Assembly: GCA_022561875.1 (NCBI GenBank)
Contig: JADFQJ010000022.1
Span: 1 to 42,664 of the forward strand
Direction: 5' to 3'
Origin: Bacteroidota bacterium
GTDB lineage: Bacteria > Bacteroidota > Bacteroidia > Bacteroidales > VadinHA17
DNA: 42,664 nt
Shown: positions 1 through 42,664 of the stretch, in pieces
How the letters are laid out: every line of letters starts with the position of its first letter
Position numbering within the stretch: the stretch's first letter is position 1
The notes under the pieces: model-generated
What the model saw: the letters and a program-made list of their open reading frames with translations, nothing else
What the model was told of the DNA's origin: nothing
Database searches by the model: none
Made by a program: the position numbers and the translations under genes

Positions 1-1
1 G

Positions 2-328
2 CGTGCGGTCTATGAGGTTGCCAATCTGCCGCAGGCAATTGAAAAGCTTACTCAGACAACGCTGCGAAATATTGTTGGAGGAATGGATCTTGATGAAACA
101 TTAAGTTCACGAGATCTGGTCAACGAAAAACTCCGTCTTATTCTTGACGACGCAACCGATAAGTGGGGCGTGAAGGTGAATAGGGTTGAGTTGCAAGAAG
201 TTAATCCACCACCAGATATTCGTGTGGCGATGGAAAAACAGATGCGTGCCGAGCGTGACCGACGTGCACTTATTTTGGAAGCCGAAGGTACAAAGCGTGC
301 TGCCATTCTAACTGCCGGTTTCATATAA
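2..328 (+). pseudogene. SPFH/band-7 (stomatin-like) protein fragment, cut at both ends
   Basis: The open frame from the left edge encodes about 105 residues typical of the end of the SPFH domain and the start of the following coiled coil of stomatin/QmcA-type membrane proteins: the pattern VANLPQAIEKLTQTTLRN, then DKWGVKVNRVELQ, then MEKQMRAERDRRALILEAEG. The N-terminal membrane anchor lies outside the window. The homologous reading stops near base 316, inside the repeated AAIL-A-EG coiled coil, and the remaining codons to the TAA at 326 are antisense to transketolase. This family normally continues for another 50-100 residues. The break is most simply an assembly chimera, though a real rearrangement is possible. 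Confident in the family, not in the integrity. Confidence 0.75.
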
Positions 329-1644
329 TCGGAAAAGACAAAGAAAGTGCCGCCGACAGGGATTACACCACCATGAGCAGCCATCCCGTTCATCACTGCT
401 GCCATGGTAAGTTCCGAAACACCTGCTTGCATGAATGAACCTGAGAAATCACCTTTAACAAAAGGTTTGGTTTTTTTCAGAAACCCGTCGGTCTTATCCG
501 AATTTGACAGATCGGCAGAAGAAACCACCAGGTTTTCGATTTTATCTGCAAGGTATGCCAGTACTGTACCTGAAGCTGCCCGTGATGCAATATCTTCTTT
601 CTGTTCGATTTGCGAAAAATCGATCTCAGGAAGTTCCATACTGAGAAACTTCTGAAGTTTTTCCGATAGTCCGGGGTTATTCTTTTCCCATTCCACCTGT
701 TTTGCTTTCCTGGTTTTGGCCTGTTCCCGCTTTTTTCGAAGAACCTCATGGTAATGTTTTTTCACATCGGGAAATATAAGGAAAGGATCATCAGGATCAC
801 TCCCTAAATTTGTTATAGTTTTTGAGAATGAAGCTCCTGCTTTGCTGATGGGCATTCCATGTGTGGAAGATTGCTTTTCCCAATTCTCACCCTCTTCGGT
901 TACACAACCTTTACCCATAATAGTTTTTCCGATTATCAGGAATGGTTTCCCTTTTTCTTCAAAGGCTTCTTTCAGGGCAAGACGTATCTCATCAGCATTA
1001 TGACCGTCGATGGTTTTTACCCGCCAGCCCCATGCCTGGTATTTTTTTTCAGTGTCTTCAGCTGTCACTGCACTGGTATTTGTTGAAAGCTGGATATCGT
1101 TTGAGTCATAGAACATAACCAGGTTGCTGAGTCCGAGGAATCCTGCCAGCCGTCCGGTACCCTGTGATATCTCTTCCTGCACACCACCATCTGAGATGAA
1201 TGTATAGATATTGTGAGACATCCAGTCGCCGAACCGTGCAGCAAGGAACCGTTCTGTTATGGCAGCGCCAACCGCCATTGCATGACCCTGTCCGAGAGGT
1301 CCGGATGTGTTCTCAATACCACGGTTGATATTTCGTTCAGGGTGTCCGGGGGTGGTACTTCTCCATTGCCGGAAGTTTTGAATGTCGTCCACACTAAATA
1401 TCTCAAGTAAAGTAAGTACAGAATAGAGCATTGGTGACATATGGCCGGGGTCTAAAAAAAACCGGTCGCGGTGGGGCCATGCCAAATCATCCGGATCGAA
1501 GTTGAGGAATTCGCTATAGAGGATATTGATAAAATCAGCGCCTCCCATAGCGCCACCGGGATGGCCTGAGTTGGCTTTTTCCACCATGGCGGCTGATAAT
1601 GCCCTGATATTGTCTGAGGCACGGTTAACGATTGAATTGTTCAT
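298..1644 (-). CDS. tkt: transketolase, 3'-truncated
   Basis: Thiamine-diphosphate enzyme that moves two-carbon ketol units between pentose phosphates, sedoheptulose-7-P and erythrose-4-P. Visible are the N-terminal SGHPGG (residues 26-31), the TPP/metal-binding stretch SDGGVQEE (151-158) followed by FYDSNDIQLS, and the second-domain catalytic Glu in AGVSELTM. The protein matches the family for about 449 residues to MKPAVRMAA and then becomes nonsense (antisense of the SPFH fragment) to a chance stop at 52. Full-length enzymes are about 660-680 residues, so the end of the pyrimidine-binding domain and the whole C-terminal domain are missing. It is the last gene of the minus-strand sugar cluster, 131 bp after gnd. 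Confidence 0.9.
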
Positions 1645-1775
1645 AGAAGCTTTGATAGTTTGAAATTTAAATTTTTCAAAAATAATCGAATTTTCGGGAA
1701 AGATGAAATTAATTTGTGATAGATAATAATTGATTTATTTGTTCCACAGCGAACCTGATCTTCGTTTTACTGTTT

Positions 1776-3230
1776 TCAGACATTATAAGTGCTGGAAGCT
1801 GTTTTTCCACCTCTGCCGGTCCAGTCGGTATGAAAAAACTCACCACGGGGACGATCGATCCTTTCGTAGGTATGTGCACCGAAATAATCACGTTGAGCTT
1901 GTAATAAGTTGGCAGGGAGCCTTTCTGAGCGATAACCGTCATAATAACAAAGGGCAGTGGTAAATGCTGGTACAGGAATTCCATTCATCAAAGCTGTCGC
2001 CACAACTTTTCTCCAGCTTTCCTGTGCTGCCTCTATTTTATCTTTGAAATATGAATCCAGTAACAAGTTGTTCAATTCCGGATTTTTGTCGAATGCTTCC
2101 TTGATCTTTCCAAGGAAAACAGACCGGATAATGCAGCCACCCCTCCACATCAGGGCTATCCCTCCATTATTCAGGTTCCAGCCATATTCTTTTGCAGCTT
2201 CTCTCATCAAAACATATCCTTGTGCATAGGAAACAATCTTTGAAGCAAACAATGCTTTGCGAATATCTTCAATAAATGCTTTTTTGTCTCCCGTAAACTT
2301 TTTGAGCGGTCCGTTTAATATTTTTGATGCACCAACTCTTTCCTCTTTTTGTGCAGAAAGGCATCTTGCAAAAACAGCTTCTCCGATTAAGGTAAGCGGA
2401 ACTCCTAAATCAAGGGCTGCAATGCCTGTCCATTTGCCTGTACCTTTCTGTCCGGCAGTATCCAGTATCTTCTCTACCAGGGGTTCGCCATCTTCATCAT
2501 TAAAAGCCAGTATATCCCGTGTGATCTCTATAAGATAACTATCCAGGTCGCCTTTATTCCATTCTTTAAACACGTTATGCATTTCAATGGGTGTCATACC
2601 CAATAGTTCTTTCATGATGTGGTAGGCTTCACAGATCAGTTGCATATCACCATATTCAATGCCGTTATGCACCATTTTTACAAAATGACCGGCGCCGTTT
2701 TCGCCAACCCAGTCGCAACAGGGTGTTCCATCCTCAACTTTGGCGCTTATTGCCTGAAATATCTCTTTCAATTGTGGCCATGCACCGGGCGATCCGCCTG
2801 GCATAATTGAGGGTCCTTTCAGCGCGCCTTCCTCACCACCTGAAACACCGGTGCCAATATAGAGCAGTCCTTTGCTTTCAACATAATTTGTACGCCGTAT
2901 GGTATCTTGAAAATTTGAATTTCCGCCATCTATAATGATATCTCCCTTTTCCAGGTATGGGATCAGTTGGTTTATGAAATCGTCAACCGGCTGACCGGCT
3001 TTCACCAGTAACATAACCTTCCTGGGACGTTCCAAAGATTGCACCAGTTCCTTAATTGATTGAGTACCGATAAAATCCTTTCCTTTACCTCTGCCATTTA
3101 TGAAACGATCCACTTTTTCGATAGTCCTGTTATACACAGCAACAGTGAATCCTTTGCTTTCCATGTTGAGGATCAGGTTTTCACCCATAACTGCCAATCC
3201 GATAAGCCCGATATTTGCTTTTTTTTCCAT
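1776..3230 (-). CDS. gnd: 6-phosphogluconate dehydrogenase, decarboxylating
   Basis: Oxidises 6-phosphogluconate to ribulose-5-phosphate and CO2 with NADP+ in the oxidative pentose phosphate pathway. The 484-residue length is that of the family. It shows the N-terminal Rossmann fold ([12 protein letters not shown]), the substrate-binding loop [11 protein letters not shown] with PSIMPGG, the catalytic Lys/Glu segment [13 protein letters not shown], the core GTGKWT, and the C-terminal tail with HTDWTGRGG. The ATG lies 4 bp after the pdxB stop, so the two are surely co-transcribed. No gluconokinase or glucose-6-P dehydrogenase is in the window, so the source of 6-phosphogluconate is not shown. 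Confidence 0.96.
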
Positions 3231-3234
3231 TTAA

Positions 3235-4365
3235 TTATTGATTTTTTATTTGAAATCCAAGTTGTTCTATTTTTTCTATTAGTGATGAGGGTACGTTATC
3301 CGGAACTACATTGTATGCATGAAATTCTCTTCTTACAGGATAATTTTCCCGGAGATTTTCAAAATCCTGTGGATCTTTTCGTAATGCAAGATCATCCCGT
3401 TCGATAGGGTAGGTATGATGAATCAGTTTGTACCAGATCGTTTCCGGTGTATCCACGTTTCCGTCCAGGTAGATTTCCGGTTGAACCGGTGCCGGTAGTG
3501 AGTCAGGATACCAGTTTTCCAGTGGCAATTTGAAGTAATACCCCAAAGCTTTTACTGACATTGAGGTGCCATTAGCTTTTCCCTCTTGTGAATATCCCGC
3601 GATATGAGGTGTGCCGATATCAGCCATTTGCAGCAACTCCCTGTCAATTTCCGGTTCATTTTCCCATACATCCAGTGTGGCACCTTTCAAACGTCCTTGC
3701 TTCAATGCGTATTTCAAAACCGGTTCATCAACAACACTTCCCCGTGAAGTATTAATAAGTATGCAATCATGTTTCAGACAATGCAGAAACTGATTATTTA
3801 CCATATGATACGTTTTATCGGGATCAGAAAAAGTAAGAGGAACATGGAGAGTTACAATATCTGCCTGGTGGATAAGATCATAAAGCTCAGTAAATATACC
3901 GGATCTTTCCCGGCGTTCCCTGGGTGGATCGTTAAGAAGAACCCTCATGCCCAATATATTACCGAGGTTAACCACTTTCGAACCCACATTTCCAACACCT
4001 ATTACACCCAGTGTCAGATCTGCAGCGCTGAGTTTATGTTTTCTGAATACATGGACAAGAATGGCAGCAATATATTGTTGTACTGACGAAGAGTTACAGC
4101 CCGGTGCATTTGTCCAGCCAATTCCCTGCTTTTTACAGTATTTATCATCAATATGATCATGACCAATGGTTGCTGAAGCAATAAACTTAACACTTGATCC
4201 TTCAAGTAGTTTTTTATCACATATGGTACGTGTACGGGTAATAAGTGCATCAGCGTTCCTGACAATACCGGGTGATATCTTCTTTCCCGGAAGGTACACA
4301 ACATCGGCGTAAGGTTCCAGAGCTCCCTTCAGGAACGGGATTTTTTCGTCTGCAACTATTTTCAT
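3235..4365 (-). CDS. pdxB: erythronate-4-phosphate dehydrogenase
   Basis: Second step of the DXP-dependent pyridoxal-5'-phosphate pathway: 4-phospho-D-erythronate to 2-oxo-3-hydroxy-4-phosphobutanoate. It is a D-2-hydroxyacid dehydrogenase with the nucleotide-binding GVIGVGNVGS, the catalytic Arg in NTSRGSVVDE, Glu in DVWENEPE and His in TPHIAGYSQEG. What separates it from SerA or other relatives is the C-terminal dimerisation tail, with an FENLRENYPVRREF stretch close to that of E. coli PdxB; 376 residues is the PdxB size. It sits 8 bp after the LarA-like gene and 4 bp before gnd. Placement next to gnd and tkt fits its need for erythrose-4-phosphate. Confidence 0.92.
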   Translation of the reverse strand: MKIVADEKIPFLKGALEPYADVVYLPGKKISPGIVRNADALITRTRTICDKKLLEGSSVKFIASATIGHDHIDDKYCKKQGIGWTNAPGCNSSSVQQYIAAILVHVFRKHKLSAADLTLGVIGVGNVGSKVVNLGNILGMRVLLNDPPRERRERSGIFTELYDLIHQADIVTLHVPLTFSDPDKTYHMVNNQFLHCLKHDCILINTSRGSVVDEPVLKYALKQGRLKGATLDVWENEPEIDRELLQMADIGTPHIAGYSQEGKANGTSMSVKALGYYFKLPLENWYPDSLPAPVQPEIYLDGNVDTPETIWYKLIHHTYPIERDDLALRKDPQDFENLRENYPVRREFHAYNVVPDNVPSSLIEKIEQLGFQIKNQ

Positions 4366-4373
4366 TTTTCAGT

Positions 4374-5645
4374 TTATTTGAATCGTTTTTTCTCACTCCA
4401 GAGTCCCAGTGCAGGGTTTGGTATATAGTAGATTTGTTCACCGTTAGTTTCGTTAATACCCATCTGCAATTTCTCCGGTGGATATTTTTCAAGCATTTCA
4501 TTCAGATCGCCGAACGAAAAATTTGCCTGCTCGATTTCCTTACGGCTTAAACCTCCCGGACAATATGTGATCTTAAACCTGTCCTCAGATGAGCCGTGTA
4601 TTAAATGGGCAGCAGCGCTAAGATTATTGTTCAGATCTTTGTTTTCTTGCACCATGTCAAGTGTGTATTTTGTCCCACGGTAACCATATTTTCGTATAAG
4701 ACGGTCAATCTCAGGGTCTTCTCCAAAGGTATTAACTCCCGGGGCAAGGATTATCAGTTCGCTATTATCAGCCAGGACCATACGTGTCCGGTAAATAGCT
4801 TTATTACCAAGCCATGTACTTTTAAACTCTGATGGGTCGAGATAAACCACTGCTTTTTTAAGAGGTTTGTCCAGAAGGGTAATGTTCTCCTTCAGGGAAA
4901 GACCGGCTGCTTCATAAAAGCACTCCTTATCATCACCGATAAATAATCCCCTGATTCCCTGGTTTCCCTGCTCATCATTACCGATTACAGTGAGGACATA
5001 TAATATTTTTGGCAGCAGATGGGAGAAGGACCTGTCTGCCTTGTTCAGCAAAGCCCTTACGGGATTATCAGCCCTTCCCATGATGGTTTCCATATCACAA
5101 ACCGCACCCAGGAAATGACTTTTATTGATACCTTTTTGTCCTCCTGTGCCTATAAAGATATTTTTATTAAAGTTTGCCATACCTGCCACTTCGTGCGGCA
5201 CAACCTGTCCGATACTGATGATCAGGTCATGACCACCATCTCTGAGCAGACGGTTTACCTGTGCTTCCCAGGGGTAGTTAACTTTTCCATCAGAAATATC
5301 ATCCAGAAACTCTCCGGGTACTGAACCCAGGGTGACTACATCTTTGCGCCAGTCGTGCACCCGGAACAGATCATATGGAATATCTCCGAACATGAACCGG
5401 ATCTCTTGTTTGTTCATTGGTGCATGTGTTCCCAGGGCAGGGAGAATATCTGCCAGGTTGTTACCATAGAATTCATATATCATTTGGGTGATCTCACCTG
5501 CACGGGAGTGTATGCGGGTATGGTCCGGAGGGATGGCAACCACTTTTTTTTGTGGTCCCAGATTATACAGGGCCTCATATAGTAAGCCACGAAGATCTTT
5601 TAATCCCAGATTTTTTTTATCAGATGCTTGCTTCAAAAAGAACAT
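4374..5645 (-). CDS. LarA-type nickel-pincer racemase/epimerase (DUF2088 family)
   Basis: A 423-residue member of the lactate-racemase family, which interconverts 2-hydroxyacid epimers by hydride transfer on the nickel-pincer nucleotide (NPN) cofactor. The active-site residues known from LarA are all here: DHTR (41-44), His74 in GTH, His151, Lys161 (NPN attachment) and His177 (nickel ligand). The 151-161-177 spacing equals that of LarA 174-184-200. The family includes enzymes for substrates other than lactate. Its operon partners (gnd, pdxB, tkt, sugar oxidoreductase) make a sugar acid more likely than lactate; that is inference. The cofactor-making larB, larC and larE are not in the window. 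Confidence 0.85.
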   Translation of the reverse strand: MFFLKQASDKKNLGLKDLRGLLYEALYNLGPQKKVVAIPPDHTRIHSRAGEITQMIYEFYGNNLADILPALGTHAPMNKQEIRFMFGDIPYDLFRVHDWRKDVVTLGSVPGEFLDDISDGKVNYPWEAQVNRLLRDGGHDLIISIGQVVPHEVAGMANFNKNIFIGTGGQKGINKSHFLGAVCDMETIMGRADNPVRALLNKADRSFSHLLPKILYVLTVIGNDEQGNQGIRGLFIGDDKECFYEAAGLSLKENITLLDKPLKKAVVYLDPSEFKSTWLGNKAIYRTRMVLADNSELIILAPGVNTFGEDPEIDRLIRKYGYRGTKYTLDMVQENKDLNNNLSAAAHLIHGSSEDRFKITYCPGGLSRKEIEQANFSFGDLNEMLEKYPPEKLQMGINETNGEQIYYIPNPALGLWSEKKRFK

Positions 5646-5809
5646 ATTATTATGTATTGGAATTTAATATCGTTAAGCTCATAAGCTTGGTTTAATATTG
5701 TTCAGTGATTAATAAGTATTAGCCTTTGTTTTAGCCTTTGCGAATAACCCAAATTAGTATAAAATACCAATTAAATATAGCTTTTTAATTAATTTGCAGA
5801 GCTGTGTTC

Positions 5810-6697
5810 TTATATAGTTTTCCATAACGGATATTCCGGCAGCCCTTTATTAAAATCGTCAAGTAGCCGGTTCTCGTAATCCCCTGCGTATTTACCTTTA
5901 AGAAACCGGTCCAGCCCTTCATTTTGTAATCTTTTCCATGATTCCTCTTCTTTCCCTGGGATAACCGGGTAAAAAAGCACATCATTCTGCCTGGCTGCTT
6001 TCAGATCACCGGGGGCATCACCTATCATAAGTATTTTATCTTTTGGATATTTATCTGCTGCGGCTAAAGCCAGGTGTTCGGATTTTGTTCCCTGTTCCTG
6101 TCCGGCAATTGCCCTTACATATTTTGCAATATCATATTCTTCCCATTCTCTTTCCAGTGCTTCTCCCGGGGTTTGTGAAACCACAATACTGTCGGCATAT
6201 TCACTGATCTCACGGAGTATTTCCGGAACCGGGGGGAAGGGTGGGAGGTCCTTGAGCCATTGACCGATCTCTTTGTTTATTGTTTGTGACCAATCCAATA
6301 CAAGGTCAATTACCGGATCCCGGACTTTTTCTGCATATGCTTCAAGTGCCGGATTACCCAGTTTGCTTTCCTGCCGGGTCCATTCCTTCAGGGGCGAGAG
6401 GTCGGGAACCCGAAAACCACGGTCCTGCACTTCCGTTCGTTCCCTGAGAAGATCAAAAGCATGCAGCAGGGCTAGGAAACGGTTTACTCCTCGCGTTTGT
6501 GAATAGAGGTTGGTAAATTCCCATGTTTCTCTTGCTATCCTGGCAATAGGGAAAAGTCCGAAAAACCGGATCACATTTGGACAAAAAAACTCTTTCTGTT
6601 TTGGCTCCATCGAGTCGAATACACAGCCATCGGAATCGATGCCGATGAAGAATTTTTTTATCGGCTGCAAGTCTTTAAGTTCTTTTTGAAAATTCAT
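5810..6697 (-). CDS. HAD-superfamily hydrolase
   Basis: A 295-residue soluble protein with the four HAD motifs: nucleophile and acid Asp21/Asp23 in IDSDGCVFD, motif II Ser in VVSQTP, a motif III Lys in GTKSEHL, and motif IV GDAPGD. A long helical cap lies between motifs I and II, as in phosphoglycolate-phosphatase-like enzymes. The likely role is phosphatase on a small phosphorylated metabolite; the substrate cannot be read from sequence. It lies 99 bp after the phosphofructokinase gene, in the same direction, and may remove phosphate from a sugar-phosphate of the same pathway. No signal peptide. Confidence 0.8.
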   Translation of the reverse strand: MNFQKELKDLQPIKKFFIGIDSDGCVFDSMEPKQKEFFCPNVIRFFGLFPIARIARETWEFTNLYSQTRGVNRFLALLHAFDLLRERTEVQDRGFRVPDLSPLKEWTRQESKLGNPALEAYAEKVRDPVIDLVLDWSQTINKEIGQWLKDLPPFPPVPEILREISEYADSIVVSQTPGEALEREWEEYDIAKYVRAIAGQEQGTKSEHLALAAADKYPKDKILMIGDAPGDLKAARQNDVLFYPVIPGKEEESWKRLQNEGLDRFLKGKYAGDYENRLLDDFNKGLPEYPLWKTI

Positions 6698-6726
6698 TTG
6701 ATAAGATTATTATCTGGATTATAAAT

Positions 6727-6782
6727 GTTACGTGTTACGTGTTTCGGAGCATATTTCACTGTGGTTACGGGTTGCGTGTACC
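6727..6782. repeat. word-repeat island with short core copy
   Basis: TTACGTGTTACGTGTTTC, then the core GGAGCATATTTCACTGTGGT (6746-6765, inverse of 11383-11402), then TACGGGTTGCGTG. Compared to 11383 it lacks the hairpin segment. Confidence 0.65.
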
Positions 6783-6796
6783 TTTCAACTTTCAGG

Positions 6797-8080
6797 CTAT
6801 TCATAAGCTTCAGGTTTATATTCTTTCAATTTTTTGTCAGCAAATACCGGCTTAAATCTTGCAAACCGCTGTAATCCGTTTTCCATTGGCACTTCGGGCC
6901 ACTTATCGCCGGTAAGGGGACGTACATAGCGGATAAATTCATCGGTTACATCAATTCTGTCGGAAGTGATCCATTTTTCCGGAAAAGTACGTTCAGAGAG
7001 CGCAACTTTATCAAGTGGCACCTTATCATACCTGACTGAATACTCTTTGCCAGGGTTTCGGAGGATAGTGGCCATCCAGCCGTTACCTTCATCTATCGCT
7101 ATTTCCACAGCTTTTTGCCCCACCAGGTAAGCTTCATCAAGATCAACAGTCGATGCATATATAGCTGTGGAGCGCTGATCGGTTCCCATGACCTGGCCGC
7201 GTGCTGAACCTCTTGCCTTTAGACCTTTTTCATTCAGCCTGTTTATTACATTCTGGTAAACAGAAACTTTACCGGAGCCAAAGGAGGTATGTCCGAAAGA
7301 ATCCTTAACTTCTCCGTTATCACCAATATCGAATCCTTCGCTCACAACAACAATGCAGTGTTTATCGGTTTTCAACCGGTCGTTGATCCTGTCGGTCATT
7401 TCTTCCAGGGTGATTTTTGATTCTGCAAGGTAGATCTGCAATGGGAATTTACGATCAGGATCGGCCAGGCGGGCAGCAGCAGGGATGAAACCGATCTTCC
7501 TGCCCATGGCCTGGATCACCAATACCGGATCGGCAGGTGAAGATCCCCGGTTTTCTTCCATAGCATTCTGGATAATGTGTGACCAGTAACGTGCAACACT
7601 GCCATAACCCGGGGTATGATCGATCAACCGGAATTCCTGATCACCCATATCATTATCAATGGTTTTCGGGACACCGGTGGCAATTATTTCCAATCCTTCT
7701 GTTTTGCATATCTCGCTGACTTTGAATACAGTATGCTGACTGTCATTTCCACCGATATAAAAAAAGTATCCAATATTATGAGCACGGAATACTTCAACGA
7801 TCCTGGAAAAATCATTTGTCTGGTGGTACTTTAATTTGTAGCGGCAGGTGCCGATACTCCCTGCGGATGGTGTGTTTTTTAACAGAGTGATTTCTTTCGG
7901 ATCCTGTGAGGTCAGAACCAGCAATTCTTCCTTCAGAACACCTTCTATTCCGTGCCATCCGGCGTAGATATTTCCAAAAGCTTCAGGGTATTCCCGGCAG
8001 GTTTCAATAATTCCTCTCAGTGAGTTATTGATTACAGGTGAGGGTCCGCCTGACTGTGCAACTATAACGTTTCTAATCAT
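6797..8080 (-). CDS. pfp: pyrophosphate-type 6-phosphofructokinase
   Basis: Phosphorylates fructose-6-phosphate to the 1,6-bisphosphate, probably using pyrophosphate. The fold is shown by AQSGGPSPVINN at the N-terminus, the GGNDS loop, the catalytic PKTIDND and QAMGRKIGF. Asp at the second position of the loop (where ATP enzymes have Gly, GGDGS) and Lys in PKTIDND (Gly in the ATP form) are the accepted marks of PPi specificity; the Asn in GGNDS is found in one clade of the PPi-type family. At 427 residues it is longer than bacterial ATP-PFK (about 320). With transketolase nearby it could also act on sedoheptulose-7-phosphate, as proposed for organisms lacking transaldolase; that is inference. 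Confidence 0.88.
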   Translation of the reverse strand: MIRNVIVAQSGGPSPVINNSLRGIIETCREYPEAFGNIYAGWHGIEGVLKEELLVLTSQDPKEITLLKNTPSAGSIGTCRYKLKYHQTNDFSRIVEVFRAHNIGYFFYIGGNDSQHTVFKVSEICKTEGLEIIATGVPKTIDNDMGDQEFRLIDHTPGYGSVARYWSHIIQNAMEENRGSSPADPVLVIQAMGRKIGFIPAAARLADPDRKFPLQIYLAESKITLEEMTDRINDRLKTDKHCIVVVSEGFDIGDNGEVKDSFGHTSFGSGKVSVYQNVINRLNEKGLKARGSARGQVMGTDQRSTAIYASTVDLDEAYLVGQKAVEIAIDEGNGWMATILRNPGKEYSVRYDKVPLDKVALSERTFPEKWITSDRIDVTDEFIRYVRPLTGDKWPEVPMENGLQRFARFKPVFADKKLKEYKPEAYE

Positions 8081-8164
8081 AATAAGATAAAAAGTAAAAT
8101 GTGAAAAGATAAAAGTAAAGATTTAATTGTTAATTGGTTATATGTTAATTTGTTAATTTGCCTG

Positions 8165-8352
8165 CCCCATGAAATGCGATGTAGGAGCATATTTCACTGG
8201 GGTTAATTGGTAATTAGTTTTTACTATTTGTGTTTATATTAGTCTGTTATGAGTTACGATTCAATCGTATCATCGTACAATCGTACAATCGCCCTATCGT
8301 ACAATCGCCCAGTCGCCCCCTCGCCCAGTCGCCCCCTCGCCCAGTCGCCCAT
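8165..8352. repeat. core copy plus CGTACAATCG/CAGTCGCCC tandem repeats
   Basis: Core with one mismatch, GGAGCATATTTCACTGGGGT (8184-8203), preceded by CCCCATGAAAT (8164-8174), which can pair with it. Next come tandem CGTACAATCG and CCCTCGCCCAGTCG units (8268-8352) with a C-rich plus strand. Between the SDR and pfp genes. Confidence 0.65.
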
Positions 8353-8365
8353 TCTCCCTTCTTCG

Positions 8366-9214
8366 TCATACTCCGCCAAATGCACTATACCCACCGTCAA
8401 CAGGAAGTATGATACCGGTGATAAACCCTGACATTTCTGATAACAGGAACAAGGCGGTTCCCTGAATATCTTCAGGGTGTCCGAATTTCCCCATTGGGGT
8501 ATTGGCAATTATCTTTTTACCCCTGGGAGAATAATCCCCGGTTTTTTTATCCATCACAAGGAACCTGTTCTGGTCGGTTAAAAAGAATCCCGGGGCTATA
8601 GCATTAACACGAATCCCGACTTTTGCCAGATGAACCGCAAGCCATTGTGTGAAGTTATTTACAGATGCTTTGGCTGCAGAATAGGCAGGGATCCTGGTGA
8701 GCGGTTTAAAAGAATTCATTGAAGAGATATTGAGGATAACTCCCTGTTTGCGTTTGACCATATCCCTGGCAAACACTTTTACAGGCAGAACAGTACCCAG
8801 AAAATTCAGAGCAAAGACCTTTTCAAAACCTTCCAGGGATAGTCCGAAGAAAGAATTCTCAAGTTCAGAAACGGTTTCATCAGTCAGTTCTTCCAGTTTG
8901 GTTGTTGCTTCCGGGGTATTGCCACCGGCACCGTTGATAAGGAAATCAACCGGTCCAAGCTCTTTTATAACCTGGTTATATGCTTTTTCCAGAGATTCAC
9001 GATCCAGCACATTAGCCTGGATACCTGTGATCTTTGTTCCTGTTTCGGATGAAAGTTTTTCTGCATTATTCATGGCTTTATCTAAATCGATATCCAGGAT
9101 AGCGGTTTTCACACCGGCTGATCCCAGTGCATGAGCTAATGCAGTTCCGATCACCCCGGCACCGCCTGTAATTACACCTACTTTGTTTTTCAGATCATTA
9201 AATAAGTTATTCAT
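8366..9214 (-). CDS. SDR-family sugar-acid oxidoreductase (D-mannonate oxidoreductase-like)
   Basis: A 282-residue classical short-chain dehydrogenase: NAD(P)-binding GGAGVIGTA, the structural NGAGGN, and the catalytic Ser in NISSMNSF, Tyr in PAYSAAK and Lys four residues on. The inserts NGAGGNTPEATT, FTQWLAVHLAKVGIRVNAIAPG and LTDQNRF resemble the SDR-type D-mannonate/fructuronate oxidoreductases (B. subtilis UxuB/YjmF type) rather than gluconate 5-dehydrogenase. The start overlaps the end of the LacI gene by 8 bp, so the regulator and enzyme share a transcript. The exact substrate is uncertain; a keto-hexonate/aldonate pair is the best guess. Confidence 0.8.
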   Translation of the reverse strand: MNNLFNDLKNKVGVITGGAGVIGTALAHALGSAGVKTAILDIDLDKAMNNAEKLSSETGTKITGIQANVLDRESLEKAYNQVIKELGPVDFLINGAGGNTPEATTKLEELTDETVSELENSFFGLSLEGFEKVFALNFLGTVLPVKVFARDMVKRKQGVILNISSMNSFKPLTRIPAYSAAKASVNNFTQWLAVHLAKVGIRVNAIAPGFFLTDQNRFLVMDKKTGDYSPRGKKIIANTPMGKFGHPEDIQGTALFLLSEMSGFITGIILPVDGGYSAFGGV

Positions 9215-10328
9215 AATATCCTTCCTTGTTTAATTCAAATTCCAGATAATCATTCAGATTCTCACTGGTTATGATATCCAGTGGCATAAGATTGTTTTTC
9301 CTGATCTGCTTCTTAAACACTATATGGTGGAAAAGTGCATAAATACCTCTGAATGCCTGTTCCATAGGTTTTTGGCAGATAAGGAAATCAATTATCCCCT
9401 TTTCTAAAAAAGCGATATTGTCCCTTGTCAGATCATAGCCGATAAGGGTTATATGTTTTACTCCCTTGTGTTCCAGATGATCAGCTATTATATGTGCAGC
9501 AGATGTAGCAAATATTCCTGAAATTTCTGTGCCAGGAATATTAATTATGGAATTGGTCTTATTATTTATCTCTTCCGAAGGGAAATTCAAAACCTGGAAT
9601 GACATATTGGGAATGTTTTTGAGAGAATATGCCTTGAATCCATTCTCTCTTTCCCTGATATGGTGTGTGTTTTCGCGTTCTCTTCCAATATTGATGATCG
9701 CAGTTGTTTCTGTTGATTCAAGACTTATTTTCATTAGTTTCGCAGCCAGCATACCACTTCTGAAGGGGTCCTGACCAAAAAAACTAAGGTTATTTTCATT
9801 TTTAAGCGTTGAGTCAATAAATACATAAGGTATTTCCAGAGTGTCGAGTTTTCTGACAAAACCAGAAGCTTGTATGGAAAAAACAGGAGCAAGTAAGACT
9901 CCATCCGGTTGAAAGTTCAGTATCTCAGTGGATCTTTTCCTGAACGAATCAGGGGCATATTGGTCGAACAGAAAATTATTGACTGTTACTCCATAATCAG
10001 CAATTTCCTTTTCAGCTTTTAATATCCCGTTCAGTGGCGCTTCCCAATACATATTTTCAGGTGTATGAAAAGGGATCAGGCATGCAAGTCTGGGTTTTTC
10101 CCTTGATGCAAGTACCCGCGCAACAAGGTTTGGTTTGTAGTTGGTTTTCTCCATAACACCGAGGATCTTTTTCGTTGTTTTTTTTGAAACCTGTCCCCGG
10201 TTATGGATTACCCTGTCCACGGTGCCGATAGATACATCAGCAAGCCTGGCAATCTCTTTAATGCCTGTTCTTTTGCTGGAGTTGATAATATTTATTTTTT
10301 GTTCAGGATCAAATGTAAGTAAAAAAAT
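9207..10328 (-). CDS. LacI-family transcriptional regulator, start codon unresolved
   Basis: Periplasmic-binding-protein-like sensor domain (residues ACLIPFH onward) behind a LacI DNA-binding head. The first usual start is GTG at 10220, but that would cut the helix-turn-helix in half: the frame stays open upstream and reads IKEIARLADVSIGTVDRVIH, a textbook LacI head, so the protein must begin further upstream. The frame stays open to 10328, where a TAA blocks it, and contains no ATG, GTG or TTG before the head. Initiation at ATT or another rare codon, or a sequence error in the start codon, is implied. Coordinates given are the full open frame. It is the first gene of the sugar-acid cluster and probably its repressor, acting at the palindrome 10337-10350. 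Confidence 0.85.
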   Translation of the reverse strand: MFLLTFDPEQKINIINSSKRTGIKEIARLADVSIGTVDRVIHNRGQVSKKTTKKILGVMEKTNYKPNLVARVLASREKPRLACLIPFHTPENMYWEAPLNGILKAEKEIADYGVTVNNFLFDQYAPDSFRKRSTEILNFQPDGVLLAPVFSIQASGFVRKLDTLEIPYVFIDSTLKNENNLSFFGQDPFRSGMLAAKLMKISLESTETTAIINIGRERENTHHIRERENGFKAYSLKNIPNMSFQVLNFPSEEINNKTNSIINIPGTEISGIFATSAAHIIADHLEHKGVKHITLIGYDLTRDNIAFLEKGIIDFLICQKPMEQAFRGIYALFHHIVFKKQIRKNNLMPLDIITSENLNDYLEFELNKEGYYE

Positions 10329-10336
10329 TTAAATAT

Positions 10337-10350
10337 CGTGTACGTACACG
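10337..10350. promoter_or_regulatory. perfect palindrome, probable LacI-family operator
   Basis: CGTGTACGTACACG reads the same on both strands (7-bp half sites, central CpG-like step as in many LacI operators). It lies 9-20 bp before the likely start of the LacI gene and next to a TAnnTTTG box on the other strand, so it could control both directions. Palindrome seen; the binding partner is inferred. Confidence 0.6.
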
Positions 10351-10357
10351 AAAAAAC

Positions 10358-10365
10358 TAAATTTG
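10358..10365 (+). promoter_or_regulatory. TAnnTTTG (-7) box pointing away from the LacI gene
   Basis: TAAATTTG matches the Bacteroidota -7 consensus exactly and starts 7 bp after the palindrome. No clear -33 TTTG was seen at the right distance. A transcript from here would run through 10370-10490, which holds no long gene. Confidence 0.3.
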
Positions 10366-10366
10366 T

Positions 10367-10459
10367 ATGGAGAATATTGTTGAGGAGGGATCGGGGATAC
10401 TGAAATCCGGGGTTGAAAAACTCTGTATGCCCCCTTCAGGATTACTCAGGATCAGGTGA
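10367..10459 (+). CDS. possible 30-codon ORF or gene remnant
   Basis: ATG to TGA encodes 30 residues beginning MENIVEEGSGILKSG and containing LCMPPSGLLRIR. It is the only open stretch in the gap between the LacI gene and the SiaC-like gene and runs divergently from the LacI cluster. The ATG would lie before any transcript start set by the box at 10358, which argues against it as drawn. It may be the relic of a gene once divergent from the regulator. Low confidence. Confidence 0.2.
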   Translation: MENIVEEGSGILKSGVEKLCMPPSGLLRIR

Positions 10460-10493
10460 ATAAACACATTTAGTTTTAAATAAAAAACGAGGA

Positions 10494-10880
10494 CTACTCA
10501 AGTACCGGTATCATTTCAAAAGGGATAATTATCATAGATTGGTAATCATCCCCGCAGTCTTTCATATCATAATCATCTTCTTCATAATACCATTTGATTT
10601 CGACTTCCTTACCGTTTCGAATGATCTCTTCCATTTTCCTGAAGATTGCAAGGAGAACTTTTGAAGAACTGGTATTGAAGTATTCCAGTTGTATTCTAAC
10701 TTCAGTATAATCCAGAGGGTCTTTGATATAATCATCGAGCCAGGAAAGAAAAGGAGCATAAAAACTACTGTGGTTCTCAGGGATGGATTTCCCGCTTAGG
10801 ACCAGAAGTTGCTTATCCCAATCAAAACTTATAGTAGGAGTTTTTTGTGTTCCCTTAATTAAATAAGGTTCAGTCTTCAT
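10494..10880 (-). CDS. SiaC-family regulatory phosphoprotein (DUF1987)
   Basis: 128-residue protein of the SiaC family, whose Pseudomonas member is phosphorylated by the SiaB kinase, dephosphorylated by the SiaA phosphatase, and binds the diguanylate cyclase SiaD. Family marks are the N-terminal GTQKTPTISFD, SGKSIPENHSSFY, and the phosphorylation-site segment LEYFNTSSSK. The start at 10880 (MKTEPYLIKG) was chosen: a start at 10970 would add 30 hydrophobic residues that do not belong to the family and would overlap the small gene upstream. No SiaA, SiaB or cyclase partner is in the window. Confidence 0.8.
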   Translation of the reverse strand: MKTEPYLIKGTQKTPTISFDWDKQLLVLSGKSIPENHSSFYAPFLSWLDDYIKDPLDYTEVRIQLEYFNTSSSKVLLAIFRKMEEIIRNGKEVEIKWYYEEDDYDMKDCGDDYQSMIIIPFEMIPVLE

Positions 10881-10932
10881 TTGAAATAAGTTACTATTAA
10901 GAATTAACTTAAAACAGAAAAAGATAAAAATA

Positions 10933-11103
10933 CTAATTATTTTTTGTTTTTGGAAGTTTTTGGGAATCAATTATGATTTGAACATCATATTCCCATTTGC
11001 ATTTTTGAGAACAAAACACCTTTGGAAGTGTATCAGGGTTGTCAATAAGGTATATTTTTTCTTTACTAAGTTTTTTGCCGCACCAGTTGCAGATAGTTAT
11101 CAT
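10933..11103 (-). CDS. 56-residue zinc-ribbon protein
   Basis: Short gene reading MITICNWCGKKLSKEK, then a Pro-rich middle, then VFCSQKCKWEYD and a Lys-rich tail ending KTKNN. The pairs CNWC and CSQKC are spaced as in a treble-clef/zinc-ribbon site of the type found in small MYM/YHS-like proteins, so zinc binding is likely. It lies 52 bp before the SiaC-like gene on the same strand and could be co-transcribed. Function unknown. Confidence 0.65.
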   Translation of the reverse strand: MITICNWCGKKLSKEKIYLIDNPDTLPKVFCSQKCKWEYDVQIIIDSQKLPKTKNN

Positions 11104-11126
11104 TTTTGCCTGTAGTTAAAAAGAAA

Positions 11127-11187
11127 AAACTGTTGGGCGGATTATTTCAGATGCCTTTTCTTGATTATTATCCAAACCCAACAGTTT
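11127..11187. repeat. 11-bp perfect inverted repeat with a 39-nt loop
   Basis: Arms AAACTGTTGGG (11127-11137) and CCCAACAGTTT (11177-11187) are exact complements, just upstream of the zinc-ribbon gene. The T-tract expected of a simple terminator is not obvious, so it may be a 5'-leader structure of that transcript or a small mobile-element footprint. Confidence 0.45.
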
Positions 11188-11339
11188 GCCTCCAGATTTT
11201 TGGTGAGTTGACCAAAAACATTAAGGAGCCGCTCAGGCATAAAAATAATTGAATTCTGCCTTAATGAAACAAGTTTAATGTTCTATTGTGTGAATAGCTT
11301 TTATTATTGCATGAGACAGTGAAAATTCAGTATGAAAAT

Positions 11340-11490
11340 GGAAAAAGTCGGAAGTCGGAAGTCATCGAACCCGTAACTCGTAACCACAGTGAAATATGCT
11401 CCTCCCCTGGTGAAATATTTTCGTGCCTCAAATTTCACAGGGCAAGCCCGAAACACGTAACATGGACACTGGCACACTGCCTCACTGCTC
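11340..11490. repeat. repeat island with full-length 20-bp core and hairpin
   Basis: CGTAAC-type words flank the core ACCACAGTGAAATATGCTCC (11383-11402), followed by TGAAAT (11411-11416) and ATTTCACAGGG (11432-11442), which can pair as a bulged hairpin, then GAAACACGTAAC. Compared with the copy at 6746-6765, this one has a roughly 45-bp hairpin segment inserted between the core and GAAACACGTAAC. Confidence 0.65.
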
Positions 11491-11530
11491 CTCAACCTTC
11501 TTCGATTTTTGCTCTTTATACTGTCTCACA

Positions 11531-12280
11531 TTAAAAAAGGTCTTCAAGTTCCTTTGTATGATCGGCAGGGATGTGAAGTTTGATGGTTTCTTTATCATTA
11601 ATTAAAATGCAAAGGTTGTTTTTTCGGTCAACTTTATTCAGGAATATCAGGTTGATAATGGTTGAACGACTGATCCTGAAAAAGATGTTTTCGGGAAGCA
11701 TTGAATATAACTTACCCAGGTTAATAGTGGTAGTTTCGGTTTTTCCGTTTGACAGAAACAAATCTGTATAATTTCCATCGGCTTTACAGTATAGAAGTTC
11801 ATTCGGATTTACGAGAATATAACCGGTTCTTAAATTGAATTTCAACTTGTTATGGATATGTTTGCCGGAAATGAAATTTTCAATTTTTTTCCTGAACTCC
11901 ATATTTGTTTGCTGTGTTGACAGCCGGTTTATACTTTTCTGAAGATTGTTTTTATTAACAGGCTTGAGAATGTAATCGAAAGCTGAATGTTGTATTGCCT
12001 TAATAGCATACTGATCGAAAGCTGTAACGAAAATTATATAAGGAGTTATATCAAAGTCTTTTAACTCATTTAATAAGTCAAAACCGGTTTTACCCGGCAT
12101 TTGAATATCAAGAAAAAGAATATCGGGTTTAAGATTAAGGATCAATGTAAGGGCATCATCAACATTTGAACATGTTGCAACAACTTCAACCTGCTCAATA
12201 CCATGAAGCAGGTTATCAATCAGTTCTCGTGATTCTTGCTCATCATCAATAATGATAGATCTTAGTTTTTTCTTCCCCAT
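11531..12280 (-). CDS. LytTR-family response regulator
   Basis: 249 residues: a CheY-like receiver (residues 5-125) with the acidic pair IDDE, the phospho-acceptor Asp58 in FLDIQMPG, the switch Thr in FVTAFD and Lys in LKPVNK, followed by a LytTR DNA-binding domain (about 145-249) with the usual ISRSTIINL stretch. Receptors of this class in Bacteroidota usually pair with a 7TM or HisKA_2-like LytS/YehU kinase encoded next door; none is present here, so this is an orphan in the window. The gene stands alone, with 161 bp before it that hold nothing recognisable. Confidence 0.93.
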   Translation of the reverse strand: MGKKKLRSIIIDDEQESRELIDNLLHGIEQVEVVATCSNVDDALTLILNLKPDILFLDIQMPGKTGFDLLNELKDFDITPYIIFVTAFDQYAIKAIQHSAFDYILKPVNKNNLQKSINRLSTQQTNMEFRKKIENFISGKHIHNKLKFNLRTGYILVNPNELLYCKADGNYTDLFLSNGKTETTTINLGKLYSMLPENIFFRISRSTIINLIFLNKVDRKNNLCILINDKETIKLHIPADHTKELEDLF

Positions 12281-12441
12281 AATACGTTAGTTGTTGGTGC
12301 CAGCTCTGGTTCAGAGGAACAGTTACAGATTCATAGGTCAAATATAATAATAAGAACATAGCTTAACAAATTTTCTCTGTGAAATACCCTCGATAGATAT
12401 TCAATTAATCTTTCTGGTTTTTCTGCTTGAAGCTAACTTGG

Positions 12442-13800
12442 TTACAAACAACTCTCTGATTCAGAACGGATCCAACCGGGATAGCTTTTTGATTTTGGTT
12501 TTTTTCCATAAAACAGATCATCCAGCCTGACTGCAACTTGTCTGAAGATGAAATTCCGACTGACACCTGTACGAATTACCCTGTGTAATAAATTATCAGG
12601 ATGAGCATATGGACATGAAACAACACATTTACCACAATCAGTACCGGACAGGCACCAGTATGTATAACAAGCCTCAGAGTTTATTTGCCACCTGAGGTTC
12701 CCGGAGATTTGTCTCCTGCCTGCTTTTGGTATTGCCTGAGCGGGGCATACATCAACACATTTTTTACAATGGTTGCAGAAATCCAATACGGACAGATTGT
12801 TCTTTTCCTGATTTTTTATAAGTGGGATGTTAGTTGTGACAACCGCTATTCTTACCCTGGGTCCGTGTTTTGGTGTTAAAAGCAACCCCATACGACCTAT
12901 TTCTCCTAATCCTGCATCTCTTGCTACTATAGGACAGATCAACTCATAGTTAGCATCAATATGGGCTCTGGCTTCATACCCCAGTTCCCTTATAAAATGA
13001 GCTATCTGTATGGCTATTGCTCCTGAAGATAAATATTTTTGGGCCGATTCCATTACTGTTGGCACAGCGGGAGCAGCTGACATCATTTTATAATCCATTT
13101 CAACAGTAAAGGCAATTGCAAAACGATGATTGTTGAAAATAATTTTCCCATACCTGTTTCCCCTGCCGGCAACAGTGTATAAATGATAGTCTTGTAGCCC
13201 GGTAATGCCTGTATCTAAAGCCCCAAGCTTTTTTGTCCAGGCCTTAATGTATTTTGTCAGGGCATCAGGATCTATGTTTTGTTTTCTCATGGATTCATGA
13301 CCGGTAACGCCGGCTGCCAAATAACCTACTGTGGCAAAGCTGGCTTTAGCAGAAGCAAAACCATATGTATGAGCATATCTGGATTGTGTGGAAAGTAGCC
13401 CCGGTTCTTTTCTAAATTGATCATCAGGTGTTTTATGTTCGGGGTGCTGTTTGTAATAGTCATTAAATCTTAAAATGTCCTGTTTCAGCTCTCTTCTTGA
13501 GAACATTGTGGTCCGCTCATCAATTCCCGGAACAGGAGCGCCTGTTGGTTCAGGTAGCTTTCCCTTTAGCGGCAATATGAATAGTATCAATAATGTGAAA
13601 ATGATGCCAGCAAGAAGAAATGAGACTGTTGTAAAGAACGGGAATACAAGCAGTAAGAAAAAAGGGGTGATCAGAATAATCGCAGTAAACAGTAAAATTA
13701 GTACAGCTTTTTTCTCACCCTCACAGATTGAAATAATGATAGCTGTAATAAATACTATAGTCAGGATAATTCCGAATGCGATCAGGATACTTTGTAACAT
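12442..13800 (-). CDS. membrane-anchored reductive-dehalogenase/QueG-like iron-sulfur protein
   Basis: About three hydrophobic helices (first 90 residues) anchor a soluble domain. That domain carries ARAHIDANYELICPIVARDAGLG in overlapping blocks, then EIGRMGLLLTPKHGPRVR, the pattern of the corrinoid-binding part of reductive dehalogenases and QueG, and two [4Fe-4S] sites, CNHCKKCVDVCP and CYTYWCLSGTDCGKC with VSCP. No Tat signal and no separate RdhB-like anchor are present. The substrate is unknown; family members of this non-respiratory type are not all dehalogenases. Start 13800 is preferred over 13866 because a promoter-like pair (13821-13850) lies between them and because residues before it do not look like part of the protein. 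Confidence 0.75.
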   Translation of the reverse strand: MLQSILIAFGIILTIVFITAIIISICEGEKKAVLILLFTAIILITPFFLLLVFPFFTTVSFLLAGIIFTLLILFILPLKGKLPEPTGAPVPGIDERTTMFSRRELKQDILRFNDYYKQHPEHKTPDDQFRKEPGLLSTQSRYAHTYGFASAKASFATVGYLAAGVTGHESMRKQNIDPDALTKYIKAWTKKLGALDTGITGLQDYHLYTVAGRGNRYGKIIFNNHRFAIAFTVEMDYKMMSAAPAVPTVMESAQKYLSSGAIAIQIAHFIRELGYEARAHIDANYELICPIVARDAGLGEIGRMGLLLTPKHGPRVRIAVVTTNIPLIKNQEKNNLSVLDFCNHCKKCVDVCPAQAIPKAGRRQISGNLRWQINSEACYTYWCLSGTDCGKCVVSCPYAHPDNLLHRVIRTGVSRNFIFRQVAVRLDDLFYGKKPKSKSYPGWIRSESESCL

Positions 13801-13820
13801 ACCGGGAATATCAATCTTTT

Positions 13821-13850
13821 CGAAAGTACAAAAAATGAACGTTTTTGCAA
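13821..13850 (-). promoter_or_regulatory. Bacteroidota-type promoter for the RdhA-like gene
   Basis: On the minus strand TTG (13850-13848), a 19-bp spacer, then TACTTTCG (13828-13821), one mismatch from TAnnTTTG. It would start transcription about 15 bp before the ATG at 13800. Confidence 0.4.
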
Positions 13851-14033
13851 CTTTTCGAAATATCATTCGTCAAAAAAAATACTCACCATGACATGGAGAT
13901 CAAACCAGGAAATATAAAGGAAGTTATATATTTCAATTTTATGAAGATTTTCCCAACCGGTCTTAATCTGATTATGCGGAATGATTTTGGTTTGATGATA
14001 AACAAAATGTATTAAGTAAATAAAGAGTTTATA

Positions 14034-14130
14034 AGTGTATAAGTTTAGGAGTTAAGAAGCTGAGAACTTGTCTTGTTCAGGTGCCCTTGACATCTTACAA
14101 ATAAACTTTTTTAACTTATAACTTATAACT
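14034..14130. repeat. short word-repeat patch
   Basis: A-T-rich tandem words such as AACTTATAACTTATAACTTT between the glycerate kinase gene and the RdhA-like gene. Similar in style to the other islands but without the 20-bp core. Confidence 0.4.
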
Positions 14131-14132
14131 TT

Positions 14133-15296
14133 TTATTTATTCTGATTTTTCCTGTTTGAAACCAATTTGCCGGTTTGAATTAATCTCATTGACCGTTCGG
14201 CAGCCATTATAAGTAATTCACCGGCTTTTTTTATAGATTCATCGAGATTCATCGGTTTATTTGCTATCGGGATAATTGCCCGGAATCCTTTTTTAAATAA
14301 TTCATTGATCCCGTCTTCCACTATTCCCGCGAAAGCTATGACAGGTATATTATATTTACCGGCAATACCGGCTACTCCGGCAGGTGTTTTACCATAAGCT
14401 GTCTGGTTGTCAATTTTTCCTTCGGCTGTGATCACAAGGTCGGCGTCTTGCATATGTTTCTCAAGTTCCACAACTTCTTTCACAATATCGAAACCCGGTT
14501 TTATTTCAGATGGCAGGAATGCCAGCATCCCTGCACCCAGTCCGCCGGCTGCACCGGAACCTGGTATATTTTCAACCGAAACACCTTGTTGTTGCCTGAC
14601 AACATCAGCAAAATGTTGCAGATTAGCTTCTAATTGTATAACCATGTTACCATCTGCCCCTTTCTGCGGACCGTATACTGCTGAAGCTCCGGTTTTTCCC
14701 AAAAGTGGATTCATGACATCGCTTGCAATTATAATTTTTGATTGCTTCAGGCGTTGATCAAGATGGTTGGTTTTAATAAATGCCAGCTGTTTCAAAGCTC
14801 CTCCGCCTGGTTCTATTTCACGCTTGCCGGCATCAAGAAATTGTATGCCCAGAGCCTGCAGCAACCCGGTTCCGGCGTCATTAGTGGCGCTTCCGCCGAT
14901 ACCTATTATAATTTTTCTACAACCTTTATCCAGGGCATGCTTAATTAATTCACCAGTGCCGTAAGAGGTGGTTTTCCACGGATTTCTTTCACTTTCCTGC
15001 AGCAGTTCAATTCCCGATGCAGATGCCATTTCTATTACCGCTGTTTCATCATCACCAAGCACTCCAAAGTGTGCTGTAATTTCTCTCATAAGCGGATCAT
15101 GCACTTTTTCATAGAATGTTTTTCCGCCTGTTGCAGTAACCAAAGTCATCACCGTGCCTTCTCCTCCGTCAGCCAAAGGCACCAATTTTATACTGGCATC
15201 CGGAAAGACTTTTCTGATTCCCTTTTCAATGTATTTTCCAACTTCAGAGGATGTCAGACAATCTTTGAATGAATCAGGGGCAATTAGTATCTTCAT
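14133..15296 (-). CDS. glycerate kinase (GarK/GlxK family)
   Basis: Phosphorylates D-glycerate with ATP, giving 2- or 3-phosphoglycerate, and so feeds products of sugar-acid or serine/glyoxylate breakdown into glycolysis. The 387-residue length and the signature stretches (APDSFKDCLTS at the N-terminus, PLADGGEGT, IGIGGSATNDAGTG, SGAAGGLGAG, TAEGKID) are those of the type-I glycerate kinase family. It ends with a Lys/Asn-rich tail. It stands apart from the LacI cluster by five other genes but could take glycerate from the same sugar-acid route; that link is inference. Confidence 0.93.
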   Translation of the reverse strand: MKILIAPDSFKDCLTSSEVGKYIEKGIRKVFPDASIKLVPLADGGEGTVMTLVTATGGKTFYEKVHDPLMREITAHFGVLGDDETAVIEMASASGIELLQESERNPWKTTSYGTGELIKHALDKGCRKIIIGIGGSATNDAGTGLLQALGIQFLDAGKREIEPGGGALKQLAFIKTNHLDQRLKQSKIIIASDVMNPLLGKTGASAVYGPQKGADGNMVIQLEANLQHFADVVRQQQGVSVENIPGSGAAGGLGAGMLAFLPSEIKPGFDIVKEVVELEKHMQDADLVITAEGKIDNQTAYGKTPAGVAGIAGKYNIPVIAFAGIVEDGINELFKKGFRAIIPIANKPMNLDESIKKAGELLIMAAERSMRLIQTGKLVSNRKNQNK

Positions 15297-15849
15297 TCAG
15301 ATTTATTTTTTTGCATTTATATGTCATTTCAAATAAAATTTATTAAAACCTAAAAACCTTTTCTATTCCTCAGGCTCAGCCTTTATTTTAACCTTTGCGA
15401 AGTTATATTTTTTGACTGAATTTCTTGATTTTTCTGCCGGGTACTTTTTTTTATAAAGGTAATAAAATCAGGAGGTGTTCAACCTGTATTATTTCCCGGC
15501 AAGTCAGAATTTTGCTTTGCTCTATAAAAAAGGAACGCTTTTGAAGCGCTTAGCCTGTCATGTAAGTCGGGACACGGTTCTCCTGCTTTCCGCAATGCAA
15601 CACACTATTTAATTACGTAATTAACTGTTTTCTCTTCTTTCACAAGCATGGCAGGTAAGCGTAATTATTAAAAACAAAAAAATCAAACGATAAAATGCCC
15701 ATAGAACGGCGGCATAGTCCAATTTCGTATTATCCTTCATTCCGATCACGAATTTTTTATGTAAATTGGATTTATTTAAAACCTGTTTGCTGTTTTGCAG
15801 GAATGAAGGATAAAACACTTATACGTCAGATTGCTCAAAAACCAAAAAA
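15297..15849. other. 553-bp gene-poor stretch, probably decayed
   Basis: No convincing intact gene. A 24-bp word at 15378-15401 matches 5721-5744 at 22 of 24 positions. A short minus-strand frame (15621-15818) encodes one hydrophobic helix (AFYRLIFLFLIITLTCHAC) but has no recognisable family. Together with the broken genes that follow, this looks like a region of past rearrangement. Confidence 0.45.
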
Positions 15850-16413
15850 ATGAGAAAATTAAAAATAGCTGTAGCTCAGTTTGAGCCAAAAGATGGTAAC
15901 AAGGATTATAATCTTTCAGTTATAGAAGAATTAACCTTTAAGGCAAAAGAGTCTGGAGCTGAAATAATATTTGCGCCTCATGTTACGATGTGTACACCTT
16001 CACCAATGCCCGAACGGGGGTATGTTGATGATACATTATGGCAGGAAAGAGAAATAAACCCGCTTTCACTTCGAAAGGAATTTGATGGTCCCAAAGGCAG
16101 GGAATGGCTGATGCGTTGGTTGCCTGCCAGAGCATATGACAATGGAGTTTATTACGTTTTCACCAATCCGATTGGGTATGATGGGGAACATCTTAAGAAT
16201 GGTAATTCTATGATACTTGACCCATACGGTGATGTGCTTACAGAAATAAAGTCCTTTAAAAACCATATTGGTATCGCTACAGCTACAGATGATAAACTAA
16301 CGCTTTCAGGTGGATATCGTTATAAAAAAGCCAGGAAACCAGAACTTTATAAGGAAATAATCGGAGCAGATCACAGCTCTGAAACTAAACCAATATGGTT
16401 GAAACAAAATTAA
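15850..16413 (+). pseudogene. carbon-nitrogen hydrolase (nitrilase family) with internal deletion of the catalytic core
   Basis: 187 residues instead of the family's roughly 280-300. The N-terminus KIAVAQFEPKDGNKDYNLSV and the C-terminal half (FAPHVTMCTPSPMP, FDGPKGREWLMRW, ARAYDNG, NGNSMILDPYG) are excellent matches to one nitrilase subfamily. They are joined directly at SGAEII/FAPHV, and the segments carrying the catalytic Glu, Lys and Cys are all missing (about 110 residues, in frame). The reading frame stays open, so a product could be made, but it cannot have the normal hydrolase activity. The deletion may have run between two similar GA-(D/E)-II coding segments, by recombination in the cell or by collapse during assembly. 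Confidence 0.8.
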
Positions 16414-16440
16414 TAACAAAAACATAATGATAACTCGGGA

Positions 16441-16530
16441 TATTGTTTTGTGTTCTGGGCTGAAACCGTTGCTCTAATAGCTTTCGGAATATCCTGGCTT
16501 ACCAAAGGAGGAACCCTTTATCCTGATAAA
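16441..16530 (+). pseudogene. orphan C-terminus of a polytopic membrane protein
   Basis: In the same frame as the nitrilase remnant, after two stop codons, the sequence reads YCFVFWAETVALIAFG then ISWLTKGGTLYPDK: a final membrane helix plus the short polar tail seen at the end of DUF998-like 7-TM proteins. There is no start codon and no upstream part of such a gene. It overlaps nothing but abuts the end of the bTHX gene (convergent). Confidence 0.45.
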
Positions 16531-16531
16531 T

Positions 16532-17062
16532 TTATTTTTTATCCTTTTTTTCTTCTGTTTTCTTTATGGTTTTAGTTGCAGATTTTGTTTCAGTGGTTTT
16601 TTTCTTTGCAGTTGCTTTTTTTGCAGCCGGTTTCTTTTGTGGCTTTGCAGCAGTCTTCTTATCCTTTTTTTCAGCCTCAGCTTTCTTTTCAGTTTTTGAT
16701 TCTATTTTCTTTTTATCTGTCTTTACACTTTCCTTTTTCTCATCAGTTCCGGTATCAGCTTTTGTTTTCTTAACAGCTTTAGTTTTTATTGTTTTTGTTT
16801 CTGTGTCAGGTTTAGCCTTAGCTTTGATCTCATCTTTAGTCTCAACCTTTGCCTCGACCTTAGTTTCAACTTTTGTCTCAACCATAGCTTCAACTTCAAC
16901 CTCTTTTTTAGCTTCTTCCTTAACCTTTAATTCCGGCTTAGAAACTATTTGTTTTTTCGGAGGTGCAAATGATTTACTTTTTTTGATTTTCCTGGGTCTC
17001 AGTATACCGTAGGTTCCTGCAAATAATTTACCTCTCCGGGTTTTTCTGTCTCCTTTTCCCAT
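16532..17062 (-). CDS. 30S ribosomal protein bTHX with long Lys/Ala/Glu/Thr-rich extension
   Basis: Residues 1-30 (MGKGDRKTRRGKLFAGTYG, then RPRKIKKSK) are ribosomal protein THX, a short basic peptide that sits in the head of the 30S subunit. The usual protein is about 25-70 residues; here it runs on to 176. The extra 145 residues are low complexity: a first part of alternating acidic/Val/Lys repeats (VETKVETKVEAKVETK) and a second rich in Lys, Ala and Thr (KKPAAKKATAKKKT), like histone-H1-type tails. The extension is in frame with no stop or frameshift visible. It stands alone, convergent to the decayed genes. Confidence 0.8.
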   Translation of the reverse strand: MGKGDRKTRRGKLFAGTYGILRPRKIKKSKSFAPPKKQIVSKPELKVKEEAKKEVEVEAMVETKVETKVEAKVETKDEIKAKAKPDTETKTIKTKAVKKTKADTGTDEKKESVKTDKKKIESKTEKKAEAEKKDKKTAAKPQKKPAAKKATAKKKTTETKSATKTIKKTEEKKDKK

Positions 17063-17200
17063 AATGATTCTTTTAATAAAAATATAATTTGATTTTACGG
17101 TTTTCTAAAATTGCCCCAAAAATACTAATTCTGACGGGAATTCATAGAAATATTTGTCTGAATAAATAGTAATATTACTTTATCTGATGAGAACTTATTG

Positions 17201-17208
17201 TAAATTTG
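17201..17208 (+). promoter_or_regulatory. TAnnTTTG box before the DUF6452 gene
   Basis: TAAATTTG, an exact -7 match, 57 bp before the ATG at 17265; no clear -33 TTTG. Confidence 0.35.
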
Positions 17209-17264
17209 CGGCTTTACCTGGATTAAAATCAGGCAGTACCTGCAATATTATAATAGCTGAATAA

Positions 17265-17735
17265 ATGGAATTTTGGAGAATTGGCTTTCTTTATTTAACA
17301 GGTTTTTGTTTGCTATCTGTTTCGTGCGAATCTGAAAAGTCATGTGAGCAACCTACAGTTTCTATGTTAAAAGCAGGGTTTTATTCAGTTCAGGATAGTA
17401 TACCTGAAGCTGCATCGGTAGATAATTTTACAGTTTACGGGATAGGCAGGGCGGATAGTTTGTTATATGACCAGGCAAACTCTGTAGTTAATTTTGATCT
17501 TCTTCTCTCTCCTTCCGGTGATACTACAGGCTTTGTTCTTACCCTGGGCGCTAAAACTGATACAGTGGTTTTCCTGTATTCCCGTGAGTTGCATCTGCTA
17601 TCGATGGAATGCGGATTTGTCACTTATTATTATATCGAAAATATCAATAATACTTCGAATGCAATTGATTCGATAAAAGTAGTTAATAAAAAAGTAACAA
17701 CCGGCGATGAGGAGAATATTCAAATATACCTTTAG
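17265..17735 (+). CDS. DUF6452-family lipoprotein
   Basis: 156 residues with a lipoprotein signal (LLSVSCESEKSC, Cys about residue 21). The mature part follows the Bacteroidota family pattern: AGFYSVQDS, FTVYGIGRADSLLY, a beta-rich middle with DTTGFVL and DTVVFLYSRELHL, then CGFVTYYYIENI. Located in the periplasm or outer membrane; function unknown. The last 29 bp overlap the start of the DUF6048 gene, and the two families commonly sit together, which suggests one functional unit. Confidence 0.75.
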   Translation: MEFWRIGFLYLTGFCLLSVSCESEKSCEQPTVSMLKAGFYSVQDSIPEAASVDNFTVYGIGRADSLLYDQANSVVNFDLLLSPSGDTTGFVLTLGAKTDTVVFLYSRELHLLSMECGFVTYYYIENINNTSNAIDSIKVVNKKVTTGDEENIQIYL

Positions 17736-18363
17736 TTTGTTCATGTTTGCCTGGCTGACTGCCGGCGCTCAAACAAACGGGCTTGATATAGGAGGATTAA
17801 GGTTTGGGTTTGATATTTCGCGTATTGCCGTGCCGTTCCTTGAGGATGGAAGAGTGGAATACGACGGTTCAATTGATCTCAGGATAAATAAGGACTTGTA
17901 TCCTGTAATTGAAGTTGGCTGGGGCGATTTTGAAACAGAAAAAATAAATTTTAAATACAGGTCAACCGGTTATTCTTTGCGAGCAGGGATTGATAAAAAT
18001 TATCTGAAAAAAGATAATGCTGATGAGATGGGGATGTTTTTCGTTGGGGTCAGGTATGGGTTGAGCTTTTTCAAACATGAATCTCCTTTTCTGAAGATTA
18101 GTGATCCTTACTGGGGTGACTATTACGGCGCAATTCCCATAAAGAACCTGCATGCACATTGGCTGGAATTTACAACAGGGATCAGGGTTGAGATAATTAA
18201 AAACATTTATTTAGGATGGTCATTAAGGGGCAGGTTACTTTTGAATAAATCTGATGATACCAATATGTCTCCGTATTATATACCCGGGTACGGAAAAGTA
18301 AGTGGAAATACCAATATGGGTTTCAGGTATTCGATTTTTTACCAACTGCCTTTAAAGGGTTAA
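17707..18363 (+). CDS. DUF6048-family outer-membrane-like protein
   Basis: 218 residues with a signal peptide ending near TAGAQ. Regular alternating strands and the closing pattern FRYSIFYQLPL look like a small outer-membrane beta-barrel. Typical pieces are RFGFDISRIAVPFL, YPVIEVGWGD, YSLRAGIDKN and FFVGVRYG. It overlaps the DUF6452 gene by 29 bp and is followed by a hairpin that looks like a terminator. Function unknown. Confidence 0.72.
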   Translation: MRRIFKYTFSLFMFAWLTAGAQTNGLDIGGLRFGFDISRIAVPFLEDGRVEYDGSIDLRINKDLYPVIEVGWGDFETEKINFKYRSTGYSLRAGIDKNYLKKDNADEMGMFFVGVRYGLSFFKHESPFLKISDPYWGDYYGAIPIKNLHAHWLEFTTGIRVEIIKNIYLGWSLRGRLLLNKSDDTNMSPYYIPGYGKVSGNTNMGFRYSIFYQLPLKG

Positions 18364-18387
18364 TGATTTATTAACCCTGTCAGAGGT

Positions 18388-18420
18388 TACCAACCCTGAC
18401 GGTGGTTGGGTTTGCTTTTA
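18388..18420 (+). terminator. hairpin plus T-rich run between convergent genes
   Basis: CCAACC (18390-18395) pairs with GGTTGG (18404-18409) across an 8-nt loop and is followed by GTTTGCTTTT. It closes the DUF6048 transcript and may also serve the asnA side. A near repeat of the AACCCTG...GGTT unit precedes it. Confidence 0.5.
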
Positions 18421-19455
18421 TAACAACTTAATTCCGGCTTTATCACAGGATTCAACCATTTTGTCCGGCCAGATACCTGCCTGTACTTCTCCGATATGGG
18501 CTTTGTCTAAAAGATACATACAAAGCCTTGATTGACCTATTCCACCTCCCATTGACAAGGGTAGTTCATCGTTTAATAATCTTTTGTGGAAGTACAATTC
18601 TTTACGGTTTTCATCGCCTGTGATTATTAATTGTTTAAGCAAAGTTTCTTTGTCAACCCTTATACCCATTGAAGAAATTTCATAAGCTGATTCAAGCACA
18701 GGGTTCCAAAGAATAATATCCCCGTTCAGCCCTCTGTATCCTTTGCCGGTTTCAGTTGTCCAGTCATCATAATCAGGAGCTCTTCCGTCATGGGGTTTTC
18801 CATCTGCCAGTTTGCTCCCGATACCAATTATGAATACTGCACCAAAACTTTCCGCAATTCTTTTTTCCCGTTCTTTCGGATTTATATCCGGATATTGCGT
18901 CTGTAATTCCTCTGAATGTATAAATTTTATGGTGTCGGGTAACTTTTCTTTGATCAGAGGGAATTCCTCTGAAACAAGAAATTCCGTTCTCCTGAGTGCA
19001 TTGTATATTTTCTTTACAGTTTGTCTCAGGAAATCAAGGTTCCGGTCTGCCGGTGAAATTATTTTCTCCCAGTCCCATTGATCCACATAAATTGAATGAA
19101 TATTCGAGAGTATTTCATCAGGACGGATAGCATTCATATCAGTATAAATACCTTTTCCATTATAAATTTCCAGGTCAGCCAGCATCAACCGTTTCCATTT
19201 TGCAAGCGACTGCACTATCTCAAACTCTTCATTCTCAATGTCTTTTACTCTGAAAGAGATTGGCTTTTCAACACCATTCAGATCATCATTGATTCCGGTT
19301 CCTTTCTTTACAAACATGGGGGCGGTGATCCTTTTCAGCTTTAGTTCAGCAGCGAGGTTGGTTTGGAAATGATCTTTAATAAACTTAATAGCATGCTCGG
19401 TATTTTTGATGTCGAGCAGACTCTGATAATTTTTTGGAAATGTAAGGTGACTCAT
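18418..19455 (-). CDS. asnA: aspartate-ammonia ligase
   Basis: Makes L-asparagine from aspartate, ammonia and ATP. Class-II-tRNA-synthetase-like fold; the signatures LKRITAPMF, DLNGVEKPISF, LADLEIYNGKG, the RTEFLVSE region, GRAPDYDDW and the C-terminal GGGIGQSRLCMYLL are typical AsnA. The start at 19455 (MSHLTFPKNYQ) is preferred; an upstream ATG at 19482 would add nine residues not found in the family. About 345 residues, standard for Bacteroidota. Monocistronic; convergent with DUF6048. Confidence 0.95.
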   Translation of the reverse strand: MSHLTFPKNYQSLLDIKNTEHAIKFIKDHFQTNLAAELKLKRITAPMFVKKGTGINDDLNGVEKPISFRVKDIENEEFEIVQSLAKWKRLMLADLEIYNGKGIYTDMNAIRPDEILSNIHSIYVDQWDWEKIISPADRNLDFLRQTVKKIYNALRRTEFLVSEEFPLIKEKLPDTIKFIHSEELQTQYPDINPKEREKRIAESFGAVFIIGIGSKLADGKPHDGRAPDYDDWTTETGKGYRGLNGDIILWNPVLESAYEISSMGIRVDKETLLKQLIITGDENRKELYFHKRLLNDELPLSMGGGIGQSRLCMYLLDKAHIGEVQAGIWPDKMVESCDKAGIKLL

Positions 19456-19536
19456 AATTTTTGTTTTATTTATCAGAATCACCGGTTAGCCATTCAAGTC
19501 TTTTCATTATTGAGAATATAGATGAATGATCAAATT

Positions 19537-21231
19537 TTATTCATCGCTTGTTGCATTCTCAAGAGTTTTCATTATACTGAACACAAATGCAGAGGATAGG
19601 AACAACATTACTACCAGCAACAGGAAGAATTGCCACATCTCCCATTTCATCCAGAAAGGTCCTATTAGTCCGGCAAGCAGGTTCCCAATTGCCGTTGATC
19701 CCAGCCAGGCTCCCTGCATAAGCCCGGAAAGGCTTGGAGGAGCAACTCTCGAAACAAAAGAAAGTCCAATTGGGCTATAAAATAATTCTGATATTGTAAG
19801 GCTAAAATAAGTAGCAATCAGCCAGTAGGGAGTAATCCTCATAGCATCTGCAACAGAACCTGCGACAAAATATTTTGGTGCAACAAGGCCTACGACAGCA
19901 ACAATCATAATTACAAAACTTAATCCTGCAAGGGAAAGTCCAATGCCAATCTTTCGCGGAGAACTTGGCTCCAGGCGCCTTTTGTTGAGTGCGGCAAAGA
20001 TTCCTATGACCAGTGGTGTCATGAAAACAATGAAAATAGGATTGAACTGCTGGAATATGATGGGGCTAATAGGCATTTTGGAATCATACCTGCTAATCAC
20101 CATGTAGGCAATTGTAGTACCAATGACCACTATACTCAAGCCTATCATTTTCATGAGTTTACTGTTATTTTTGCCAATTAATAAAACAAGTCCAATAATA
20201 ACAGCAATAATGGGAAGGAATGCCCTGAGGTCAAAAAATGCATAGGTAAAAGTGCTGACCTCAGTAAATGTGTAATCCCGGGCAAAGATGGTTAAGGTAA
20301 AACCATTTTGATGGAAAGCCATCCAAAAGAAGATATTAACTGTAAAGACCAGGCCAAGAGCAACCAGTCTTTTTTTGTATTGCTGAGGTGTAAGTTTAAT
20401 TATGTTTGAGGATTCATTCTTAACCGCTTCTTTGTGCATTATATCAACATGCTTGTATGTTTTACGGAAGCCCACAAAGATGAGCAGGGAAATAAAGATA
20501 CTTACTGCTGCAATACCGAAACCCAGACTGTAGGATTTACTGAGTGTATCGATATAATGCTGACTAAAATCGGCGAGGTTGGTAAATTCATAAACAGTAT
20601 CCGGAAGGATCGAAGATTTCGCCAATTCCATATATTCACCGGCCTTATCATAAACACCTCCTTCTTGTAAAGTATTCAGGTAGTTATGAGCCATATTAGG
20701 AATATTGGCATTATAAACCAGGTCTCCTTTTTTCATGATCCACTTGCTCATGGCCTGGGCAGCAGATGGGGCAAAAAAGGCCCCTACATTAATTCCCATG
20801 TAAAAAATCCAGAAAGCAGCATCTCTGAATTTGTCGAGTTTTGAATCATCGTAAAGCTTTCCTACAAGAGCTTGCAGATTGCCTTTAAAAAAGCCGGTTC
20901 CAAAAGAGATAATGGTAAGGGATATGTATATAATAGATTTCTCCAAACCGGGTTGTGACAGTAATAAATAACCTGCGATCATAAGGATAATCCCCAGAGT
21001 AATGGTTTTCCTAAAACCCAGAAGCTTGTCGGCAATGATCCCACCCAGAAGAGGAATAAAATAAATGCCGAATAGAAATGTTCCGTATACCCGGCCAGCT
21101 TCTTCAGCATTCATGCCAAATCTGGCCTGCAGGAAAAGAATAAATATAGCAAGCATTGTATAGTACCCAAAACGCTCACCCATATTTGCGAATAAAAAGA
21201 CATAAAGTCCTTTTGGATGTCCTTTTAACAT
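19537..21231 (-). CDS. POT/PTR2-family proton-dependent peptide transporter
   Basis: 564-residue, 12-14 TM inner-membrane protein that takes up di- and tripeptides with protons. The N-terminal MGERFGYYTM is the family's ERFxYY motif, but the first Glu of the classical ExxERFxYY is Asn16 here. Other marks: the FKGNLQALVG segment, FWIFYMGINVGAFFAP (PTR2 signature), and the late SELFYSPIGLSFVSRVAPP. A periplasmic insertion lies around residues 180-225. It fits a peptide-using lifestyle along with PepD and the hydroxyproline enzyme. Ends 81 bp upstream of asnA, same strand. Confidence 0.9.
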   Translation of the reverse strand: MLKGHPKGLYVFLFANMGERFGYYTMLAIFILFLQARFGMNAEEAGRVYGTFLFGIYFIPLLGGIIADKLLGFRKTITLGIILMIAGYLLLSQPGLEKSIIYISLTIISFGTGFFKGNLQALVGKLYDDSKLDKFRDAAFWIFYMGINVGAFFAPSAAQAMSKWIMKKGDLVYNANIPNMAHNYLNTLQEGGVYDKAGEYMELAKSSILPDTVYEFTNLADFSQHYIDTLSKSYSLGFGIAAVSIFISLLIFVGFRKTYKHVDIMHKEAVKNESSNIIKLTPQQYKKRLVALGLVFTVNIFFWMAFHQNGFTLTIFARDYTFTEVSTFTYAFFDLRAFLPIIAVIIGLVLLIGKNNSKLMKMIGLSIVVIGTTIAYMVISRYDSKMPISPIIFQQFNPIFIVFMTPLVIGIFAALNKRRLEPSSPRKIGIGLSLAGLSFVIMIVAVVGLVAPKYFVAGSVADAMRITPYWLIATYFSLTISELFYSPIGLSFVSRVAPPSLSGLMQGAWLGSTAIGNLLAGLIGPFWMKWEMWQFFLLLVVMLFLSSAFVFSIMKTLENATSDE

Positions 21232-21357
21232 GATATTTGTTTATTAAAATTAGAGATCTAAAAAAATAATTGGAACAAATATAAACAACTTTTTCAAACC
21301 GGTAGACAGACACTAATTAGTTTGCAACTATACAGTGCCTTAAGTTTGGAATGCTAA

Positions 21358-21585
21358 ATGAAGAAGCGCCTAAAGCGCCTAAAGTTATAAATTACTAAAC
21401 CTCTAACCTTACTCATCTCTCTTACTTCTACATTCTATATTCAAAATTTTACATTCTACATTCTTCTAAAGTGTTACGAGTTTCGGGTTACGAGTTCACG
21501 CCTCTTCGGCCCTTTGCTCTTCTCTCTTCACTTTTGCCTTCTGCCTTTTGCCTTTTGCCTTTTTTTTTCCTTACTCAACTCACTC
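21358..21585. repeat. word-repeat island
   Basis: Successive short-word blocks: GCGCCTAAA twice, ACATTCTA-type words, GTTACGAG-type words (complement of CGTAAC), then a pyrimidine-rich TGCCTTTTGCCTTT block. The 18-mer at 21535-21552 is the exact reverse complement of 24532-24549. Confidence 0.6.
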
Positions 21586-21664
21586 ACCTGCTTACCTTAT
21601 TTAACTTTAGCTCACTTTAAGTGTTTTGAAATATGTCAAAGATTTTTTATTTGTCCGTGAAGAG

Positions 21665-21704
21665 ATTATTTTTGTGCATGGATACCCCTAACCACAAAAA
21701 TAAT
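21665..21704 (+). promoter_or_regulatory. 12-bp inverted repeat overlapping a -7 box before nnr
   Basis: ATTATTTTTGTG (21665-21676) and CACAAAAATAAT (21693-21704) are exact complements around a 16-nt loop. The first arm contains TATTTTTG, a perfect TAnnTTTG (21667-21674). It may be a promoter with an overlapping operator; no well-spaced -33 was found. Confidence 0.4.
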
Positions 21705-21743
21705 TAGATTTTAACAGATACCTGGAAAGTGAGTTTTTTAGTT

Positions 21744-23276
21744 ATGGATGAAGATTTAGTCAGAAAAATATTTCGCTCAGAACAGGTAAGAGTAATTGAT
21801 GAATATACAATTTCCAATGAACCAATTACTTCTATTGACCTGATGGAGCGTGCAGCAGATACTGTTTTTCAATGGATACTTAACCGCTATGAAAACAATA
21901 AGAAAATAAAAATTTTCGTGGGACCGGGGAATAACGGTGGAGACGGGTTGGCTGTGTCAAGGATGCTGGCAGGGGAAAATTATTCGGTTATGGTTTACCA
22001 TGTGAAATTTACTGAAAACTGTTCTAAGGATTGGGGTATTAATTATCAACGGCTTAAAGATCAGGAGAAAGCCCATGTTAACATTTTGACAGGGGCGAAT
22101 ACTCTACCACGAATCAGTCCTGATGACCTGGTAATTGATGCTGTTTTCGGATCAGGCCTGAACAGACCTGTTAAAGGGTTTCCGGCTGAGATAGTTGATC
22201 ATATTAATACTTCCGGTGCAGAAGTTATTGCTATTGATATACCCTCCGGTCTGTTTAGCGAGGATAATTCGGAGAATGATCCCGGGCATATAATTTCAGC
22301 CCGTTATACTCTTAGTTTCCAGTTTCCAAAACTGGCATTTTTCTTTCCGGATAATGAGAAGTTTGTTGGTGAATGGAATGTTCTTCCTATAGGGTTACAC
22401 CGGGAGATAATCAAATCGACACCTGCAAATTATTATTACCTGACCGGCAGTTTTATAAAAAGTAAACTAAAATTAAGATCAAAATTCTCCCATAAAGGAA
22501 CTTTTGGTCATGCATTGCTTATATCAGGACATTACGGAAGAATGGGAGCCGCAGTGCTTGCCTCCCGCGCCTGCCTCAGGACGGGGACAGGACTGGTAAC
22601 TTCTCATATTCCTCGTAAAGGGTACGAAATTATTCAAAACAGTGTTCCTGAAGCAATGATCAGTTTTGACGAATCAGATATATTTTTTTCAACTATGCCG
22701 GATATTGAACAGTACGATGCGATAGGGATTGGTCCTGCTATCGGTATGAAGAACAATACCCAAAAAGCTTTCAGAGAATTACTGGAAACAATAAAAGTCC
22801 CTCTTGTTATTGATGCAGATGGTATCAATATCCTGGGGGAGAATAAAGAGTGGTTAGAGAAATTACCAAAAAACACTGTTCTGACACCTCATCCTAAAGA
22901 ATTTGAGCGTATAGCCGGTAAAACACCGGATGGCTATAACCGGATACAAAAACTGATTAAATTTGCTAAAAAATACAGCATATACGTTGTGCTTAAAGGA
23001 GCATATACAGCAATTGCCTGTCCGGATGGTTTATGTTATTTTAATACCACCGGAAATCCGGGAATGGCTACAGCGGGTAGCGGTGATGTGCTGACAGGCG
23101 TGATATTATCGTTGCTTGGGCAGGGATATAGCCCCGGTGATGCCGCTATGACAGGAGTTTATTTGCACGGGTTGGCAGGAGACCATGGTGCAAAGGTACT
23201 TGGAGAGGAATCACTGATTGCGGATGATATTATTAGTTATCTTGGAATGGCTTTTTGTGAATTACGGGATTCCTGA
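21744..23276 (+). CDS. nnr: bifunctional NAD(P)H-hydrate epimerase / ADP-dependent dehydratase
   Basis: Repairs hydrated NADH and NADPH: the N-terminal YjeF_N domain (about residues 1-210) epimerises R and S hydrates; the C-terminal ribokinase-like domain (about 230-505) removes water using ADP. Seen are EQVRVIDEYTI, SIDLMERAA, VGPGNNGGDGLAV, then KFSHKGTFGHALLI, GPAIG, DADGIN, LTPHPKEF and the phosphate-binding NPGMATAGSGDVLTG. About 510 residues, the usual fused form. The ATG at 21744 (MDEDLVRKIF) was chosen; an in-frame GTG lies 15 bp upstream. Confidence 0.95.
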   Translation: MDEDLVRKIFRSEQVRVIDEYTISNEPITSIDLMERAADTVFQWILNRYENNKKIKIFVGPGNNGGDGLAVSRMLAGENYSVMVYHVKFTENCSKDWGINYQRLKDQEKAHVNILTGANTLPRISPDDLVIDAVFGSGLNRPVKGFPAEIVDHINTSGAEVIAIDIPSGLFSEDNSENDPGHIISARYTLSFQFPKLAFFFPDNEKFVGEWNVLPIGLHREIIKSTPANYYYLTGSFIKSKLKLRSKFSHKGTFGHALLISGHYGRMGAAVLASRACLRTGTGLVTSHIPRKGYEIIQNSVPEAMISFDESDIFFSTMPDIEQYDAIGIGPAIGMKNNTQKAFRELLETIKVPLVIDADGINILGENKEWLEKLPKNTVLTPHPKEFERIAGKTPDGYNRIQKLIKFAKKYSIYVVLKGAYTAIACPDGLCYFNTTGNPGMATAGSGDVLTGVILSLLGQGYSPGDAAMTGVYLHGLAGDHGAKVLGEESLIADDIISYLGMAFCELRDS

Positions 23277-23376
23277 CCTGATTAATTACCTGCGGTGAGT
23301 TTCTCTTCGTTCAGGTTCAATAATTAATCAGGAGTTCAAAGTTTAAAAATCATTTTAATTCAAAAAAAACAAAATC

Positions 23377-24516
23377 ATGAAGACCTTGATTAAAACCCTG
23401 AGTACTGTTTTTATACTAACATTTTTTTACGGATGTGAAATACCCATGCTAACCCATTCAACGGTTACTCCTCTGGGTGATCGTCAGAGTATCTCAGCAG
23501 GAAGCATAATTTATTCTTTGCCGCAAACAACGTTTCATATCGAGGTTACAGCAAAGAAAACTGTTTATAAGCAAGGACCTTATCGTCGTTATGCTGAAAA
23601 ATATCTTGGCATATCGGAAAAATTTCCTGAAAGTTCGGTAAAATGGACTATTCACGATGTGAAAATTTCTTCATATGAGGAAATTGATCCGGATCGCTAT
23701 TATGTTATCAAAAGTGATGGGTATTTTGAGACTAACGCATTGGCAATGACAAAGGTCGGATTGATACTTATTCCTGATCCGGAGATTTATAACAGTAAAC
23801 CTACCCTGACGGGAATGGTAAATGAAAGACCGGAAAGAATATATTTTACAGACCTTTCCATTAAAGGAAATTTTAAAGAGGAAATTAAATATGCAAGTGA
23901 TGTTCTGCAAACAGATACTGCTTTGTTCATTCAGGCTCCCGTTTTTATGAAGAAGGAAAAAATCCCAAAGACCACTGAAGAAAAAGCAAGGGAAGTGGCG
24001 GATTTTATATACAAATTAAAGAATAAGAGATTGGAGCTTTTGGGTGAACCTTATGACATTTATATTGATGGCGGAGGATTTGAATATATTATTGAGGAGA
24101 TGAAAAGCCTGGAGAAAGAATATACAGCCCTGTTTACAGGTATTACATATTCAGAGGTTTATAAAGCATCATTTGGATACACACCGGGTGAAGAGATATC
24201 AGGTAAACCTGAGGTATTATTCCGTTTCTCGGAAGATAATGGCATCCTGCCATCGACAGATCTGACCGGCAGACCTGTTGTTTTGGAGTTTATTAGTGAG
24301 AGAAAAACTGCTGCCCTTGCCCCGGTAGTAATAGAACCATTTGTTCCGCAAAGTGAGGAAATGAATTCATCTGTTCCACTTTATTATCGTATCCCTGATG
24401 TTGTTGAAGCCAGGGTGCTGGATGGTCGCAAAATGCTGGCGCATAAGAAAGCTCTGGTTTATCAGTTCGGGAAATTGGTGAACCTTCCTTCAAATTTCCT
24501 GATCAGGCAGAAATAG
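23377..24516 (+). CDS. DUF4831-family lipoprotein
   Basis: 379 residues with a lipoprotein signal (FFYGCEIP, Cys about residue 20). The body matches the DUF4831 pattern: GSIIYSLPQTTFHIEV near the start, then YRRYAEKYLGI, the repeated DRYYVIK type beta segments, a helix-rich centre (EEKAREVADFIYKLK), YDIYIDGGGFEYIIEEM, and a beta-rich end with PLYYRIPDVVEARV. Probably exported and membrane-attached; function unknown. It follows nnr by 100 bp, in the same direction. Confidence 0.8.
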   Translation: MKTLIKTLSTVFILTFFYGCEIPMLTHSTVTPLGDRQSISAGSIIYSLPQTTFHIEVTAKKTVYKQGPYRRYAEKYLGISEKFPESSVKWTIHDVKISSYEEIDPDRYYVIKSDGYFETNALAMTKVGLILIPDPEIYNSKPTLTGMVNERPERIYFTDLSIKGNFKEEIKYASDVLQTDTALFIQAPVFMKKEKIPKTTEEKAREVADFIYKLKNKRLELLGEPYDIYIDGGGFEYIIEEMKSLEKEYTALFTGITYSEVYKASFGYTPGEEISGKPEVLFRFSEDNGILPSTDLTGRPVVLEFISERKTAALAPVVIEPFVPQSEEMNSSVPLYYRIPDVVEARVLDGRKMLAHKKALVYQFGKLVNLPSNFLIRQK

Positions 24517-24531
24517 TTTCTGGTTACTCGA

Positions 24532-24615
24532 GGCAAAAGGCAGAAGGCAGAAGGCAAAAAGCAGAACATTCTTAACCCGTAACCCGTAACACGTAACACG
24601 TAAAACTCGTAACTC
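24532..24615. repeat. word-repeat island after the DUF4831 gene
   Basis: AAGGCAG units (24532-24565) followed by four CGTAAC-type units (about 24573-24612). The 18-mer GGCAAAAGGCAGAAGGCA at 24532-24549 recurs inverted at 21535-21552. Confidence 0.6.
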
Positions 24616-24636
24616 TGCCTCCCAGCGCCCCGTATC

Positions 24637-25170
24637 CTACTTAATTCCACTTTCAAAAGAAGCCTGAAATTCATCCCACCTCTTTGTTTTATAGTGATCA
24701 TTGGCAAAATAGAGTAGCATAGGTTCAATCCTTTCAGGTGAATAGTACCCGGGAATAGTTGATAATAATTGCAGATCTTCTGACATATATGCAACCGACG
24801 GATAAGACATTTGCCCCTTTAGAAGTGCAACAGCCAGTTGGTGGGGGCTCCTTGATCTTCCTCCTTCATTAATAAAGGTTTTTCCATCAAATTCAATGGG
24901 TTCTTTCGATTCTGCATCGAACTTAACAGGGTAATATTCCCTGTTAAGGATTCTGGCGATTTCCGGATGTTCAAATGTTTCTTTATCCATCTTTTTACAC
25001 CACCCGCACCAGTCGGTATAAACATCAATGAAAAGTTTCTTTGGATTTTCTTTTGAAAGTTTAACTGCCTCCTGGAAAGTGTACCATTTTACTCTTTTAA
25101 CGGTTTCTTGTCCTGATGAAACGGAGAAACTTAAAAAAAATACTAAAAATACCGGAATAATCTTTTTCAT
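24637..25170 (-). CDS. exported thioredoxin-fold protein (WCGWC)
   Basis: 177 residues with a signal peptide ending near FSVSSGQ, then a thioredoxin-like domain of the YyaL/DUF255-like kind with the redox motif DWCGWCKKMD and a later cis-Pro segment MSYPSVAYM. Likely a periplasmic thiol-disulfide protein. The start at 25170 (MKKIIPVFLVFF) gives a normal signal peptide; the ATG at 25200 adds ten charged residues. Single gene, convergent with DUF4831. Confidence 0.82.
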   Translation of the reverse strand: MKKIIPVFLVFFLSFSVSSGQETVKRVKWYTFQEAVKLSKENPKKLFIDVYTDWCGWCKKMDKETFEHPEIARILNREYYPVKFDAESKEPIEFDGKTFINEGGRSRSPHQLAVALLKGQMSYPSVAYMSEDLQLLSTIPGYYSPERIEPMLLYFANDHYKTKRWDEFQASFESGIK

Positions 25171-25548
25171 ATATTTAGAATGTTTTTTCAATAGTATCAA
25201 ATTTGTTTTTGATAATCACAAAAATAATACCAGATATGAAAATATTGTCATAATTGCACATAATTCTTTATACGAAAATCCGGGATAAAGTTTCGGGAAA
25301 AAGGGAATAAAGTGAATAGTGAAATGTTGAAAGTTTGTAAAGTTCAACGCTTTCTTTTCACTTTATTACTTTATAACTTTTAACTTTTTGGAATATTCCG
25401 GGATAACTATGCATTATCATGAAGACCCTTATTTAACCTTAAATTATCCGAAGTATGTCCCAAAATATATTCCTGAATTATTAACTCCCTCAATATTTTT
25501 CTTATTTTTATGCCTTTCAATTTAAACTGTTTAAATAAAGATCAGAAT
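25171..25548. other. divergent intergenic region with inverted repeats
   Basis: 378 bp between the thioredoxin-like gene and the MFS gene. Holds an 11-bp perfect inverted repeat, AATAAAGTGAA (25306-25316) and TTCACTTTATT (25357-25367), with a nested GTTGAA/TTCAAC, and the 18-mer TATGCATTATCATGAAGA (25408-25425), which recurs at 36500-36517. No gene seen. Confidence 0.5.
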
Positions 25549-27105
25549 ATGGAAACTGTAAAAAAGACACTGCGCGATTCGGTACCAATGCGTTGGCTAA
25601 TGTTGATACTGGTTAGTATGTTGATGTTCTCAACTTACTGGTTCCAGGATTTTTTCTCAGGTTTAAAAGGATTGATGGAAACGGAAATGGGCTTTACCAG
25701 TGAAGAATTTGGCCGCTTGATTGGCCTGACTACCATTGCTAATATGTTCGGTATGATCATTGTTGGCGGTATTATGATTGATAAATGGGGAGTTCGTATT
25801 GCCGGTTTTACTTTTGGCGGCCTGGCCACTGTTGGCGCAACCATCACTGCTTTAGCTTCTTATGGTTTTTTTGGTGAAAGTCATTCTACCCAGTTAACAA
25901 TGATGATCATTGGCAGGATCATGTTTGGATCCGGTTTAGAGGTGGTTTGTGTTGTGGCTACCCGGTCTATCGTAAAATGGTTTAAGGGTTACGAGCTTGC
26001 CCTTGCAATGGCTATAAATATGGGATTCGGAAGACTTGGTTCCGCAATGGGTATTGCATTATCAATTGATATTGGAGGGAATAGTGTTTCCCCTGCAGTG
26101 GCATTTGCGGCTACTCTTATCGGTCTGTCAGTAATAATTTTCATAGTTTATTCAGTGTTTGACGTGAAGCTTGATCGCCAGGTTGGTACAGTTAAAACTG
26201 AAGAAGATGAAGATTTCAAATTTGCAGATTTAGTAAAGTTAATTACAAACCGGTCTTTCCTGCTTATTGCCCTGCTCTGTGTTTCTTTTTATTCTGCCGT
26301 ATTCCCGTTTATACAATACGCACCTGACCTGCTTGTGAATAAGTTCGGGTTTACTTATGATCTGCCATCAGGTATTGATTATTTCCAGATAGGAGGTAGT
26401 ACAGCCCTGGGTAATTCTGCGATCTTTATCGGTTTATTTATATTTGGATTAGCTTTTTCCATGATCCCGGCCAGGATGAAAACCCTTTCATTGAAAGTGG
26501 TATCCCTTGCTATTATTATAACTGCTTTCATCTTCTTTATTATCGGACTCTGGCCAACTTTATCGGTATGGTTGCACAACGGGCCAAAGACTGCAAGTCT
26601 GATCCCGATGGGTACTATCCTGTTTACACCAATCTTCGGAAATTATGTTGATAAAAAAGGAAAGGCAGCCTCATTGATGATACTTGGATCTTTGTTGCTG
26701 ATATTTGCCCATCTTGCGTTATCCATTTTCAACAGTGAAATACTTGGTTACTTTGGACTTCTAAGTCTTGGTATTGCCTTTTCATTAGTGCCTGCTGCAA
26801 TGTGGCCATCAGTTGCAAAAATTGTTGCTGAAAATCGTCTTGGAACAGCTTATGCCTCAATGTTTACCATTCAGAACTGGGGCCTGGGATTGTTCTTCTG
26901 GGGTATTGGAGCAGTCCTTGATCTGGCAAACAAAGATAACCTTGAAGCCATCAGGGCAGGTGAGATGATGTACGATTATACGATACCAATCGGTATGCTT
27001 GTTGTGCTGGGTGTTATTTCAATATTTCTTGCCTTCCAGCTTAGGAAAGCAGATGCAAAACAAAAATATGGTCTTGAATTACCTTCAGGTGTGACACCTG
27101 AATAA
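25549..27105 (+). CDS. major-facilitator-superfamily transporter
   Basis: 518 residues, about 12 hydrophobic segments. The cytoplasmic loop GGIMIDKWGVRIAG after helix 2 is the MFS motif A, and FGNYVDKKGKAA is its second-half echo. The start at 25549 (METVKKTLRDS) is preferred to 25510, which would add 13 residues. It is 74 bp before pepD, followed by a thioredoxin-like gene, in one likely operon, which points to import of a dipeptide or its products; sequence alone does not give the substrate. Some animal lysosomal dipeptide carriers (MFSD1) are of similar MFS type, offered only as a lead. Confidence 0.85.
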   Translation: METVKKTLRDSVPMRWLMLILVSMLMFSTYWFQDFFSGLKGLMETEMGFTSEEFGRLIGLTTIANMFGMIIVGGIMIDKWGVRIAGFTFGGLATVGATITALASYGFFGESHSTQLTMMIIGRIMFGSGLEVVCVVATRSIVKWFKGYELALAMAINMGFGRLGSAMGIALSIDIGGNSVSPAVAFAATLIGLSVIIFIVYSVFDVKLDRQVGTVKTEEDEDFKFADLVKLITNRSFLLIALLCVSFYSAVFPFIQYAPDLLVNKFGFTYDLPSGIDYFQIGGSTALGNSAIFIGLFIFGLAFSMIPARMKTLSLKVVSLAIIITAFIFFIIGLWPTLSVWLHNGPKTASLIPMGTILFTPIFGNYVDKKGKAASLMILGSLLLIFAHLALSIFNSEILGYFGLLSLGIAFSLVPAAMWPSVAKIVAENRLGTAYASMFTIQNWGLGLFFWGIGAVLDLANKDNLEAIRAGEMMYDYTIPIGMLVVLGVISIFLAFQLRKADAKQKYGLELPSGVTPE

Positions 27106-27179
27106 ACTTTTGATTTCTGCAACTGGCAGAGATAGAATAAGTAAACTTTTTTATATACACTAAAAGAATAATTATTAAT

Positions 27180-28643
27180 ATGAGTAAAGAAATAATAAAC
27201 CTGGATCCTAAGAAACTTTGGGAGAATTTTTATAGTCTTACCCAGATTCCCAGACCTTCAAAAAAAGAAGAGAAGGTAATTGCTTTTATGAGGAAGTTTG
27301 GGGAAGATTTGGGGCTGGAAACAATTGTGGACGAAGTAGGTAACTTAATCATTAAGAAGCCTGCAACCCCCGGAATGGAAAACAGGAAAACTGTTATTCT
27401 TCAGGGACATCTGGATATGGTGCCTCAAAAGAACAGTGACAAGATATTCGACTTCGGGAAAGATCCTATTGAACTTGTGATCGATGATGGCTGGGTAACT
27501 GCTAACGGAACAACTCTGGGAGCTGATAACGGGATTGGTGTTGCGGCTGCAATGGCTGTCCTGGAGACTGATAACCTGCAGCACGGACCAATCGAGGCAC
27601 TGTTTACCATTGATGAAGAAACCGGCATGACCGGGGCTTTCGGCCTCAAGGCAGATGTTCTTAATGGAGATATCCTGCTCAATATGGACTCTGAAGATGA
27701 AGGCGAATTGTATGTGGGTTGTGCCGGTGGTACTAATGCCAATATGAAAATTACTTTTAAGGAAGAAAATGTACCGGAAGGACATAAGGCTTTTAAATTG
27801 GAATTATCGGGATTAAAAGGTGGTCATTCAGGTATCGATATTCCCCTTGAAAAAGGAAACTCTAACAAATTACTGAACCGTTATTTGTGGCATGCTACTG
27901 CAAAAAAACACGGAATACGTATTGCAGAAATTAATGGAGGAAGCCTGAGGAATGCTATTCCAAGAGAATCTTTTGCTATTATTACCCTTCCTGCTGATAA
28001 CGAAAAAGATTTTATGGAGTGTGTAAAGGAATTTGAACAGACATTCCGGAATGAATTATCTTCTGTTGATCCGGATATTAAATTTGGGGCAAAACCTGCT
28101 GATATGCCTTTATCTGTTATGGATAAAGATTCACAGGAAAAACTTGTGAATACTGTCTATGCCTGTCCAAACGGAGTTATCAGGATGAGCACTGATATGG
28201 AAGACTTGGTTGAAACTTCTACAAACCTGGCCGTGGTTAAGTCGGAAGGAAATAAAGTTGAGATACTGTGCCTGATACGAAGCTCGGTGGATTCTGCCAG
28301 GGAAGACCTGAAAAACATGTTCACAAGTGTGTTCGAACCGGCAGGAGTTGAAATTGTATTTGATGGGGAATATCCCGGCTGGAAACCCAATATGGATTCA
28401 GCGATACTGAAAACAATGAAGGATGTGTATAATAAAAAGTTTGGCAAAATTCCAGAAATAAAGGCTATTCATGCCGGTCTGGAATGTGGATTGCTTGGTG
28501 GAGTCTATCCAAACCTGGATATGATCTCGTTCGGACCAACCATCCGGTTCCCGCATTCTCCGGATGAAAAAGTAAATATCGAAACAGTTTCAAAATTCTG
28601 GGAATTCCTTCTTGAAACTTTAAAAGCAATTCCTGAAAAATAG
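27180..28643 (+). CDS. pepD: aminoacyl-histidine dipeptidase (M20 family)
   Basis: Cytosolic zinc dipeptidase with broad Xaa-His/dipeptide activity. 487 residues. Metal and catalytic parts: GHLDMVPQ (first His/Asp), TTLGADNGIG (bridging Asp), IDEETGMTGAFGL (catalytic Glu pair), NMDSEDEGELYVGCAGG, and a C-terminal His in IRFPHSPDEKV. The lid/dimer domain includes GLKGGHSGIDI. It lies between the MFS gene and a thioredoxin-like gene (12 bp), probably one transcript, and fits peptide fermentation. Confidence 0.94.
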   Translation: MSKEIINLDPKKLWENFYSLTQIPRPSKKEEKVIAFMRKFGEDLGLETIVDEVGNLIIKKPATPGMENRKTVILQGHLDMVPQKNSDKIFDFGKDPIELVIDDGWVTANGTTLGADNGIGVAAAMAVLETDNLQHGPIEALFTIDEETGMTGAFGLKADVLNGDILLNMDSEDEGELYVGCAGGTNANMKITFKEENVPEGHKAFKLELSGLKGGHSGIDIPLEKGNSNKLLNRYLWHATAKKHGIRIAEINGGSLRNAIPRESFAIITLPADNEKDFMECVKEFEQTFRNELSSVDPDIKFGAKPADMPLSVMDKDSQEKLVNTVYACPNGVIRMSTDMEDLVETSTNLAVVKSEGNKVEILCLIRSSVDSAREDLKNMFTSVFEPAGVEIVFDGEYPGWKPNMDSAILKTMKDVYNKKFGKIPEIKAIHAGLECGLLGGVYPNLDMISFGPTIRFPHSPDEKVNIETVSKFWEFLLETLKAIPEK

Positions 28644-28655
28644 AATATAATTAAC

Positions 28656-29189
28656 ATGAAAAAAAATTACCTTGCCGCAATTCTTCTTCTCCTTGCAACG
28701 ACAGGCTTCTCGCAGGATATAAACAAGGTTGAATTTTCCGAAAGGGTCGGTAGTATGATACTGATAGGAGAATGTGATCGCGATGCATTTACCATGCAAC
28801 CATTCCAGGAATGGTATGACCCTGAATACGAAGAATACACACCCGAACAGGCCGTTGTTGAAAAGGTTAAGAAAAATATCAGTTATGCTTTGCGGATAAC
28901 GATAGTGATGGGAACATGGTGTTCAGACAGCCAAAGGGAAGTACCAAGGTTCTACAGGATTATGGATGATGCAGGTATCCCGGATGAAAAAGTGGAAATG
29001 ATCAGTGTTAACAGGGAAAAACTGGTTCCCGGAATGGATATCAGTGCCCTGAAAATTGAAAGAGTTCCTACCTTTATTTTTTATGATGGAATAAAGGAGC
29101 TGGGCAGAATTATTGAAACCCCTGCAGAAACATTAGAGAAAGACCTTCTCAGGATATTAGTTAAGAAACCCTTACACGAACCTCAATAA
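28656..29189 (+). CDS. exported thioredoxin-like protein
   Basis: 177 residues with a signal peptide ending at GFSQ, followed by a thioredoxin-like fold: IVMGTWCSDSQREVPRF (single redox-site Cys, CxxS form) and the cis-Pro loop IERVPTFIFYDG. The CxxS form suggests reductase/isomerase binding or a non-redox role rather than a full dithiol oxidoreductase. Third gene of the MFS-pepD operon, 12 bp after pepD. Confidence 0.78.
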   Translation: MKKNYLAAILLLLATTGFSQDINKVEFSERVGSMILIGECDRDAFTMQPFQEWYDPEYEEYTPEQAVVEKVKKNISYALRITIVMGTWCSDSQREVPRFYRIMDDAGIPDEKVEMISVNREKLVPGMDISALKIERVPTFIFYDGIKELGRIIETPAETLEKDLLRILVKKPLHEPQ

Positions 29190-29237
29190 ATTTAGATTTT
29201 ACATATCAACCGGTTACCCGAACCTTTTTTCTCATTA

Positions 29238-29270
29238 TTTGACAAACAGTCCGAAAATGTATTAAATTTG
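29238..29270 (+). promoter_or_regulatory. Bacteroidota promoter (TTTG-N21-TAAATTTG)
   Basis: TTTG at 29238-29241, a 21-bp spacer and a perfect TAnnTTTG at 29263-29270, the best promoter match in the window. It drives the activase/hydroxyproline-dehydratase pair with a long leader of about 220 nt. Confidence 0.65.
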
Positions 29271-29290
29271 TACTATATATCACAAAACGC

Positions 29291-29368
29291 ATGAACAAAC
29301 AATTCCAACATACTCCATTTTATGCCCGCAACGGAAAATGCCTGTTTGAGTGCTGGATCTTCTATTAG
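29291..29368 (+). CDS. possible 25-residue leader peptide
   Basis: ATG to TAG just after the predicted transcript start; starts MNKQFQHTPFYARNG and ends CLFECWIFY. It could be a leader peptide or chance. No family known. Confidence 0.2.
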   Translation: MNKQFQHTPFYARNGKCLFECWIFY

Positions 29369-29500
29369 AGAATATTTCCTGAAAGAACCACTGGTAAAAC
29401 CCGGATAAGGTATTTCTAATTTTCTGTATCCATTTTTCAATTTTTCTGTAATAAACTGTATCTCGTTTGCTATCGACGATACCGGTAATAACTTCTGTAT

Positions 29501-30298
29501 ATGAAAGGTTTGATCTTTGATATAAAAAGACTTGCCCTGCATGATGGTCCGGGGATCAGGACCACTGTATTCTTTAAGGGGTGTCCTTTGAATTGCTTGT
29601 GGTGTCATAACCCGGAAAGCCGGTGTTTTGATACAGAGTCATATACACATTTGGATAGATTAGATGGGCAGGTCTTTAAAAAACAGAAAGAAGTAGGAAA
29701 ATGGATGTCTGTTGATGAAGTGATAAGAGAGATTGAAAAAGACAAGATCTTTTACAAGGAATCAGGAGGGGGAGTGACCTTTTCAGGAGGGGAACCGTTT
29801 TTGCAGTATGAATTCCTCGGTTATTTGCTTCATGCGTGTAAGCATAAGGGTATTCACACTGCTGTGGATACAACCGGCTATATAAAAAGGGAGAAATTTG
29901 AAAGTATTTATAAGCTGTCAGACCTGTTCCTGTACGATCTGAAACATATGGATGAAAGACTGCATAAGAAATATACAGGGGTGTCTAACAAGCTGATCAT
30001 TGAGAATCTTGAATGGTTATCCGAAAGAAAAAGGAAAATAATAATTCGTTTTCCTGTTGTGCCCGGTTATAATGATTCTGAAAAAAACATCGACCTGATG
30101 AGATTATTACTTGAAAAATTATATCCGAATGTGAATCAAATCGATCTGCTTCCTTATCACAGAATGTCAGGTAGTAAAGCTGAGCGTTTTGGATTAGAAC
30201 AACAAATAGCCGGGATTGAAAAGCCTGATCCCGCTCAATTGGAATCCATCAGGAAGAAGTTTGAAGAAACCGGTTTTACCGTAGGAATAGGTGGATAA
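29501..30298 (+). CDS. glycyl-radical-enzyme activase (radical SAM)
   Basis: 265 residues. Uses S-adenosylmethionine and a [4Fe-4S] cluster to place the glycyl radical on its partner enzyme. N-terminal IKRLALHDGPGIRT and GCPLNCLWCHNPES carry the CxxxCxxC cluster motif (Cys28, 32, 35); TFSGGEPFLQ and YDLKHMD follow. Many activases for dehydratase-type glycyl-radical enzymes carry an extra ferredoxin-like insert with two clusters right after the CxxxCxxC; here that stretch has no further Cys and is short (about 30 residues), so this enzyme resembles the simpler PflA layout. 37 bp before hypD, in the same operon. Confidence 0.92.
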   Translation: MKGLIFDIKRLALHDGPGIRTTVFFKGCPLNCLWCHNPESRCFDTESYTHLDRLDGQVFKKQKEVGKWMSVDEVIREIEKDKIFYKESGGGVTFSGGEPFLQYEFLGYLLHACKHKGIHTAVDTTGYIKREKFESIYKLSDLFLYDLKHMDERLHKKYTGVSNKLIIENLEWLSERKRKIIIRFPVVPGYNDSEKNIDLMRLLLEKLYPNVNQIDLLPYHRMSGSKAERFGLEQQIAGIEKPDPAQLESIRKKFEETGFTVGIGG

Positions 30299-30299
30299 G

Positions 30300-30331
30300 A
30301 ATAGAAATTAAAAATTAAAAATTAAAAATTA
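30300..30331. repeat. AT-rich tandem repeat between activase and hypD
   Basis: AATTAAAA units about 3.5 times, immediately before the hypD start region; may act as an A/T-rich translation enhancer, as is common before Bacteroidota genes. Confidence 0.5.
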
Positions 30332-30335
30332 CGAA

Positions 30336-32699
30336 ATGAACAAACGTGTCAGGAAATTACGAGAGCAAAGCCTGAATGCTGTAAACCGTGTATCGCATGA
30401 AAGAGCTGTCTTAGTGACGGATTTTTATAGGGAACATCTTGAAACAGGCCTTTCAAAACCTGTTGAACGGGCAAAGGTTTTTGAATATATTCTCAGGCAC
30501 AAACATGTATGTATTAATGATCTTGAACTGATAGTGGGTGAAAGAGGGCCTGCACCTAAAGCAACTCCTACTTATCCTGAGATTACATTACATTCTCTTA
30601 AGGATCTTGATATACTTGACTCGAGACTAAAAGTTTCATTTAAGGTTGATGATGAAACCCGGAAGATATACAATGAACAGATCATTCCGTTCTGGCAAGG
30701 AAATACCAACCGCGACAGGATAATGCAGAATATGGATAAAGAGTGGTTGAATGCATATGAAGCAGGTGTTTTTACTGAATTCCAGGAACAAAGAGCTCCT
30801 GGGCATACTGTACTTGGAAAAAAGATCTACAGTCAGGGAATGATTGATATTCAGAAAGAAATCAGGGAGCAGATAGAGAAACTTGATTTTTTCAAAGAGA
30901 GGGATGCATATGAACGCAGAGAGGAACTAAAAGCAATGGATATTGCTGCCGGTGCATTGATAATGTTTGCAAAGAGGCATGTTGATAAGCTTATTGAACT
31001 GTCTGCAAATGAACAGGATAATTCCCGAAAAGAGGAACTTGAAAAAATAACTGCCGTTTGTCGTAAAGTACCGGCGCATGCACCGGAATCATTCCATGAA
31101 GCTTTACAGTATTACTGGTTTGTGCATCTTGGAGTGATCATCGAACTGAACCCGTGGGATTCATTTAACCCGGGGCGGCTTGACCAGCACCTCTATCACT
31201 TTTACAGGAAAGGATTGAAGGACGGGAGTCTTGATAAGGATAAAGCAACCGAATTGCTGCAATGTTTCTGGATAAAATTTAATAATCATCCTGCTCCTCC
31301 CAAGATTGGGGTCACTGCGCGGGAGAGTAACACTTATACGGATTTTACACTGATCAATCTGGGCGGGTTAAAGGAGGATGGCTCGGATGCAGTTAACGAA
31401 CTAAGTTACCTGATATTGGATGTTATTGAGGATATGCGAATAGTTCAGCCTTCATCTATGATACAACTGAGCAAAAAAACCCCTGATAAATTCATACACA
31501 GGGCACTTAAGATTATTAAAACAGGTTTTGGACAGCCATCGGTTTTCAATACCGACGCTATAATTAAGGAGCTGGTTAGCCAGGGAAAATCAATTATTGA
31601 TGCACGTAACGGAGGTGCCAGCGGATGTGTCGAGTCCGGAGCTTTCGGTACAGAGGCATATTTTCTTACCGGATATTTTAACTTCAATAAGGTGCTTGAG
31701 ATAACACTGAATAACGGAACGGATCCCGTTACAGGTAAACAGATTGGAATTCAAACAGGAGATCCAATAAAATTCAGGTCGTTTGAACAGGTGACGAAGG
31801 CCTGGCAAAAACAGTTAAACCGGTTTATTGATATCAAAATTAAGGGGAATAATATCATTGAAAAGATAAATGCAAATCATATCCCTGTACCATTCCTTTC
31901 TGTTCTGATTGATGATTGCATTAAGAATGGAAAGGACTATAATGCCGGAGGGGCAAGGTATAATACGAGTTATATCCAGGGTGTCGGGCTTGGTAGTGTT
32001 ACCGATAATCTTACCTCTGTCCGGTATCATGTGTTTGACAATAAAGATATCTCGATGGCTGAGCTTTTGAAAGCCCTGAATGCTGATTTTGCGGGATACG
32101 ATGAAATGCGGCATAAGCTTGTTTATGAAACTCCAAAGTTTGGTAATGATGATGAATATGCTGATCAGCAGGCTGTTGAAGTTTTCAATTGTTTTTATAA
32201 AGCTGTGAATGGCAGACCGACAGCACGCGGGGGCAAATTCAGGATCAACCTGCTGCCGACCACGAGTCATATTTACTTCGGAAGCGTGACAGGGGCAATG
32301 CCTGACGGGAAAAAAGCCGGCAAGCCTGTTTCTGAAGGGATTTCACCAGTTCAGGGTGCCGACACTAAAGGACCTACTGCCGTGATGAAGTCGGCAGCCA
32401 GGATCGACCATCTTAAAACAGGAGGCACACTGCTGAACCAGAAATTCTTACCCGGCTTTTTTAATACCAGTGAAAATATTGTAAAACTTAGTCATCTTAT
32501 CCGTGCATATTTCAGTATGGATTGCCACCATATCCAGTTTAATGTTGTGGATGCAGATACGCTGAAAGATGCACAGAAACATCCTGAGAATCATCGTGAC
32601 CTGATCGTCAGGGTGGCAGGGTATAGTGATTATTTTAACGACCTGGGAGAAGAATTGCAGAATGAAATCATCAGCAGGACGGAACATGGGGGGATGTGA
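30336..32699 (+). CDS. hypD: glycyl-radical trans-4-hydroxy-L-proline dehydratase
   Basis: 787 residues. Removes water from trans-4-hydroxy-L-proline to give 1-pyrroline-5-carboxylate, which can then become proline. The thiyl-radical Cys is 431 and the general acid/base Glu is 433 in GGASGCVESGAFG; the glycyl radical is Gly762 in RVAGYSDYF. Long stretches (VGERGPAPKATPTYPE, GHTV, ELNPWDSFNPGRLDQHL, KDYNAGGARYNT) follow the HypD group as remembered from the C. difficile enzyme, whose Cys, Glu and Gly sit three residues further on. Other GCVE-type dehydratases (glycerol, choline lyase) are the alternatives. The matching activase is next door. No proC in the window. Confidence 0.85.
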   Translation: MNKRVRKLREQSLNAVNRVSHERAVLVTDFYREHLETGLSKPVERAKVFEYILRHKHVCINDLELIVGERGPAPKATPTYPEITLHSLKDLDILDSRLKVSFKVDDETRKIYNEQIIPFWQGNTNRDRIMQNMDKEWLNAYEAGVFTEFQEQRAPGHTVLGKKIYSQGMIDIQKEIREQIEKLDFFKERDAYERREELKAMDIAAGALIMFAKRHVDKLIELSANEQDNSRKEELEKITAVCRKVPAHAPESFHEALQYYWFVHLGVIIELNPWDSFNPGRLDQHLYHFYRKGLKDGSLDKDKATELLQCFWIKFNNHPAPPKIGVTARESNTYTDFTLINLGGLKEDGSDAVNELSYLILDVIEDMRIVQPSSMIQLSKKTPDKFIHRALKIIKTGFGQPSVFNTDAIIKELVSQGKSIIDARNGGASGCVESGAFGTEAYFLTGYFNFNKVLEITLNNGTDPVTGKQIGIQTGDPIKFRSFEQVTKAWQKQLNRFIDIKIKGNNIIEKINANHIPVPFLSVLIDDCIKNGKDYNAGGARYNTSYIQGVGLGSVTDNLTSVRYHVFDNKDISMAELLKALNADFAGYDEMRHKLVYETPKFGNDDEYADQQAVEVFNCFYKAVNGRPTARGGKFRINLLPTTSHIYFGSVTGAMPDGKKAGKPVSEGISPVQGADTKGPTAVMKSAARIDHLKTGGTLLNQKFLPGFFNTSENIVKLSHLIRAYFSMDCHHIQFNVVDADTLKDAQKHPENHRDLIVRVAGYSDYFNDLGEELQNEIISRTEHGGM

Positions 32700-32851
32700 A
32701 TGTAGTGAAGAGGTTGGAAGTTTGAAGTTCGAAGCTGGAAGGAGGAAGGCAACAGGCGGAAGGAAGAAGGAAGAAGAAAGCGGTGAGGGGTGAGTTGTGA
32801 GAGATGAGAAAATGAGAAGTTGAGAAAGTGAGAAGTTGAGAAAGTGAGAAT
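32700..32851. repeat. purine-rich word-repeat island
   Basis: Short GA-rich words: GGAAGGAGGAAGG, then GAGAAGTTGAGAAAGTGA repeated. It abuts the truncated HEPN frame directly, replacing the N-terminal half of that gene. Confidence 0.6.
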
Positions 32852-33076
32852 GTGCCGCCAAGGACTCATAATTTGATACATTTATTATCTTTTACCCCGA
32901 TAGAGCTAATAGATGACAGGAGCGAGTTTTTGTTGAGCTTAAACAGATTCCAATTAGAAGGACGATACCCTGACTACTTAACAAAGATGCATGATATTTG
33001 TAATGAGCAATTTACGACTTCGATGTTAGATTCTACAAATCAATTAAGACTATGGTTACTAGAGAAACTGCAATAA
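32852..33076 (+). pseudogene. HEPN-domain toxin (HepT-like), N-terminus lost
   Basis: 74 residues matching only the C-terminal part of the HEPN domain of the type usually paired with a MNT nucleotidyltransferase: PPRTHNLIHLLS, FLLSLNRFQLEGRYPDYL. Full-length proteins are about 120-135 residues; the front half (with the WxxxAxxDLxxA-type helix) is missing and the preceding bases are the GA-rich repeat island. The start given is GTG, probably not a real start. It overlaps the next gene by 25 bp, as in working HEPN-MNT pairs. Confidence 0.7.
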
Positions 33077-33381
33077 ACACAGCTAAATCTTTTATAAATG
33101 ATTGTCAATTAAATGGTTTAACTTTTCATAAAGTGATATTATTTGGTTCTGCTGCTAAGGGTTTGACACATGAGTGGTCAGATATAGATTTATTACTTAT
33201 TTCTGACCAATTTGGTGATAATATTTTTGATAATTTGAAACTATACTCCAGGATTAATATAAAATATCCAATTGTAGAGACACACCCATATCCAACGAAG
33301 TACTATTATGAGGGAAATGCCTTTTTTAAGGAGATAAGTAAAGAAAGCATTGAAATAATAACGCCTAAACCTAACGTATAA
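33052..33381 (+). CDS. MNT-type nucleotidyltransferase antitoxin (MntA-like)
   Basis: 109 residues with the minimal nucleotidyltransferase signature ILFGSAAKG, then SDIDLLLIS (the GS-x10-DxD pattern of the palm). In HepT-MntA systems this protein AMPylates the HEPN ribonuclease and neutralises it. The gene looks intact but its partner just upstream is truncated, so it is an orphan antitoxin. Low-GC codon use compared with neighbours hints at transfer. The stop codon is part of a repeat element (33378 onward). Confidence 0.82.
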   Translation: MVTRETAINTAKSFINDCQLNGLTFHKVILFGSAAKGLTHEWSDIDLLLISDQFGDNIFDNLKLYSRINIKYPIVETHPYPTKYYYEGNAFFKEISKESIEIITPKPNV

Positions 33382-33445
33382 CCACAGTGAAATATGCTCC
33401 TTCCCCCAATGAAATAAAAAGAATTTCATGGGGTAAACGTGGCAA
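33378..33445. repeat. repeat element: 20-bp core plus hairpin
   Basis: Core ACCACAGTGAAATATGCTCC (33381-33400) is identical to 11383-11402. It is followed by an inverted repeat (33404-33433): ATGAAAT (33409-33415) with ATTTCAT (33423-33429), extended by CCCC/GGGG around a bulge. Confidence 0.7.
33404..33433. terminator. hairpin between convergent genes, possible terminator
   Basis: Bulged stem CCCC-ATGAAAT / ATTTCAT-GGGG between mntA (+) and the membrane protein (-). No long T-tract, so termination is a guess; it is also part of the repeat element. Confidence 0.35.
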
Positions 33446-33455
33446 GCTTATAACT

Positions 33456-34322
33456 TTATTCTTTATTATACAGATAATACTCAAGCTGGCTGCCGTAAAT
33501 CCATATTTTCAACCAAATCCTGCTCCATATAAATAACTGTTGTACCAGGAACATGATGAAGATCGTAAATCCTGTGGTCATTCCAATGGCGCCTGAAAGG
33601 AATTTGAATACAAATATCAGTAAAACGAAACCTGCCAGTAAAAGCAAATAGAGGGGATAGGTTGATAATAGCTTCCGGGATACGAAAATGACGGATGCCC
33701 GTAACTTTTTCAATACCTGAATGGAATCTTCTGTAATAATCATAAAACGTGTGTAATGCGCCACGATCTGGAGGTAAATAAAAATTATAAGATGCAGTCC
33801 GGCTCCTGAAATTACAGCATAAAACAAGGCTTTCTCTGTTTCGGCGTTTTTCACAAGAATGTTAATTATCAGTAATAATGGCAGGTAGATGATCAGAATT
33901 ACCAGAACATGAATAATAATGAAGTATAATGTTAGTCGCAGGAACCTGAAGAAAAATTTACTACCGTTCGCGAAGAATTCTTTTCTTTCAAAAACAGCTT
34001 CGTTATCTAAAGTTTTCAGAATTCCTCCTGCCAGAAAAATGTTTAAAAGAAGATACAGGATTGCCAGCCAGACACCTGTTTTAAATAACAGGCTGATCGA
34101 ACCTTTGGCACTGTCCATGAATTCCTGAATAGCAGTAAAATCAAAATTCGTTAACAGCTTATTTACCTGAAGACTTCCATGAGCTGCATTGGTGATCACA
34201 CCATAAAAAGGTATAGCCAGTGCCAGCGCGAAAAGTAGATTTAAAACATATATCATGGTGGTCAACTTCAACGAACGGGATGCCAGTCGTAATCCTGACA
34301 GATAATTTTGTATAATTGTCAT
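33456..34322 (-). CDS. uncharacterised polytopic membrane protein
   Basis: 288 residues with about six hydrophobic helices (residues 20-42, 80-105, 130-160, 170-195, 220-245, 255-275). A polar loop after the first helix and ANGSKFFFRFLRL-type amphipathic segments are visible. No family could be named with confidence; it is of the general Bacteroidota type of 6-TM integral proteins. It follows the M1 peptidase gene by 14 bp and is likely co-transcribed with it. Confidence 0.6.
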   Translation of the reverse strand: MTIIQNYLSGLRLASRSLKLTTMIYVLNLLFALALAIPFYGVITNAAHGSLQVNKLLTNFDFTAIQEFMDSAKGSISLLFKTGVWLAILYLLLNIFLAGGILKTLDNEAVFERKEFFANGSKFFFRFLRLTLYFIIIHVLVILIIYLPLLLIINILVKNAETEKALFYAVISGAGLHLIIFIYLQIVAHYTRFMIITEDSIQVLKKLRASVIFVSRKLLSTYPLYLLLLAGFVLLIFVFKFLSGAIGMTTGFTIFIMFLVQQLFIWSRIWLKIWIYGSQLEYYLYNKE

Positions 34323-34336
34323 GGTTTCAATTTGTA

Positions 34337-36340
34337 TTAAATAAAAATGGCGAAGTCCTGGAGAATATTTTGCATCAGGAACAGGAATTTGATCATATAT
34401 TTTCTGAAAACAGTTTTTTGAGGTTTAATAGCCAGACTGTTATTCTGTAAATTGATATCGAGCATTATCTTATTCTCCGGGTCGATTATTGCCCGGATAA
34501 TTTTTTCAGGTTTTTCATATGAAAATTCTTTTGTTCTGCTTTTCCCATTCCACGTTTCAGTGATCTCTTCGCCGCCTTCAAAATGGATCAGCACTTCCTG
34601 GGGCATTACCACCTCGCCTAGCCGGTGTATTACCACGGACGATTTATATATTATATTTTCATATTCAGTTTTCTTGTATATCAGTTTATTATCTCCGCTA
34701 TCATCGATACCTATTGGGGGAGTTAATTTCTCGTTCCTTATCCTGAGAAGTTTATAATCACATACTTCCGATCCATACAAAGTCTGGTCGAAGAACCAGT
34801 CCATGCTTTCCCCAAACCTGGTTCCATGGGTTTTGGTTACCACTTCATTCACTACATCTATAAAATCTTTTCCGCAGGGGTGCTTAAATTTCCATTTTTC
34901 AAAATATGTCTTCCATATTTCTTCGTTAGTTTCTTCTCCTACCAGGCGTTCCAGAGTTGTGAACATAGTGGCAGGTTTTTGATACGACATTGTACTATAA
35001 CCACCATGCTCGAATTTCCATGCCGGACGCGTGCTCTCAGCAATTTTTGGATAAGCTGAACGGGTATAGGATAATCTTTGGTATTCCTTATCATCGAAAT
35101 GGAATTTCTTAAACCCGACAAATGATGTACCCTCACCATATTCGTGATCCATTATGCGCGATTCGAAATAAGTAGTCATCCCTTCATCCATCCATGCCTC
35201 TTCGAATTCGTTGGTAGCCAGGATCCCCATAAAATAGTTATGACCGAATTCATGTATGGTTACCATTTCAGTGAACCGTAGTTCCTCCGGCATGCCCCAG
35301 AACGATCCGGCTGTAATAAAAGTCGGATATTCCATCCCTGATGAGCCTATTCCCCTGAAAGGAGGGTCGATAACCGAGATGGTGGAATAGGGATAGGGAC
35401 CCACATGTGCGTCAAAATACGCCAGTGCGGCTTTTAATGACTCAGTATGCCGTGAGGCAAATTGTTCATGTTCGGGTTGCAGATAAATTTTTATATCTAC
35501 ATCTTTCCATTTATCTTCCACAACAATGAACCGGGGTGAGGCAGTCCAGGCAAAATCAACCACATCCTCAGCCAGAAACGTTAACTGTTTCAACCCGTCA
35601 TCAAGCGTTTTTTCACTGATCTGTTTCCCGGTAGCGCCAACAACAAATTCCTCCGGCAGCGTTATCTCTACGCGGTATACCCCGAAGTTGGCATAAAATT
35701 CAGAGTGGGCATGATACTGGTGGCAATTCCATTGTCCTTTCTCAGCATAGCGCATACCGGCCGGTTCATAGACACCGATCTTGGGGAACCATTGAGCGAC
35801 TAAAAAATAATTATCGCTGAAACCGGTACGTGCAAAGATCTTTGGCAATTTTGATCTGAATTCAATATCCAGGGTCAGAGTTTCTCCCGGTAATACCGGC
35901 TTTTCAAGTGATACTGCAGCAACCGTTTGGTCATCTGTGTTATCATCATCAGGCTGGACAAATTTGATTGCATTTGTCAGATCATCTCCTCCCCTGGTCT
36001 TCAGCGACAGAATGTCGATCCAGCCCCACACATTAGGATCTTTTGTATCAACACTCCTTCCCCTTAGCTGTCCGTCTGACTCTTTCCAGAAAGTCGACCT
36101 GTTATTCTTAAAGGCATTCAGGTACAAATGAAAACGCAATTCCCGGATAGTGTCCTGCGAGGGATTTCTCCATTCTAATGTCATAGTGCCATCGACAATT
36201 TTTTCCACAGGATCGAGTTTTACTTTCATGTTATAATTGGCGATCCTGGAACTGAGAGCCTGGCTGTTGACCGAAAAGGATACGGACCATATGAACAGGC
36301 ATGTGAAGATAGCAGTGGTAATTATTTTTTTACAATTCAT
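34337..36340 (-). CDS. M1-family metallopeptidase (aminopeptidase-like), exported
   Basis: 667 residues with a signal peptide (to about VNSQA). Gluzincin zinc site HEFGHN with the third ligand Glu 18 residues after the motif (AWMDEGMTTYF); SSGMEYPTF takes the place of the GAMEN substrate motif. An N-terminal beta-saddle of the M1 type (YNMKVKLDPVEKIVDGTM) precedes it. It probably trims peptides in the periplasm or at the cell surface, consistent with the peptide-use genes elsewhere in the window. The last 20 residues are unusually hydrophobic (MIKFLFLMQNILQDFAIFI), perhaps a C-terminal membrane anchor. Confidence 0.9.
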   Translation of the reverse strand: MNCKKIITTAIFTCLFIWSVSFSVNSQALSSRIANYNMKVKLDPVEKIVDGTMTLEWRNPSQDTIRELRFHLYLNAFKNNRSTFWKESDGQLRGRSVDTKDPNVWGWIDILSLKTRGGDDLTNAIKFVQPDDDNTDDQTVAAVSLEKPVLPGETLTLDIEFRSKLPKIFARTGFSDNYFLVAQWFPKIGVYEPAGMRYAEKGQWNCHQYHAHSEFYANFGVYRVEITLPEEFVVGATGKQISEKTLDDGLKQLTFLAEDVVDFAWTASPRFIVVEDKWKDVDIKIYLQPEHEQFASRHTESLKAALAYFDAHVGPYPYSTISVIDPPFRGIGSSGMEYPTFITAGSFWGMPEELRFTEMVTIHEFGHNYFMGILATNEFEEAWMDEGMTTYFESRIMDHEYGEGTSFVGFKKFHFDDKEYQRLSYTRSAYPKIAESTRPAWKFEHGGYSTMSYQKPATMFTTLERLVGEETNEEIWKTYFEKWKFKHPCGKDFIDVVNEVVTKTHGTRFGESMDWFFDQTLYGSEVCDYKLLRIRNEKLTPPIGIDDSGDNKLIYKKTEYENIIYKSSVVIHRLGEVVMPQEVLIHFEGGEEITETWNGKSRTKEFSYEKPEKIIRAIIDPENKIMLDINLQNNSLAIKPQKTVFRKYMIKFLFLMQNILQDFAIFI

Positions 36341-36394
36341 GGCGCAGTTATTTTTTCATCCGTTTATTTAATTAGTCTTTGTGCAATATACAAA

Positions 36395-36520
36395 AAAGCA
36401 AGAAAGGAAGTGAGGAAGAGTGAAGAAGTCGAAGAGTAGAAGAATGGAGTGATGGAGTACCAGGAGAAAAATTGAGTGATGGATTAATGCTCCGGCGCTT
36501 ATGCATTATCATGAAGAACC
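36395..36520. repeat. word-repeat island before the SPOR gene
   Basis: GA-rich words (GAAGAGTGAAGAAG, AGAGTAGAAGAATGGAG) followed by the 18-mer TATGCATTATCATGAAGA (36500-36517), also at 25408-25425. Both copies lie about 100-150 bp before plus-strand genes. Confidence 0.55.
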
Positions 36521-36612
36521 TAAAATGATAAAAAAATTCTCATACTATTAGGTGAATGAATATCAAATAGTTATTTTTGTTTTCAGTTAATACCCATAAA
36601 AGAAGGAATTAC

Positions 36613-37083
36613 ATGAAAAAACTTATTTTTATTTTATTTACGATTTCAATTGCATTTTCATCTTGCGAATTTGTAAAGAAAAAAGGTTGGTTCGGTTCCG
36701 GGAAAACGGACACCATGGAAATATATTTACATCGGCAGGATAGTATCCGTATTGCAGATTCTTTGCAGAAAGTAATTGATAGACAGAAAGCAATAGAGCA
36801 AGCCAGGCTTGATGCAATACAAAAAGCTGAGCTGGAGAGGTTAGACAGGCTTGCCCGGTTTAAGTATCACATTGTTGTAGGAAGTTTCTTAACGCCTCTA
36901 TATGCTGATGAATGGTCGGATTATTATAATTCAATGGATTACGATACGGAAATACTGAAAGCCGGCAACGGGTTTAATCTTGTTTCTGCCAGGAAATATG
37001 ATAATATGAAGGATGCAGTAATAGATCTCAGGCATTTTATGGATACGGTTCAGATTGATGCGTGGGTATATATTAATGAATAG
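36613..37083 (+). CDS. lipoprotein with coiled coil and SPOR-like domain
   Basis: 156 residues: lipoprotein signal (AFSSCEF), a charged helical middle (residues 45-85, IRIADSLQKVIDRQKAIEQ and following) and a C-terminal SPOR-like domain starting YHIVVGSFLTPLYADEW and ending DAWVYINE, the fold that binds septal peptidoglycan with bare glycans. Start at 36613 (MKKLIFILF) preferred over 36577. Probably a periplasmic cell-envelope protein. Confidence 0.75.
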   Translation: MKKLIFILFTISIAFSSCEFVKKKGWFGSGKTDTMEIYLHRQDSIRIADSLQKVIDRQKAIEQARLDAIQKAELERLDRLARFKYHIVVGSFLTPLYADEWSDYYNSMDYDTEILKAGNGFNLVSARKYDNMKDAVIDLRHFMDTVQIDAWVYINE

Positions 37084-37087
37084 AGCA

Positions 37088-37145
37088 ACGAAACTCGTAA
37101 CCCGTAGCTCTTAACACTGCATCACTGCAACACAAATTTCTACTA
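37088..37145. repeat. word-repeat island
   Basis: CGTAACCCGTAG words then CTCTTAACACTGCATCAC (37108-37125), the exact reverse complement of 41420-41437. It lies in the convergent gap between the SPOR gene and purA. Confidence 0.6.
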
Positions 37146-37189
37146 GTTGTACTCCTGATCTTTCTGTTGCTTGTTATTTTAGGATTAAA

Positions 37190-38449
37190 TTAAAGTTTAA
37201 CGATCTGATTTCGATTCGGACCCACCGAAACATAACTTACAGGCACATTCAGTTCCTTCTCAATAAAGGAGATATATTTTTTCAGTTCGTCAGGGAATTC
37301 ACCTGGGTCCTTGATATTTGATATGTCTGATTTCCAACCGGGCAATTCGGTATAAACCGGCTCAGTATTCTTATCGATCATGAATGGAAAGTCATGTATA
37401 GTTTTTCCATCTACTTTATATGCTGTTGCAGCTTTTATAGTCCTGAAACCAGACAAAACATCTGCTTTCGTCATTATGAGCCGGGTAACCCCGTTGATCA
37501 TTACAGAATACTTAAGGGCTACCAGGTCAACCCATCCACATCTCCTGGGCCGGCCTGTGGTGGCACCAAATTCAACACCTTTTTTCCTTAGTTCAGCACC
37601 CGTATCATCAGATAATTCAGTTGGAAAGGGGCCGCTGCCAACCCGGGTACAATAAGCTTTAAATACTCCAAATACTTCCCCGATAGTTTGTGGTGCGACA
37701 CCTAATCCGATACATGCTCCGGCACTGATAGTATTAGATGATGTAACAAATGGATAGGAACCAAATTCGATATCAAGAAGAGTTCCCTGGGCTCCTTCAG
37801 CAAGGATGGATTTCCCGTCCCTGATCAGCTTGTTTACAAGATATTCAGAATCAACTATTTTGAATTCTTTAAGCAGTTCAATGCACTTAAACCATTTTTT
37901 TTCAACCTCATCAAGTTCGTATTCATATGTGTATAATTTCAGCAGTCTTTCGTGCTTTTTGCGCAAGGCTGAATATTTTTCTTTGAAACCGGAAAAAATA
38001 TCCCCAACCCTCAATCCGTTCCGCCCGGTTTTATCCATATATGTGGGTCCGATACCTTTGAGAGTAGATCCTATCTTCGATTTTCCTTTTGCTGCTTCAG
38101 ATGCGGCATCAAGGATCCTGTGGGTAGGTAATATCAGGTGGGCTTTTTTCGAAATATAAAGGTTTTGCCTGAGGTCAATACCAAGCTTTTTCAATGATTC
38201 AATTTCTTTCCGGAAAACAACCGGATCGAGAACCACACCATTACCTATTATATTGATCTTCTCCTTGTGGAAGATACCTGAAGGGATATTGTGCAGTATA
38301 TGTTTAATTTCACCTATCTCAAGAGTATGACCTGCATTGGGCCCTCCCTGGAACCGGGCAATTATATCATATTCCGGGGTAAGTACATCAACAATTTTAC
38401 CTTTGCCTTCGTCACCCCACTGGAGGCCTAATAATACATCAAGTTTCAC
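37190..38449 (-). CDS. purA: adenylosuccinate synthetase
   Basis: Joins IMP and aspartate with GTP in AMP synthesis. About 420 residues: LLGLQWGDEGKGKIVD (phosphate loop, catalytic Asp), GGPNAGHT (catalytic His), HNIPSGI, GVGPTY-like KGIGPTYMDKTGRNG, GAQGTLLDIE, and TGRPRRCGWVDLVALKYS. The start at GTG 38449 gives the usual MKLDVLLGLQWG; a TTG at 38476 is the only other choice. It lies 30-60 bp after the Fur gene in the common spoT-fur-purA order. Confidence 0.96.
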   Translation of the reverse strand: MKLDVLLGLQWGDEGKGKIVDVLTPEYDIIARFQGGPNAGHTLEIGEIKHILHNIPSGIFHKEKINIIGNGVVLDPVVFRKEIESLKKLGIDLRQNLYISKKAHLILPTHRILDAASEAAKGKSKIGSTLKGIGPTYMDKTGRNGLRVGDIFSGFKEKYSALRKKHERLLKLYTYEYELDEVEKKWFKCIELLKEFKIVDSEYLVNKLIRDGKSILAEGAQGTLLDIEFGSYPFVTSSNTISAGACIGLGVAPQTIGEVFGVFKAYCTRVGSGPFPTELSDDTGAELRKKGVEFGATTGRPRRCGWVDLVALKYSVMINGVTRLIMTKADVLSGFRTIKAATAYKVDGKTIHDFPFMIDKNTEPVYTELPGWKSDISNIKDPGEFPDELKKYISFIEKELNVPVSYVSVGPNRNQIVKL

Positions 38450-38506
38450 GAAATTTTTCTGTTTTTGGAGATTCAACTAATAAAAAAATAATGATGATTA
38501 ATAATC

Positions 38507-38956
38507 CTACATTTTATTTTTTTCATCCTTACTTACACCGTAAATATACAGGGAGTGGTATTGTGGCTCGAAGTTGTTGAGTTCACATACAGACTTAATA
38601 ATTTCCTGAATTCGCGGATCACAAAATTCGATGACTTTTCCGGATTTAGTATTAATAAGATGGTCATGTTGCCCGCTATGAAAAGCTTTTTCAAAATGAG
38701 CAATGTTCTTACCGAACTGATGCTTGACTAAAAGATTGCAGTTGAGGAGCAACTCTATTGTATTGTATAGTGTTGCACGGCTAACCCTGTAATTATTATT
38801 TTTCATCAAAAAGTAAAGCGACTCAACATCGAAATGTCCGTTCCTGGAATATATCTCATCAAGAATAGCATATCTTTCAGGTGTCTTTCGGTGTTTTTTC
38901 TTTTCAAGGTAGTCTGTAAAGATCCGTTTTACAGTTTCCTTAATTTCATCATTCAT
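38507..38956 (-). CDS. Fur-family regulator lacking the CxxC zinc site
   Basis: 149 residues: winged helix with [20 protein letters not shown] and [12 protein letters not shown], then a metal-binding C-terminal half with [10 protein letters not shown]. Fur proteins usually carry CxxC in the next strand for a structural zinc; here the spot reads [10 protein letters not shown], with both Cys replaced. The regulatory metal ligands (His/Glu/Asp) look kept. It may sense iron or peroxide like other Fur/PerR proteins but without the structural zinc. Located between spoT and purA, as in other Bacteroidota. Confidence 0.85.
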
Positions 38957-39064
38957 AATCTGTAAGAATTTTAGAGACTAATAAAAGTAAAGATTATTTT
39001 ATAGAATTACAATTTATTTAGAATGAATAAGATTTAATGTTCATCCTGTAAAGTAAGATTTGTT

Positions 39065-41317
39065 TTATTCTTCAATAGTTTCCATTCTGTGAACCGATTC
39101 AACTCCTTTTATTTTTGACAGGTTAAATAAAAGGGTGTTAAGGTCTTTGGTATTGTGAACATACAGATCTAAAGTGCCCTTAAAAATCCCATCGTTAACT
39201 TCAACATTTAATGTTCGGATATTAGAACGGAGGTCTTTATAAATAATTCCGGTTATTTCATTTATCATTCCTATCCTGTCAATCCCCACGATATTTATAC
39301 TTGCAAGGAAAGAAAGAAGTTTATAGGTTGTCCATCTGGCTGAGACAACCAGGTTGCCTTTGCTTGACATGAGTTTTATAGCATTTGGGCAATTGGCTTT
39401 ATGGATTATTATTTCATCATCGTGTGAATTATATCCAATAACATCATCTCCCGGAATCGGGTTGCAACATTTAGCTATTTCATATGGCTGACTGGGTTCA
39501 TCAATATTTTCGCGAAGAATGTATGTAGAGTTAAGATCAAGTTTTCCAGTTCCTGATTTCTTTTGTTTCTCGGTTTTTTTCTTTGTTTTAGACGATTTTC
39601 CAAATTGTAGTTTCCAATATTTTACCAGCTTGTTTTTTGATTTTGGTTTAATGATGGTTTCGACATTTTCGAGTTTTATTAATCCCATGCCAATTTTACT
39701 GTAGAGTTCATCATTATTCAGAACTTCGTAAACGGAAAGCAGTTTTCTGATGATTGTTGAATCTGGAAAAAGGTTTATTTCTTTTAATTTCTTTTTCAGG
39801 ACTTTTTCCCCTTTGATTATTCTGGCTTTGGTTTCAGCTTTTAAGCAGCTCTTAATGCTTGATTTTGCTTTAGCTGTTTTGACATAATCGAGCCAATTCC
39901 TATCAGGATGTTGTTTGTCAGATGTCAGTATTTCAACCTGGTCGCCACTTTGCAGGGTATGACTAATTGGTACAAGCTTATAATTAATTTTAGCGCCGAT
40001 GGCATGGTTACCTATTTCGGTGTGTATATCATAAGCAAAGTCAAGGGCAGAAACACCTGCCGGCAATGTTTTGATATGTCCTTTTGGGGTAAAAATCATT
40101 ATCTCTGATGCGAACAGGTTCATCTTGAAATCATCGAGGAATTCCAGGGCATTTGATTCCGGGTCTTCAAGCATTTCCCTTAGCTTTTTAAGCCATTTGT
40201 CCAGTTCACCTTCCTGGGAATTATCGCCTTTATATTTCCAATGGGCAGCAAATCCCCTTTCAGCTATTTCATCCATCCTTTTTGAACGGATCTGTACCTC
40301 AACCCATTTACCATTGGGTCCCATTACTGTTAAATGTAATGCTTCGTATCCGTTTGTCTTTGGGGTACTTAACCAATCACGGATACGATCGGGTTTGGGC
40401 ATATAGTTTTCAGTAATATGGGAATATATAGTCCAACATTGAGCTTTCTCCGGCACTGCTTCTGATGGTTCAAATATTATACGGACAGCTAACAGGTCAT
40501 ATACTTCTTCGAAAGGAACATTTTTCTTGTTCATTTTATTCCATACGGAAGCGATTGATTTTGGTCTGCCGTTGATATTAAATTTAATATTGTTTTTTTC
40601 AAGTTGGTCTATTATTGGCAGAGCGAAGCGATTGATCTCGACAACACGTCTTTTCTCATTGTCTTTAATCTTTGTTGCAATGTCATAATAGATTTTTGGA
40701 TGCCTGTACTTCAGACTCAGGTCTTCCATTTCAGTTTTGATCGCATAAAGTCCAAGCCGGTGAGCCAGTGGTGCATACAAATAAACGGTTTCTCCCGCGA
40801 TCTTTACTCGTTTATTAGGCGGCATGGAGTCGAGTGTTCTCATATTATGAAGCCTGTCACCCAGTTTGATAAGTATTACCCTGACATCATCCGAAAGAGT
40901 AAGTAACATTTTTCTGAAGTTTTCAGCCTGCAGAGATGATTTTTTGTCGAAAATTCCTGAGATCTTGGTTAGTCCGTCAATTACAGAGGCAATTTTATCG
41001 TTAAAATTGTATTTAATATCTTCAAGTGTAAGATCAGTATCTTCAACCGCATCATGAAGCAAAGCGCAGGCTACCGATCTTGGGCCAAGACCAATCTCGA
41101 CGGTGACAATTTTAGCTACGGCTATGGGATGCAGAATATAAGGCTCTCCTGATTTCCTCCGCATGCTTTTATGAGCTTCCTTGGCAATGGTGAACGCTTT
41201 CGTAACCAGTTCCCTGTCAGCTTTTATTCTGCATTTTCTGCAGCTATTCAGAAGATCCTTGAATCTTTCCTCAATTAGCTCTTTTTCTGCTTTTGTAAAA
41301 ATTGATTTATTAACCAT
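39065..41317 (-). CDS. bifunctional (p)ppGpp synthetase/hydrolase (RelA/SpoT)
   Basis: About 750 residues. Hydrolase HD domain (PYILHPIAVA, LLHDAVEDTDLT, IKLGDRLHNMRTL) intact; synthetase domain with YDLLAVRIIF, TNGYEALHLTV and VEVQIRSKRMDEIAERG. Then TGS (FTPKGHIKTLPAG, SALDFAYDIH), the zinc-finger-like CCNPIPGDDV, and a C-terminal ACT domain. It makes and breaks the stringent-response alarmone. Start at 41317 (MVNKSIFTKAEK) preferred; an ATG at 41341 is 8 codons upstream. First of the spoT-fur-purA series, with about 108 bp before fur. Confidence 0.95.
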   Translation of the reverse strand: MVNKSIFTKAEKELIEERFKDLLNSCRKCRIKADRELVTKAFTIAKEAHKSMRRKSGEPYILHPIAVAKIVTVEIGLGPRSVACALLHDAVEDTDLTLEDIKYNFNDKIASVIDGLTKISGIFDKKSSLQAENFRKMLLTLSDDVRVILIKLGDRLHNMRTLDSMPPNKRVKIAGETVYLYAPLAHRLGLYAIKTEMEDLSLKYRHPKIYYDIATKIKDNEKRRVVEINRFALPIIDQLEKNNIKFNINGRPKSIASVWNKMNKKNVPFEEVYDLLAVRIIFEPSEAVPEKAQCWTIYSHITENYMPKPDRIRDWLSTPKTNGYEALHLTVMGPNGKWVEVQIRSKRMDEIAERGFAAHWKYKGDNSQEGELDKWLKKLREMLEDPESNALEFLDDFKMNLFASEIMIFTPKGHIKTLPAGVSALDFAYDIHTEIGNHAIGAKINYKLVPISHTLQSGDQVEILTSDKQHPDRNWLDYVKTAKAKSSIKSCLKAETKARIIKGEKVLKKKLKEINLFPDSTIIRKLLSVYEVLNNDELYSKIGMGLIKLENVETIIKPKSKNKLVKYWKLQFGKSSKTKKKTEKQKKSGTGKLDLNSTYILRENIDEPSQPYEIAKCCNPIPGDDVIGYNSHDDEIIIHKANCPNAIKLMSSKGNLVVSARWTTYKLLSFLASINIVGIDRIGMINEITGIIYKDLRSNIRTLNVEVNDGIFKGTLDLYVHNTKDLNTLLFNLSKIKGVESVHRMETIEE

Positions 41318-41404
41318 TTTATATGCTGATACAGATAACAAAATTAGTGATTTTTACATTGTTAATGCAAGTTTATTTGAAAAATGAGTTGGTGAATTTG
41401 TATT

Positions 41405-41525
41405 GTGATGATGAAAGTTGTGATGCAGTGTTAAGAGCGAAGAGTGAAGAAAGCGGAGGAGTAGTGATAAGGTAATGAGGTAATGAGGTGATGAGGTAAT
41501 GAGGTGATGAGGTGATGAGGTGAGT
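41405..41525. repeat. word-repeat island, tandem 9-mers
   Basis: GTGATGCAGTGTTAAGAG (41420-41437), then GAAGAGTGAAGAAAGCGG, then about seven degenerate copies of GATGAGGTA/GAATGAGGT-type 8-9 bp units (41466-41522). In the gap between the T9SS substrate and spoT. Confidence 0.65.
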
Positions 41526-41583
41526 TTGGAAAAGAAGAAGATATTAATCCATTTAATGATAATGACACACTTTAGCAATACCA

Positions 41584-42664
41584 TCAGGGAAAAATAACAT
41601 TTATGAGTCCTTTTCTTACAATTGTCTTTCCGGTTCCTGTTATAACACTCAGGAAATAGATATAAGTTCCTTCCTGTACTATTGCTCCTCCCATGTAAGA
41701 CCCGTCCCAACTTTCATATGGGTCTTTGCTTTCAAAAATGATGTTTCCCCACCGGTTTTTTATTATTAAATGATAAGTTGCTGGTGTGAAGGATAGTTTT
41801 GGTGCCCATTCATCATTTTTCAAATCCCCATTCGGAGTAAAAGCATTAGGTATAAATATCTTTGATTGTAATACTACACAGTTAACCGCGGTTGTGCTAA
41901 TTCCCCTGATGCCGTGTGGATTATCTTGTCCCTCAACTGCCTTAATAAAGTAACAAAACTTCAAATCGTAAGTTTCAAGAATTAAACTGTCAAGTTCGTT
42001 GTCTGTATATGAAGTAGCATAGGCATCAACTGCGTCAATAAGTTCATAAGAGTTTTCGATAGTTTTTCTGTAAACTTCATATTTTTCCACCCCTCCTTTC
42101 CATTCAAGATATGAAGTCCAGACCAGGTAATTTATCGCATTCTCATTACTCACATTAAGTACCATTGTGCTTGCCTGGTTGGATTTGATAATGATCCGGT
42201 TACATGCGTTAATGGCTGCTAACCGGTAATAGAATGGAGAAGAAAGATCTTCCGGTGTGTCGGTATAAGTTAGTTTTTCCGACCTTTGATCTGTAAAATC
42301 AGCAATGGTATCATACACACCGTTTGGTTCATTGGCTCTTAAAAGCTTGTAGTGATAAATTTCAGATGCCGGATCGATAGTAAACGACAAAGACACTTCA
42401 TCGTTTTCAGGGCTGATTGTAGCATAATCTGCATTAATAAAACCGGGGATCCGTGGCATTTCGGTGTATTTACAGACCATATTGGAGGTAGATATTAAAC
42501 CGTTTTTATGGTTGGCTTGTACATAGTAGCAGTAGCCTACATATGCTTCAATTGTGGTATCTGTAAGAGAAATTGATTCAGGAGACAGAGAATCGATAAG
42601 GGAAAAAGAACCTCCTTCTGTGTTTCGGAAAATCTCATAGTATTCTAAGCTGTCTGCCCAGCCG
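41584..42664 (-). CDS. secreted multidomain protein with T9SS C-terminal sorting domain, 5'-incomplete
   Basis: Open to the right edge, so the N-terminus is outside the window; about 360 residues are seen. At least two fibronectin-III-like repeats (GWADSLEYYEIFRN..., YHYKLLRANEPNGVYD..., VEKYEVYRKTIENS...) precede a type B gliding-motility C-terminal domain: IPNAFTPNGDLKNDEW, IKNRWGNIIFES, WDGSYMGG, VQEGTYIYFL and the final KGLINVIF. Such tails direct export and surface attachment by the type IX system. Nothing in the seen part shows an enzymatic domain. Confidence 0.88.
   Translation of the reverse strand, partial: GWADSLEYYEIFRNTEGGSFSLIDSLSPESISLTDTTIEAYVGYCYYVQANHKNGLISTSNMVCKYTEMPRIPGFINADYATISPENDEVSLSFTIDPASEIYHYKLLRANEPNGVYDTIADFTDQRSEKLTYTDTPEDLSSPFYYRLAAINACNRIIIKSNQASTMVLNVSNENAINYLVWTSYLEWKGGVEKYEVYRKTIENSYELIDAVDAYATSYTDNELDSLILETYDLKFCYFIKAVEGQDNPHGIRGISTTAVNCVVLQSKIFIPNAFTPNGDLKNDEWAPKLSFTPATYHLIIKNRWGNIIFESKDPYESWDGSYMGGAIVQEGTYIYFLSVITGTGKTIVRKGLINVIFP

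Follow-up and report, generated by a model that had tools for sequence, protein, structure and literature searches.

The window, by which we mean the whole 42,664-nucleotide stretch analyzed here, comes from an apparently uncultured member of the Bacteroidota; its GC skew seemed to track gene orientation. Four copies of a 20-mer lie in it, against none expected from 100 shuffles. The first-pass annotation had reported this core in four islands, and a search of the window finds every one of them, three exact (6746-6765 on the minus strand, 11383-11402 and 33381-33400 on the plus strand) and one with a single mismatch (8184-8203, minus strand). The 20-mer is a dispersed repeat, as had been proposed, but it forms only one arm of the complete unit, a 43-nt hairpin that we call module A (CCACAGTGAAATATGCTCCTNNGTCGCATTTCACGTGGCARGC). 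In the window, module A occurs once in complete form and three times as a deletion derivative, with the following features.

6719-6745, minus strand: 7-nt tandem array of CACGTAA units flanking the 6746 copy; the same array is present in the related genome G003, where the element is absent
6746-6764, minus strand: truncated module A, 5' arm and half of the loop, 3' half deleted (from the sequence, and from the orthologous spacer in G003, which is without A)
8160-8202, minus strand: complete 43-nt module A, a CCCC/GGGG stem variant, within AAATTAAC-type 7/8-nt arrays
11369-11383, plus strand: CCGTAAC/CTCGTAA array 5' of the 11383 copy, resuming as CCGAAACACGTAAC past 11447
11384-11404, plus strand: 5' half of module A, 3' half deleted
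11405-11447, plus strand: module B, a 43-nt hairpin that at other loci sits in the A loop
33382-33404, plus strand: 5' half of module A
33405-33438, plus strand: module C, a 34-nt hairpin that at other loci sits at the foot of the A 3' stem
33439-33447, plus strand: 3' terminus of module A, GTGGCAAGC

The copy at 8184 belongs to the complete A. The TGAAAT/ATTTCA hairpin described after the copies at 11383 and 33381 is in fact two different modules there, B and C, respectively. The copies at 6746 and 11383 had been taken for a pair without and with an insert; instead, the 3' half of A, retained by 51 of the 57 copies in the genome, is missing from both, and the GAAACACGTAAC shared after their cores is the flanking 7-nt tandem array rather than the end of an element.

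Those 57 copies were found at up to three mismatches (39 are exact, and a reversed control gave none), and with the consistent unit ends found among them the claim of a repeat with further copies and definite boundaries stands. Unmodified A is represented by 82 copies, 21 in this genome and 61 in its relatives, all 43 nt long and 36 of them distinct; the stem is interrupted by two bulges, and the unit ends in a 3' tail of 5 nt, mostly YARRC. Of 468 pair cells in the hairpin, 446 were Watson-Crick, and compensatory changes were seen at one pair only per module (in A from A-T to C-G, in B from T-A to C-G). Folded as DNA, A, B, and C are more stable than their shuffles (z of -2.8, -2.6, and -4.4), while the fold of module D is no better (z of -0.4).

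Additional hairpins are nested in A at fixed points: B in the A loop, C at the foot of the A 3' stem, and D, E, and F within B. These secondary hairpins copy the layout of A (5' CCC, stem, RGGG, tail), and they are placed at a loop or right after TTTCAC, leaving the parent stem unbroken. Among the 57 copies, A stands alone in 21, with B in 12, with B and C in 8, with C in 3, with B and D in 5, and with B, C, and D in 1; one more (L078) is A with a fused remnant, and 6 are incomplete. This tally omits a chance row, L022 on the plus strand, and includes L070 as A+B+C by hand, its tail having failed the rule of our script. Counting both strands, B occurs at 30 loci (25 in A, 3 in a sister module A', 2 cut), C at 17 (14 in A, 3 cut or fused), and D at 16, including one solitary copy outside A and B (L228). 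Since B and C are found only within A, A', or cut remnants, any mobility of their own is putative. Two contig ends of the related genome G006, L242 and L097, have about 58 nt to the left and about 60 nt to the right of A in common, and one carries B where the other does not.

A is set in a distinctive sequence environment. At 41 of the 50 copies tested in this genome it lies within 7-nt tandem arrays, against a background of 7-10% at intergenic C positions of the window (62 of 844 and 99 of 952), and of 134 copies from this genome and its relatives, 132 have C as the base immediately 5' to A. The seven bases to the left of A match the seven to its right at 0.81 in the 50 copies of this genome (permuted, 0.545; maximum, 0.634) and at 0.76 in 84 copies from relatives (permuted, 0.451; maximum, 0.522), a match that peaks sharply at 7. 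Such identity might be taken for a target-site duplication, which we looked for and reject as a general rule, because it vanishes without an array: where neither side has one (12 copies), the match is 3.6 of 7, close to that of permuted partners (3.2-3.8). The middle set is ambiguous; 16 of 35 copies with a weak array or none still match at 5 or more of 7 bases, which makes it possible that some copies have a 7-nt duplication. The left/right identity mostly reflects insertion inside pre-existing 7-nt arrays. A strict search for array-interrupting inserts, in 20 stretches picked around A copies and therefore a biased sample, found 9 in 439,600 bases: A is present in 5 of these, and inspection by eye grouped the remaining 4 into no family; an earlier, loose filter had returned 404 matches, mostly meaningless among the matches listed.

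Comparison with relatives reveals both occupied and empty sites. A is present in 12 of 117 genomes of the family, with a patchy distribution. It is absent from spacers syntenic on both sides in G001, G003, and G005 at the first site of the window, and in these three and G006 at the second; at the third, G006 holds A+B+F in reverse orientation. An occupied locus (L149) and its empty counterpart (L173) define the junction GATAAC|CACTT, with a right boundary of five shared bases, and none of the occupied and empty orthologous pairs compared has a target-site duplication. A search of plasmids and phages with the fullest composite (blastn, E 0.01) gave no match. Four 17-mer matches in viral contigs lacked the remainder of A and were taken as chance.

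A dispersed palindrome whose ends are consistent, whose modules come and go, and whose orthologous sites are occupied in some genomes and empty in others behaves like a miniature mobile element, and to this extent the original REP- or MITE-like reading holds; a MITE-type target-site duplication and a link to a RAYT (REP-associated) transposase are not supported. Mobility is supported, and membership among RAYT-mobilized REPs or duplication-making MITEs is not. We regard as demonstrated the dispersal of A, its exact unit, its array preference, the fixed nested points, the empty orthologous sites, and the patchy presence. The best explanation, to which we give a probability of about 60%, is a family of very small nonautonomous mobile hairpins with A as the root unit. 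A copy of A would insert as one precise unit adjoining C, mostly in intergenic 7-nt arrays and with no general target duplication. The DNA of A, or a copy of it, may be recognized in single-stranded, folded form; insertion would probably be into single-stranded DNA, with loops formed by slippage in the tandem arrays as possible landing sites, and an enzyme acting in trans would join the 3' tail and the 5' end beside C. An HUH/Y1-like single-stranded DNA transposase is the most natural class for such an enzyme, as a tentative candidate only. No gene-bearing copy was recognized between separated A halves in the loci examined.

One rival account makes A a REP/REPIN-type palindrome mobilized by a resident RAYT or IS200-like Y1 transposase. 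The anatomy is alike, a short single-stranded hairpin and duplication-free insertion beside a short motif; single Y1 genes exist in this genome, and action in trans has been proposed for RAYTs (PMC3116915). The two genomes with most Y1_Tnp matches (11 each), both in g14, carry 25 and 10 copies of A, and among 36 draft genomes of the family the mean is 3.8 in the 11 with the core against 2.3 in the 25 without it. However, this difference falls short of significance (Mann-Whitney p 0.34), nor does the Y1_Tnp count track copy number (Spearman 0.20, p 0.25): with 7 copies, G024 lacks any Y1_Tnp match; with 8, G002 shows a single partial one (profile 20-81); and as many as 7 matches occur where an exact core is absent (in G031, which holds one A with two mismatches). 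The core, with two mismatches allowed, is absent from the genome's own three Y1_Tnp loci (2.5-4 kb each), and each copy inspected is a unit by itself; where close pairs were noticed (L006, L017, L043), they are direct rather than the inverted doublets of REPINs. We consider this account unlikely. Mobility through an RNA copy is less probable still. The hairpin constraint, small size, and lack of a general duplication would suit it, and this genome and G019 have two RVT_1 matches each, but in the 35 genomes searched (G024 and G028 left out) RVT_1 does not follow copy number, with none in G002-G006, which include genomes of 42 and 29 copies, and five in G001, which has one copy; deviating pairs also lack an RNA-strand bias (G-U 8 on the plus strand, 7 on the minus strand). 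As a side observation, other palindromes were seen by eye at the three Y1_Tnp loci.

A different kind of explanation dispenses with transposition proper and invokes ectopic recombination or gene conversion among tandem arrays that already hold A. Conversion between A copies would be expected to leave B, C, and D present or absent at fixed points, the location in arrays and the lack of a general duplication fit, and the L097/L242 pair is also compatible. Because 28 of the 41 array copies in this genome fall in one array class, inter-array recombination could account for part of the spread; as an account of the whole we find it doubtful, since the 104 array copies among the 134 are spread over 10 classes (by coarse clustering), A is also found outside arrays (L149, L096), and it has opposite orientations at some orthologous spacers. 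That A is a conserved, nonmobile regulatory RNA or transcription terminator we think highly improbable. The idea draws on the 45 of 57 copies that are clearly intergenic, several of them some 20 nt away from the end of a gene, yet all four arrangements relative to neighboring genes occur, copies lie within coding sequence at three loci, and to the empty orthologous sites must be added that the position next to orthologous genes is not conserved at the window sites. Rfam gave no match at gathering score over the window. The fullest composite gave one subthreshold match, to the ToxT thermometer (E 0.067; 23.6 bits, where the gathering score is 81), which we took as chance.

Among known systems, the closest kind for a family of mobile hairpins such as A would be the cyanobacterial small dispersed repeats (SDRs), likened by description and not by sequence. 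The cyanobacterial elements are the best known bacterial case of tiny mobile elements without genes, and retro-mobility through an RNA copy has been suggested for them. Elhai and colleagues reportedly described them in 2008 as hairpin-forming repeats of tens of nucleotides, said to be 21-27 nt, that occur in heptameric tandem repeats and are mutually nested; to our knowledge no enzyme is assigned to them. SDR5 inserts precisely between nucleotides 3 and 4 of HIP1 (PMC4390886). The A family appears similar in being a small dispersed hairpin with no gene of its own, in its embedding in heptamer arrays, in hairpins nested in one another, and in precise insertion; it differs in its phylum, in the size of its 43- and 34-nt units, in a target that is C in an array rather than HIP1, and in having several nesting levels.

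The palindromic elements of Rickettsia are also found in frame inside protein genes, and A shares with them palindromic units and copies in coding sequence; they are 100-150 bp long and not known to lie in 7-nt arrays, whereas A is smaller and lies mostly in such arrays. Among mitochondrial hairpin elements we know of no array target comparable to that of A. The Allomyces mitochondrial hairpins, yeast GC clusters, and sponge RHE (PMC2800124) are, like A, small mobile hairpins without genes in spacers, although these are organellar and other elements; for the Allomyces hairpins, mobility through an RNA copy is suggested and flanking duplication is not reported in that source. REP/REPIN-RAYT systems resemble A in their dispersed extragenic hairpins and single Y1 transposase genes (PMC3116915), and A differs in showing no RAYT association, significant copy-number link, or inverted doublets and in having a nested grammar and an array target.

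Gene-less mobile elements of such size are hardly understood. A second family, in another phylum, that likewise combines hairpins with heptamer arrays and nesting suggests that the mechanism is general, and its dense, patchy distribution and clear occupied and empty sites lay that mechanism open to comparative genomics. It is possible, if on balance unlikely, that this self-nesting family, with hairpins of 43 and 34 nt, is among the smallest mobile DNA known, outside the cyanobacteria, inserting without duplication into its own loop and stem foot and into heptamer arrays by an undescribed chemistry or enzyme. Heptamer arrays and nested palindromes, both poorly explained in bacterial spacers, are tied together by the A family.

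The 20-bp core repeat of the first-pass annotation is, when copies are compared side by side, one arm of a larger unit, a 43-nt hairpin that we call A. The four window copies reported there stand, none being expected by chance, and the further genomic copies that it anticipated exist: the source genome of the window (GCA_022561875.1; 2,773,088 bases in 104 contigs, 98% complete) holds 57 at three or fewer mismatches, 39 of them exact, against none for the reversed control. All 82 unmodified copies of A measure 43 nt (21 from the source genome and 61 from relatives; 36 distinct sequences); since 64 of the relatives' loci, most of them, were chosen with an A-only pattern, the share of unmodified copies among those loci is uninformative. 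The suspected consensus hairpin is confirmed: A folds as ((((.((((((..(((.........))))))))))))) with a 5-nt 3′ tail, at a DNA energy of -8.1 kcal/mol (z -2.8 against shuffles), and 446 of 468 pair cells in the 36 sequences are Watson-Crick. The stems of A and of B, a second module, show compensatory change, limited to a single pair in each, and it may trace back to few events (pair 3 of A: 24 sequences with A-T, 9 with C-G; the fourth pair of B is T-A or C-G). Two loop bases of A vary; the rest of the core is almost fixed, also across genera.

Copies of A in the window
6746-6764, minus strand: truncated A, everything past GCTCC lost
8160-8202, minus strand: complete A
11384-11447: A and B, with A reduced to its 5′ half
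33382-33447: A with module C, inner part of A missing

The copies at 6746 and 11383 had been read as one unit without and with a hairpin insert. Both are deletion products of A, the second probably through loss of the 3′ half between GGCAAGC repeats, and the GAAACACGTAAC following each is array, not part of the element. At 33052-33381, a 109-aa ORF containing GSAAKG...SDIDLL, by motif apparently a nucleotidyltransferase of antitoxin type, has a stop codon that abuts the element at 33382. A separate spacer stretch at 5719-5811, matched at 80-87% at many sites in the genus (query about 20-117), lies outside the A family.

The secondary hairpin modules nested within A have a common layout, CCC-stem-RGGG-tail. 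In the loop of A, CTCCTTC and GTCGCAT flank the 43-nt B, and at the 3′ foot of A, ATTTCAC and GTGG flank the 34-nt C. B in turn has an insertion point bordered by ATTTCAC and RGGG, where D, E or F is found, one at a time. The position following TTTCAC has clearly accepted inserts of several kinds: it holds C in A, D in A′, a sister root of A (CCCTGTAGAAATAGCTCC...), and D, E or F in B. F forms a three-way junction (-20.1 kcal/mol, z -6.4); the fold of D is no better than that of shuffles. The 57 copies comprise A (21), A with a fused remnant (1, L078), A+B (12), A+B+C (8), A+C (3), A+B+D (5), A+B+C+D (1) and 6 incomplete copies, one of them cut by a contig end; one chance row was removed from this count, and L070, with a GTTG foot, was scored complete by hand. 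Cores of B, C and D number 32, 17 and 16 in the source genome, with reversed controls at 0. On both strands, B was traced at 30 loci (25 in A, 3 in A′, 2 cut), C at 17 (14 in A, 3 cut or fused) and D at 16 (10 in A islands, 6 elsewhere). Among the last is a lone D outside A and B (L228, contig C45, about 19516-19540, minus strand), set between ACTAAAACAC and TAAGTCAC in a CACTAAGA-like spacer, from which it appears that secondary modules may move by themselves. Nesting reaches at least four levels in a 298-nt island parsed by eye (L168:1465-1762, contig C2), in which a root A′ within ATTATTC-type arrays holds B, F, D and further hairpins, about eight modules in all, several of them nested. A further hairpin of the same layout (CCCCCATGAAAT...ATTTCACGGGGCAGGC; L299, contig C1, about 4447-4562 of the locus, minus strand) falls outside A to F.

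Presence or absence of B and C could also arise by conversion between A copies. At the ends of contigs C331 and C337 of the relative G006 (L097 and L242), two A copies, one with B and one without, share about 58 nt of left and 60 nt of right flank; A there is part of a longer repeat, about 160 nt or more, where both contigs end, and because the sequences diverge further out, these are copies of that repeat and not one locus. The flanks of L099 are similar.

The seven bases on either side of A are 81% identical in the 50 source-genome copies with a parsed 3′ end (permuted partners, 54.5%) and 76% identical in 84 copies from relatives (permuted, 45%), with a sharp peak at length 7. The target-site duplication that the first-pass annotation had envisaged is nevertheless not general. 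The match drops to 3.6 of 7 in the 12 copies without an array on either side, and averages 4.6 in the 35 with weak or no array, 16 of which reach 5, so that the dependence is graded; since the match falls without arrays, the identity derives mostly from insertion into 7-nt tandem arrays, not from duplication. By one and the same measure, arrays surround 41 of the 50 source-genome copies, whereas intergenic C positions in the window lie in arrays in 62 of 844 and 99 of 952 cases. A C immediately precedes the element in 132 of 134 copies. By coarse clustering, the 104 array copies among these 134 fall into 10 unit classes; the 41 of the source genome fall into 4, with 28 in the CCGTAAC class. 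Many different 7- and 8-nt arrays occupy window spacers (e.g., 8262-8358, 21531-21563, 24531-24603, 32713-32850 and 41464-41523), and arrays differ between orthologous spacers. Exact 6-mers in window intergenic regions recur 91 times at distance 7 and 65 times at distance 8, against 0-11 at other distances from 3 to 13.

Cyanobacterial SDRs resemble the A family in their size class, their hairpins, their setting in heptamer arrays and their nesting. In published work, SDR5 inserts precisely into HIP1 (PMC4390886), SDRs are mentioned alongside REPINs (PMC3116915), and TAACTGA heptamer repeats occur in Beggiatoaceae, cyanobacteria and five Bacteroidetes (PMC4679880). We recognized no description of the A family in those portions of the open-licence literature that were accessible.

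Filled and empty sites were compared in relatives, orthologous spacers being located with window 5700-12300 as query. At the 6746 site, A is absent from G001, G003 and G005, with synteny on both sides; in G003 the CGTAAC array is unbroken, AACTCGTAAC running straight into CCGGAACACGTAACACGTAAC, and the G005 spacer holds a different island, by eye D plus further hairpins. At 8160-8202, A is absent from G001, G003, G005 and G006, again with synteny on both sides. At 11384 it is absent from G005 (both sides syntenic) and from G001, G002 and G003 (alignable left side only), and G006 has A+B+F in opposite orientation (alignable left side only). Among loci caught by chance, L149 is filled with A+B where the source genome reads CACCTGATAAC unbroken into CACTT, with five shared bases at the right boundary. 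Other pairs have A in both genomes within different arrays, either in the same orientation (L020/L047, L021/L139 and L074/L054), which could be inherited copies with turned-over arrays, or in opposite orientation (L173/L095 and L196/L123).

A is a precise unit with fixed nested points, a preference for arrays, adjacency to C, no general target-site duplication, and presence or absence between species. We suspect that its substrate would be a folded single strand, that tandem arrays would supply slipped single-stranded loops, and that an enzyme acting in trans would join the element 3′ of a C. The chemistry of IS200/IS605 elements is the general basis for reading this as the work of an HUH-type enzyme of some kind, to which we tentatively assign a probability of about 0.35, the larger part of it for a resident RAYT. 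The source genome has three Y1_Tnp matches, with other palindromes beside them by eye, but the A core is absent from all three loci, and the RAYT link once proposed did not emerge there. Among 36 family genomes, Y1_Tnp count and A copy number are not significantly related (Spearman 0.20, p 0.25); the mean count is 3.8 in 11 core-bearing and 2.3 in 25 core-free genomes (p 0.34), the highest being 11 in each of two genomes of another genus, g14. Spread of A by recombination between arrays seems to us unlikely, and a retro-route quite improbable. RVT_1 matches among 35 genomes number 2 in the source genome, 5 in G001, which has one A copy, and none in G002 to G006; because these are draft genomes, absence of Y1_Tnp or RVT_1 matches is soft. 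Deviating pairs of A are G-U about equally often on either strand (8 and 7), so an RNA form is not favored over DNA. No gene-bearing copy of A was recognized in the loci examined. Two source-genome loci (L086, contig C63; L087, contig C6) carry single Y1 transposase genes of 149 and 150 aa with GC-rich palindromes of their own adjoining, candidate RAYT systems in their own right.

At two or fewer mismatches, A occurs in 12 of 117 family genomes: 7 of 7 in its own genus, 2 of 2 in g14, 1 of 1 in g3 and 2 of 3 in g10; the remaining 11 genera lack it. An exact 16-mer was absent from all 24 genomes sampled within the order but outside the family, and plasmid and phage records gave no match to the A family. 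Among 84,980 genomes, the exact pattern has 64 stretches, all in MAGs titled Bacteroidota, Bacteroidetes or Bacteroidales; one, CSMAG_1509 (L144), has A without the tail and could not be linked to any match among the 117 family genomes, so A may reach beyond the family. By a simple ORF rule, 45 of the 57 source-genome copies are clearly intergenic, 6 lie inside an ORF and 6 partly inside, some of the latter probably reflecting over-long ORF starts. At L017, L045 and L083 (contigs C23 and C1), related protein genes have in-frame A islands in their first part, closely followed by a FALFSQAPQGFNYQ-like segment, and the A, B and D modules there form an extended N-terminus (MKTK... FALFSQAPQGFNYQAVARD) in or before a putative signal peptide.
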